Assembly: GCF_043290135.1 (NCBI RefSeq)
Contig: NC_134701.1
Span: forward strand, 5,982,001 to 6,046,000
Direction of reading: 5' to 3'
DNA length: 64,000 nucleotides
Source of the DNA: Rhipicephalus microplus
Taxonomy: Eukaryota; Arthropoda; Arachnida; Ixodida; Ixodidae
Position 1 is the stretch's first letter; every line of letters begins with the position of its first letter. Below are positions 1 through 64,000 of this stretch, in pieces. The notes beneath the pieces were generated by a model. It ran no database searches. It had not been told where the DNA came from and saw only the letters and a program-made list of their open reading frames with translations. The translations under genes and the position numbers were made by a program.

Positions 1-1
1 C

Positions 2-3000
2 CAAGCGCGTGTTCATGAAGAAGCCGAAAAAGAGCGTCTATCCCGTGAAATTCCCAGCGAGAACGGGGCCTTTGACAGCTTAAACGTGGACGCGGCGCAA
101 CGCGCGAAGAACGCTTCATCGCGTCGCAGCAAATCTGTGCAGCCAACTCAGTCTACTTGCGATTACTGCGGCCGTGGTCACCACTCTCGAAAAGAATGCC
201 CAGCTCGCAAAGCCACATGCAATTTCTGCAAGAAGCAAGGTCATTTTATTGCTGTTTGCCGGGCCAAGCATCGGAAAGAGCTGTTAGGCTCAGTGGAACT
301 TCACGCGCTCAGTACGCGTCGGGCACGATATGCCGACATTCACGTGAATGGTCACCTCGCACACTTCAAGATAGACTCAGGGGCCGAAATAACGGTGGTT
401 TCACCTTCTTTTCCGGCATTACCTACTGTTTTGGATAAAGTGGACGCCGAGGTATCCGGTCCTGGAAATCAAAGGCTGCACGTTCTGGGATCTTTCACTG
501 CTACCTTGCAGTGGCGTAACAAAGTGTCTGTGCAAAGACTGTATGTTATCAAGAACCAGACGACACACCTCCTGGGATTACCAGCAATTGAAGACTTGGG
601 CATCGTTCAGTTTTTGGACTCTGTGGATGGTATTCCGTCATCTCAATCAAAAATTTTTCGTGGGCTTGGCGAAGTACAGGAAGAATACCACATCCGCGTC
701 GCTCAAGATGCTCGTCCCTTTTCATTAAGTGTTCCTCGACGAATACCTCTGCCTCTGCTAGAGCATGTGAAGAAGGAATTGGATGAAATGGAAACCCAAG
801 GAGTCATTCGCAAGGTTGACACGCCTACCGCATGGTGTTCAGGCCTCGTCGTCGTGCCGAAGTCGTCGGGCGGGTACAGGCTCTGTGTCGACTTGACGAA
901 GCTTAACAAGGTTATCCAGCGGGAACGCTACATTCTGCCGACAGTTGAAGACATCTTAGGTCAGCTTGGTGGGGCACAAATTTTTTCCAAGCTCGATGCA
1001 AGATCCAGCTTCCACCAAATAAAACTAACTCGTGAGAGTGAAGAACTGACGACATTCATCACACCTTTTGGCCGATATTGCTACAAGCGTCTTCCCTTTG
1101 GCATTGCGACAGCACCCGAGTATTTCCAACGCTTCATGTCGAGACTGCTCGAAGGCATCACCGGAGTCGTCAACATGATAGACGACATACTCGTCTTTGG
1201 TAGGAACCATCAAGAGCACGACCAGCGTCTAGCTGACGTCTTGGCACGGTTGACTCAAGCGGGTGTCACTCTTAATGAAAAGAAGTGTCAGTTCAGGGTC
1301 TCTTCTGTCAAGTTCTTAGGAGTTGTCGTCAGCCAGCAAGGAATTAGTCCAGACCCGGACAAAGTCAAGGCTATCATGGATCTCCCACCACCAATCGATG
1401 TTAGTGGTGTTCGCCGATTACTTGGAATGGTAAACCATGTGGCTCGATTCATTCCAAAACTGTCTGACATCTCCGCACCTATTCGTGCACTCCTCAACAA
1501 GAATAACGCGTGGAGCTGGAGTTACAACCAAGAGGAAGCGTTCAAGAAGATAAAGTCTTTGCTCAGCTCCGACACATGTATGGCTATGTACAATCCCCAT
1601 TACCCAACTATAGTATCGGCTGACGCAAGCTCTCATGGCCTTGGTGCCGTTTTACTCCAAGATCAACCGTCAGGAATTCGACGAGCAGTTGCCTATGCTT
1701 CCAGATCTCTCACTACTACAGAAGGACGCTACAGTCAAACGGAAAAGGAGTCTCTGGCTGTCACATGGGCTGTCACCAGGTTCGATCAATACCTACGTGG
1801 ACTAAGCTTTGAGGTCGAATCCGATCACCTTCCGCTTGTAGCTCTCCTGTCAAGTAAAGATCTGGACATCTTGCCACCTCGAATTCAACGTATGCGAATA
1901 AAACTGATGCGCTATCAGTTCGCCGTCAAGTATGTTCCTGGAAAACTGCTAGCCACAGCGGACACACTATCAAGAGCACCCTGCGACTTGCCAACTTCTA
2001 AAGCAGTCAGCAGCTTGGAAGTCTATATAGGGGAAGTTCTCAAGGAGCTACCTTTACAACTGGAAAATCAGCTAGACGAGATCCGTCGTCTTCAAGCTCA
2101 AGATAGCGAGTGTTCTTCTATTATGACTTATTGTGAGAAAGGCTGGCCGTCCAAGAAGAGAGTTCCGACCCATTTAGCACCATACTGGAAGGAGCGAGAA
2201 AGACTGAGTGTGTACGATGGGTTACTCTTACTGGATCGCCGCATTGTCATCCCGTCAGCCCAACGCAAGGACATTCTCGCACTACTGCACGAAGGACATC
2301 AAGGTGTCCGCCGCTGTCAAGTGCGCGCCCGCGAGTGCGTTTGGTGGCCCCATTGCAGCCAGCATATTGAGGACCTTGTGGCTCAATGTGCTAAGTGTGC
2401 TGAGACGCGAACCTTGCGTTCTGAGCCACTGTCACCAACGCCAACACCGGAACGACCATGGCAACGCCTGGGAATCGACTTGTTCCACCTGGAAGGACGC
2501 GACTACGTCCTCATTGTCGACTACTACTCCCGATTTCCAGAAATAGTCACACTGGGAACTTCATCAGCAAAAGCGGTTGTTGCTGCGGTCAAGAGTTGTT
2601 TTGCCCGTTTTGGGATACCAGACGTTGTGCGGACGGACAATGGACCTCAATTCTCGTCCAAGGAGTTCGCCGACTTTGCAACGGCGTATCGATTCTGCCA
2701 CGAGACCAGCAGCCCTCGATACCCTCAGAGTAACGGAGAGGTAGAGCGCATGGTGCGTACCGTGAAAGATTTGCTGAAGAAAAGCCCGGATCCGTACCTC
2801 GCTCTACTCGCATACCGAGACACACCTGGAGTTTCGGGCGTCTCTCCAGCTCAGTTACTCATGGGAAGGAGACTACAAACTCGTCTTCCGGTTCTGCCTG
2901 AACGACTTCTTCCGGCCTTACCCAATCACGAGGAATTTCAAGCACAGGATACTGCGGCGAAGTTGAAACAGGCGAAGGACTACAATAGCCGTCACAGTAC

Positions 3001-3442
3001 TACTCCTCTGATTTCTCTCAGTATGGGGGAGGATGTGTGGATAAAGGATTTAGGTTGCAGCGGTCGTGTCCTCAGCCCAGCTCAGCGACCAAGGTCATAT
3101 GTGGTCGAGACTCAAAGTGGTGTTGTCCAGAGGAACCGTTGCCATCTGGTGCCGTTTGTAGATGACCAAAATGTCCAACAGCAAGCATCAATGGCTTCAT
3201 CACCGACGCATGGAACCTTGTCATCAAATCCGCCAAGAGACTCAGCCTCGACCTCAGCGTCGGAATCATTGTCTCCAAGTGCTTCAAGTGCTTCGTGCGC
3301 ATCACCTGTGCCGCCTGTGAAGATGCCTCCCTCGCCTGAAGTGCAGACGCTACCTGTGCAAGCAAGTGCGCCTCAGTGTGATGAACCTAAGCGTACGCGT
3401 TCTGGCCGTGCCGTGAAACCGCCGCGCAGGTTGAACATGTAA
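2..3442 (+). CDS. Gag-Pol polyprotein of Gypsy element A (5' partial)
   Basis: The frame is open from base 2 to the TAA at 3440-3442, so the real start lies outside the window; the GTG at 86 is not a eukaryotic start. The end of Gag carries two CCHC zinc knuckles (158-259; CX2CX4HX4C twice), which bind element RNA. The aspartic protease has Asp-Ser-Gly at 374. Reverse transcriptase has its first catalytic Asp at 995 and the Asp pair at 1181-1186, in Met-Ile-Asp-Asp rather than the usual Tyr-x-Asp-Asp. RNase H has an Asp at 1622. Integrase has an HHCC zinc finger near 2290-2400 and a D, D, E triad at 2519, 2636 and 2744 (DX35E). The tail (3160-3440) is Ser/Pro-rich and ends in basic residues. 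Gag and Pol are in one frame here, unlike elements B and C. There are no internal stops, so it may still be functional. Confidence 0.92.
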   Translation, partial: QARVHEEAEKERLSREIPSENGAFDSLNVDAAQRAKNASSRRSKSVQPTQSTCDYCGRGHHSRKECPARKATCNFCKKQGHFIAVCRAKHRKELLGSVELHALSTRRARYADIHVNGHLAHFKIDSGAEITVVSPSFPALPTVLDKVDAEVSGPGNQRLHVLGSFTATLQWRNKVSVQRLYVIKNQTTHLLGLPAIEDLGIVQFLDSVDGIPSSQSKIFRGLGEVQEEYHIRVAQDARPFSLSVPRRIPLPLLEHVKKELDEMETQGVIRKVDTPTAWCSGLVVVPKSSGGYRLCVDLTKLNKVIQRERYILPTVEDILGQLGGAQIFSKLDARSSFHQIKLTRESEELTTFITPFGRYCYKRLPFGIATAPEYFQRFMSRLLEGITGVVNMIDDILVFGRNHQEHDQRLADVLARLTQAGVTLNEKKCQFRVSSVKFLGVVVSQQGISPDPDKVKAIMDLPPPIDVSGVRRLLGMVNHVARFIPKLSDISAPIRALLNKNNAWSWSYNQEEAFKKIKSLLSSDTCMAMYNPHYPTIVSADASSHGLGAVLLQDQPSGIRRAVAYASRSLTTTEGRYSQTEKESLAVTWAVTRFDQYLRGLSFEVESDHLPLVALLSSKDLDILPPRIQRMRIKLMRYQFAVKYVPGKLLATADTLSRAPCDLPTSKAVSSLEVYIGEVLKELPLQLENQLDEIRRLQAQDSECSSIMTYCEKGWPSKKRVPTHLAPYWKERERLSVYDGLLLLDRRIVIPSAQRKDILALLHEGHQGVRRCQVRARECVWWPHCSQHIEDLVAQCAKCAETRTLRSEPLSPTPTPERPWQRLGIDLFHLEGRDYVLIVDYYSRFPEIVTLGTSSAKAVVAAVKSCFARFGIPDVVRTDNGPQFSSKEFADFATAYRFCHETSSPRYPQSNGEVERMVRTVKDLLKKSPDPYLALLAYRDTPGVSGVSPAQLLMGRRLQTRLPVLPERLLPALPNHEEFQAQDTAAKLKQAKDYNSRHSTTPLISLSMGEDVWIKDLGCSGRVLSPAQRPRSYVVETQSGVVQRNRCHLVPFVDDQNVQQQASMASSPTHGTLSSNPPRDSASTSASESLSPSASSASCASPVPPVKMPPSPEVQTLPVQASAPQCDEPKRTRSGRAVKPPRRLNM

Positions 3443-3449
3443 CTATCCC

Positions 3450-3460
3450 GGGAGGGAAGA
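3450..3460 (+). other. Polypurine tract of element A
   Basis: An 11-base all-purine run (GGGAGGGAAGA) ends directly at the TG of the 3' LTR. This is the expected place for the plus-strand DNA primer of an LTR retrotransposon. Confidence 0.8.
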
Positions 3461-3624
3461 TGTAGTGGACGCTGAGTGCTATGTTAATCCTCTAATGGAT
3501 GGCGCTGTCGGCATGCGCGCGCCACCTCATGTGGGGTATATAGCAGGGGGGCAGTTGGGAATAAAGGGGGTCTTCTTGTTGTTGCTATGAGCCATGCTCG
3601 TGTCTTACTCGGCGTCTCTGAACA
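3461..3624 (+). repeat. 3' LTR of Gypsy element A (164 bp)
   Basis: It begins TGTAGTGG and ends TCTCTGAACA, so TG...CA. A TATATA box lies at 3537-3542 and an AATAAA signal at 3560-3565. Promoter and poly(A) signal are thus packed within about 30 bp, as in compact invertebrate Gypsy LTRs. The base after the LTR starts the satellite flank ATATGTTCTGG. The partner LTR is off the window, so age cannot be judged. Confidence 0.85.
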
Positions 3625-4591
3625 ATATGTTCTGGTGGTGGTGAGTGTGGAGCCGGACTGTCTCCGTGGCGCAATTGGCTAGCGCGATCGGCTGTTAACC
3701 GAAAGGTTGGAGGTACGAGCCCTCCCGGGACTGGTGCGTTGCTTTTTTTTCTTAGGGCTGATAGCTTTACAGATATGTTGTGATGGTGGTGAGAGTGGAG
3801 CACGACTGTCTCCGTGGCGCATTTGGCAAGCGCGATCGGCTGTTAACCGAAAGGTGGGCGGTACGAGCCCAACCGGTGGTGGTGCGGCGCTTTTTTTCTT
3901 TGGGCTGATAGCTTTGAAGATATGTTCTGATGGTGGTGAGAGTGAAGCACGACTGTCTCCGTGGCGCAATTGGCTAGCGCGATCGGCTGTTAACAACAAT
4001 GTTCGAGGTAAGAGCCCACCCGGTGGTGGTGCGGCGCTTTTTTTTCTTTGGGCTGATAGCTTTGAAGATATGTTCTGATGGTGGTGAGAGTGGAGCACGA
4101 CTGTCTCCGTGGCGCAATTGTCTAGCGCGATCGGCTGTTAACCGAAAGGTTGGAGGTACGAGCCCACCCGGTGGTTGTGCGGCACTTTTTTTCTTTGGGC
4201 TGATAGCTTTGAAGATATGTTCTGATGGTGGTGAGAGTGGAGCACGACTGTCTCCGTGGCGCAATTGGCTAGCGCGATCGGCTGTTAACCGAAAGGTTGG
4301 AGGTACGAGCCCACCTGGTGGTGGTGCGGCGTTTTTTTTCCTTTGGGCTGATAGCTTTGAAGATATGTTCTGATGGTGGTGAGAGTGGAGCACGACTGTC
4401 TCCATGGCGCAATTGGCTATTCGATCGGCTGTTAACTGAAAGGTTTGAGGTTCGAGCCCTCCCGGGAGTGGTGTGTTGCTTTTTTTATTTTGGGCTGATA
4501 GCTTTGAAGATATGTAATGATGGTGGTGAGAGTGGAGCACGACTGTCTCCGTGGAGCAATTGGCTAGCGCGATCGGCTGTTAACCGAAAGG

Positions 4592-4652
4592 TTGGAGGTA
4601 CGAGCCTACCCGGTGGAGGTGCGAGCCCACCCGGTGGAGGTGCGGCGCTTTT
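4592..4652 (+). repeat. Satellite unit with a duplicated T-arm 3' half
   Basis: The stretch GGAGGT-x-CGAGCC-x-ACCCGGTGG occurs twice in a row before the GCGGCGC trailer and T run, adding about 22 bp to the unit. It breaks any tRNA fold. The same change is present at 7121, which marks the 2529-bp duplication. Confidence 0.75.
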
Positions 4653-4861
4653 TTTTCTTTGGGCTGATAGCTCAGAAGATATGTTCTGATGGTGGTGAGA
4701 GGGGAGCACTACTGTCTCCGTGGCGCAATTGGCTAGCGCGATCGGCTGTTAACCGAGAGGTTGGAGGTTGGAGCCTTCCCGGTGGTGGTGCGGCGATTTT
4801 TTTCCTTTTGGCTGATAGCTCTGAAGAAATGTTCTGACGGTGCTGAGAGTGGAGCACGACT

Positions 4862-4934
4862 GTCTTCATGGCGCAATTGGCTATGCGATCGGCTGTCAAC
4901 TGAAAGGTTGGAGGTTCGAGTCCTCCCGGGAGTG
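4862..4934 (+). pseudogene. tRNA-Asn-like body with anticodon changed to GTC (Asp)
   Basis: The body starts GTCTTCATGGCGC. The anticodon loop reads CTGTCAA with GTC at 4895-4897 in place of GTT. The D arm is one base shorter than in the common unit (CTATGCG instead of CTAGCGCG). The T loop is intact (TTCGAGT), so the B box is near consensus. A T run follows. Asparagine identity depends on the GTT anticodon, so I read this as a decayed copy rather than a real tRNA-Asp. Similar GTC copies lie near 7424, 27570, 28161, 34602, 39272 and 61139. Confidence 0.6.
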
Positions 4935-5155
4935 GTGTATTGCTTTTTTTCTTTGGGCTGATAGCTTTGAAGAAATGTTCTGATGATGGTGAGAGTGGAG
5001 CACGACTGTCTCCGTGGCGCAGTTGGCTAGCGCGATCGGCTGTTAACCGAAAGGTTGGAAGTACGAGCCCACCCGGTGGTGGTGTGGCGCTTTTTTTTCT
5101 TTGGGCTGAAAGCTTTGAAGAAATGTTCTGATGGTGGTGAGAGTGGAGCACGTCT

Positions 5156-5229
5156 GTCTCCGTGGCTCAATTGGCTAGCGCGGTCGGCTGTTAACCGAAA
5201 GGTTGGAGGTTCGAGTCCTCCCGGGAGTG
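5156..5229 (+). tRNA. tRNA-Asn(GTT)-like gene, one of the better copies
   Basis: A 74-nt cloverleaf can be drawn: acceptor 5' strand GTCTCCG, D arm GCTC/GCGC with one mismatch, anticodon loop CTGTTAA (5188-5194), variable loop AGGTT, T stem GGAGG/CCTCC with loop TTCGAGT. The A box (TGGCTCAATTGG) and B box (GGTTCGAGTCC) fit the consensus for RNA polymerase III, and a T7 run follows 12 bases downstream. The weak point is the acceptor 3' strand CGGGAGT, which pairs poorly with GTCTCCG. Near-identical units lie at about 7979 and 16526. It may be a functional gene, a transcribed repeat or a pseudogene; sequence alone does not decide. Confidence 0.45.
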
Positions 5230-8200
5230 GTGTGTTGCTTTTTTTATTTTGGGCTGATAGCTTTGAAAATATGTTTTGATGGTGGTGAGTGTGGAGCAGG
5301 ACTGTCTCCGTGACGAAATTGGCTAGCGCGATCGGCTGTTAACCGAAAGGTTGTAGGTACGAGCCCACCCGGTGGAGGTGCGGCGCTTTTTTTTTCTTTG
5401 GACTCATAGCTTTGAAGATATGTCCTGATGGTGGTGAGAGTGGAGCACGACTGTCTCCATGGCGCAATTGGCTAGCGCGATGGGCTGTTAGCTGAGAGGT
5501 TGGAGGTTCGAGCCCACCCGGTGGTGGTGCGGCGATTTTTTTTCCTTTGGGCTGATAGCTCTGAAAAAATGTTCTGACGGTGGTGAGAGTGGAGCACGAC
5601 TGTCTTCATGGCGCAAGTGGCTATGCGATCGGCTGTTAACTGAAAAGTTGGAGGTTCCAGCCCTCCCGGGAGTGGTTTGTTGCTTTTTTTTTGGGCTGAT
5701 ACCTTAGAAGATATGTTCTGATGGTGGTGAGAGTGGAGCACGAATGTCTCCGTGGCGCAATTTGCTAGCGCGATCGGCTGTTAACCGAAAGGTTGGAGGT
5801 ACGAGCCCACACGGTGGTGGTCCGGCACTTTTTTTCTTTGCGCTGATAGCTCTGAAGAAATGTTCTGACGGTGGTGAGATTGAAGCACGACTGTCTCCGT
5901 GGCGCAATTGGCTATGCGAAAGGCTGTTAACCGGAAGGTTGGAGGTTCGAGCCCTCCCGGGAGTGGTGTGTTGCTTTTTTTTCTTTGGGCTGATAGCTTT
6001 GAAGATATGTTCTGATGGTGGTGAGAGTGGAGCAGGACTGTCTCCGTGGCGCAATTGGCTAGCGCGATCGGCTGTTAACCGAAAGGTTGGAGGTTTGAGC
6101 CCTCCCGGGAGTGGTGTGTTGCTTTTTTTTATTTTGGGCTGATAACTTTGAAGATATGTTCTGGTGGTGGTGAGTGTGGAGCCGGACTGTCTCCGTGGCG
6201 CAATTGGCTAGCGCGATCGGCTGTTAACCGAAAGGTTGGAGGTACGAGCCCTCCCGGGACTGGTGCGTTGCTTTTTTTTCTTAGGGCTGATAGCTTTACA
6301 GATATGTTGTGATGGTGGTGAGAGTGGAGCACGACTGTCTCCGTGGCGCATTTGGCAAGCGCGATCGGCTGTTAACCGAAAGGTGGGCGGTACGAGCCCA
6401 ACCGGTGGTGGTGCGGCGCTTTTTTTCTTTGGGCTGATAGCTTTGAAGATATGTTCTGATGGTGGTGAGAGTGAAGCACGACTGTCTCCGTGGCGCAATT
6501 GGCTAGCGCGATCGGCTGTTAACAACAATGTTCGAGGTAAGAGCCCACCCGGTGGTGGTGCGGCGCTTTTTTTTCTTTGGGCTGATAGCTTTGAAGATAT
6601 GTTCTGATGGTGGTGAGAGTGGAGCACGACTGTCTCCGTGGCGCAATTGTCTAGCGCGATCGGCTGTTAACCGAAAGGTTGGAGGTACGAGCCCACCCGG
6701 TGGTTGTGCGGCACTTTTTTTCTTTGGGCTGATAGCTTTGAAGATATGTTCTGATGGTGGTGAGAGTGGAGCACGACTGTCTCCGTGGCGCAATTGGCTA
6801 GCGCGATCGGCTGTTAACCGAAAGGTTGGAGGTACGAGCCCACCTGGTGGTGGTGCGGCGTTTTTTTTCCTTTGGGCTGATAGCTTTGAAGATATGTTCT
6901 GATGGTGGTGAGAGTGGAGCACGACTGTCTCCATGGCGCAATTGGCTATTCGATCGGCTGTTAACTGAAAGGTTTGAGGTTCGAGCCCTCCCGGGAGTGG
7001 TGTGTTGCTTTTTTTATTTTGGGCTGATAGCTTTGAAGATATGTAATGATGGTGGTGAGAGTGGAGCACGACTGTCTCCGTGGAGCAATTGGCTAGCGCG
7101 ATCGGCTGTTAACCGAAAGGTTGGAGGTACGAGCCTACCCGGTGGAGGTGCGAGCCCACCCGGTGGAGGTGCGGCGCTTTTTTTTCTTTGGGCTGATAGC
7201 TCAGAAGATATGTTCTGATGGTGGTGAGAGGGGAGCACTACTGTCTCCGTGGCGCAATTGGCTAGCGCGATCGGCTGTTAACCGAGAGGTTGGAGGTTGG
7301 AGCCCTCCCGGTGGTGGTGCGGCGATTTTTTTCCTTTTGGCTGATAGCTCTGAAGAAATGTTCTGACGGTGCTGAGAGTGGAGCACGACTGTCTTCATGG
7401 CGCAATTGGCTATGCGATCGGCTGTCAACTGAAAGGTTGGAGGTTCGAGTCCTCCCGGGAGTGGTGTATTGCTTTTTTTCTTTGGGCTGATAGCTTTGAA
7501 GAAATGTTCTGATGATGGTGAGAGTGGAGCACGACTGTCTCCGTGGCGCAGTTGGCTAGCGCGATCGGCTGTTAACCGAAAGGTTGGAGGTACGAGCCCA
7601 CCCGGTGGTGGTGTGGCGCTTTTTTTTCTTTGGGCTGATAGCTCTGAAGAAATGTTCTGACGGTGGTGAGAGTGGAGCACGACTGTCTTCGTGGCGCAAT
7701 TGGCTATGCGATCGGCTGTTAACTGAAAGGTTGGATGTTGGAGCCCTCCCGGGAGTGGTGTGTTGCGTTTTTTTCTTTGGGCTGATAGCTTTGAAGATAT
7801 GTTCTCGTGGTGGTGAGAGTGGAGCAGGACTGTCTCCGTGGCGCAATTGGCTAGCGCGATCGGCTGTTAACCGAAATTTGGAGGTACGAGCCCACCCGGT
7901 GGTGGTGCGGCGCTTTTTTTTCTTTGGGCTGAGAGCTTTGAAGAAATGTTCTGATGGTGGTGAGAGTGGAGCACGTCTGTCTCCGTGGCTCAATTGGCTA
8001 GCGCGGTCGGCTGTTAACCGAAAGGTTGGAGGTTCGAGTCCCCCGGGAGTGGTGTGGTGCTTTTTTTATTTTGGGCTGATAGCTTTGAAAATATGTTTTG
8101 ATGGTGGTGAGTGTGGAGCAGGACTGTCTCCGTGACGAAATTGGCTAGCGCGATCGGCTGTTAACCGAAAGGTTGTAGGTACGAGCCCACCCTGTGGAGG

Positions 8201-9421
8201 TGCGGCGCTTTTTTTTTCTTTGGACTCATAGCTTTGAAGATATGTCCTGATGGTGGTGAGAGTGGAGCACGACTGTCTCCGTGGCGCAATTGGCTAGCGC
8301 GATGGGCTGTTAGCTGAGAGGTTGGAGGTTCGAGCCCACCCGGTGGTGGTGCGGCGATTTTTTTTCCTTTGGGCTGATAGCTCTGAAAAAATGTTCTGAC
8401 GGTGGTGAGAGTGGAGCACGACTGTCTTCATGGCGCAAGTGGCTATGCGATCGGTTGTTAACTGAAAAGTTGGAGGTTCCAGCCCTCCCGGGAGTGGTTT
8501 GTTGCTTTTTTTGGGGCTGACACCTTAGAAGATATGTTCTGATGGTGGTGAGAGTGGAGCACGAATGTCTCCGTGGCGCTATTTGCTAGCGCGATCGGCT
8601 GTTAACCGAAAGGTTGGAGGTACGAGCCCACACGGTGGTGGTCCGGCACTTTTTTTTCTTTGCGCTGATAGCTCTGAAGAAATGTTCTGACGGTGGTGAG
8701 ATTGAAGCACGACTGTCTCCGTGGCGCAATTGGCTATGCGAAAGGCTGTTAACCGGAAGGTTGGAGGTTCAAGCCCTCCCGGGAGTGGTGTGTTGCTTTT
8801 TTTTTCTTTGGGCTGATAGCTTTGAAGATATGTTCTGATGGTGGTGAGAGTGGAGCAGGACTGTCTCCGTGGCGCAATTGGCTAGCGCGATCGGCTGTTA
8901 ACCGAAAGGTTGGAGGTTTGAGCCCTCCCGGGAGTGGTGTGTTGCTTTTTTTTATTTTGGGCTGATAACTTTGAAGATATGTTCTGGTGGTGGTGAGTGT
9001 GGAGCCGGACTGTCTCCGTGGCGCAATTGGCTAGCGCGATCGGCTGTTAACCGACAGGTTGGAGGTACGAGCCCTCCCGGGACTGGTGCGTTGCTTTTTT
9101 TTCTTAGGGCTGACAGCTTTACAAATATGTTGTGATGGTGGTGAGAGTGGAGCACGACTGTCTCCGTGGCGCAATGGGCTAGCGCGATCGGCTGTTAACC
9201 GAAAGGTTGGCGGTACGAGCCCAACAGGTGGTGGTGCGGCGCTTTTTTTCTTTGGGCTGATAGCTTTGAAGATATGTTCTGATGGTGGTGAGAGTGAAGC
9301 ACGACTGTCTCCGTGGCGCAATTGGCTAGCGCGATCGGCTGTTAACAAAAATGTTCGAGGTAAGAGCCCACCCGGTGGTGGTGCGGCGCTTTTTTTTTTC
9401 TTTGGGCTGATAGCTTTGAAG

Positions 9422-9425
9422 ATAT
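9422..9425 (+). repeat. Target-site duplication ATAT, left of element B
   Basis: ATAT directly before the 5' LTR is repeated at 14574-14577 directly after the 3' LTR. Removing the element and one ATAT restores the normal satellite reading, as seen uninterrupted at 17968-17971. Confidence 0.92.
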
Positions 9426-9599
9426 TGCTACCTGTAGGCTGCCACAAACCATAGTGCGAATGCGCGTGTGCGCCCGACGAAGAAGATGAGGCTCGCTGGC
9501 TGCTCGAGCTCGGAGCCAGACTGGCCAGTGCTGCAACCGCTCTTGCAAATATATTTTTCGAATATATTCGCAATACTTTGTCTCGTTACTCACGTAACA
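9426..9599 (+). repeat. 5' LTR of Gypsy element B (174 bp)
   Basis: It starts TGCTACCTGT and ends CACGTAACA (TG...CA). The last third is AT-rich (ATATATTTTTCG, AATATATTCG) and could hold the TATA and poly(A) functions, though no perfect AATAAA is seen. It matches 14400-14573 without a difference that I can find. Confidence 0.95.
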
Positions 9600-9603
9600 T
9601 ATT

Positions 9604-9616
9604 TGGTGGAGGTGGA
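9604..9616 (+). other. Primer-binding site of element B
   Basis: TGGTGGAGGTGGA begins 4 bases after the LTR. PBS sequences start TGG because they pair with the CCA end of a tRNA. The first 11 bases complement the CACCTCCACCA 3' end found in many animal tRNA-Ala genes, so tRNA-Ala is the likely primer (inference from general knowledge of that tRNA). Element C has a similar but not identical site, TGGTGGGAGGT. Confidence 0.6.
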
Positions 9617-9673
9617 ACGATCCCCGTCCTCACCACGCAGCTCCGCAGTGGCCGCATCCTCCAGCTTCCCGCC

Positions 9674-10858
9674 ATGGCTTCCAGTGACAACGCGTCCGCT
9701 TCATCATCTGCGGCTTCTCCGACAACCTTTGTCGCCGTCCAAACACCACGTGATCCCGGGACATTTTCTGCGCAACCTGGCCTCGACGTCGACAAATGGC
9801 TTCGCCTTTATGAACGGGTCAGTCAAACTCACCGTTGGGACCCTACCATGATGCTCGCTAATGTTCTCTTCTACTTGGACGGAACCCCGCGTGTCTGGTA
9901 CGAGACAAATGAGTCCGAACTCACCAGCTGGGACACGTTCAAGGAGAAGCTACGTGACATCTTTGGGGACCCGACCGGTCGCCACGCAGCTGCACGACAG
10001 GAGCTGGCTACCCGTGTCCAGTCGCCAACTGAATCGTATGTGTCATACATCCAAGAAGTTCTCGCTCTTTGCCGAAAAGTGGACGAGGCGATGTCTGAGG
10101 CTGAAAAGGTTGGACACGTTTTGAAGGGGATCGCGGACGACGCCTTCAATTTGCTGGTGTACACTAACGTCTCGACCATCGACCGTGTAATTCAAGAATG
10201 CCGCCGTTTCGAAACAGCAAAAAGCCGTCGGGTGCGCCCTCCTTTTTCTCGGTTGCCAAACACGGCGGCTACGTCCACCTGCTCCGATTCTACCGTCACA
10301 CCGCCCTTTGAGCAGAGTGTAACGCGTATCGTTCGACGGGAACTTGAAGCAGCAAGTCCAGCGCCGCTTCAGCCCACTTCTTTCGAACATACGATACCGA
10401 CAACCCCCGCGATCTCCGTTATTCAGGCGGTCGTACGACAAGAATTCGCCAACCGCGGGTTCCCTGATGCTTGCCCCATCTCTTGCCCCTCCTCCAGACC
10501 AATTCCCATTAATGCACCTCGACGTGACCCATTTGTTGCTCCACGATCTCGCAACCCGGCGGAATGGCGAACTCCTGACGACAAACCGATCTGCTTCCGG
10601 TGCCACCGCGTTGGACATGTCTCCCGCTACTGCCGTGCCTCCTGGACGCCGCCACATAGGAGCCAGTTTTTCGCACCTTATAGCCCATATGAAGATCTTC
10701 GCCGGTATTCGTCCAGCCGTACCGCCCCAGCTTTCGACACGTCTAACAGCCGCCTTCCTGCTCGTTCTCCGTCCCCTCAACGCCGTCGTTCCCCGTCGCC
10801 CCAGCCACGCCGCCATCACTCGCCGCCTAACTTTTCATCGTACCCGACGGAAAACTAG
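9674..10858 (+). CDS. gag: Gag of Gypsy element B
   Basis: 394 residues from the ATG at 9674 (context GCCATGG) to the TAG at 10856-10858. The frame is open further upstream into the LTR, but without another ATG. The first half (about residues 25-190) is a retrotransposon capsid-type domain: a Trp-Leu-x-x-Tyr-Glu-Arg stretch, a Phe-Tyr-Leu-x-Gly motif followed by Val-Trp-Tyr-Glu, and an alpha-helical tail. One CCHC knuckle (Cys307, Cys310, His315, Cys320; from base 10592) binds RNA. The C-terminal 50 residues are rich in Arg, Ser and Pro. Gag would form the particle that packages element RNA. The stop follows directly on GGAAAAC, the proposed frameshift site for making Gag-Pol. Confidence 0.92.
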   Translation: MASSDNASASSSAASPTTFVAVQTPRDPGTFSAQPGLDVDKWLRLYERVSQTHRWDPTMMLANVLFYLDGTPRVWYETNESELTSWDTFKEKLRDIFGDPTGRHAAARQELATRVQSPTESYVSYIQEVLALCRKVDEAMSEAEKVGHVLKGIADDAFNLLVYTNVSTIDRVIQECRRFETAKSRRVRPPFSRLPNTAATSTCSDSTVTPPFEQSVTRIVRRELEAASPAPLQPTSFEHTIPTTPAISVIQAVVRQEFANRGFPDACPISCPSSRPIPINAPRRDPFVAPRSRNPAEWRTPDDKPICFRCHRVGHVSRYCRASWTPPHRSQFFAPYSPYEDLRRYSSSRTAPAFDTSNSRLPARSPSPQRRRSPSPQPRRHHSPPNFSSYPTEN

Positions 10859-10914
10859 ACAGTGCAGCCCCTGGAGGTAGTGCTGCATCATCCCTGTCTG
10901 AACCAAACCCTCCA
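10849..10914 (+). promoter_or_regulatory. Predicted -1 frameshift signal of element B (slippery site plus pseudoknot)
   Basis: GGAAAAC (10849-10855) comes just before the gag stop. After an 8-base spacer, GCAGC (10864-10868) can pair with GCTGC (10882-10886) around a 13-base loop. TGGAGG in that loop (10872-10877) can pair with CCTCCA (10909-10914), giving an H-type pseudoknot with a 22-base connecting loop. Element C has the same arrangement with the same spacings. The heptamer is not a perfect X-XXY-YYZ site but resembles GGAUUUU-type sites of some RNA viruses. Part of the match could come from conserved coding of Ala, Gly and Pro codons. Confidence 0.65.
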
Positions 10915-13900
10915 TTGACGCTTCATACGAACAAAAATCTTGTCGATGTACACGTGGACGGTATTTCTCTGTCGGCACTAGTCGATACTGGCGCTCATGT
11001 GTCCATAATCAGCGTTCATCTTTGTCGCCGCTTAAGAAAAGTACTCACGCCCCCTGCTACCGAAGCTGTACGTGTGGCCGATGGCGGCACTGTTCCTGTC
11101 ATTGGCATGTGTACGGCTCGCATACGCATCGCCGACCGTTACATCCCTGTTCTATTCACGGTGCTCCAGAACTGTCCTCATGACCTCATCTTAGGGATGG
11201 ACTTCCTGTCGACCCATTCTGCTCTGATCGACTGTTCCGCTGGTACTCTTTGCTTAGACCTTCCTCTTCAGCCGGATATTCACCCTGAACCTCAACACGG
11301 CCTTTCTGCCACAGACTTCCTCCGCTTACCGCCTAAAGCCCTCACATTCACCGAATTCGCCACGACCTCACCCGTATTGGATGGGAATTACATCGTCACG
11401 CCGATTCCTGATGTCCTACTGGCACGTGACGTCACCGTCCCTCACTGCATCGTAACTGTAGCCTCCAACCGGACCCGTCTACCCGTCATAAATTTCGGCT
11501 TCACAAAGCAAGTCCTCCCTGAAGGCATCCTAATTGCCACGTTGCGGTCCTTAGCCGATGATCACGTCACCACTTTCGCAGCCGACGCATGCCCCAATTT
11601 TCCTTGTCGCCCACTCGATGCCACATGCCTCGACATGTCAATACGTCCCATGATCGACCCTGACCTTCCCCCAGCGCAATCAGCCGCTCTCGCACACCTT
11701 CTAGCTTCCTACCGTGACATCTTCGACCTTGACGACCGCCCACTCGTCCAAACTTCTCTTGTAAAGCACCGCATCAACACCGGTGATGCTGCTCCCATTC
11801 ACCGTCGACCGTATCGCGTGTCCGCGTCGGAGCGCCAGATTATTCAAGCTGAAGTGAATAAGATGTTAACTAAAGGCATTATTGAGCCCTCATCAAGCCC
11901 ATGGGCGTCACCCGTCGTCCTGGTTAAAAAGAAGGACAACACATGGCGTTTTTGCATCGATTACCGGCATCTAAATCGAATCACCAAAAAGGACGTGTAT
12001 CCTTTACCACGTATTGATGACGCCCTCGATTGTCTCCACGGCGCACGCTACTTTTCATCCATCGACCTTCGTTCTGGTTATTGGCAGATTGCCGTAGACG
12101 AGAAAGACCAAGAAAAGACCGCCTTCATCACTCCAGATGGCCTATACCAATTCAAGGTTATGCCCTTCGGCCTATGCAATGCCCCCGCCACGTTCGAACG
12201 TATGATGGACTCTCTGCTACACGGGTTCAAATGGTCAACATGCCTGTGTTACCTAGACGACGTCCTCGTATTTGCACCTACGTTTGAGACCCACCTTGAG
12301 CGTCTGTCGGCCATTCTCGACGTCTTCCGCAAAGCTCGCCTCCAGTTGAACTCCTCGAAGTGTCACTTCGGCCGCCGACAGATTACCGTGCTGGGCCACC
12401 TTGTCGATGCTTCTGGTGTGAGACCGGACCCTGAGAAAATTCGTGCCGTCACGAATTTCCCAGTACCCCAATCCGCCAAAGATGTCCGGAGCTTTGTGGG
12501 ACTTTGCTCCTACTTTAGGCGGTTCGTGAAAGATTTTGCGGCAATCGCCCAACCACTTACCGATCTTTTGAAGAAAGGCGTTCCATTTTCGTGGGGGTCC
12601 ACTCAAGCTGCCGCCTTCTCTCACCTCATAACACTTTTGACGACGCCCCCTATCCTCGCCCACTTTGACCCATCTGCCCGAACTGAGGTCCGAACTGATG
12701 CCAGTGGTCACGGTATCGGAGCCGTTCTCGCCCAATGCCAACAGGGACACGACCGCGTTATCGCGTATGCTAGCCGCCTCCTTACACCTGCAGAGCGTAA
12801 CTATTCGATCACAGAGCGAGAATGCCTTGCTCTTGTCTGGGCGGTCTCAAAATTCCGTCCATATTTATATGGCACTCACTTTTCCGTCGTCACCGACCAC
12901 CACGCGCTCTGCTGGCTTTCATCCTTAAGAGATCCTACAGGTCGACTTGGTCGCTGGGCTCTGCGACTGCAAGAATACACCTTTTCTGTGATATACAAGT
13001 CTGGACGCCTGCACCAGGACGCCGATTGCCTTTCTCGCTATCCAGTTGACCCATCGGCCACCATACCTGACAACGACGCCTGCGTGTGCTCCGTTTCTCA
13101 ACTGAACCACATAGCCGACGAGCAACGCCGTGATGCAGCCCTACGAGCTATCATTGAGCGCCTCGACTCCTCCCCATCGAACCGATCCTATCGCTCGTTC
13201 GTACTCCAGAATGGCACATTATACCGGCATAACTTCCATCCAGACGGCCCATCTCTGCTGCTTGCCATACCCAAACACCTCCGCTTGGCTGTACTCCACG
13301 AACTTCATGACGTTCCTACTGCCGGTCACCTGGGTGTGTCCCGCACATACGACCGGATTCGCCGTCGCTTCTATTGGCCAGGTCTGGCACGGTCCGTCAG
13401 AAGATACGTCGCGGCGTGTGAGGAATGTCAGCGCCGCAAAACACCATCGACGCTTCCGGCTGGGCGCCTTCAACCACTCAATATTTCTACTGAACCTTTC
13501 TTTCGCGTCGGCTTGGACTTACTCGGCCCTTTTCCTCTGTCTTCTGCTGGCAACAGGTGGATAGCTGTGGCCACAGACTACGCCACACGCTACGCAATCA
13601 CACGCGCCCTTCCAACAAGTTGCGCCACTGACGTCGCCGATTTTCTTCTACACGACGTGATCTTGCAACATGGTGCTCCACGCCAGCTGCTCACGGACCG
13701 AGGCCGCACATTTCTATCGAAAGTCATAGCGGACATTCTACGCTCTTGTGCAACACGCCACAAGCTCACTACGTCGTACCATCCGCAAACAAATGGCCTC
13801 ACAGAACGCCTGAACCGAACCCTAACTGACATGCTTGCAAAGTACGTTTCCTCAGATCACTCTGACTGGGACATCGCTTTACCATACGTGACATTTGCCT

Positions 13901-14364
13901 ACAATTCTTCGCGCCACGACACGGCTGGTTACTCCCCTTTTTTCTTGCTGTTCGGCCGCGAACCCACATTACCCCTTGATACGACGATTCCGTTACCAGC
14001 AGCTCCAACTTCACAATATGCTCTGGACGCCATCAGCCGGGCCGCCCACGCACGCGAAACCGCTCGTGCTCGCCTTCTGACCTCCCAAGCAAACCAACGG
14101 CGTCGGTACGACCAACGACACCGCGATGTGCACTTTTCGCCCGGTTCGTTGGTTCTGCTGTGGTCTCCGACCAGGCACGTTGGCCTGTCTGACAAGCTGC
14201 TCTCTCGGTACACAGGGCCCTACAGAGTGCTTCGTGAGGTGACTCCCGTCACTTATGAAATCACTCCTGCTGCCTCGCCGTCTTCATCCACCCCTAGGGC
14301 CAGCGACATCGTACACGTCGCACGCCTGAAGCAGTACCACTCGCCCAATGATCTTGACATCTAG
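10852..14364 (+). CDS. pol: Pol of Gypsy element B (protease, RT, RNase H, integrase), reached by -1 frameshift
   Basis: There is no suitable ATG at the start: the frame is open from 10831, after a TAA at 10828, to the TAG at 14362. It overlaps the end of gag by 28 bases, one base back. The first residues after the shift resemble those of element C, which supports translation through the junction. Protease: Asp-Thr-Gly at 10984. RT: first Asp at 12064, Tyr-Leu-Asp-Asp with the Asp pair at 12256-12261. RNase H: Asp at 12697, then Glu and Asp motifs. Integrase: His 13306, His 13327, Cys 13417, Cys 13426; catalytic Asp 13576, Asp 13696, Glu 13804 (DX35E). A GPY/F-type module lies near the C-terminus (about 14150-14270). 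It has about 1170 codons and no stop, so it is probably active or recently active. Confidence 0.93.
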   Translation, partial: KLDSAAPGGSAASSLSEPNPPLTLHTNKNLVDVHVDGISLSALVDTGAHVSIISVHLCRRLRKVLTPPATEAVRVADGGTVPVIGMCTARIRIADRYIPVLFTVLQNCPHDLILGMDFLSTHSALIDCSAGTLCLDLPLQPDIHPEPQHGLSATDFLRLPPKALTFTEFATTSPVLDGNYIVTPIPDVLLARDVTVPHCIVTVASNRTRLPVINFGFTKQVLPEGILIATLRSLADDHVTTFAADACPNFPCRPLDATCLDMSIRPMIDPDLPPAQSAALAHLLASYRDIFDLDDRPLVQTSLVKHRINTGDAAPIHRRPYRVSASERQIIQAEVNKMLTKGIIEPSSSPWASPVVLVKKKDNTWRFCIDYRHLNRITKKDVYPLPRIDDALDCLHGARYFSSIDLRSGYWQIAVDEKDQEKTAFITPDGLYQFKVMPFGLCNAPATFERMMDSLLHGFKWSTCLCYLDDVLVFAPTFETHLERLSAILDVFRKARLQLNSSKCHFGRRQITVLGHLVDASGVRPDPEKIRAVTNFPVPQSAKDVRSFVGLCSYFRRFVKDFAAIAQPLTDLLKKGVPFSWGSTQAAAFSHLITLLTTPPILAHFDPSARTEVRTDASGHGIGAVLAQCQQGHDRVIAYASRLLTPAERNYSITERECLALVWAVSKFRPYLYGTHFSVVTDHHALCWLSSLRDPTGRLGRWALRLQEYTFSVIYKSGRLHQDADCLSRYPVDPSATIPDNDACVCSVSQLNHIADEQRRDAALRAIIERLDSSPSNRSYRSFVLQNGTLYRHNFHPDGPSLLLAIPKHLRLAVLHELHDVPTAGHLGVSRTYDRIRRRFYWPGLARSVRRYVAACEECQRRKTPSTLPAGRLQPLNISTEPFFRVGLDLLGPFPLSSAGNRWIAVATDYATRYAITRALPTSCATDVADFLLHDVILQHGAPRQLLTDRGRTFLSKVIADILRSCATRHKLTTSYHPQTNGLTERLNRTLTDMLAKYVSSDHSDWDIALPYVTFAYNSSRHDTAGYSPFFLLFGREPTLPLDTTIPLPAAPTSQYALDAISRAAHARETARARLLTSQANQRRRYDQRHRDVHFSPGSLVLLWSPTRHVGLSDKLLSRYTGPYRVLREVTPVTYEITPAASPSSSTPRASDIVHVARLKQYHSPNDLDI

Positions 14365-14399
14365 ATGCGCCGAGACGGCGCCTTTGCCGACGGGGGTTA

Positions 14400-14573
14400 T
14401 GCTACCTGTAGGCTGCCACAAACCATAGTGCGAATGCGCGTGTGCGCCCGACGAAGAAGATGAGGCTCGCTGGCTGCTCGAGCTCGGAGCCAGACTGGCC
14501 AGTGCTGCAACCGCTCTTGCAAATATATTTTTCGAATATATTCGCAATACTTTGTCTCGTTACTCACGTAACA
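14400..14573 (+). repeat. 3' LTR of Gypsy element B (174 bp)
   Basis: Same sequence as 9426-9599. A short G-rich tract (ACGGGGGTTA) just before it may be the plus-strand primer, though it is a weak polypurine tract. It is followed by the ATAT target duplication, and 31 bp after that by the GTCTCCG start of the next tRNA-like body. Confidence 0.95.
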
Positions 14574-17500
14574 ATATGTTCTGATGGTGGTGAGAGTGGA
14601 GCACGACTGTCTCCGTGGCGCAATTGGCTATTCGATCGGCTGTTAACTGAAAGGTTTGAGGTTCGAGCCCTTCCAGGAGTGGTGTGTTGCTTTTTTTATT
14701 TTTTGCTGATAGCTTTGAAAATATGTTTTGATGGTGGTGAGTGTGGAGCAGGACTGTCTCCGTGACGCAATTGGCTAGCTCGATCGGCTGTTAACCGAAA
14801 GGTTGGAGGTACGAGCCCACCCGGTGGAGGTGCGGCGCTTTTTTTTCTTTGGACTGATAGCTTTGAAAATATGTCCTGATCGTGGTGAGAGTGGAGCACG
14901 ACTGTCTCCGTGGCGCAATTGGCTAGCGCGATCGACTGTTAACCGAGAGGTTGGAGGTTCGAGCCCACTCGGTGGTGGTGTGGCGATTTTTTTCCTTTGG
15001 GCTGATAGCTCTGAAAAAATGTTCAGACGGTGGTGAGAGTGGAGCACGACTGTCTTCATGGCGCTAGTGGCTATGCGATCGGCTGTTAACTGAAAAGTTG
15101 GAGGTTCCAGCCCTCCCGGGAGTGGTTTGTTGCTTTTTTTTGGGCTGATAGCTTAGAAGATATGTTCTGATGGTGGTGAGAGTGGAGCACGACTGTCTCC
15201 GTGGCGCAATTTGCTAGCGCGATCGCCTGTTAACCGAAAGGTTGGAGGTACGAGCCCACATGGTGGTGGTCCGGCAGTTTTTTTTTCTTTGGGCAGATAG
15301 CTCTGAAGAAATGTTCTGACGGTGGTGAGAGTGGAGCAGGACTGTCTCCGTGGCGCAATTGGCTAACGCGATCGGCTGTTAACTGAAATGTTGGAGGTAA
15401 GAGCCCTCCAGGGAGTTGTGTGTTGCTTTCTTTATTTTGGGTTGATAGCTTTGAAGATATGTTCTGATGGTGGTGAGAGTGGAGCACGACTGTCTCCATG
15501 GCGCAATTGGCTATGCGATCGGCTGTTAACTGAAAAGTTGGAGGTTCGAGCCCTCGCGGGAGTGGTGTGTTGCTTTTTTGGGGGGCTGATAGCTTTGAAG
15601 ATATGTTCTGATGGTGGTGAGAGTGGAGCAGGACTGTCTCCTTGGCGCAATTGGCTAGCGCGATCGGCTGTTAACCGAAAGGTTTGAGGTTCGGGCCCAC
15701 GCGGTTCTGGTGCGGCGCTTTTTTTTCTTTGGGCTGATAGCTTTGAAGATATGTTCTGATGGTGGTGAGAGTGGAGCACGACTGTCCCCGTGGCGCAATA
15801 GGCTAGCGCGATCGGCTGTTAACCGATAGGTTGGAGGTTCGAGCCCACCCGGTGGTGGTGCGGCGCTTTTTTCTTCTTTGGGCTGATAGCTTCGAAGATG
15901 TGTTCTGATGGTGGTAAGAGTGGAGCACGACTGTCTCCGTGGCGCAATTGGCTAGCGCTATCGGCTGTTAACCGAAAGGTTGGAGGTTCAGGCCCACCTG
16001 GTGGTGGTGCGGCGCTTTTTTTTCTTTGGGCTGATAGCTTTGAAGATATGTTCTGATGGTGGTGAGAGTGGAGCACGACTGTCTCCGTGTCGCAATTGGC
16101 TAGCGCGATCGGCTGTTAACCGAAAGGTTGGAGGTACGAGCCCACCCGGTGGTGGTGCGGCGCTTTTTTTTCTTTGGGCTGATAGCTTTGAAGATATGTT
16201 CTGATGGTGTTGAGAGTGGAGCAGGACTGTCCCCGTGGCGCAATGGGCTAGCGCTATCGGCTGTTAACCGAAAGGTTAGAGGTACGAGCCCACCCGGTGG
16301 TGGTGTGGCGCTTGTTTTTCTTTGGGCTGATAGCTTTGAAGATATGTTCTGATGGTGGTGAGGGTGGAGCACGACTGTCTCCGTGGCGCAATTGGCTAGC
16401 GCGATCAGCTGTTAACCGAAAGGTTGGAGGTTCGAGCCCTCCCGGGAGTGGTGCGGCGCTTTTTTTTCTTTGGGCTGAGAGCTTTGAAGAAATGTTCTGA
16501 TGGTGGTGAGAGTGGAGCACGTCTGTCTCCGTGGCTCAATTGGCTAGCGCGGTCGGCTGTTAACCGAAAGGTTGGAGGTTCGAGTCCCCCCGGGAGTGGT
16601 GTGGTGCTTTTTTTATTTTGGGCTGATAGCTTTGAAAATATGTTTTGATGGTGGTGAGTGTGGAGCAGGACTGTCTCCGTGACGAAATTGGCTAGCGCGA
16701 TCGGCTGTTAACCGAAAGGTTGTAGGTACGAGCCCACCCTGTGGAGGTGCGGCGCTTTTTTTTTCTTTGGACTCATAGCTTTGAAGATATGTCCTGATGG
16801 TGGTGAGAGTGGAGCACGACTGTCTCCGTGGCGCAATTGGCTAGCGCGATGGGCTGTTAGCTGAGAGGTTGGAGGTTCGAGCCCACCCGGTGGTGGTGCG
16901 GCGATTTTTTTTCCTTTGGGCTGATAGCTCTGAAAAAATGTTCTGACGGTGGTGAGAGTGGAGCACGACTGTCTTCATGGCGCAAGTGGCTATGCGATCG
17001 GCTGTTAACTGAAAAGTTGGAGGTTCCAGCCCTCCCGGGAGTGGTTTGTTGCTTTTTTTGGGGCTGACACCTTAGAAGATATGTTCTGATGGTGGTGAGA
17101 GTGGAGCACGAATGTCTCCGTGGCGCTATTTGCTAGCGCGATCGGCTGTTAACCGAAAGGTTGGAGGTACGAGCCCACACGGTGGTGGTCCGGCACTTTT
17201 TTTTCTTTGCGCTGATAGCTCTGAAGAAATGTTCTGACGGTGGTGAGATTGAAGCACGACTGTCTCCGTGGCGCAATTGGCTATGCGAAAGGCTGTTAAC
17301 CGGAAGGTTGGAGGTTCAAGCCCTCCCGGGAGTGGTGTGTTGCTTTTTTTTTCTTTGGGCTGATAGCTTTGAAGATATGTTCTGATGGTGGTGAGAGTGG
17401 AGCAGGACTGTCTCCGTGGCGCAATTGGCTAGCGCGATCGGCTGTTAACCGAAAGGTTGGAGGTTTGAGCCCTCCCGGGAGTGGTGTGTTGCTTTTTTTT

Positions 17501-17967
17501 ATTTTGGGCTGATAACTTTGAAGATATGTTCTGGTGGTGGTGAGTGTGGAGCCGGACTGTCTCCGTGGCGCAATTGGCTAGCGCGATCGGCTGTTAACCG
17601 ACAGGTTGGAGGTACGAGCCCTCCCGGGACTGGTGCGTTGCTTTTTTTTCTTAGGGCTGACAGCTTTACAAATATGTTGTGATGGTGGTGAGAGTGGAGC
17701 ACGACTGTCTCCGTGGCGCAATGGGCTAGCGCGATCGGCTGTTAACCGAAAGGTTGGCGGTACGAGCCCAACAGGTGGTGGTGCGGCGCTTTTTTTCTTT
17801 GGGCTGATAGCTTTGAAGATATGTTCTGATGGTGGTGAGAGTGAAGCACGACTGTCTCCGTGGCGCAATTGGCTAGCGCGATCGGCTGTTAACAAAAATG
17901 TTCGAGGTAAGAGCCCACCCGGTGGTGGTGCGGCGCTTTTTTTTTCTTTGGGCTGATAGCTTTGAAG

Positions 17968-17971
17968 ATAT
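17968..17971 (+). other. Empty (pre-insertion) paralogue of the element B target site
   Basis: The flanks on both sides match those of element B over several hundred bases, but here GAAGATATGTTCTG is uninterrupted. ATAT appears once instead of twice. Confidence 0.88.
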
Positions 17972-18069
17972 GTTCTGATGGTGGTGAGAGTGGAGCACGA
18001 CTGTCTCCGTGGCGCAATTGGCTATTCGATCGGCTGTTAACTGAAAGGTTTGAGGTTCGAGCCCTTCCA

Positions 18070-21000
18070 GGAGTGGTGTGTTGCTTTTTTTATTTTTTGC
18101 TGATAGCTTTGAAAATATGTTTTGATGGTGGTGAGTGTGGAGCAGGACTGTCTCCGTGACGCAATTGGCTAGCTCGATCGGCTGTTAACCGAAAGGTTGG
18201 AGGTACGAGCCCACCCGGTGGAGGTGCGGCGCTTTTTTTTCTTTGGACTGATAGCTTTGAAAATATGTCCTGATCGTGGTGAGAGTGGAGCACGACTGTC
18301 TCCGTGGCGCAATTGGCTAGCGCGATCGACTGTTAACCGAGAGGTTGGAGGTTCGAGCCCACTCGGTGGTGGTGTGGCGATTTTTTTCCTTTGGGCTGAT
18401 AGCTCTGAAAAAATGTTCAGACGGTGGTGAGAGTGGAGCACGACTGTCTTCATGGCGCAAGTGGCTATGCGATCGGCTGTTAACTGAAAAGTTGGAGGTT
18501 CCAGCCCTCCCGGGAGTGGTTTGTTGCTTTTTTTGGGCTGATAGCTTAGAAGATATGTTCTGATGGTGGTGAGAGTGGAGCACGACTGTCTCCGTGGCGC
18601 AATTTGCTAGCGCGATCGCCTGTTAACCGAAAGGTTGGAGGTACGAGCCCACATGGTGGTGGTCCGGCACTTTTTTTTTCTTTGGGCAGATAGCTCTGAA
18701 GAAATGTTCTGACGGTGGTGAGAGTGGAGCAGGACTGTCTCCGTGGCGCAATTGGCTAACGCGATCGGCTGTTAACTGAAATGTTGGAGGTACGAGCCCT
18801 CCAGGGAGTTGTGTGTTGCTTTCTTTATTTTGGGTTGATAGCTTTGAAGATATGTTCTGATGGTGGTGAGAGTGGAGCACGACTGTCTCCATGGCGCAAT
18901 TGGCTATGCGATCGGCTGTTAACTGAAAAGTTGGAGGTTCGAGCCCTCGCAGGAGTGGTGTGTTGCTTTTTTGGGGGGCTGATAGCTTTGAAGATATGTT
19001 CTGATGGTGGTGAGAGTGGAGCAGGACTGTCTCCTTGGCGCAATTGGCTAGCGCGATCGGCTGTTAACCGAAAGGTTTGAGGTTCGGGCCCACGCGGTTC
19101 TGGTGCGGCGCTTTTTTTTCTTTGGGCTGATAGCTTTGAAGATATGTTCTGATGGTGGTGAGAGTGGAGCACGACTGTCCCCGTGGCGCAATAGGCTAGC
19201 GCGATCGGCTGTTAACCGATAGGTTGGAGGTTCGAGCCCACCCGGTGGTGGTGCGGCGCTTTTTTCTTCTTTGGGCTGATAGCTTCGAAGATGTGTTCTG
19301 ATGGTGGTAAGAGTGGAGCACGACTGTCTCCGTGGCGCAATTGGCTAGCGCTATCGGCTGTTAACCGAAAGGTTGGAGGTTCAGGCCCACCTGGTGGTGG
19401 TGCGGCGCTTTTTTTTCTTTGGGCTGATAGCTTTGAAGATATGTTCTGATGGTGGTGAGAGTGGAGCACGACTGTCTCCGTGTCGCAATTGGCTAGCGCG
19501 ATCGGCTGTTAACCGAAAGGTTGGAGGTACGAGCCCACCCGGTGGTGGTGCGGCGCTTTTTTTTCTTTGGGCTGATAGCTTTGAAGATATGTTCTGATGG
19601 TGTTGAGAGTGGAGCAGGACTGTCCCCGTGGCGCAATGGGCTAGCGCTATCGGCTGTTAACCGAAAGGTTAGAGGTACGAGCCCACCCGGTGGTGGTGTG
19701 GCGCTTGTTTTTCTTTGGGCTGATAGCTTTGAAGATATGTTCTGATGGTGGTGAGGGTGGAGCACGACTGTCTCCGTGGCGCAATTGGCTAGCGCGATCA
19801 GCTGTTAACCGAAAGGTTGGAGGTTCGAGCCCTCCCGGGAGTGGTGTGTTGCTTTTTTTATTTTGGGCTGATAGCTTTGAAGATATGTAATGATGGTGGT
19901 GAGAGTGGAGCACGACTGTCTCCGTGGAGCAATTGGCTAGCGCGATCGGCTGTTAACCGAAAGGTTGGAGGTACAAGCCCACCCGGTGGTGGTGCGGCGC
20001 TTTTTATTCTTTCGGCTGATAGCGTTGAAGATATGTTCTGATGGTGGTGAGAGTGGAGCAGGACTGTCTCCGTGGCGCAATCGGCTAACGCTATCGGCTG
20101 TTAACCAAAAGGTTGGAGGTACGAGCCCTCCCGGGAGTGGTGTGTTGCTTTTTTTATCTTGGGCTGATAGCTTTGAAGATATGTTCTGATGGTGCTGAGA
20201 GTGGAGCACGACTGTCTCCGTGGCGCAATTGGCTAGCGCGATCGGCTGTTAAGCGAAAGGTTGGAGGTACGAGCCCACCCGGTGGTTGTGCGGCGCTTTT
20301 TTTTCTTTAGGCTGATAGCTTTGAAGATATGTTCTGATGGTGGTGAGAGTGGAGCACGACTGTCTCCATGGCGCAATTGGCTATTCGATCGGCTGTTAAG
20401 TGAAAGGTTTGAGGTTCGAGCCCTTCCGGGAGTGGTGTGTTGCTTTTTTTATTTTGGGCAGATAGCTTGGAAGATATGTAATGATGGTGGTGAGAGTGGA
20501 GCACGACTGTCTCCGTGGCGCAATTGGCTAGCGCGATCGGCTGTTAACCGACAGGTTGGAGGTACGAGCCCACCCGGTGGTGGTGCGGCGCTTTTTTTTT
20601 CTTTGGGCTGATAGCTTTGAAGATATGTTCTGATGGTGGTGAGAGTGGAGCACGACTGTCTCCGTGGCGCAATTGGCTATTCGATCGGCTGTTAACTGAA
20701 AGGTTTGAGGTTCGAGCCCTTCCGGGAGTGGTGCGGCGCTTTTTTTTCTTTGGGCTGATAGCTTTGAAGAAATGTTCTTATGGTGGTGAGAGTTGAGCAC
20801 GTCTGTCTCCATGGCGCAATTGGCTAGCGCGGTCGGCTGTTAACCGAAAGGTTGGAGGTTCGAGCCCTCCTGGGAGTGGTGTGTTGCTTTTTTTATTTTT
20901 TGCTGATAGCTTTGAAAATATGTTTTGATGGTGGTGAGTGTGGAGCAGGACTGTCTCTGTGACGCAATTGGCTAGCTCGATCGGCTGTTAACCGAAAGGT

Positions 21001-23860
21001 TGGAGGTACGAGCCCACCCGGTGGAGGTGCGGCGCTTTTTTTTCTTTGGACTGATAGCTTTGAAAATATGTCCTGATCGTGGTGAGAGTGGAGCACGACT
21101 GTCTCCGTGGCGCAATTGGCTAGCGCGATCGACTGTTAACCGAGAGGTTGGAGGTTCGAGCCCACTCGGTGGTGGTGTGGCGATTTTTTTCCTTTGGGCT
21201 GATAGCTCTGAAAAAATGTTCAGACGGTGGTGAGAGTGGAGCACGACTGTCTTCATGGCGCAAGTGGCTATGCGATCGGCTGTTAACTGAAAAGTTGGAG
21301 GTTCCAGCCCTCCCGGGAGTGGTTTGTTGCTTTTTTTTGGGCTGATAGCTTAGAAGATATGTTCTGATGGTGGTGAGAGTGGAGCACGACTGTCTCCGTG
21401 GCGCAATTTGCTAGCGCGATCGCCTGTTAACCGAAAGGTTTGAGGTACGAGCCCACATGGTGGTGGTCCGGCACTTTTTTTTTCTTTGGGCAGATAGCTC
21501 TGAAGAAATGTTCTGACGGTGGTGAGAGTGGAGCAGGACTGTCTCCGTGGCGCAATTGGCTAACGCGATCGGCTGTTAACTGAAATGTTGGAGGTACGAG
21601 CCCTCCAGGGAGTTGTGTGTTGCTTTCTTTATTTTGGGTTGATAGCTTTGAAGATATGTTCTGATGGTGGTGAGAGTGGAGCACGACTGTCTCCATGGCG
21701 CAATTGGCTATGCGATCGGCTGTTAACTGAAAAGTTGGAGGTTCGAGCCCTCGCGGGAGTGGTGTGTTGCTTTTTTGGGGGGCTGATAGCTTTGAAGATA
21801 TGTTCTGATGGTGGTGAGAGTGGAGCAGGACTGTCTCCTTGGCGCAATTGGCTAGCGCGATCGGCTGTTAACCGAAAGGTTTGAGGTTCGGGCCCACGCG
21901 GTTCTGGTGCGGCGCTTTTTTTTCTTTGGGCTGATAGCTTTGAAGATATGTTCTGATGGTGGTGAGAGTGGAGCACGACTGTCCCCGTGGCGCAATAGGC
22001 TAGCGCGATCGGCTGTTAACCGATAGGTTGGAGGTTCGAGCCCACCCGGTGGTGGTGCGGCGCTTTTTTCTTCTTTGGGCTGATAGCTTCGAAGATGTGT
22101 TCTGATGGTGGTAAGAGTGGAGCACGACTGTCTCCGTGGCGCAATTGGCTAGCGCTATCGGCTGTTAACCGAAAGGTTGGAGGTTCAGGCCCACCTGGTG
22201 GTGGTGCGGCGCTTTTTTTTCTTTGGGCTGATAGCTTTGAAGATATGTTCTGATGGTGGTGAGAGTGGAGCACGACTGTCTCCGTGTCGCAATTGGCTAG
22301 CGCGATCGGCTGTTAACCGAAAGGTTGGAGGTACGAGCCCACCCGGTGGTGGTGCGGCGCTTTTTTTTCTTTGGGCTGATAGCTTTGAAGATATGTTCTG
22401 ATGGTGTTGAGAGTGGAGCAGGACTGTCCCCGTGGCGCAATGGGCTAGCGCTATCGGCTGTTAACCGAAAGGTTAGAGGTACGAGCCCACCCGGTGGTGG
22501 TGTGGCGCTTGTTTTTCTTTGGGCTGATAGCTTTGAAGATATGTTCTGATGGTGGTGAGGGTGGAGCACGACTGTCTCCGTGGCGCAATTGGCTAGCGCG
22601 ATCAGCTGTTAACCGAAAGGTTGGAGGTTCGAGCCCTCCCGGGAGTGGTGTGTTGCTTTTTTTATTTTGGGCTGATAGCTTTGAAGATATGTAATGATGG
22701 TGGTGAGAGTGGAGCACGACTGTCTCCGTGGAGCAATTGGCTAGCGCGATCGGCTGTTAACCGAAAGGTTGGAGGTACAAGCCCACCCGGTGGTGGTGCG
22801 GCGCTTTTTATTCTTTCGGCTGATAGCGTTGAAGATATGTTCTGATGGTGGTGAGAGTGGAGCAGGACTGTCTCCGTGGCGCAATCGGCTAACGCTATCG
22901 GCTGTTAACCAAAAGGTTGGAGGTACGAGCCCTCCCGGGAGTGGTGTGTTGCTTTTTTTATCTTGGGCTGATAGCTTTGAAGATATGTTCTGATGGTGCT
23001 GAGAGTGGAGCACGACTGTCTCCGTGGCGCAATTGGCTAGCGCGATCGGCTGTTAAGCGAAAGGTTGGAGGTACGAGCCCACCCGGTGGTTGTGCGGCGC
23101 TTTTTTTTCTTTAGGCTGATAGCTTTGAAGATATGTTCTGATGGTGGTGAGAGTGGAGCACGACTGTCTCCATGGCGCAATTGGCTATTCGATCGGCTGT
23201 TAAGTGAAAGGTTTGAGGTTCGAGCCCTTCCGGGAGTGGTGTGTTGCTTTTTTTATTTTGGGCAGATAGCTTGGAAGATATGTAATGATGGTGGTGAGAG
23301 TGGAGCACGACTGTCTCCGTGGCGCAATTGGCTAGCGCGATCGGCTGTTAACCGACAGGTTGGAGGTACGAGCCCACCCGGTGGTGGTGCGGCGCTTTTT
23401 TTTTCTTTGGGCTGATAGCTTTGAAGATATGTTCTGATGGTGGTGAGAGTGGAGCACGACTGTCTCCGTGGCGCAATTGGCTATTCGATCGGCTGTTAAC
23501 TGAAAGGTTTGAGGTTCGAGCCCTTCCGGGAGTGGTGCGGCGCTTTTTTTTCTTTGGGCTGATAGCTTTGAAGAAATGTTCTTATGGTGGTGAGAGTTGA
23601 GCACGTCTGTCTCCATGGCGCAATTGGCTAGCGCGGTCGGCTGTTAACCGAAAGGTTGGAGGTTCGAGCCCTCCTGGGAGTGGTGTGTTGCTTTTTTTAT
23701 TTTTTGCTGATAGCTTTGAAAATATGTTTTGATGGTGGTGAGTGTGGAGCAGGACTGTCTCTGTGACGCAATTGGCTAGCTCGATCGGCTGTTAACCGAA
23801 AGGTTGGAGGTACGAGCCCACCCGGTGGAGGTGCGGCGCTTTTTTTTCTTTGGACTGTTA
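18070..23860 (+). repeat. 2804-bp tandem duplication with a third partial copy
   Basis: Units at 18070-20873 recur at 20874-23677 with an offset of 2803-2804 bp, including the G-rich trailer at 18972/21776, the CTTCTTTGGG trailer at 19266/22070 and the AGCGTTGAAG spacer at 20021/22825. A third copy begins at about 23678 and loses similarity by about 23860. The repeat overlaps the 3.39-kb duplication, so it came after it or reused its units. Confidence 0.82.
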
Positions 23861-24751
23861 GCTTTGAAGATATGTCCTGATGGTGGTGAGAGTGTTGCGC
23901 GAATGTCTCCGTGGCGCAATTGGCTAGCGCGATCGACCGTTAACCGAGAGGTTGGAGGTTCGAGCCCACCCGGTGTTGGTGTGTTGCTTTTTTTATTTTT
24001 TGCTGATAGCTTTGAAGATATGCTCTGATGGTGGTGAGAGTGGAGCACGACTGTCTCCGTGGCGCAATTGGCTAGCGCGATTGGCTGTTAACCGAAAGGT
24101 TGGAGGTACGAGCCCACCCGGTGGTGGTGTGGCGCTTGTTTTTCTTTGAGCTGATAGCTTTGAAGATATGTTCTGATGGTGGTGAGAGTGGAGCACGACT
24201 GTCTCCGTGGCGCAATTGGCTAGCGCGATCGGCTGTTAACCGAAAGGTTGGAGGTTCGAGCCCTCCCAGGAGTGGTGTGTTGCTTTTTTTTATTTTGGGC
24301 TGATAGCTTTGAAGATATGTATTGATGGTGGTGAGAGTGGAGCACGACTGTCTCCGTGGCGCAATTGGCTAGCGCGATCGGTTGTTAACCGAAAGGTTGG
24401 AGGTACAAGCCCACCCGGTGGTGGTGCGGCGCTTTTTAGATGCGGAGCATCTTATACTCGCGCCTTGTAGTGCGCCGTCCGCGCCGTCCGCGCCGTCCGC
24501 ACCGCTTCTCGAACATTCGACAGCTGACGCGCGCGCATGCGCCGTCGCGCCGTCGCCCACTCTTCCACCATCTGTGCATCCCTTCCTCCTCTACACACCG
24601 CGCGTGCTTCACTCCTCCACCATCTGTGCACCCTTCCTCCTCTACACACCGCGTTCGACATCTAAAATTCTCTTGATTCTCCAGTGGACGCGCATGTGGC
24701 GTCGCGCTTCGAGAACATTCAACAGCTGACAGTGCATGTGCCGTCGAGCTG

Positions 24752-24789
24752 TATATATACTCAAGGTCGGCGCTCGCTCGCTCAGTTGC
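24752..24789 (+). promoter_or_regulatory. Pol II core promoter-like site in insert copy 1
   Basis: TATATATA (24752-24759) is followed by CTCAGTTG, whose A at 24784 lies 32 bases after the first T of the TATA box. TCAGTT fits the arthropod initiator consensus and the spacing fits a start at that A. An ATG follows 56 bases on, in context GTGAAATGA. All seven copies keep the TATA box and initiator. Function is inferred from motif and spacing only. Confidence 0.55.
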
Positions 24790-24839
24790 CGCTCGTCGGT
24801 TGGTTTGTACGGCGCGTCGACGTCCAAGGTCGCGGTGAA

Positions 24840-24980
24840 ATGAATTCCAACGAATCCACAAACACAATGATCGACGTCCCTTCGACCAGCGCCGCCCTTT
24901 CGCATACGTGTGTACGTGTTCACTCATTTAACACCCCCTCCTACAACCACGTTAACCAATTTAGCCATCGACCCAAGTAA
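24840..24980 (+). CDS. Short Ser/Thr-rich open frame in insert copy 1, possible first exon
   Basis: 46 codons from the first ATG after the predicted start site. I do not recognise the product. The first half is rich in Ser, Thr and Asn. The TAA at 24978 overlaps GTAAGT (24977-24982), a perfect 5' splice donor hexamer, so the frame could be exon 1 of a spliced gene whose remainder is missing. In the other copies a TAA comes earlier, at the position of TCA here (after GTTCAC or GTTCAA), giving about 28 codons. It may be non-coding. Confidence 0.25.
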   Translation: MNSNESTNTMIDVPSTSAALSHTCVRVHSFNTPSYNHVNQFSHRPK

Positions 24981-25070
24981 GTCGCAATTTAACACCCCAT
25001 TTCACAACCACGTTAACCAATTTAGCCATCGACCCAAGTAAGTCGCACTTTAACACCCCGTTAACCAATT
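24926..25070 (+). repeat. 61-bp direct repeats at the right end of insert copy 1
   Basis: Two full units and one short unit start with TTTAACACCCC at 24926, 24987 and 25048. Full units contain CCACGTTAACCAATTTAGCC and end CCCAAGTAAGTCGCA, with GTAAGT at 24977 and 25038. The array is conserved in all seven insert copies. Confidence 0.8.
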
Positions 25071-25119
25071 ATATGCTCCGCATCCTCCTCAGTGTTCCCC
25101 CGAGGGAAGCTGCAGGCAA

Positions 25120-28100
25120 TTTTTTTTTCTTTGGGCTGATTGCGTTGAAGATATGTTCTGATGGTGGTGAGAGTGGAGCAGGACTGTCTCCGTGGCGCAA
25201 ACGGCTAACGCGATCGGCTGTTAACCAAAAGGTTGGAGGTACGAGCCCTCCCGGGAGTGGTGTGTTGCTTTTTTTATTTTGGGCTGATAGCTTTGAAGAT
25301 ATGTTCTGATGGTGGTGAGAGTGGAGCACGACTGTCTCCGTGGCGCAATTGGCAAGCGCGATCGGCTATTAACCGAAAGGTTGGAGGTACGAGCCCACCC
25401 GGTGGTGGTGCAGCGCTTTTTTTTTGGGCTGATAGCTTTGAAGATATGTTCTGATGGTGGTGAGAGTGGAGCACGACTGTCTCCATGGCGCAATTGGCTA
25501 TTCGATCGGCTGTTAACTGAAAGGTTTGAGGTTCGAGCCCTTCCGTGAGTGGTGTGTTGCTTTTTTTATTTTGGGCAGATAGCTTTGAAGATATGTAATG
25601 ATGGTGGTGAGAGTGGAGCACGACTGTCTCCGTGGCGCAATTGGCTAGCGCGATCGGCTGTTAACCGAAAGGTTGGAGGTACGAGCCCACCCGGTGGTGG
25701 TGTGGCGCTTCTTTTTCTTTGGGCTGATAGCTTTGAAGATATGTTCTGATAGTGGTGAGAGTGGAGCACGACTGTCTCCATGGCGCAATTGGCTATTCGA
25801 TCGGCTGTTAACTGAAAGGTTTGAGGTTCGAGCCCTTCCGGGAGTGGTGCGGCGCTTTTTTTTCTTTGGGCTGATAGCTATGAAGAAATGTTCTGATGGT
25901 GGTGAGAGTTGAGCACGTCTGTCTCCGTGGCGCAATTGGCTAGCGCGGTCGGCTGTTAACCGAAAGGTTGGAGGTTCGAGCCCTCCCGGGAGTAGTGTGT
26001 TGCTTTTTTTATTTTTTGCACATAGCTTTGAAAATATGTTTTGATGGTGGGGAGGGTGGAGCAGGACTGTCTCCGTGACGCAATTGGCTAGCTCGATGGG
26101 CTGTTAACCGAAAGCTTGGAGGTACGAGCCCACCCGGTGGAGTTGCGGCGCTTTTTTTTCTTTGGACTGATAGCTTTGAAGATATGTCCTGATGGTGGTG
26201 AGAGTGGAGCACGACTGTCTCCGTGGCGCAATTGGCTAGCGCAATCGGCTGTTAACCGTAAGGTTGGAGGTACGAGCCCACCCGGTGGTGGTGTGGCGCT
26301 TCTTTTTCTTTGGGCTGATAGCTTTGAAGATATGTTCTTATAGTGGTGAGAGTGGAGCACGGCTGTCTTCATGGCGCAAGTGGCTATGCGATCGGCTGTT
26401 AACTGAAAAGTTGGAGGTTCCAGCCCTCCCGGGAGTGGTTTGTTGCTTTTTTTGGGCTGATAGCTTAGAAGATATGTTCTGATGGTGGTGAGAGTGAAGC
26501 ACGACTGTCTCCGTGGCGCATTTGGCTAGCGCGATCGGCTGTTAACCGAAAGGTTGGAAATACGAGCCCTCCCGGGAGTGGTGTGTTGCTTTTTATTCTT
26601 TGGGCTGATAGCTTTGAAGATATGTTCTGATGGTGGTGAGAGTGGAGCAGGACTGTCTCCGTGGCGCAATTGGCTAACGCGATCGGCTGTTAACCGAAAG
26701 GTTGGAGCTACGAGCCCTCCCGGGAGTGGTGTGTTGCTTTTTTATTTCGGGCTGATAGCTATGAAGATATGTTGTGATGGTGGTGAGATTGGAGCACGAC
26801 TGTCTCCGTGGCGCAATTGGCTATGCGAAAGGCTGTTAACCGGAAGGTTGGAGGTTCTAGCCCTCCCGGGAGTGGTGTGTTGCTTTTTTTTTGGGCTGAT
26901 AGCTTTGAAGATATGTTCTGATGGTGGTGAGAGTGGAGCAGGACTTTCTCCGTGGCGCAATAGGCTAGCGCGATCGGCTGTTAACCGAAAGGTTGGAGGT
27001 ACGAGACCACCCGGTGGTGGTGCGGCGCTTTTTTTCTTTGGGCTGATAGCTCTGAAGAAATGTTCTGACGGTGGTGAGAGTGGAGCACGACTGTCTCCCT
27101 GGCGCATTTGGCTAGCGCGATCAGCTGTTAACCGAAAGGTTGGAGGTACGAGCCCACCCGGTGCTGGTGCGGCGCTTTCTTTTCTTTGGGCTGGTAGCTT
27201 TGAAGATATGTTCTGATGGTGGTGAGAGTGGAGCACGACTGTCCCCGTGGCGCAATAGGCTAGCGCGATCGGCTGTTAACCGAAAGGTTGGAGGTTTGAG
27301 CCCTCCCGGGAGTGGTGTGTTGCTTTTTTTTCTTTGTGCTGATAGCTTTGAAGATATGTTCTGATGGTGGTGAGAGTGGAGCACGACTGTCTCCGTGGCG
27401 CAATTGGCTATGCGAAAGGCTGTTAACCGGAAGGTTGGAGGTTCGAGCCCACCCGGTGGTGGTGCGGCGCTTTTTTTCCTTTGGGCTGATAGCTCTGAAG
27501 AAATCTTCTGACGGTGGTGAGAGTGGAGCACGACTGTCTTCGTGGCGCAATTGGCTAGCGCGATCGGCTGTCAATCGAAAGGTTGGAGGTACGAGCCCAC
27601 CCGGTGCTGGTGCGGCGCTTTCTTTTCTTTGGGCTGGTAGCTTTGAAGATATGTTCTGATGGTGGTGAGAGTGGAGCACGACTGTCCCCGTGGCGCAATA
27701 GGCTAGCGCGATCGGCTGTTAACCGAAAGGTTGGAGGTTTGAGCCCTCCCGGGAGTGGTGTGTTGCTTTTTTTTTCTTTGGGCTGATAGCTTTGAAGATA
27801 TGTTCTCATGGTGGTGAGAGTGGAGCACGACTGTCTCCGTGGCGCTATTGGCTAGCGCGATCGGCTGTTAACCGAAAGGTTGGAGGTACGAGCACACCCG
27901 GTGGAGGTGTGGCGCTTTTTTTCTTTGTGCTGATAGCTTTGAAGATATGTTCTGATGGTGGTGAGAGTGGAGCACGACTGTCTCCGTGGCGCAATTGGCT
28001 ATGCGAAAGGCTGTTAACCGGAAGGTTGGAGGTTCGAGCCCACCCGGTGGTGGTGCGGCGCTTTTTTTCCTTTGGGCTGATAGCTCTGAAGAAATCTTCT

Positions 28101-29773
28101 GACGGTGGTGAGAGTGGAGCACGACTGTCTTCGTGGCGCAATTGGCTAGCGCGATCGGCTGTCAACCGAAAGGTTGGAGGTACGAGCCCACCCGGTGCTG
28201 GTGCGGCGCTTTCTTTTCTTTGGGCTGGTAGCTTTGAAGATATGTTCTGATGGTGGTGAGAGTGGAGCACAACTGTCCCCGTGGCGCAATAGGCTAGCGC
28301 GATCGGCTGTTAACCGAAAGGTTGGAGGTTTGAGCCCTCCCGGGAGTGGTGTGTTGCTTTTTTTTTCTTTGGGCTGATAGCTTTGAAGATATGTTCTCAT
28401 GGTGGTGAGAGTGGAGCACGACTGTCTCCGTGGCGCTATTGGCTAGCGCGATCGGCTGTTAACCGAAAGGTTGGAGGTTCGAGCCCACCCGGTGGTGGTG
28501 CTGCGCTTTTTTTCTTTGGGCTGAAAGGTTTGAAGATGTGTTCTGATGGTGGTAAGAGTGGAGCTCGACTGTCTCCGTGGCGCAATCGGCTAGCGCGATC
28601 GGCTGTTAACGGAAAGGTTGGAGGTTCGAGCCCTCCCGGGAGTGGTGTGTTGCTTTTTTTATTTTGGGCTGATAGCTTTGAAAATATGTTCTGATGGTGG
28701 TGAGTCGGGAGCAGGACTGTCTCCGTGACGCAATTGGCTAGCGCGATCTGCTGTAAACCGAAAGGTTGGAGGTACGAGCCTACCCGGTGAAGGTGCGGCG
28801 CTTTTTTTTCTTTGGGATGATAGCTTTGAAGATATGTTCTGATGGTGGTGAGAGTGGAGCACGACTGTCTCCCTGGCGCAATCGGCTTAGGCGATCGGCT
28901 GTTAACCGGAAGGTTGGAGGTACGAGCCCTCCCGGGAGTGGTGTGTTGCTTTTTTTATTTTGGGCTGATAGCTTTGAATATATGTTCTGATGGTGGGGAG
29001 AGTGGAGCACGACTGTCTCCGTGGCGCAATTGGCTAGCGCGATCGGCTGTTAACCGAAAGGTTGGAGGTACGAGCCCACCCGGTAGTGGTGCGGCGCTTT
29101 TTTTTCTTTGGGCTGATAGCTTTGAAGATATGTTCTGATGGTGGTGAGAGTGGAGCACGACTGTCTCCATGGCGCAATGGGCTATTCGATCGGCTGTTAA
29201 CTGAAAGGTTTGAGGTTCGAGCCTTTCCGGGAGTGGTGTGTTGCTTTTTTATTTTGGGCTGATAGCTTTGAAGATATGTAATGATGGTGGTGAGAGTGGA
29301 GCACGACTGTCTCCGTGGCGCAATTGGCTAGCGCGATCGGCGGTTAACCGAAAGGTTGGAGGTACGAGCCCACCCGGTGGTGGTGCGGCGCTTTTTTTTC
29401 TTTGGGCTGATAGCTTTGAAGATATGCTCTGATGGTGGTGAGAGTGGAGCACGACTGTCTCCGTGGCGCAATTGGCTAGCGCGATTGTCTGTTAACCGAA
29501 AGGTTGGATGTACGAGCCCACCCGGTGGTGGTGTGGCGCTTGTTTTTCTTTGGGCTGATAGCTTTGAAGATATGTTCTGATGGTGGTGAGAGTGGAGCAC
29601 GACTGTCTCCGTGGCGCAATTGGCTAGCGCGATCGGCTGTTAACCGAAAGGTTGGAGGTTCGAGCCCTCCCAGGAGTGGTGTGTTGCTTTTTTTTGTTTT
29701 GGGCTGATAGCTTTGAAGATATGTATTGATGGTGGTGAGAGTGGAGCACGACTGTCTCCGTGGCGCAATTGGC

Positions 29774-29804
<31 letters not shown>

Positions 29805-29841
29805 AGGTACAAGCCCACCCGGTGGTGGTGCGGCGCTTTTT
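25120..29841 (+). repeat. tRNA-Asn-derived satellite array, block 3
   Basis: About 32 units. It includes a body with anticodon loop CTATTAA (near 25370, anticodon ATT), units whose anticodon reads GTC (27570, 28161) and GTA (28753), and a short internal duplication of about 590 bp (27555-28145 resembling 28146-28736). The first copy of the 6440-bp repeat starts at about 26450. I see no protein gene; open frames up to 220 codons are satellite read-through. Confidence 0.92.
28719..28792 (+). pseudogene. tRNA-Asn-like body with anticodon changed to GTA (Tyr)
   Basis: The body starts GTCTCCGTGACGC. The anticodon loop reads CTGTAAA with GTA at 28753-28755. The D stem has A for G (TGACGC) and the T loop is TACGAGC, so the B box is damaged. 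A T8 run follows. The variant is a stable lineage: the same change is seen near 31951, 35193, 39863, 43062, 46111, 49161, 51083, 59958 and 63357. I take it as a decayed unit spread by duplication. Confidence 0.6.
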
Positions 29842-30523
29842 AGATGCGGAGCATCTTATACTCGCGCCTTGTAGTGCGCCGTCCGCGCCGTCCGCGCCGT
29901 CCGCACCGCTTCTCGAACATTCGACAGCTGACGCGCGCGCATGCGCCGTCGCGCCTTCGCCCACTCTTCGACCATCTGTGCATCCCTTCCTCCTCTACAC
30001 ACCGCGCGTGCTTCACTCCTCCACTATCTGTGCACCCTTCCTCCTCTACACACAGCGTTCGACATCTACAATTCTCCTGATTCTCCAGTGGACGTGTATG
30101 TGGCGTCGCGCTTCGAAATTATTCAACAGCGGACAGTGCATGCGCCGTCGAGCTGTATATATACTCAAGGTCGGCGCTCGCTCGCTCAGTTGCCGCTCGT
30201 CGGTTGGTTTGTACGGCGCGTCGACGTCCAAGGTCGCGGTGAAATGAATTCCAACGAATCCACAAACACAATGATCGACGTCCCTTCGACCAGCGCCGCC
30301 CTTTCGCATACGTGTGTACGTGTTCAATAATTTAACACCCCCTCCTACAACCACGTTAACAAATTTAGCCATCGACCCAAGTAAGTCGCAATTTAACACC
30401 CCATTTCACAGCCACGTTAACCAATTTAGCCATCGACCCAAGTAAGTCGCACTTTAACACCCCGTTAACCAATTATATGCTCCGCATCCTCCTCAGTGTT
30501 CCCCCGAGGGAAGCTGCAGGCAA
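29842..30523 (+). mobile_element. TIR-bounded insert, copy 2
   Basis: Same structure and flanks as copy 1; inverted repeats at 29843-29854 and 30477-30488. Differences include CAATAA in place of CACTCA after the short frame, giving an early stop, and TATTATTCAAC for a segment left of the TATA box. Confidence 0.7.
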
Positions 30524-33500
30524 TTTTTTTTTCTTTGGGCTGATAGCGTTGAAGATATGTTCTGACGGTGGTGAGAGTGGAGCAGGACTGTCTCCGTGGC
30601 GCAAACGGCTAACGCGATCGGCTGTTAACCAAAAGGTTGGAGGTACGAGCCCTCCCGGGATTGGTGTGTTGCTTTTTTTATTTTGGGCTGATAGCTTTGA
30701 AGATATGTTCTGATGGTGGTGAGAGTGGAGCACGACTGTCTCCGTGGCGCAATTGGCTAGCACGATCGGCTGTTAACCGAAAGGTTGGAGGTACGAGCCC
30801 ACCCGGTGGTGGTGCGGCGCTTTTTTTTTGGGCTGATAGCTTTGAAGATATGTTCTGATGGTGGTGAGAGTGGAGCACGACTGTCTCCATGGCGCAATTG
30901 GCTATTCGATCGGCTGTTAACTGAAAGGTTTGAGGTTCGAGCCCTTCCGGGAGTGGTGTGTTGCTTTTTTTATTTTGGGCAGATAGCTTTGAAGATATGT
31001 AATGATGGTGGTGAGAGTGGAGCACGACTGTCTCCGTGGCGCAATTGGCTAGCGCGATCGGCTGTTAACCGAAAGGTTGGAGGTACGAGCCCACCCGGTG
31101 GTGGTGCGGCGCTTCTTTTTCTTTGGGCTGATAGCTTTGAAGATATGTTCTGATAGTGGTGAGAGTGGAGCACGACTGTCTCCATGGCGCAATTGGCTAT
31201 TCGATCGGCTGTTAACTGAAAGGTTTGAGGTTCGAGCCCTTCCGGGAGTGGTGCGGCGCTTTTTTTTCTTTGGGCTGATAGCTTTGAAGAAATGTTCTGA
31301 TGGAGGTGAGAGTTGAGCACGTCTGTCTCCGTGGCGCAATTGGCTAGCGCGGTCGGCTGTTAACCGAAAGGTTGGAGGTACGAGCCCACCCGGTGCTGGT
31401 GCGGCGCTTTCTTTTCTTTGGGCTGATAGCTTTGAAGATATGTTCTGATGGTGGTGAGAGTGGAGCACGACTGTCCCCGTGGCGCAATAGGCTAGCGCGA
31501 TCGGCTGTTAACCGAAAGGTTGGAGGTTTGAGCCCTCCCGGGAGTGGTGTGTTGCTTTTTTTTTCTTTGGGCTGATAGCTTTGAAGATATGTTCTCGTGG
31601 TGGTGAGAGTGGAGCACGACTGTCTCCGTGGCGCTATTGGCTAGCGCGATCGGCTGTTAACCGAAAGGTTGGAGGTTCGAGCCCACCCGGTGGTGGTGCG
31701 GCGCTTTTTTTCTTTGGGCTAAAAGGTTTGAAGATGTGTTCTGATGGTGGTAAGAGTGGAGCACGACTGTCTCCGTGGCGCAATTGGCTAGCGCGATCGG
31801 CTGTTAACCGAAAGGTTGGAGGTTCGAGCCCTCCCGGGAGTGGTGTGTTGCTTTTTTTATTTTGGGCTGATAGCTTTGAAAATATGTTCTGATGGTGGTG
31901 AGTCGGGAGCAGGACTGTCTCCGTGACGCAATTGGCTAGCGCGATCGGCTGTAAACCGAAAGGTTGGAGGTACGAGCCTACCCGGTGGAGGTGCGGCGCT
32001 TTTTTTTCTTTGGGATGATAGCTTTGAAGATATGTTCTGATGGTGGTGAGAGTGGAGCACGACTGTCTCCCTGGCGCAATCGGCTAACGCGATCGGCTGT
32101 TAACCGGAAGGTTGGAGGTACGAGCCCTCCCGGGAGTGGTGTGTTGCTTTTTTTATTTTGGGCTGATAGCTTTGAATATATGTTCTGATGGTGGTGAGAG
32201 TGGAGCACGACTGTCTCCGTGGCGCAATTGGCTAGCGCGATCGGCTGTTAACCGAAAGGTTGGAGGTAGGAGCCCACCCGGTAGTGGTGCGGCGCTTTTT
32301 TTTCTTTGGGCTGATAGCTTTGAAGATATGTTCTGATGGTGGTGAGAGTGGAGCACGACTGTCTCCATGGCGCAATTGGCTATTCGATCGGCTGTTAACT
32401 GAAAGGTTTGAGGTTCGAGCCTTTCCGGGAGTGGTGTGTTGCTTTTTTTATTTTGGGCTGATAGCTTTGAAGATATGTAATGATGGTGGTGAGAGTGGAG
32501 CACGACTGTCTCCGTGGCGCAATTGGCTAGCGCGATCGGCGGTTAACCGAAAGGTTGGAGGTACGAGCCCACCCGGTGGTGGTGCGGCGCTTTTTTTTCT
32601 TTGGGCTGATAGCTTTGAAGATATGCTCTGATGGTGGTGAGAGTGGAGCACGACTGTCTCCGTGGCGCAATTGGCTAGCGCGATTGGCTGTTAACCGAAA
32701 GGTTGGAGGTACGAGCCCACCCGGTGGTGGTGTGGCGCTTGTTTTTCTTTGGGCTGATAGCTTTGAAGATATGTTCTGATGGTGGTGAGAGTGGAGCACG
32801 ACTGTCTCCGTGGCGCAATTGGCTAGCGCGATCGGCTGTTAACCGAAAGGTTGGAGGTTCGAGCCCTCCCAGGAGTGGTGTGTTGCTTTTTTTGGGCTGA
32901 TAGCTTAGAAGATATGTTCTGATGGTGGTGAGAGTGAAGCACGACTGTCTCCGTGGCGCATTTGGCTAGCGCGATCGGCTGTTAACCGAAAGGTTGGAAA
33001 TACGAGCCCTCCCGGGAGTGGTGTGTTGCTTTTTATTCTTTGGGCTGATAGCTTTGAAGATATGTTCTGATGGTGGTGAGAGTGGAGCAGGACTGTCTCC
33101 GTGGCGCAATTGGCTAACGCGATCGGCTGTTAACCGAAAGGTTGGAGCTACGAGCCCTCCCGGGAGTGGTGTGTTGCTTTTTTATTTCGGGCTGATAGCT
33201 ATGAAGATATGTTGTGATGGTGGTGAGATTGGAGCACGACTGTCTCCGTGGCACAATTGGCTATGCGAAAGGCTGTTAACCGGAAGGTTGGAGGTTCTAG
33301 CCCTCCCGGGAGTGGTGTGTTGCTTTTTTTTTGGGCTGATAGCTTTGAAGATATGTTCTGATGGTGGTGAGAGTGGAGCAGGACTTTCTCCGTGGCGCAA
33401 TAGGCTAGCGCGATCGGCTGTTAACCGAAAGGTTGGAGGTACGAGACCACCCGGTGGTGGTGCGGCGCTTTTTTTCTTTGGGCTGATAGCTCTGAAGAAA

Positions 33501-36213
33501 TGTTCTGACGGTGGTGAGAGTGGAGCACGACTGTCTCCCTGGCGCATTTGGCTAGCGCGATCAGCTGTTAACCGAAAGGTTGGAGGTACGAGCCCACCCG
33601 GTGCTGGTGCGGCGCTTTCTTTTCTTTGGGCTGGTAGCTTTGAAGATATGTTCTGATGGTGGTGAGAGTGGAGCACGACTGTCCCCGTGGCGCAATAGGC
33701 TAGCGCGATCGGCTGTTAACCGAAAGGTTGGAGGTTTGAGCCCTCCCGGGAGTGGTGTGTTGCTTTTTTTTCTTTGTGCTGATAGCTTTGAAGATATGTT
33801 CTGATGGTGGTGAGAGTGGAGCACGACTGTCTCCGTGGCGCAATTGGCTATGCGAAAGGCTGTTAACCGGAAGGTTGGAGGTTCGAGCCCACCCGGTGGT
33901 GGTGCGGCGCTTTTTTTCCTTTGGGCTGATAGCTCTGAAGAAATCTTCTGACGGTGGTGAGAGTGGAGCACGACTGTCTTCGTGGCGCAATTGGCTAGCG
34001 CGATCGGCTGTCAATCGAAAGGTTGGAGGTACGAGCCCACCCGGTGCTGGTGCGGCGCTTTCTTTTCTTTGGGCTGGTAGCTTTGAAGATATGTTCTGAT
34101 GGTGGTGAGAGTGGAGCACGACTGTCCCCGTGGCGCAATAGGCTAGCGCGATCGGCTGTTAACCGAAAGGTTGGAGGTTTGAGCCTTCCCGGGAGTGGTG
34201 TGTTGCTTTTTTTTTCTTTGGGCTGATAGCTTTGAAGATATGTTCTCATGGTGGTGAGAGTGGAGCACGACTGTCTCCGTGGCGCTATTGGCTAGCGCGA
34301 TCGGCTGTTAACCGAAAGGTTGGAGGTACGAGCACACCCGGTGGAGGTGTGGCGCTTTTTTTTCTTTGTGCTGATAGCTTTGAAGATATGTTCTGATGGT
34401 GGTGAGAGTGGAGCACGACTGTCTCCGTGGCGCAATTGGCTATGCGAAAGGCTGTTAACCGGAAGGTTGGAGGTTCGAGCCCACCCGGTGGTGGTGCGGC
34501 GCTTTTTTTCCTTTGGGCTGATAGCTCTGAAGAAATCTTCTGACGGTGGTGAGAGTGGAGCACGACTGTCTTCGTGGCGCAATTGGCTAGCGCGATCGGC
34601 TGTCAACCGAAAGGTTGGAGGTACGAGCCCACCCGGTGCTGGTGCGGCGCTTTCTTTTCTTTGAGCTGGTAGCTTTGAAGATATGTTCTGATGGTGGTGA
34701 GAGTGGAGCACGACTGTCCCCGTGGCGCAATAGGCTAGCGCGATCGGCTGTTAACCGAAAGGTTGGAGGTTTGAGCCCTCCCGGGAGTGGTGTGTTGCTT
34801 TTTTTTCTTTGGGCTGATAGCTTTGAAGATATGTTCTCATGGTGGTGAGAGTGGAGCACGACTGTCTCCGTGGCGCTATTGGCTAGCGCGATCGGCTGTT
34901 AACCGAAAGGTTGGAGGTTCGAGCCCACCCGGTGGTGGTGCGGCGCTTTTTTTCTTTGGGCTGAAAGGTTTGAAGATGTGTTCTGATGGTGGTAAGAGTG
35001 GAGCTCGACTGTCTCCGTGGCGCAATCGGCTAGCGCGATCGGCTGTTAACGGAAAGGTTGGAGGTTCGAGCCCTCCCGGGAGTGGTGTGTTGCTTTTTTT
35101 ATTTTGGGCTGATAGCTTTGAAAATATGTTCTGATGGTGGTGAGTCGGGAGCAGGACTGTCTCCGTGACGCAATTGGCTAGCGCGATCTGCTGTAAACCG
35201 AAAGGTTGGAGGTACGAGCCTACCCGGTGGAGGTGCGGCGCTTTTTTTTCTTTGGGATGATAGCTTTGAAGATATGTTCTGATGGTGGTGAGAGTGGAGC
35301 ACGACTGTCTCCCTGGCGCAATCGGCTTAGGCGATCGGCTGTTAACCGGAAGGTTGGAGGTACGAGCCCTCCCGGGAGTGGTGTGTTGCTTTTTTTATTT
35401 TGGGCTGATAGCTTTGAATATATGTTCTGATGGTGGTGAGAGTGGAGCACGACTGTCTCCGTGGCGCAATTGGCTAGCGCGATCGGCTGTTAACCGAAAG
35501 GTTGGAGGTACGAGCCCACCCGGTAGTGGTGCGGCGCTTTTTTTTCTTTGGGCTGATAGCTTTGAAGATATGTTCTGATGGTGGTGAGAGTGGAGCACGA
35601 CTGTCTCCATGGCGCAATGGGCTATTCGATCGGCTGTTAACTGAAAGGTTTGAGGTTCGAGCCTTTCCGGGAGTGGTGTGTTGCTTTTTTATTTTGGGCT
35701 GATAGCTTTGAAGATATGTAATGATGGTGGTGAGAGTGGAGCACGACTGTCTCCGTGGCGCAATTGGCTAGCGCGATCGGCGGTTAACCGAAAGGTTGGA
35801 GGTACGAGCCCACCCGGTGGTGGTGCGGCGCTTTTTTTTCTTTGGGCTGATAGCTTTGAAGATATGCTCTGATGGTGGTGAGAGTGGAGCACGACTGTCT
35901 CCGTGGCGCAATTGGCTAGCGCGATTGTCTGTTAACCGAAAGGTTGGATGTACGAGCCCACCCGGTGGTGGTGTGGCGCTTGTTTTTCTTTGGGCTGATA
36001 GCTTTGAAGATATGTTCTGATGGTGGTGAGAGTGGAGCACGACTGTCTCCGTGGCGCAATTGGCTAGCGCGATCGGCTGTTAACCGAAAGGTTGGAGGTT
36101 CGAGCCCTCCCAGGAGTGGTGTGTTGCTTTTTTTTGTTTTGGGCTGATAGCTTTGAAGATATGTATTGATGGTGGTGAGAGTGGAGCACGACTGTCTCCG
36201 TGGCGCAATTGGC

Positions 36214-36244
<31 letters not shown>

Positions 36245-36281
36245 AGGTACAAGCCCACCCGGTGGTGGTGCGGCGCTTTTT
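30524..36281 (+). repeat. tRNA-Asn-derived satellite array, block 4
   Basis: About 39 units. It spans the end of the first and much of the second 6.4-kb higher-order copy, with the junction near 32890. It contains one of the best tRNA-like bodies (31769) and GTA-anticodon units near 31951 and 35193. Nothing else is seen. Confidence 0.92.
31769..31842 (+). tRNA. tRNA-Asn(GTT)-like gene, best type A copy
   Basis: The body has acceptor 5' strand GTCTCCG, D arm GCGC/GCGC, anticodon loop CTGTTAA (31801-31807), variable loop AGGTT, and T stem GGAGG/CCTCC with loop TTCGAGC. The A box TGGCGCAATTGG and B box GGTTCGAGCCC are good and a T7 run lies at 31852-31858. Faults are the A27-A43 mismatch and an acceptor 3' strand CGGGAGT that seems to carry one extra G. 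It fits Pol III transcription, but a mature tRNA-Asn is doubtful. I list it as a representative of many equal copies. Confidence 0.45.
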
Positions 36282-36963
36282 AGATGCGGAGCATCTTATA
36301 CTCGCGCCTTGTAGTGCGCCGTCCGCGCCGTCCGCGCCGTCCGCACCGCTTCTCGAACATTCGACAGCTGACGCGCGCGCATGCGCCGTCGCGCCTTCGC
36401 CCACTCTTCGACCATCTGTGCATCCCTTCCTCCTCTACACACCGCGCGTGCTTCACTCCTCCACTATCTGTGCACCCTTCCTCCTCTACACACAGCGTTC
36501 GACATCTACAATTCTCCTGATTCTCCAGTGGACGTGCATGTGGCGTCGCGCTTCGAAAACATTCAACAGCGGACAGTGCATGCGCCGTCGAGCTGTATAT
36601 ATACTCAAGGTCGGCGCTCGCTCGCTCAGTTGCCGCTCGTCGGTTGGTTTGTACGGCGCGTCGACGTCCAAGGTCGCGGTGAAATGAATTCCAACGAATC
36701 CACAAACACAATGATCGACGTCCCTTCGACCAGCGCCGCCCTTTCGCATACGTGTGTACGTGTTCAATAATTTAACACCCCCTCCTACAACCACGTTAAC
36801 AAATTTAGCCATCGACCCAAGTAAGTCGCAATTTAACACCCCATTTCACAGCCACGTTAACCAATTTAGCCATCGACCCAAGTAAGTCGCACTTTAACAC
36901 CCCGTTAACCAATTATATGCTCCGCATCCTCCTCAGTGTTCCCCCGAGGGAAGCTGCAGGCAA
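36282..36963 (+). mobile_element. TIR-bounded insert, copy 3
   Basis: It lies exactly 6440 bp after copy 2, within the second higher-order copy. Inverted repeats are at 36283-36294 and 36917-36928. The TATA box, initiator and 61-bp repeats are kept. The short frame ends early at CAATAA. Confidence 0.7.
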
Positions 36964-39900
36964 TTTTTTTTTCTTTGGGCTGATAGCGTTGAAGATATGT
37001 TCTGACGGTGGTGAGAGTGGAGCAGGACTGTCTCCGTGGCGCAAACGGCTAACGCGATCGGCTGTTAACCAAAAGGTTGGAGGTACGAGCCCTCCCGGGA
37101 TTGGTGTGTTGCTTTTTTTATTTTGGGCTGATAGCTTTGAAGATATGTTCTGATGGTGGTGAGAGTGGAGCACGACTGTCTCCGTGGCGCAATTGGCTAG
37201 CACGATCGGCTGTTAACCGAAAGGTTGGAGGTACGAGCCCACCCGGTGGTGGTGCGGCGCTTTTTTTTCTTTGGGCTGATAGCTTTGAAGATATGCTCTG
37301 ATGGTGGTGAGAGTGGAGCACGACTGTCTCCGTGGCGCAATTGGCTAGCGCGATTGGCTGTTAACCGAAAGGTTGGAGGTACGAGCCCACCCGGTGGTGG
37401 TGTGGCGCTTGTTTTTCTTTGGGCTGATAGCTTTGAAGATATGTTCTGATGGTGGTGAGAGTGGAGCACGACTGTCTCCGTGGCGCAATTGGCTAGCGCG
37501 ATCGGCTGTTAACCGAAAGGTTGGAGGTTCGAGCCCTCCCAGGAGTGGTGTGTTGCTTTTTTTGGGCTGATAGCTTAGAAGATATGTTCTGATGGTGGTG
37601 AGAGTGAAGCACGACTGTCTCCGTGGCGCATTTGGCTAGCGCGATCGGCTGTTAACCGAAAGGTTGGAAATACGAGCCCTCCCGGGAGTGGTGTGTTGCT
37701 TTTTATTCTTTGGGCTGATAGCTTTGAAGATATGTTCTGATGGTGGTGAGAGTGGAGCAGGACTGTCTCCGTGGCGCAATTGGCTAACGCGATCGGCTGT
37801 TAACCGAAAGGTTGGAGCTACGAGCCCTCCCGGGAGTGGTGTGTTGCTTTTTTATTTCGGGCTGATAGCTATGAAGATATGTTGTGATGGTGGTGAGATT
37901 GGAGCACGACTGTCTCCGTGGCACAATTGGCTATGCGAAAGGCTGTTAACCGGAAGGTTGGAGGTTCTAGCCCTCCCGGGAGTGGTGTGTTGCTTTTTTT
38001 TTGGGCTGATAGCTTTGAAGATATGTTCTGATGGTGGTGAGAGTGGAGCAGGACTTTCTCCGTGGCGCAATAGGCTAGCGCGATCGGCTGTTAACCGAAA
38101 GGTTGGAGGTACGAGACCACCCGGTGGTGGTGCGGCGCTTTTTTTCTTTGGGCTGATAGCTCTGAAGAAATGTTCTGACGGTGGTGAGAGTGGAGCACGA
38201 CTGTCTCCCTGGCGCATTTGGCTAGCGCGATCAGCTGTTAACCGAAAGGTTGGAGGTACGAGCCCACCCGGTGCTGGTGCGGCGCTTTCTTTTCTTTGGG
38301 CTGGTAGCTTTGAAGATATGTTCTGATGGTGGTGAGAGTGGAGCACGACTGTCCCCGTGGCGCAATAGGCTAGCGCGATCGGCTGTTAACCGAAAGGTTG
38401 GAGGTTTGAGCCCTCCCGGGAGTGGTGTGTTGCTTTTTTTTCTTTGTGCTGATAGCTTTGAAGATATGTTCTGATGGTGGTGAGAGTGGAGCACGACTGT
38501 CTCCGTGGCGCAATTGGCTATGCGAAAGGCTGTTAACCGGAAGGTTGGTGGTTCGAGCCCACCCGGTGGTGGTGCGGCGCTTTTTTTCCTTTGGGCTGAT
38601 AGCTCTGAAGAAATCTTCTGACGGTGGTGAGAGTGGAGCACGACTGTCTTCGTGGCGCAATTGGCTAGCGCGATCGGCTGTCAATCGAAAGGTTGGAGGT
38701 ACGAGCCCACCCGGTGCTGGTGCGGCGCTTTCTTTTCTTTGGGCTGGTAGCTTTGAAGATATGTTCTGATGGTGGTGAGAGTGGAGCACGACTGTCCCCG
38801 TGGCGCAATAGGCTAGCGCGATCGGCTGTTAACCGAAAGGTTGGAGGTTTGAGCCTTCCCGGGAGTGGTGTGTTGCTTTTTTTTTCTTTGGGCTGATAGC
38901 TTTGAAGATATGTTCTCATGGTGGTGAGAGTGGAGCACGACTGTCTCCGTGGCGCTATTGGCTAGCGCGATCGGCTGTTAACCGAAAGGTTGGAGGTACG
39001 AGCACACCCGGTGGAGGTGTGGCGCTTTTTTTTCTTTGTGCTGATAGCTTTGAAGATATGTTCTGATGGTGGTGAGAGTGGAGCACGACTGTCTCCGTGG
39101 CGCAATTGGCTATGCGAAAGGCTGTTAACCGGAAGGTTGGAGGTTCGAGCCCACCCGGTGGTGGTGCGGCGCTTTTTTTCCTTTGGGCTGATAGCTCTGA
39201 AGAAATCTTCTGACGGTGGTGAGAGTGGAGCACGACTGTCTTCGTGGCGCAATTGGCTAGCGCGATCGGCTGTCAACCGAAAGGTTGGAGGTACGAGCCC
39301 ACCCGGTGCTGGTGCGGCGCTTTCTTTTCTTTGAGCTGGTAGCTTTGAAGATATGTTCTGATGGTGGTGAGAGTGGAGCACGACTGTCCCCGTGGCGCAA
39401 TAGGCTAGCGCGATCGGCTGTTAACCGAAAGGTTGGAGGTTTGAGCCCTCCCGGGAGTGGTGTGTTGCTTTTTTTTCTTTGGGCTGATAGCTTTGAAGAT
39501 ATGTTCTCATGGTGGTGAGAGTGGAGCACGACTGTCTCCGTGGCGCTATTGGCTAGCGCGATCGGCTGTTAACCGAAAGGTTGGAGGTTCGAGCCCACCC
39601 GGTGGTGGTGCGGCGCTTTTTTTCTTTGGGCTGAAAGGTTTGAAGATGTGTTCTGATGGTGGTAAGAGTGGAGCTCGACTGTCTCCGTGGCGCAATCGGC
39701 TAGCGCGATCGGCTGTTAACGGAAAGGTTGGAGGTTCGAGCCCTCCCGGGAGTGGTGTGTTGCTTTTTTTATTTTGGGCTGATAGCTTTGAAAATATGTT
39801 CTGATGGTGGTGAGTCGGGAGCAGGACTGTCTCCGTGACGCAATTGGCTAGCGCGATCTGCTGTAAACCGAAAGGTTGGAGGTACGAGCCTACCCGGTGG

Positions 39901-40883
39901 AGGTGCGGCGCTTTTTTTTCTTTGGGATGATAGCTTTGAAGATATGTTCTGATGGTGGTGAGAGTGGAGCACGACTGTCTCCCTGGCGCAATCGGCTTAG
40001 GCGATCGGCTGTTAACCGGAAGGTTGGAGGTACGAGCCCTCCCGGGAGTGGTGTGTTGCTTTTTTTATTTTGGGCTGATAGCTTTGAATATATGTTCTGA
40101 TGGTGGTGAGAGTGGAGCACGACTGTCTCCGTGGCGCAATTGGCTAGCGCGATCGGCTGTTAACCGAAAGGTTGGAGGTACGAGCCCACCCGGTAGTGGT
40201 GCGGCGCTTTTTTTTCTTTGGGCTGATAGCTTTGAAGATATGTTCTGATGGTGGTGAGAGTGGAGCACGACTGTCTCCATGGCGCAATGGGCTATTCGAT
40301 CGGCTGTTAACTGAAAGGTTTGAGGTTCGAGCCTTTCCGGGAGTGGTGTGTTGCTTTTTTATTTTGGGCTGATAGCTTTGAAGATATGTAATGATGGTGG
40401 TGAGAGTGGAGCACGACTGTCTCCGTGGCGCAATTGGCTAGCGCGATCGGCGGTTAACCGAAAGGTTGGAGGTACGAGCCCACCCGGTGGTGGTGCGGCG
40501 CTTTTTTTTCTTTGGGCTGATAGCTTTGAAGATATGCTCTGATGGTGGTGAGAGTGGAGCACGACTGTCTCCGTGGCGCAATTGGCTAGCGCGATTGTCT
40601 GTTAACCGAAAGGTTGGATGTACGAGCCCACCCGGTGGTGGTGTGGCGCTTGTTTTTCTTTGGGCTGATAGCTTTGAAGATATGTTCTGATGGTGGTGAG
40701 AGTGGAGCACGACTGTCTCCGTGGCGCAATTGGCTAGCGCGATCGGCTGTTAACCGAAAGGTTGGAGGTTCGAGCCCTCCCAGGAGTGGTGTGTTGCTTT
40801 TTTTTGTTTTGGGCTGATAGCTTTGAAGATATGTATTGATGGTGGTGAGAGTGGAGCACGACTGTCTCCGTGGCGCAATTGGC

Positions 40884-40914
<31 letters not shown>

Positions 40915-40951
40915 AGGTACAAGCCCACCCGGTGGTGGTGCGGCGCTTTTT
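36964..40951 (+). repeat. tRNA-Asn-derived satellite array, block 5
   Basis: About 27 units covering the end of the deleted second higher-order copy (junction about 37560) and the start of the third. The sequence is almost the same as 32294-36281 at an offset of 4670 bp. No gene other than tRNA-like bodies is seen. Confidence 0.92.
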
Positions 40952-41633
40952 AGATGCGGAGCATCTTATACTCGCGCCTTGTAGTGCGCCGTCCGCGCCG
41001 TCCGCGCCGTCCGCACCGCTTCTCGAACATTCGACAGCTGACGCGCGCGCATGCGCCGTCGCGCCTTCGCCCACTCTTCGACCATCTGTGCATCCCTTCC
41101 TCCTCTACACACCGCGCGTGCTTCACTCCTCCACTATCTGTGCACCCTTCCTCCTCTACACACAGCGTTCGACATCTACAATTCTCCTGATTCTCCAGTG
41201 GACGTGCATGTGGCGTCGCGCTTCGAAAACATTCAACAGCGGACAGTGCATGCGCCGTCGAGCTGTATATATACTCAAGGTCGGCGCTCGCTCGCTCAGT
41301 TGCCGCTCGTCGGTTGGTTTGTACGGCGCGTCGACGTCCAAGGTCGCGGTGAAATGAATTCCAACGAATCCACAAACACAATGATCGACGTCCCTTCGAC
41401 CAGCGCCGCCCTTTCGCATACGTGTGTACGTGTTCAATAATTTAACACCCCCTCCTACAACCACGTTAACAAATTTAGCCATCGACCCAAGTAAGTCGCA
41501 ATTTAACACCCCATTTCACAGCCACGTTAACCAATTTAGCCATCGACCCAAGTAAGTCGCACTTTAACACCCCGTTAACCAATTATATGCTCCGCATCCT
41601 CCTCAGTGTTCCCCCGAGGGAAGCTGCAGGCAA
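40952..41633 (+). mobile_element. TIR-bounded insert, copy 4
   Basis: It lies exactly 4670 bp after copy 3 and looks the same. Inverted repeats are at 40953-40964 and 41587-41598. Confidence 0.7.
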
Positions 41634-44081
41634 TTTTTTTTTCTTTGGGCTGATAGCGTTGAAGATATGTTCTGACGGTGGTGAGAGTGGAGCAGGACTG
41701 TCTCCGTGGCGCAAACGGCTAACGCGATCGGCTGTTAACCAAAAGGTTGGAGGTACGAGCCCTCCCGGGATTGGTGTGTTGCTTTTTTTATTTTGGGCTG
41801 ATAGCTTTGAAGATATGTTCTGATGGTGGTGAGAGTGGAGCACGACTGTCTCCGTGGCGCAATTGGCTAGCACGATCGGCTGTTAACCGAAAGGTTGGAG
41901 GTACGAGCCCACCCGGTGGTGGTGCGGCGCTTTTTTTTTGGGCTGATAGCTTTGAAGATATGTTCTGATGGTGGTGAGAGTGGAGCACGACTGTCTCCAT
42001 GGCGCAATTGGCTATTCGATCGGCTGTTAACTGAAAGGTTTGAGGTTCGAGCCCTTCCGGGAGTGGTGTGTTGCTTTTTTTATTTTGGGCAGATAGCTTT
42101 GAAGATATGTAATGATGGTGGTGAGAGTGGAGCACGACTGTCTCCGTGGCGCAATTGGCTAGCGCGATCGGCTGTTAACCGAAAGGTTGGAGGTACGAGC
42201 CCACCCGGCGGTGGTGCGGCGCTTCTTTTTCTTTGGGCTGATAGCTTTGAAGATATGTTCTGATAGTGGTGAGAGTGGAGCACGACTGTCTCCATGGCGC
42301 AATTGGCTATTCGATCGGCTGTTAACTGAAAGGTTTGAGGTTCGAGCCCTTCCGGGAGTGGTGCGGCGCTTTTTTTTCTTTGGGCTGATAGTTTTGAAGA
42401 AATGTTCTGATGGAGGTGAGAGTTGAGCACGTCTGTCTCCGTGGCGCAATTGGCTAGCGCGGTCGGCTGTTAACCGAAAGGTTGGAGGTACGAGCCCACC
42501 CGGTGCTGGTGCGGCGCTTTCTTTTCTTTGGGCTGATAGCTTTGAAGATATGTTCTGATGGTGGTGAGAGTGGAGCACGACTGTCCCCGTGGCGCAATAG
42601 GCTAGCGCGATCGGCTGTTAACCGAAAGGTTGGAGGTTTGAGCCCTCCCGGGAGTGGTGTGTTGCTTTTTTTTTCTTTGGGCTGATAGCTTTGAAGATAT
42701 GTTCTCGTGGTGGTGAGAGTGGAGCACGACTGTCTCCGTGGCGCTATTGGCTAGCGCGATCGGCTGTTAACCGAAAGGTTGGAGGTTCGAGCCCACCCGG
42801 TGGTGGTGCGGCGCTTTTTTTCTTTGGGCTAAAAGGTTTGAAGATGTGTTCTGATGGTGGTAAGAGTGGAGCACGACTGTCTCCGTGGCGCAATTGGCTA
42901 GCGCGATCGGCTGTTAACCGAAAGGATGGAGGTTCGAGCCCTCCCGGGAGTGGTGTGTTGCTTTTTTTATTTTGGGCTGATAGCTTTGAAAATATGTTCT
43001 GATGGTGGTGAGTCGGGAGCAGGACTGTCTCCGTGACGCAATTGGCTAGCGCGATCGGCTGTAAACCGAAAGGTTGGAGGTACGAGCCTACCCGGTGGAG
43101 GTGTGGCGCTTTTTTTTCTTTGGGATGATAGCTTTGAAGATATGTTCTGATGGTGGTGAGAGTGGAGCACGACTGTCTCCCTGGCGCAATCGGCTAACGC
43201 GATCGGCTGTTAACCGGAAGGTTGGAGGTACGAGCCCTCCCGGGAGTGGTGTGTTGCTTTTTTTATTTTGGGCTGATAGCTTTGAATATATGTTCTGATG
43301 GTGGTGAGAGTGGAGCACGACTGTCTCCGTGGCGCAATTGGCTAGCGCGATCGGCTGTTAACCGAAAGGTTGGAGGTAGGAGCCCACCCGGTAGTGGTGC
43401 GGCGCTTTTTTTTCTTTGGGCTGATAGCTTTGAAGATATGTTCTGATGGTGGTGAGAGTGGAGCACGACTGTCTCCATGGCGCAATTGGCTATTCGATCG
43501 GCTGTTAACTGAAAGGTTTGAGGTTCGAGCCTTTCCGGGAGTGGTGTGTTGCTTTTTTTATTTTGGGCTGATAGCTTTGAAGATATGTAATGATGGTGGT
43601 GAGAGTGGAGCACGACTGTCTCCGTGGCGCAATTGGCTAGCGCGATCGGCGGTTAACCGAAAGGTTGGAGGTACGAGCCCACCCGGTGGTGGTGCGGCGC
43701 TTTTTTTTCTTTGGGCTGATAGCTTTGAAGATATGCTCTGATGGTGGTGAGAGTGGAGCACGACTGTCTCCGTGGCGCAATTGGCTAGCGCGATTGGCTG
43801 TTAACCGAAAGGTTGGAGGTACGAGCCCACCCGGTGGTGGTGTGGCGCTTGTTTTTCTTTGGGCTGATAGCTTTGAAGATATGTTCTGATGGTGGTGAGA
43901 GTGGAGCACGACTGTCTCCGTGGCGCAATTGGCTAGCGCGATCGGCTGTTAACCGAAAGGTTGGAGGTTCGAGCCCTCCCAGGAGTGGTGTGTTGCTTTT
44001 TTTGTTTTGGGCTGATAGCTTTGAAGATATGTATTGATGGTGGTGAGAGTGGAGCACGACTGTCTCCGTTGCGCAGTTGGC

Positions 44082-44112
<31 letters not shown>

Positions 44113-44149
44113 AGGTACAAGCCCACCCGGTGGTGGTGCGGCGCTTTTT
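41634..44149 (+). repeat. tRNA-Asn-derived satellite array, block 6
   Basis: About 17 units, the last part of the third 6.4-kb copy and the start of the 3049-bp repeat. The last unit before the insert has GTTGCGCAG in the D arm, a marker shared with 47100-47200. Confidence 0.92.
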
Positions 44150-44831
44150 AGATGCGGAGCATCTTATACTCGCGCCTTGTAGTGCGCCGTCCGCGCCGTC
44201 CGCGCCGTCCGCACCGCTTCTCAAACATTCGACAGCTGACGCGCGCGCATGCGCCGTCGCGCCTTCGCCCACTCTTCGACCATCTGTGCATCCCTTCCTC
44301 CTCTACACACCGCGCGTGCTTCACTCCTCCACTATCTGTGCACCCTTCCTCCTCTACACACAGCGTTCGACATCTACAATTCTCCTGATTCTCCAGTGGA
44401 CGCGCATGTGGCGTCGCGCTTCGAAAACATTCTACAGCTGACAGTGCATGCGCCGTCGAGCTGTATATATACTCAAGGTCGGCGCTCGCTCGCTCAGTTG
44501 CCGCTCGTCGGTTGGTTTGTACGGCGCGTCGACGTCCAAGGTCGCGGTGAAATGAATTCCAACGAATCCACAAACACAATGATCGACGTCCCTTCGACCA
44601 GCGCCGCCCTTTCGCATACGTGTGTACGTGTTCACTAATTTAACACCCCCTCCTACAACCACGTTAACAAATTTAGCCATCGACCCAAGTAAGTCGCAAT
44701 TTAACACCCCATTTCACAACCACGTTAACCAATTTAGCCATCGACCCAAGTAAGTCGCACTTTAACACCCCGTTAACCAATTATATGCTCCGCAACCTCC
44801 TCAGTGTTCCCCCGAGGGAAGCTGCGGGCAA
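44150..44831 (+). mobile_element. TIR-bounded insert, copy 5
   Basis: Same element; left inverted repeat 44151-44162. The right one (44785-44796) has one mismatch, CGCAAC for CGCATC. The short frame stops at CACTAA. Confidence 0.68.
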
Positions 44832-47130
44832 TTTTTTTTCTTTGGGCTGATAGCTTTGAAGATATGTTCTGATGGTGGTGAGAGTGGAGCACGACTGTCT
44901 CCGTGGCGCAATTGGCTAGCACGATCGGCTGTTAACCGAAAGGTTGGAGGTACGAGCCCACCCGGTGGTGGTGCGGCGCTTTTTTTTTGGGCTGATAGCT
45001 TTGAAGATATGTTCTGATGGTGGTGAGAGTGGAGCACGACTGTCTCCATGGCGCAATTGGCTATTCGATCGGCTGTTAACTGAAAGGTTTGAGGTTCGAG
45101 CCCTTCCGGGAGTGGTGTGTTGCTTTTTTTATTTTGGGCAGATAGCTTTGAAGATATGTAATGATGGTGGTGAGAGTGGAGCACGACTGTCTCCGTGGCG
45201 CAATTGGCTAGCGCGATCGGCTGTTAACCGAAAGGTTGGAGGTACGAGCCCACCCGGCGGTGGTGCGGCGCTTCTTTTTCTTTGGGCTGATAGCTTTGAA
45301 GATATGTTCTGATAGTGGTGAGAGTGGAGCACGACTGTCTCCATGGCGCAATTGGCTATTCGATCGGCTGTTAACTGAAAGGTTTGAGGTTCGAGCCCTT
45401 CCGGGAGTGGTGCGGCGCTTTTTTTTCTTTGGGCTGATAGTTTTGAAGAAATGTTCTGATGGAGGTGAGAGTTGAGCACGTCTGTCTCCGTGGCGCAATT
45501 GGCTAGCGCGGTCGGCTGTTAACCGAAAGGTTGGAGGTACGAGCCCACCCGGTGCTGGTGCGGCGCTTTCTTTTCTTTGGGCTGATAGCTTTGAAGATAT
45601 GTTCTGATGGTGGTGAGAGTGGAGCACGACTGTCCCCGTGGCGCAATAGGCTAGCGCGATCGGCTGTTAACCGAAAGGTTGGAGGTTTGAGCCCTCCCGG
45701 GAGTGGTGTGTTGCTTTTTTTTTCTTTGGGCTGATAGCTTTGAAGATATGTTCTCGTGGTGGTGAGAGTGGAGCACGACTGTCTCCGTGGCGCTATTGGC
45801 TAGCGCGATCGGCTGTTAACCGAAAGGTTGGAGGTTCGAGCCCACCCGGTGGTGGTGCGGCGCTTTTTTTCTTTGGGCTAAAAGGTTTGAAGATGTGTTC
45901 TGATGGTGGTAAGAGTGGAGCACGACTGTCTCCGTGGCGCAATTGGCTAGCGCGATCGGCTGTTAACCGAAAGGATGGAGGTTCGAGCCCTCCCGGGAGT
46001 GGTGTGTTGCTTTTTTTATTTTGGGCTGATAGCTTTGAAAATATGTTCTGATGGTGGTGAGTCGGGAGCAGGACTGTCTCCGTGACGCAATTGGCTAGCG
46101 CGATCGGCTGTAAACCGAAAGGTTGGAGGTACGAGCCTACCCGGTGGAGGTGTGGCGCTTTTTTTTCTTTGGGATGATAGCTTTGAAGATATGTTCTGAT
46201 GGTGGTGAGAGTGGAGCACGACTGTCTCCCTGGCGCAATCGGCTAACGCGATCGGCTGTTAACCGGAAGGTTGGAGGTACGAGCCCTCCCGGGAGTGGTG
46301 TGTTGCTTTTTTTATTTTGGGCTGATAGCTTTGAATATATGTTCTGATGGTGGTGAGAGTGGAGCACGACTGTCTCCGTGGCGCAATTGGCTAGCGCGAT
46401 CGGCTGTTAACCGAAAGGTTGGAGGTAGGAGCCCACCCGGTAGTGGTGCGGCGCTTTTTTTTCTTTGGGCTGATAGCTTTGAAGATATGTTCTGATGGTG
46501 GTGAGAGTGGAGCACGACTGTCTCCATGGCGCAATTGGCTATTCGATCGGCTGTTAACTGAAAGGTTTGAGGTTCGAGCCTTTCCGGGAGTGGTGTGTTG
46601 CTTTTTTTATTTTGGGCTGATAGCTTTGAAGATATGTAATGATGGTGGTGAGAGTGGAGCACGACTGTCTCCGTGGCGCAATTGGCTAGCGCGATCGGCG
46701 GTTAACCGAAAGGTTGGAGGTACGAGCCCACCCGGTGGTGGTGCGGCGCTTTTTTTTCTTTGGGCTGATAGCTTTGAAGATATGCTCTGATGGTGGTGAG
46801 AGTGGAGCACGACTGTCTCCGTGGCGCAATTGGCTAGCGCGATTGGCTGTTAACCGAAAGGTTGGAGGTACGAGCCCACCCGGTGGTGGTGTGGCGCTTG
46901 TTTTTCTTTGGGCTGATAGCTTTGAAGATATGTTCTGATGGTGGTGAGAGTGGAGCACGACTGTCTCCGTGGCGCAATTGGCTAGCGCGATCGGCTGTTA
47001 ACCGAAAGGTTGGAGGTTCGAGCCCTCCCAGGAGTGGTGTGTTGCTTTTTTTGTTTTGGGCTGATAGCTTTGAAGATATGTATTGATGGTGGTGAGAGTG
47101 GAGCACGACTGTCTCCGTTGCGCAGTTGGC

Positions 47131-47161
<31 letters not shown>

Positions 47162-47198
47162 AGGTACAAGCCCACCCGGTGGTGGTGCGGCGCTTTTT
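44832..47198 (+). repeat. tRNA-Asn-derived satellite array, block 7
   Basis: About 16 units forming the second 3049-bp copy, essentially the sequence of 41783-44149. Nothing else is seen. Confidence 0.92.
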
Positions 47199-47880
47199 AG
47201 ATGCGGAGCATCTTATACTCGCGCCTTGTAGTGCGCCGTCCGCGCCGTCCGCGCCGTCCGCACCGCTTCTCAAACATTCGACAGCTGACGCGCGCGCATG
47301 CGCCGTCGCGCCTTCGCCCACTCTTCGACCATCTGTGCATCCCTTCCTCCTCTACACACCGCGCGTGCTTCACTCCTCCACTATCTGTGCACCCTTCCTC
47401 CTCTACACACAGCGTTCGACATCTACAATTCTCCTGATTCTCCAGTGGACGCGCATGTGGCGTCGCGCTTCGAAAACATTCTACAGCTGACAGTGCATGC
47501 GCCGTCGAGCTGTATATATACTCAAGGTCGGCGCTCGCTCGCTCAGTTGCCGCTCGTCGGTTGGTTTGTACGGCGCGTCGACGTCCAAGGTCGCGGTGAA
47601 ATGAATTCCAACGAATCCACAAACACAATGATCGACGTCCCTTCGACCAGCGCCGCCCTTTCGCATACGTGTGTACGTGTTCACTAATTTAACACCCCCT
47701 CCTACAACCACGTTAACAAATTTAGCCATCGACCCAAGTAAGTCGCAATTTAACACCCCATTTCACAACCACGTTAACCAATTTAGCCATCGACCCAAGT
47801 AAGTCGCACTTTAACACCCCGTTAACCAATTATATGCTCCGCAACCTCCTCAGTGTTCCCCCGAGGGAAGCTGCGGGCAA
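47199..47880 (+). mobile_element. TIR-bounded insert, copy 6
   Basis: It lies exactly 3049 bp after copy 5 and shares its right-end mismatch. Inverted repeats are at 47200-47211 and 47834-47845. Confidence 0.68.
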
Positions 47881-48351
47881 TTTTTTTTCTTTGGGCTGAT
47901 AGCGTTGAAGATATGTTCTGATGGTGGTGAGAGTGGAGCACGACTGTCTCCGTGGCGCAATTGGCTAGCACAATCGGCTGTTAACCGAAAGGTTGGAGGT
48001 ACGAGCCCACCCGGTGGTGGTGCGGCGCTTTTTTTTTTGGGCTGATAGCTTTGAAGATATGTTCTGATGGTGGTGAGAGTGGAGCACGACTGTCTCCATG
48101 GCGCAATTGGCTATTCGATCGGCTGTTAACTGAAAGGTTTGAGGTTCGAGCCCTTCCGGGAGTGGTGTGTTGCTTTTTTTATTTTGGGCAGATAGCTTTG
48201 AAGATATGTAATGATGGTGGTGAGAGTGGAGCACGACTGTCTCCGTGGCGCAATTGGCTAGCGCGATCGGCTGTTAACCGAAAGGTTGGAGGTACGAGCC
48301 CACCCGGTGGTGGTGCGGCGCTTCTTTTTCTTTGGGCTGATAGCTTTGAAG

Positions 48352-48355
48352 ATAT
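48352..48355 (+). other. Empty paralogue of the element C target site
   Basis: The left flank CTTCTTTTTCTTTGGGC... and right flank ATATGTTCTGATAGTGG of element C are joined here without an insertion. A second such site is at 25739-25742. Confidence 0.8.
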
Positions 48356-49864
48356 GTTCTGATAGTGGTGAGAGTGGAGCACGACTGTCTCCATGGCGCA
48401 ATTGGCTATTCGATCGGCTGTTAACTGAAAGGTTTGAGGTTCGAGCCCTTCCGGGAGTGGTGCGGCGCTTGTTTTTCTTTGGGCTGATAGCTTTGAAGAA
48501 ATGTTCTGATGGTGGTGAGAGTTGAGCACGTCTGTCTCCGTGGCGCAATTGGCTAGCGCGGTCGGCTGTTAACCGAAAGGTTGGAGGTACGAGCGCACCC
48601 GGTGCTGGTGCGGCGCTTTCTTTTCTTTGGGCTGATAGCTTTGAAGATATGATCTGATGGTGGTGAGAGTGGAGCACGACTGTCTCCGTGGCGCATTTGG
48701 CTAGCGCGATCGGCTGTTAACCGAAAGGTTGGAGGTTCGAGCCCTCCCGGGAGTGGTGTGTTGCTTTTTTTATTTTGGGCTGATAGCTTTGAAAATATGT
48801 TCTGATGGTGGTGAGTCGGGAGCAGGACTGTCTCCGTGGCGCTATTGGCTAGCGCGATCGGCTGTTAACCGAAAGGTTGGAGGTTCGAGCCCACCCGGTG
48901 GTGGTGCGGCGCTTTTTTTCTTTGGGCTAAAAGGTTTGAAGATGTGTTCTGATGGTGGTAAGAGTGGAGCACGACTGTCTCCGTGGCGCATTTGGCTAGC
49001 GCGATCGGCTGTTAACCGAAAGGTTGGAGGTTCGAGCCCTCCCGGGAGTGGTGTGTTGCTTTTTTTATTTTGGGCTGATAGCTTTGAAAATATGTTCTGA
49101 TGGTGGTGAGTCGGGAGCAGGACTGTCTCCGTGACGCAATTGGCTAGCGCGATCGGCTGTAAACCGAAAGGTTGGAGGTACGAGCCTACCCGGTGGAGGT
49201 GTGGCGCTTTTTTTTCTTTCGGCTGATAGCTTTGAAGATATGTTCTGATGGTGGTGAGAGTGGAGCACGACTGTCTCCCTGTAGCAATCGGCTAACGCGA
49301 TCGGCTGTTAACCGGAAGGTTGGAGGTACGAGCCCTCCCGGGAGTGGTGTGTTGCTTTTTTTATTTTGGGCTGATAGCTTTGAATATATGTTCTGATGGT
49401 GGTGAGAGTGGAGCACGACTGTCTCCGTGGCGCAATTGGCTAGCGCGATCGGCTGTTAACCGAAAGGTTGGAGGTACGAGCCCACCCGGTGGTGGTGCGG
49501 CGCTTTTTTTTCTTTGGGCTGATAGCTTTGAAGATATGTTCTGATGGTGGTGAGAGTGGAACACGACTGTCTCCATGGCGCAATTGGCTAGCGCGATTGG
49601 CTGGTAACTGAAAGGTTTGAGGTTCGAGCCTTTCCGGGAGTGGTGTGTTGCTTTTTTTATTTCGGGCTGATAGCTTTGAAGATATGTAATGATGGTGGTG
49701 AGAGTGGAGCACGACTGTCTCCGTGGCGCAATTGGCTAGCGCGATCGGCGGTTAACCGAAAGGTTGGAGGTACGAGCCCACCCGGTGGTGGTGCGGCGCT
49801 TTTTTTTCTTTGGGCTGATAGCTTTGAAGATATGCTCTGATGGTGGTGAGAGTGGAGCACGACT

Positions 49865-49938
49865 GTCTCCGTGGCGCAATTGGCTAGCGCGATTGGCTGG
49901 TAACCGAAAGGTTGGAGGTACGAGCCCACCCGGTGGTG
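49865..49938 (+). pseudogene. tRNA-Asn-like body with anticodon changed to GGT (Thr)
   Basis: The anticodon loop reads CTGGTAA, with GGT at 49899-49901. The body is otherwise a normal type B unit with T loop TACGAGC and T stem GGAGG/CCACC (one mismatch). A related unit with CTGGTAACTG is at about 49602, and a duplicate at about 62170. It is probably a decayed copy. Confidence 0.58.
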
Positions 49939-50898
49939 GTGTGGCGCTTGTTTTTCTTTGGGCTGATAGCTTTGAAGATATGTTCTGATGGTGGTGAGAG
50001 TGGAGCACGACTGTCTCCGTGGCGCAATTGGCTAGCGCGATCGGCTGTTAACCGAAAGGTTGGAGGTTCGAGCCCTCCCAGGAGTGGTGTGTTGCTTTTT
50101 TTGTTTTGGGCTGATAGCTTTGAAGATATGTATTGATGGTGGTGAGAGTGGAGCACGACTGTCTCCATGGCGCAATTGGCTATACGATCGGCTGTTAACT
50201 GAAAGGTTTGAGGTTCGAGCCTTTCCGGGAGTGGTGTGTTGCTTTTTTTATTTTGGGCTGATAGCTTTGAAGATATGTTCTGATAGTGGTGAGAGTGGAG
50301 CACGACTGTCTCCATGGCGCAATTGGCTATTCGATCGGCTGTTAACTGAAAGGTTTGAGGTTCGAGCCCTTCCGGGAGTGGTGCGGCGCTTTTTTTTCTT
50401 TGGGCTGATAGCTTTGAAGAAATGATCTGATGGTGGTGAGAGTTCAGCACGTCTGTCTCCGTGGCGCAATTGGCTAGCGCGGTCGGCTGTTAACGGAAAG
50501 GTTGGAGGTACGAGCCCACCCGGTGCTGGTGCGGCGCTTTCTTTTCTTTGGGCTGATAGCTTTGAAGATATGTTCTGATGGTGGTGAGAGTGGAGCACGA
50601 CTGTCCCCGTGGCGCAATAGGCTAGCGCGATCGGCTGTTAACCGAAAGGTTGGAGGTTTGAGCCCTCCCGGGAGTGGTGTGTTGCTTTTTTTTTCTTTGG
50701 GCTGATAGCTTTGAAGATATGTTCTCGTGGTGGTGAGAGTGGAGCACGACTGTCTCCGTGGCGCTATTGGCTAGCGCGATTGGCTGTTAACCGAAAGGTT
50801 GGAGGTTCGAGCCCACCCGGTGGTGGTGCGGCGCTTTTTTTCTTTGGGCTAAAAGGTTTGAAGATGTGTTCTGATGGTGGTAAGAGTGGAGCACGACT

Positions 50899-50972
50899 GT
50901 CTCCGTGGCGCAATTGGCTAGCGCGATCGGCTGTTAACCGAAAGGTTGGAGGTTCGAGCCCTCCCGGGAGTG
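50899..50972 (+). tRNA. tRNA-Asn(GTT)-like gene, type A copy
   Basis: Body identical to 31769-31842, with intact A and B boxes and a T7 run downstream. The acceptor stem has the same weakness. Confidence 0.42.
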
Positions 50973-52101
50973 GTGTGTTGCTTTTTTTATTTTGGGCTGA
51001 TAGCTTTGAAAATATGTTCTGATGGTGGTGAGTCGGGAGCAGGACTGTCTCCGTGACGCAATTGGATAGCGCGATCGGCTGTAAACCGAAAGGTTGGAGG
51101 TACGAGCCTACCCGGTGGAGGTGTGGCGCTTTTTTTTCTTTGGGCTGATAGCTTTGAAGATATGTTCTGATGGTGGTGAGAGTGGAGCACGACTGTCTCC
51201 CTGGCGCAATCGGCTAACGCGATCGGCTGTTAACCGGAAGGTTGGAGGTACGAGCCCTCCCGGGAGTGGTGTGTTGCTTTTTTTATTTTGGGCTGATAGC
51301 TTTGAATATATGTTCTGATGGTGGTGAGAGTGGAGCACGACTGTCTCCGTGGCGCAATTGGCTAGCGCGATCGGCTGTTAACCGAAAGGTTGGAGGTACG
51401 AGCCCACCCGGTGGTGGTGCGGCGCTTTTTTTTCTTTGGGCTGATAGCTTTGAAGATATGTTCTGATGGTGGTGAGAGTGGAGCACGACTGTCTCCATGG
51501 CGCAATTGGCTATACGATCGGCTGTTAACTGAAAGGTTTGAGGTTCGAGCCTTTCCGGGAGTGGTGTGTTGCTTTTTTTATTTTGGGCTGATAGCTTTGA
51601 AGATATGTAATGATGGTGGTGAGAGTGGAGCACGACTGTCTCCGTGGCGCAATTGGCTAGCGCGATCGGCGGTTAACCGAAAGGTTGGAGGTACGAGCCC
51701 ACCCGGTGGTGGTGCGGCGCTTTTTTTTCTTTGGGCTGATAGCTTTGAAGATATGCTCTGATGGTGGTGAGAGTGGAGCACGACTGTCTCCGTGGCGCAA
51801 TTGGCTAGCGCGATTGGCTGTTAACCGAAAGGTTGGAGGTACGAGCCCACCCGGTGGTGGTGTGGCGCTTGTTTTTCTTTGGGCTGATAGCTTTGAAGAT
51901 ATGTTCTGATGGTGGTGAGAGTGGAGCACGACTGTCTCCGTGGCGCAATTGGCTAGCGCGATCGGCTGTTAACCGAAAGGTTGGAGGTTCGAGCCCTCCC
52001 AGGAGTGGTGTGTTGCTTTTTTTGTTTTGGGCTGATAGCTTTGAAGATATGTATTGATGGTGGTGAGAGTGGAGAACGACTGTCTCCGTGGCGCAATTGG
52101 C

Positions 52102-52132
<31 letters not shown>

Positions 52133-52169
52133 AGGTACAAGCCCACCCGGTGGTGGTGTGGCGCTTTTT

Positions 52170-52851
52170 AGATGCGGAGCATCTTATACTCGCGCCTTGT
52201 AGTGCGCCGTCCGCGCCGTCCGCGCCGTCCGCACCGCTTCTCGAACATTCGACAGCTGACGCGTGCGCATGCGCCGTCGCGCCGTCGCCCACTCTTCGAC
52301 CATCTGTGCATCCCTTCCTCCTCTACACACCGCGCGTGCTTCACTCCTCCACTATCTGTGCACCCTTCCTCCTCTACACACCGCGTTCGACATCTACAAT
52401 TCTCCTGATTCTCCAGTGGACGCGCATGTGGCGTCGCGCTTCGAGAACATTCAACAGCTGACAGTGCATGCGCCGTCGAGCTGTATATATACTCAAGGTC
52501 GGCGCTCGCTCGCTCAGTTGCCGCTCGTCGGTTGGTTTGTACGGCGTGTCGACGTCCAAGGTCGCGGTGAAATGAATTCCAACGAATCCACAAACACAAT
52601 GATCGACGTCCCTTCGACCAGCGCCGCCCTTTCGCATACGTGGGTACGTGTTCACTAATTTAACACCCCCTCCTACAACCACGTTAACCAATTTAGCCAT
52701 CGACCCAAGTAAGTCGCAATTTAACACCCCATTTCACAACCACGTTAACCAATTTAGCCATCGACCCAAGTAAGTCGCACTTTAACACCCCGTTAACCAA
52801 TTATATGCTCCGCATCCTCCTCAGTGTTCCCCCGAGGGAAGCTGCGGGCAA
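52170..52851 (+). mobile_element. TIR-bounded insert, copy 7
   Basis: Inverted repeats at 52171-52182 and 52805-52816 are perfect. The short frame stops at CACTAA. Single-base changes (ACGCGTGCGC, GTGGGTACG) separate it from copies 5 and 6, so it is not a product of the last 3049-bp step. Confidence 0.7.
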
Positions 52852-53471
52852 TTTTTTTTCTTTGGGCTGATAGCGTTGAAGATATGTTCTGATGGTGGTG
52901 AGAGTGGAGCAGGACTGTCTCCGTGGCGCAAACGGCTAACACGATCGGCTGTTAACCAAAAGGTTGGAAGTACAAGCCCTCCCGGGATTGGTGTGTTGCT
53001 TTTTTTATTTTGGGCTGATAGCTTTGAAGATATGTTCTGATGGTGGTGAGAGTGGAGCACGACTGTCTCCGTGGCGCAATTGGCTAGCACGATCGGCTGT
53101 TAACCGAAAGGTTGGAGGTACGAGCCCACCCGGTGGTGGTGCGGCGCTTTTTTTGGGCTGATAGCTTTGAAGATATGTTCTGATGGTGGTGAGAGTGGAG
53201 CACGACTGTCTCCATGGCGCAATTGGCTATTCGATCGGCTGTTAACTGAAAGGTTTGAGGTTCGAGCCAATCCGGGAGTGGTGTGTTGCTTGTTTTATTT
53301 TGGGCAGATAGCTTTGAAGATATGTAATGATGGTGGTGAGAGTGGAGCACGACTGTGTCCGTGGCGCAATTGGCTAGCGCGATCGGCTGTTAACCGAAAG
53401 GTTGGAGGTACGAGCCCACCCGGTGGTGGTGTGGCGCTTCTTTTTCTTTGGGCTGATAGCTTTGAAGATAT
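52852..53471 (+). repeat. tRNA-Asn-derived satellite array, block 9
   Basis: About four units between insert copy 7 and element C. They match the units after the other inserts (for example 30524-31145). The block ends with the ATAT target duplication 53468-53471. Confidence 0.92.
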
Positions 53472-53608
53472 TGTAACGGTAGGATGAGAACGACGAAGAA
53501 GACAAAGAGGAGGACGATGTTGTCAGATCTGTGAGCCAACTGGGCGCCATCTTGTCCACCACCGAGTTTATTCCTCGTTTTATAAAGTAAAGTTATTCTC
53601 CCGTAACA
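53472..53608 (+). repeat. 5' LTR of Gypsy element C (137 bp)
   Basis: It starts TGTAACGGTA and ends TCCCGTAACA. TATAAAG lies near its right end, within TTTTATAAAGTAAAG. It equals 58436-58572 by eye. The terminal GTAACA is shared with the element B LTR. Confidence 0.95.
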
Positions 53609-53612
53609 TCAT

Positions 53613-53625
53613 TGGTGGGAGGTGC
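53613..53625 (+). other. Primer-binding site of element C
   Basis: TGGTGGGAGGTGC begins 4 bases after the LTR, as in element B, but with one extra G. It would pair with a tRNA ending CACCTCCCACCA. I cannot name that tRNA with confidence. Confidence 0.5.
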
Positions 53626-53682
53626 GGGGTACTCACTTCACGCAAAACGGAGCTTCGTAGCGGGCGCCTAGTGGTCTCCCCC

Positions 53683-54897
53683 ATGGCGACTGCAGTCAAC
53701 AATGCCGACCCTTCCCCGACTACCGTGCCTTCTCCAACTACGTCCGTGCTTTCTCCAACTGGACCGTCAACCCTCATCTTGGAGCCCCCGAGAGATCCAG
53801 GTACCTTTTCTGGCACTGATGGCATTGACGTAGAAGCCTGGCTGAAGTCATACGAACGAGTGGGTGTACGTATGCGATGGGATCCAACGCTCATGCTGGC
53901 CAACGTGATTTTTTATCTCAGAGGTACCGCAAAGGTCTGGTACGAGACGCACGAGGAAGAACTGACTAGCTGGGAGTTATGCAAGCAAAAGCTCCGGGAG
54001 CTATTTGGCAGGCCTGTGGGAAGTCAACGCGCCGCCCAAAACGAGCTCGCACGTCGAGTTCAGACGTGCACCGAATCATACCTCACGTACATTCAGGACG
54101 TGCTCGCTTTGTGCCGCAAGGTAGACTCGCAGATGTCCGAAGCCGATAAGGTTGACCATATTATTAAGGGCATAGCAGATGACGCCTTTCACCTTCTTGT
54201 GTTCAAGAATTCATCTACGGTCCACGACATTATTTCTGAATGCCGGCGCTTTGAAGAAGCGAAGAGCCGCCGTGTTCTCCACCAGTTTGCCCGGCTTCCA
54301 AACACGGCTGCAACATCCACATGCGAAGACCCTCGCCTGCCTTCTACGGAAAGTCCCGGTGACGTTGTCCGTATTGTCCGTCGGGAAATAGAAGCCGCAG
54401 CTCCACTCGTGTCAGCCTCCCCCAACTCCGAAAGCTATCACGCCACCGTCTCTCTCATACAGACCGTCGTGAGGCAAGAACTGGCCAACGCCGGCTTAAA
54501 CGTCTGCTCCATTCATCGTCCAGACTACGCCACACCAAATCCACCCGTGACTGTTCCGCCCAACCGACGTTTTTCTGCCAGCCCACATTATCGCGACCCG
54601 GCGGTATGGCGCACCCCAGACGACCGGCCGATATGCTTCAATTGCGGTCGTATAGGCCACATTTCGCGTCACTGCCGTGCTTGGTCCAGCTCTGCTCCGT
54701 GGCCTCACCCTCCGCCCCATCGCCCACCTGTCTGGAATTCACGCTCATCACCGAAAACAGAGCCGCTAACGCCTGAGAATTCCTCGCGCCCCCGATCCAG
54801 CCGCTCCCCTTCGCCACAACGCCGTTTCTCCCGCTCGCCCCCATCTCGCCGATCGCCGTCCCCAAGCTCGTTCCGGCGTTCACCTCCGGAAAACTGA
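53683..54897 (+). CDS. gag: Gag of Gypsy element C
   Basis: 404 residues from the ATG at 53683 (context CCCATGG) to the TGA at 54895. An in-frame GTG upstream is not a likely start. After a Ser/Thr/Pro-rich leader comes a capsid-type domain like that of element B, with matching Trp, Tyr-Glu-Arg, Phe-Tyr-Leu and Val-Trp-Tyr-Glu motifs. One CCHC knuckle is at Cys318, Cys321, His326, Cys331 (from base 54634). The C-terminal 60 residues are strongly Arg/Ser/Pro-rich. The frame ends in GGAAAAC followed by TGA, as in element B apart from the stop codon used. Confidence 0.92.
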   Translation: MATAVNNADPSPTTVPSPTTSVLSPTGPSTLILEPPRDPGTFSGTDGIDVEAWLKSYERVGVRMRWDPTLMLANVIFYLRGTAKVWYETHEEELTSWELCKQKLRELFGRPVGSQRAAQNELARRVQTCTESYLTYIQDVLALCRKVDSQMSEADKVDHIIKGIADDAFHLLVFKNSSTVHDIISECRRFEEAKSRRVLHQFARLPNTAATSTCEDPRLPSTESPGDVVRIVRREIEAAAPLVSASPNSESYHATVSLIQTVVRQELANAGLNVCSIHRPDYATPNPPVTVPPNRRFSASPHYRDPAVWRTPDDRPICFNCGRIGHISRHCRAWSSSAPWPHPPPHRPPVWNSRSSPKTEPLTPENSSRPRSSRSPSPQRRFSRSPPSRRSPSPSSFRRSPPEN

Positions 54898-54953
54898 CGG
54901 GAGCAGCTCTTGGAGGTGATGCTGCAATACCGACCCGATCCCAAAATCCTCTA
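54888..54953 (+). promoter_or_regulatory. Predicted -1 frameshift signal of element C
   Basis: GGAAAAC (54888-54894) is followed by the gag TGA, an 8-base spacer, GCAGC (54903-54907), a 13-base loop and GCTGC (54921-54925). TGGAGG in the loop (54911-54916) can pair with CCTCTA (54948-54953), using one G-U pair, after a 22-base connecting loop. Spacer and loop lengths equal those of element B. The change of CCTCCA to CCTCTA keeps pairing possible. Confidence 0.65.
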
Positions 54954-57900
54954 CTGACCTTGCCCGCACATCAGAACCTTATCAATGTTGACGTCGACGG
55001 TGTACCTACTACAGCCCTCATTGACACTGGCGCACACGTGTCTATCATGAACGCTGACCTTAGAGCACGGCTGAAGAAAGTCCTTACTCCTGGCCCAACT
55101 CCTGTGGTCCGAACGGCCGATGGTGGAAAAGTCGCCGTAATTGGTGTGTGCTCAGCTCGCGTCAGCGTCGCCGGACACCACACATCAGTTCTGTTTTATG
55201 TTTTAGAACACTGCCCTAATGACATAATTTTGGGCCAAGACTTTTTGTCTGAACATTCGGCCTTGATAGACTGCTCTGCCGGTATAGTGCAACTCGCTCT
55301 ACCTAATGTTGTTGATCCTCCAAGTTGCCCTCCAAGTCGGCTTTGTTCTACAGAACACCTGCGTCTCCCTCAACGAACAGTAGCTTACATAGGCGTCTCC
55401 CCTGTTCCACCTGTCCCAGACGGTGTTTATATTGTGTCCCCCAATGTTGACGTCCTGCTTTCGCACAACGTTGCGTTTCCTCACACCGTCATCACTATTA
55501 CGGCCAATGCATCCTGCCTACCCTTAGTGAATTTTTCACTATGTACACAAGTCCTCCCTCGTGGTATATCTCTAGCCGAGATCGTGCCGGCGGCAGAGTG
55601 CCATATTTGCACTCTAAGTTATGACAGCATCCCGAGTGCCGAAAAAACTTCGTCTACTCCTCCATCAGACCAAAGTGTGTTAACCAAGATGATTGCCCCC
55701 GACTTGCCGAAAGAACAAGCTAACGACCTCCGTTCCCTGCTTGCATCTTTTTGGGACATCTTCGACCTTGGCGACCGCCCACTCGGCCAGACGTCCGTTG
55801 TTAAGCACCGGATTGATACAGGCGATACGAGTCCCATCCATCGGAGACCCTACCGTGTTTCCCATGCAGAGCGGCGCATCATCCAACAGGAGGTCGACAA
55901 AATGCTTTCTCGGAATATCATCGAGCCTTCATGCAGTCCCTGGGCGTCCCCTGTTGTACTTGTAAAGAAGAAGGACAACAGCTGGAGATTTTGCGTTGAT
56001 TATCGCCATTTAAACAAAATAACGAAGAAGGACGTCTACCCTTTACCACGCATAGACGATGCCCTGGATTGCCTTCACGGCGCAAAATATTTTTCCTCCA
56101 TTGACCTCCGCTCTGGGTACTGGCAGATTGCCGTTGATGACATGGACCGTGAGAAGACGGCGTTTATCACTCCCGACGGCCTTTACGAGTTTAAAGTGAT
56201 GCCATTCGGTTTATGTAATGCGCCCGCCACATTCGAACGTATGATGGACGCTCTGTTGCACGGTTTCAAGTGGTCCATCTGCCTGTGCTACCTGGACGAC
56301 GTTATCGTTTTTTCGCCTTCTTTTGCGACGCACCTTGAAAGGCTATCGAAAATCTTATCTGTCTTTCGTAAGGCGGGCCTGCAACTCAATTCGGCAAAGT
56401 GCCACTTCGGCCGTCGTGAAATTTCTGTCCTCGGACACCTCGTTGATTCCGTGGGGGTTCGCCCTGATCAAGATAAAATACGCGCAGTAAGAGATTTCCC
56501 TGTACCAACCTGTACCAAAGACGTTCGCAGTTTCGTTGGCCTCTGTTCTTACTTCCGCCGCTTTGTTAAAAACTTCGCCGACGTAGCACGCCCTCTCACT
56601 CAACTTCTCAAAAAAGACGCTGGCTTCATCTGGGGCCCCGAGCAAGCAGATGCGTTTCAAAATCTAGTGTGTCTGCTTACGTCTCCGCCTATCCTCGCCC
56701 ACTTTGATATTTCATCTCCAACAGAAGTTCGTACAGACGCAAGTGGCTATGGCATCGGTGCAGTCCTCGCCCAGAAACAACAAGGACGAGACCGTGTTGT
56801 TGCTTATGCCAGCCGCCTTCTTTCGCCTGCTGAAAGAAAATATTCAATAACCGAACGGGAATGTTTGGCACTTGTTTGGGCAGTCGGTAAATTTCGTCCC
56901 TATTTGTACGGCCGGCCATTCACAGTAATCACAGATCACCACGCCTTGCGCTGGCTTTCGTCCCTTAAAGACCCTTCAGGCCGTCTTGGCCGTTGGGCGC
57001 TGCGCCTTCAAGAATTTGATTACTCAGTCCTGTATAAAACCGGCCGCCTGCATCAAGATGCGGACTGCTTGTCCCGGTATCCTGTCGACCCTCCAGACGG
57101 CGACTCCTCTAAAACCACCCTTCCTATCGACGTTTTCTCTCTATCCGCGTTTCATGACATTGGAATCGAGCAGCGACGAGATACTTTCTTGGACGGTATT
57201 ATCCGAAGGCTCACATCGGTGAGGCCCGACCCTTCCCTTCGAATGTTTGAAATACATGATGGTGTATTGTACCGTTGCAATATGCGTCCTGACGGCCCCG
57301 AAAGACTACTCGTCGTTCCCATTCAATTGCGTCACACTGTTCTCGCCCAGCTTCATGATGCACCTACAGCGGGTCACCTCGGCGTGTCACGGACCTACGA
57401 CAGAGTTCGCCGGCGCTTCTTCTGGCCTGGCATGTACCGCGACGTCTGCCGTTATATTGCAGCCTGCGACCCTTGTCAACGACGGAAAAAACCAAATGCC
57501 CCTCCGGCCGGACGTCTTCAGCCACTGCACATCCCACAAGACCCATTCTACCGTGTTGGCGTGGACCTGCTTGGCCCTTTTCCTACGTCAGCTGCGGGTA
57601 ATCGGTGGATTGCAGTAGCAACCGATTATGCTACCCGATACGCGATCACACGGGCCCTTCCAACCAGCTGTGCAACTGACGTGGCCGATTTCCTTTTGGA
57701 GGACGTCATCTTACATCATGGCGCCCCTCGACAACTCCTTACCGACCGAGGCAGCTACTTCCTTTCCAAAGTGGTTGATGACCTCCTCCGCTCCTGCGCC
57801 ACTAAACACAAGCTCTCGACTGCTTACCATCCACAAACAAATGGTCTAACGGAGCGCCTCAATCGCACTCTCACCGACATGCTCTCCATGTATGTCTCCG

Positions 57901-58397
57901 CCGATCACCGCGACTGGGACACTACGTTACCGTTTGTAACATTCGCGTACAATTCTTCCAGACACGACACCGCTGGGTTCTCTCCTTTTTTTCTGTTGTT
58001 CGGCCGTGACCCTGCGCTACCTTTCGACACCCTCCTGCCGGCCGGACTAAATGACAAGTCTCAGTACGCTCGTGATGCAATAATGAAGGCCCAAGCGGCA
58101 CGCCAAGTTGCTCGACGACGCTTACTGGACTCCCAGGACAATCAGAAGAGCGTATACGACGCCCGCCATCGTGACGTCCACTTCACACCCGGAGATCTCG
58201 TTCTGTTATGGTTCCCCTCGCGCCGCGTTGGACTTTCGGAGAAGTTACTCCCACGCTATTCAGGTCCCTACCGTATCTTACGCCAAGTAACTGACGTCAC
58301 ATACGAAATCACCCCTACGGACCCCGCCATCCTTCACCCTCACACTGACGTAGTGCATGTTACGCGACTCAAACCGTATTACTCCAGTGCCTCCTGA
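54891..58397 (+). CDS. pol: Pol of Gypsy element C, reached by -1 frameshift
   Basis: It is open from the slippery site to the TGA at 58395, about 1168 codons, with no plausible ATG at its start. Protease: Asp-Thr-Gly at 55023. RT: first Asp at 56103, Tyr-Leu-Asp-Asp with the Asp pair at 56295-56300. RNase H: Asp at 56736. Integrase: HHCC finger near 57350-57480, then Asp 57624, Asp 57744, Glu 57852 (DX35E), and a GPY/F-type module near 58190-58310. All catalytic residues are present. The protein copies element RNA, matures the polyprotein and inserts the DNA. The integrase C-terminal part is the likely site for any target preference (inference). Confidence 0.93.
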   Translation, partial: KLTGAALGGDAAIPTRSQNPLLTLPAHQNLINVDVDGVPTTALIDTGAHVSIMNADLRARLKKVLTPGPTPVVRTADGGKVAVIGVCSARVSVAGHHTSVLFYVLEHCPNDIILGQDFLSEHSALIDCSAGIVQLALPNVVDPPSCPPSRLCSTEHLRLPQRTVAYIGVSPVPPVPDGVYIVSPNVDVLLSHNVAFPHTVITITANASCLPLVNFSLCTQVLPRGISLAEIVPAAECHICTLSYDSIPSAEKTSSTPPSDQSVLTKMIAPDLPKEQANDLRSLLASFWDIFDLGDRPLGQTSVVKHRIDTGDTSPIHRRPYRVSHAERRIIQQEVDKMLSRNIIEPSCSPWASPVVLVKKKDNSWRFCVDYRHLNKITKKDVYPLPRIDDALDCLHGAKYFSSIDLRSGYWQIAVDDMDREKTAFITPDGLYEFKVMPFGLCNAPATFERMMDALLHGFKWSICLCYLDDVIVFSPSFATHLERLSKILSVFRKAGLQLNSAKCHFGRREISVLGHLVDSVGVRPDQDKIRAVRDFPVPTCTKDVRSFVGLCSYFRRFVKNFADVARPLTQLLKKDAGFIWGPEQADAFQNLVCLLTSPPILAHFDISSPTEVRTDASGYGIGAVLAQKQQGRDRVVAYASRLLSPAERKYSITERECLALVWAVGKFRPYLYGRPFTVITDHHALRWLSSLKDPSGRLGRWALRLQEFDYSVLYKTGRLHQDADCLSRYPVDPPDGDSSKTTLPIDVFSLSAFHDIGIEQRRDTFLDGIIRRLTSVRPDPSLRMFEIHDGVLYRCNMRPDGPERLLVVPIQLRHTVLAQLHDAPTAGHLGVSRTYDRVRRRFFWPGMYRDVCRYIAACDPCQRRKKPNAPPAGRLQPLHIPQDPFYRVGVDLLGPFPTSAAGNRWIAVATDYATRYAITRALPTSCATDVADFLLEDVILHHGAPRQLLTDRGSYFLSKVVDDLLRSCATKHKLSTAYHPQTNGLTERLNRTLTDMLSMYVSADHRDWDTTLPFVTFAYNSSRHDTAGFSPFFLLFGRDPALPFDTLLPAGLNDKSQYARDAIMKAQAARQVARRRLLDSQDNQKSVYDARHRDVHFTPGDLVLLWFPSRRVGLSEKLLPRYSGPYRILRQVTDVTYEITPTDPAILHPHTDVVHVTRLKPYYSSAS

Positions 58398-58425
58398 TTA
58401 GCACCGGGTCGGTGCTCCAGCCGCC

Positions 58426-58432
58426 GGGGAAA
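58426..58432 (+). other. Polypurine tract of element C
   Basis: GGGGAAA lies 3 bases before the 3' LTR, the usual place for plus-strand priming. Confidence 0.6.
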
Positions 58433-58435
58433 TCA

Positions 58436-58572
58436 TGTAACGGTAGGATGAGAACGACGAAGAAGACAAAGAGGAGGACGATGTTGTCAGATCTGTGAGC
58501 CAACTGGGCGCCATCTTGTCCACCACCGAGTTTATTCCTCGTTTTATAAAGTAAAGTTATTCTCCCGTAACA
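58436..58572 (+). repeat. 3' LTR of Gypsy element C (137 bp)
   Basis: Same sequence as 53472-53608. It is followed by ATAT (58573-58576) and, 31 bases later, by a tRNA-like body starting GTCTCCATGGCGC. Confidence 0.95.
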
Positions 58573-60661
58573 ATATGTTCTGATAGTGGTGAGAGTGGAG
58601 CACGACTGTCTCCATGGCGCAATTGGCTATTCGATCGGCTGTTAACTGAAAGGTTTGAGGTTCGAGCCCTTCCGGGAGTGGTGCGGCGCTTTTTTTTCTT
58701 TGGGCTGATAGCTTTGAAGAAATGTTCTGATGGTGGTGAGAGTTGAGCACGTCTGTCTCCGTGGCGCAATTGGCTAGCGCGGTCGGCTGTTAACCGAAAG
58801 GTTGGAGGTTCCAGCCCTCCCGGGAGTGGTTTGTTGCTTTTTTGGGCTGATAGCTTAGAAGATATGTTCTGATGGTGGTGAGAGTGGAGCACGAGTGTCT
58901 CCGTGGCGCAATTTGCTAGCGCGATCGGCTGTTAACCGAAAGTTTGGAGGTACCAGCCCACACGGTCGTGGTCCGGCACTTTTTTTTTCTTTGGACTGAT
59001 AGCTCTGAAGAAATGTTCTGACGGTGGTGAGAGTGGAGCACGACTGTCTCCGTGGCGCTATTGGCTATGTGAAAGGCTGTTAACTGGAAGGTTGGAGGTT
59101 CGAGCCCTCCCGGGAGTGGTGTGTTGCTTTTTTTGGGCTGATAGCTTTGAAGATATGTTCTGATGGTGGTGAGAGTGGAGCAGGACTGTCTCCGTGGCGC
59201 AATAGGCTAGCGCGATCGGTTGTTAACCGAAAGGTTCGAGGTACGAGCCCACCCGGTGGTGGTGCGGCGCTTTTTTTCTTCTGGCTGATAGCTCTGAAGA
59301 AATGTTCTGGCGGTGGTGAGAGTGGAGCACGACTGTCTCCGTGGCGCATTTGGCTAGCGTGATCGGCTGTTAACCGAAAGGTTGGAGGTACGAGCCCACC
59401 CGGTGGAGGTGCGGCGCTTTTTTTCTTTGGGCTGATAGCTTTGAAGATATGTTCTGATGGTGGTGAGAGTGGAGCACGAGTGTCTCCGTGGCGCAATTGG
59501 CTATGCGAAAGGCTGTTAACCGGAAGGTTGGAGGTTCGAGCCCTCCCGGTGCTGGTGCGGCGCTTTTTTTTCTTTGGGCTGATAGCTTTGAAGATATGTT
59601 CTCATGGTGGTGAGAGTGGAGCACGACTGTCTCCGTGGCGCTATTGGCTAGCGCGATCGGCTGTTAACCGAAAGGTTGGAGGTTCGAGCCCACCCGGTGG
59701 TGGTACGGCGCTTTTTTTCTTTGGGCTGAAAGGTTTGAAGATGTGTTCTGATGGTGGTAAGAGTGGAGCACGACTGTCTCCGTGGCGCAATTGGCTAGCG
59801 CGATCGGCTGTTAACCGAAAGGTTGGAGGTTCGTGCCCTCCCGGGAGTGGTGTGTTGCTTTTTTTATTTTGGGCTGATAGCTTTGAAAATATGTTCTGAT
59901 GGTGGTGAGTGTGGAGCAGGACTGTCTCCGTGATGCAATTGGCTAGCGCGATCGGCTGTAAACCGAAAGGTTGGAGGTACGAGCCTACCCGGTGGAGGTG
60001 CGGCGCTTTTTTTTCTTTGGGCTGATAGCTTTGAAGATATGTTCTGATGGTGGTGAGAGTGGAGCACGACTGTCTCCCTGGCGCAATCGGCTAACGCGAT
60101 CGGCTGTTAACCGGAAGGTTGGAGGTACGAGCCCTCCAGGGAGTGGTGTGTTGCTTTTTTTATTTTGGGCTGAAAGCTTTGAAGATAGGTTCTGATGGTG
60201 AGGAGAGTGGAGCACGACTGTCTCCGTGGCGCAATTGGCTAGCGCGATCGGCTGTTAACCGAAAGGTTGGAGGTACGAGCCCACCCGGTGGTGGTGCGGC
60301 GCTTTTTTTTCTTTAGGCTGATAGCTTTGAAGATATGTTCTGATGGTGGTGAGAGTGGAGCACGACTGTCTCCATGGCGCAATTGGCTATTCGATCGGCT
60401 GTTAACTGAAAGGTTTGAGGTTCGAGCCCTTCCGGGAGTGGTGTGTTGCTTTTTTATTTTGGGCTGATAGCTTTGAAGATATGTAATGATGGTGGTGAGA
60501 GTGGAGCACGACTGTCTCCGTGGCGCAATTGGCTAGCGCGATTGGCGGTTAACCGAAAGGTTGGAGGTACGAGCCCACCCGGTGGTGGTGCGGCGCTTTT
60601 TTTTCTTTGGGCTGATAGCTTTGAAGATATGTTCTGATGGTGTTGAGAGTGGAGCAGGACT

Positions 60662-60735
60662 GTCTCCGTGGCGCAATGGGCTAGCGCGATCGGCTGTTAA
60701 CCGAAAGGTTGGAGGTTCGAGCCCTCCCGGGAGTG
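60662..60735 (+). tRNA. tRNA-Asn(GTT)-like gene, type A copy
   Basis: GTCTCCG start, D loop AATGGGCTA, anticodon loop CTGTTAA, T stem GGAGG/CCTCC with TTCGAGC, T7 run downstream. The A and B boxes are good; the acceptor stem is imperfect. Confidence 0.42.
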
Positions 60736-63172
60736 GTGTGTTGCTTTTTTTATTTTGGGCTGATAGCTTTGAAAATATGTTCTGATGGTGGTGAGTGTGG
60801 AGCAGGACATTCTTCGTGGCGCAATTGGCTAGCGCGATCGGCTGTTAACCGAAAGGTTGGAGGTACGAGCCTACCCGGTGGAGGTGCGGCGCTTTTTTTT
60901 CTTTGGGCTGATAGCTTTGAAGATATGTTCTGATGGTGGTGAGAGTGGAGCACGACTGTCTCCGTGGCGCAATTGACTAGCGCGATCGGCTGTTAACCGA
61001 GAGGTTGGAAGTTGGAGCCCACCCGGTGGTGGTGCGGCGATTTTTTTCCTTTTGGCTGATAGCTCTGAAGAAATGTTCTGACGGTGGTGAGAGTGGAGCA
61101 CGACTGTCTCCATGGCGCAATTGGCTATGCGATCGGCTGTCAACTGAAAGGTTGGAGGTTCGAGTCCCGCGGGAGTGGTGTATTGCTTTTTTTTCTTTGG
61201 GCTGATAGCTTTGAAGATGTGTTCTGATGGTGGTAAGAGTGGAGCACGACTGTCTCCGTGGCGCAATTGGCTAGCGCTATCGGCTGTTAACCGAAAGGTT
61301 GGAGGTTCGGGCCCACCTGGTAGTGGTGCGGCGCTTTTCTTTCTTTGGGCTGATAGCTTTGAAGATATGTTCTGATGGTGGTGAGAGTGGAGCACGACTG
61401 TCTCCGTGGCGCAATTGGCTAGCGCGATCGGCTGTTAAACGAAAGGTTGGAGGTACGTGCACACCCGGTGGTGGTGCGGCGCTTTTTTTTCTTTGGGCTG
61501 ATAGCTTTGAAGATATGTTCTGATGGTGGTGAGAGTGGAGCAGGACTGTCTCCGTGGCGCAATCGGCTAACGCGATCGGGTGTTAACCGAAAGGTTGGAG
61601 GTACGAGCCCTCCCGGGAGTGGTGTGTTGCTTTTTTTATTTTAGGCTGATAGCTTTGAAGATATGTTCTGATGGTGGTGAGAGTGTAGCACGACTGTCTC
61701 CGTGGCGCAATTTGCTAGCGCGATCGGCTGTTAACCGAAAGGTTGGAGGTACGAGCCCACCTGGTGGTGGTGCGGCGCTTTTTTTTCTTTGGGCTGATAG
61801 CTTTGAAGATATGTTCTGATGGTGGTGAGAGTGGAGCACGACTGTCTCCATGGCGCAATTGGCTATACGATCGGCTGTTAACTGAAAGGTTTGAGGTTCG
61901 AGCCTTTCCGGGAGTGGTGTGTTGCTTTTTTTATTTCGGGCTGATAGCTTTGAAGATATGTAATGATGGTGGTGAGAGTGGAGCACGACTGTCTCCGTGG
62001 CGCAATTGGCTAGCGCGATCGGCGGTTAACCGAAAGGTTGGAGGTACGAGCCCACCCGGTGGTGGTGCGGCGCTTTTTTTTCTTTGGGCTGATAGCTTTG
62101 AAGATATGCTCTGATGGTGGTGAGAGTGGAGCACGACTGTCTCCGTGGCGCAATTGGCTAGCGCGATTGGCTGGTAACCGAAAGGTTGGAGGTACGAGCC
62201 CACCCGGTGGTGGTGTGGCGCTTGTTTTTCTTTGGGCTGATAGCTTTGAAGATATGTTCTGATGGTGGTGAGAGTGGAGCACGACTGTCTCCGTGGCGCA
62301 ATTGGCTAGCGCGATCGGCTGTTAACCGAAAGGTTGGAGGTTCGAGCCCTCCCAGGAGTGGTGTGTTGCTTTTTTTGTTTTGGGCTGATAGCTTTGAAGA
62401 TATGTATTGATGGTGGTGAGAGTGGAGCACGACTGTCTCCATGGCGCAATTGGCTATACGATCGGCTGTTAACTGAAAGGTTTGAGGTTCGAGCCTTTCC
62501 GGGAGTGGTGTGTTGCTTTTTTTATTTTGGGCTGATAGCTTTGAAGATATGTTCTGATAGTGGTGAGAGTGGAGCACGACTGTCTCCATGGCGCAATTGG
62601 CTATTCGATCGGCTGTTAACTGAAAGGTTTGAGGTTCGAGCCCTTCCGGGAGTGGTGCGGCGCTTTTTTTTCTTTGGGCTGATAGCTTTGAAGAAATGAT
62701 CTGATGGTGGTGAGAGTTCAGCACGTCTGTCTCCGTGGCGCAATTGGCTAGCGCGGTCGGCTGTTAACGGAAAGGTTGGAGGTACGAGCCCACCCGGTGC
62801 TGGTGCGGCGCTTTCTTTTCTTTGGGCTGATAGCTTTGAAGATATGTTCTGATGGTGGTGAGAGTGGAGCACGACTGTCCCCGTGGCGCAATAGGCTAGC
62901 GCGATCGGCTGTTAACCGAAAGGTTGGAGGTTTGAGCCCTCCCGGGAGTGGTGTGTTGCTTTTTTTTTCTTTGGGCTGATAGCTTTGAAGATATGTTCTC
63001 GTGGTGGTGAGAGTGGAGCACGACTGTCTCCGTGGCGCTATTGGCTAGCGCGATTGGCTGTTAACCGAAAGGTTGGAGGTTCGAGCCCACCCGGTGGTGG
63101 TGCGGCGCTTTTTTTCTTTGGGCTAAAAGGTTTGAAGATGTGTTCTGATGGTGGTAAGAGTGGAGCACGACT

Positions 63173-63246
63173 GTCTCCGTGGCGCAATTGGCTAGCGCGA
63201 TCGGCTGTTAACCGAAAGGTTGGAGGTTCGAGCCCTCCCGGGAGTG
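63173..63246 (+). tRNA. tRNA-Asn(GTT)-like gene, type A copy
   Basis: Same body as 50899-50972, of which it is the 12274-bp duplicate. It has intact Pol III boxes and T run, with the same acceptor fault. Confidence 0.42.
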
Positions 63247-64000
63247 GTGTGTTGCTTTTTTTATTTTGGGCTGATAGCTTTGAAAATATGTTCTGATGGT
63301 GGTGAGTCGGGAGCAGGACTGTCTCCGTGACGCAATTGGATAGCGCGATCGGCTGTAAACCGAAAGGTTGGAGGTACGAGCCTACCCGGTGGAGGTGTGG
63401 CGCTTTTTTTTCTTTGGGCTGATAGCTTTGAAGATATGTTCTGATGGTGGTGAGAGTGGAGCACGACTGTCTCCCTGGCGCAATCGGCTAACGCGATCGG
63501 CTGTTAACCGGAAGGTTGGAGGTACGAGCCCTCCCGGGAGTGGTGTGTTGCTTTTTTTATTTTGGGCTGATAGCTTTGAATATATGTTCTGATGGTGGTG
63601 AGAGTGGAGCACGACTGTCTCCGTGGCGCAATTGGCTAGCGCGATCGGCTGTTAACCGAAAGGTTGGAGGTACGAGCCCACCCGGTGGTGGTGCGGCGCT
63701 TTTTTTTCTTTGGGCTGATAGCTTTGAAGATATGTTCTGATGGTGGTGAGAGTGGAGCACGACTGTCTCCATGGCGCAATTGGCTATACGATCGGCTGTT
63801 AACTGAAAGGTTTGAGGTTCGAGCCTTTCCGGGAGTGGTGTGTTGCTTTTTTTATTTTGGGCTGATAGCTTTGAAGATATGTAATGATGGTGGTGAGAGT
63901 GGAGCACGACTGTCTCCGTGGCGCAATTGGCTAGCGCGATCGGCGGTTAACCGAAAGGTTGGAGGTACGAGCCCACCCGGTGGTGGTGCGGCGCTTTTTT

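Follow-up and report, generated by a model that had tools for sequence, protein, structure and literature searches.

Three Ty3/Gypsy elements inserted at the same ATAT of a tRNA-derived satellite in the tick Rhipicephalus microplus

Background

Palindromic target motifs are reported for all the LTR families of Drosophila treated in the excerpts of PMC3276498, where the elements of the 412 and Idefix clades have 4-bp ATAT motifs, that of the 412 clade being of low information content, and the gypsy clade has TATA. The GPY/F motif is reported in the 412 and blastopia subgroups in the available sections of PMC5408687, according to which only errantiviruses and elements derived from them integrate in a sequence-specific way, these two GPY/F subgroups being described as nonspecific. 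No target preference is reported for the elements of a Culex survey in the portion of PMC3286476 at hand, and 5-bp duplications are given in most of the Mag rows listed there. As far as these extracts go, the published surveys do not describe a strong ATAT preference in the majority of comparable arthropod Gypsy elements.

Gypsy elements aimed upstream of Pol III genes are described, in the excerpted text of PMC5006619 and PMC5911963, as inserting at a distance of 1-10 bp from the start of transcription or of 6-33 bp from the mature tRNA, with Tca8 at 6-30 bp and DGLT-A of Dictyostelium at 13-33 bp upstream of the mature tRNA, and Skipper-2 is described there as inserting downstream. Mutations in box A or box B prevent the insertion of Ty3 in yeast according to the same excerpts.

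Here we present a window of 64,000 nt of the Rhipicephalus microplus genome (NC_134701.1 of GCF_043290135.1, positions 5,982,001-6,046,000, forward strand), in which three Gypsy elements, called A, B and C, share one ATAT position of a 148-bp tandem unit as their insertion site. With the Drosophila 412/mdg1 and Idefix/297 clades they share the Gypsy order of pol domains, a palindromic target and, in B and C, a 4-bp ATAT duplication, and B and C have an integrase end of the GPY type, which is reported in the 412 subgroup; unlike in those ATAT-preferring clades, where the flanks are T/A or C/G and the 412 motif is weak, a G stands on both sides of the site here. Ty3 of budding yeast is likewise a Gypsy element upstream of a tRNA-like sequence, but in the partial descriptions used it lies 1-4 bp from the transcription start, at some 12-15 bp before the mature tRNA, whereas here we found a spacer of 31 nt and a duplicated ATAT, and two of the three elements are followed by degenerate tRNAs. 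DGLT-A is also a Gypsy element of the tRNA upstream region; its described insertions are spread over their window with an average of about 15 bp, in contrast to the one exact base of a satellite seen here. The tick K02A2.6-like elements are related to element A, the integrase part of which shares 99% identity with a protein of that name from Rhipicephalus microplus, a similarity that by itself suggests this tick or a very close relative as the host.

Literature on tick tRNA satellites and on LTR insertions into satellites was searched, and no publication describing this case was present among the titles and abstract openings listed; nor is it described in the accessible parts of PMC3160391 and PMC2893602, the second of which reports tandem arrays, unnamed, in BACs of Rhipicephalus microplus.

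The satellite array

Most of the window is occupied by the 148-bp tandem satellite, in ten blocks with 45,339 bases. A block of tRNA-Asn-like units extends from 3625 to 9425, further blocks lie between 14574 and 53471, broken by seven copies of an insert of 683-686 bp, and a last block from 58573 reaches the window end at 64000, all on the + strand. Within the units a tRNA-Asn-like body precedes a T-run. ARAGORN, set to the bacterial code, predicted 155 tRNA genes in the window (149 Asn, 4 Asp and 2 Thr), and Rfam gave 175 matches at or above the gathering score, all of the 150 listed being tRNA and the best of those listed scoring 51.2 bits.

Unit statistics were compiled for the 299 of 316 unit pieces having at least 130 bp, the 17 shorter pieces being left out. 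ATAT stands at the start of 242 of these units, AAAT at the start of 42, which lack the insertion site in agreement with the sequence-only reading, ATGT at 14 and another sequence at one. A consensus B box is present in 88 units and GGTACGAGCC takes its place in 126. The 155 ARAGORN calls and 175 Rfam matches compare with 299 units examined; many units are degenerate as tRNA, and on the basis of its sequence the array is best called a tRNA-derived satellite.

Large blocks of the array are nearly identical to one another (98.8-98.9%), namely 25856-33035 with 36965-44150 and 41783-47198 with 44832-50247, which indicates recent segmental amplification. The seven copies of the 683-686-bp insert (24437-25120, 29841-30524, 36281-36964, 40951-41634, 44149-44831, 47198-47880 and 52169-52854) have inverted ends of the GATGCGGAGCAT type, and copies 2-7 are 97.5-98.5% identical to the first. 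All seven are situated at the T-run of the unit, with entry at phase 122, and they are evidently one insertion multiplied through array amplification.

The three Gypsy elements

Element A occupies positions 1 to 3624 on the + strand with its left end outside the window, and its 3' LTR is the 164 bp from 3461 to 3624 (TG...CA). Element B is a complete Ty3/Gypsy element at 9426-14573 (+), with LTRs of 174 bp at 9426-9599 and 14400-14573 and stop-to-stop frames for gag (9455-10858) and pol (10831-14364). Element C, also complete, is located at 53472-58572 (+), with LTRs of 137 bp at 53472-53608 and 58436-58572 and stop-to-stop frames for gag (53488-54897) and pol (54777-58397). In both complete elements gag and pol are open, the pol frame differs from the gag frame, and according to Pfam the pol product has domains of protease, RT, RNase H and integrase. 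The order RT, RNase H, integrase typical of Ty3/Gypsy was found by Pfam in B, in C and in the part of A within the window; two TG...CA LTRs with a short target duplication were found for B and C, A being represented by its 3' LTR only.

The two LTRs of each complete element are 100% identical, which suggests that B and C are recent, and with their open gag and pol they look recent and possibly still active. Their integrase C-terminus matches Pfam Integrase_p58_C and carries GPY; this C-terminal match is absent from the integrase of A. Integrase pieces show 70% identity between B and C, and 29% between A and C in the stretch that could be aligned; the three are therefore different elements that inserted separately. 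The claim that at least two lineages are present thus holds, and by their integrases there are clearly two separate lineages, one of them comprising the two related elements B and C. The LTRs of A, B and C gave no match to one another when each was compared with the window by blastn (E 1e-3). Global alignment of the B and C LTRs gave 100 identities, equal to the best of 100 shuffles (maximum 100, mean 89), and relatedness of these LTRs is therefore not claimed.

Viral and prokaryote contigs, which might contain tick contamination, were also searched with the integrase and with the satellite, and no usable relative was found in them: there were six 17-base matches, about the number expected by chance from a rough estimate, two matches of 30% identity, and 47 pattern matches, none of which tblastn showed to be a relative, and the other scans gave no match. 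Against plasmids, a piece of the satellite gave no match either.

The shared insertion site

The last four bases of each of the three elements are AACA, and the same satellite ATAT follows immediately. The 3' LTR terminus of A reads CTCTGAACA|ATATGTTCTG, and the 3' junction of B and C reads GTAACA|ATATGTTCTG with GAAGATAT on the left side. From this ATAT to the GTCTCC of the tRNA-like body there are 31 nt at all three insertions, and the elements and the tRNA-like bodies are all on the + strand; the junctions, spacing and common orientation noticed in the sequence-only reading were thereby confirmed. At a symmetric site, one shared orientation for three elements would have a chance of 1 in 4. 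The ATAT at the 3' junction of A is at 3625-3628 (+), unit phase 1. The duplicated ATATs of B are at 9422-9425 and 14574-14577 and those of C at 53468-53471 and 58573-58576, all on the + strand, so that the duplication on both sides reported for B and C is present at both complete elements (2 of 2). A is visible at its 3' junction only, and its duplication may be ATAT or a longer one such as ATATG.

Empty counterparts of the three sites were found in the same window. The right flank of A is identical over 800 of 800 bp to 6154-6953, where GAAGATATG runs uninterrupted, giving an exact empty-site paralogue at 6154. The joined flanks of B correspond to 17573-18367 with 99.87% identity over 796 columns, a near-identical empty site at 17968, and the joined flanks of C have their best empty-site paralogue at 30745-31548, with 95.4% identity over 804 columns. 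These alignments suggest that A, B and C went into copies of the array already in existence, and the empty sites speak against a common origin of the three insertions.

Chance calculations

With all unit positions equally likely, the probability of a three-way match is (1/148)^2 = 4.6e-5, as the sequence-only reading had put it. Of the 261 ATATs in the 45,339 satellite bases, 252 are at phase 1 and the other nine at phase 147, and a rule requiring ATAT alone therefore gives the three-way match with P = 0.90. Looser target preferences were rejected (RYRY 4-mers, P = 0.0014; 4-bp palindromes, 0.0005; AT-only 4-mers, 0.0008). For an ATAT preference of finite strength the three-way probability is 0.00015 when it is 10-fold, 0.044 when 100-fold and 0.56 when 1000-fold. 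For a tether that confines integration to 20 bp, the probability is 0.00013 without any base preference and rises to 0.04 when ATAT is favoured 10-fold and to 0.59 when it is favoured 100-fold; a tether confined to 4 bp yields 0.016 by itself. Some ATAT preference is consequently needed with or without tethering, unless a tether fixes the position to within a few bases, and a tether window lowers the strength required. All the evidence on target choice is from the only satellite family of the window, effectively one site, and within it the preference for a base sequence is confounded with tethering through Pol III factors.

Interpretation of the shared site

The likeliest reading, to which we give slightly better than an even chance, is that the integrases strongly prefer a palindrome centred on ATAT, of which there is essentially one site per unit. 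The integrases of A, B and C would each favour a short palindromic target with ATAT in its middle; the ATAT-bearing 148-bp units nearly all have ATAT at that one place only; the tandem array would then convert a base preference into a seemingly exact address, and the tRNA-like body 31 nt downstream would be incidental. The 12-bp sequence GAAGATATGTTC has 5 of 6 self-complementary pairs and ranks first among the 148 windows of the unit, an edge seen at 12 bp only, as it is tied at 10, 14 and 18 bp and surpassed at 16 and 20 bp. Of the two ideas in the sequence-only reading, the ATAT preference offered as the plainer one gains support from the 252 of 261 ATATs at one phase, from the rank of this 12-mer and from the Drosophila motifs, and targeting via Pol III factors is neither shown nor refuted by the window. 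Against a strong ATAT preference stand the high strength required, a 100-fold preference giving only 0.044, and the distance between the integrases of A and of B and C, which are 29% identical and yet would have the preference in common. The GPY-type integrases of B and C speak for it in that the motif is reported in the 412 subgroup, but they count against it as well, given the nonspecific GPY/F subgroups of the review (PMC5408687), and so do the low information content of the Drosophila 412 motif and the lack of target preference in the Culex survey.

The same base would also be reached if TFIIIB on the tRNA-like promoter drew the integrase to the adjoining upstream region and the exact position were then set by a moderate preference for ATAT, an explanation that we regard as unlikely but deserving weight. 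The site precedes a tRNA-like body with an A box and a T-run, to which part of the units add a B box of consensus sequence; the windows of DGLT-A and Tca8 show Gypsy elements aimed at such upstream positions, and weaker help from ATAT would suffice with a 20-bp tether window. The hints on Pol III targeting within the window are mixed. The A box motif is in all three hit units, and the consensus B box is in two of the three (those of B and C), compared with 68 of the 242 ATAT units. However, the units behind B and C (14574-14720 and 58573-58719), which have a changed D arm of deletion type CTATTCGATC with A and B box motifs present, receive no tRNA call from ARAGORN, nor from Rfam at E up to 1, and the unit of A is called as tRNA but its B box is non-consensus (GGTACGAGCC). 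The ATAT duplication at -35 to -32 falls just outside the upstream Gypsy windows in the excerpted descriptions, and a 20-bp tether without base preference, at 0.00013, does not give a single exact base. In the sections at hand of the Pol III review, at least 16 table rows list elements of yeasts and dictyostelids, and its main text has no word starting with animal, metazoa or insect. That two distantly related tick Gypsy lineages each came to aim upstream of Pol III-type promoters seems improbable to us. The D-arm-deleted type accounts for 29 of the 299 units and 29 of the 242 ATAT units, and at least two of three insertions would fall before such units with P = 0.04; this coincidence was spotted post hoc and is not counted as evidence.

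The unit length of 148 bp is about that of one nucleosome core, and it is conceivable, though we find it quite improbable, that the array phases nucleosomes and that a short accessible stretch containing ATAT receives the integrases. Histone association is listed among the influences on target choice in the available text of PMC5408687, but accessibility alone cannot set one base for three elements, and the entry of the 683-686-bp insert at phase 122 indicates that other positions of the unit are open. The array demonstrably copies inserts, as the seven copies at one position attest, and the shared position might thus be inherited, one insertion being spread by array amplification and other elements being swapped in by recombination. 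This we consider very improbable: the LTRs of the three elements are without mutual match in the window, B and C have intact duplications as well as empty paralogues, and the flank of A has a paralogue without A. An assembly artefact would be conceivable in a long satellite with near-identical blocks, but it is hardly credible, as misjoins are not expected to yield identical LTR pairs, 4-bp duplications in two elements and open gag and pol.

Value of the observation

If the strong ATAT preference is the right reading, the locus illustrates that a tandem array can disguise a simple base preference as exact targeting, a trap when specificity is read from satellites. If Pol III tethering were true instead, animal LTR retrotransposons would have Ty3-like targeting, the tRNA-derived satellite serving as a landing pad by which genes are spared, and the targeting of tRNA genes by LTR elements, described from yeasts and social amoebae in the literature excerpts, would extend to a repeat-rich arthropod.

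Variant units of the array

A unit variant of 169 bp, whose T-arm region contains a tandem duplication of 21 bp, is repeated at two places of the array, 4447-4792 and 6976-7321.
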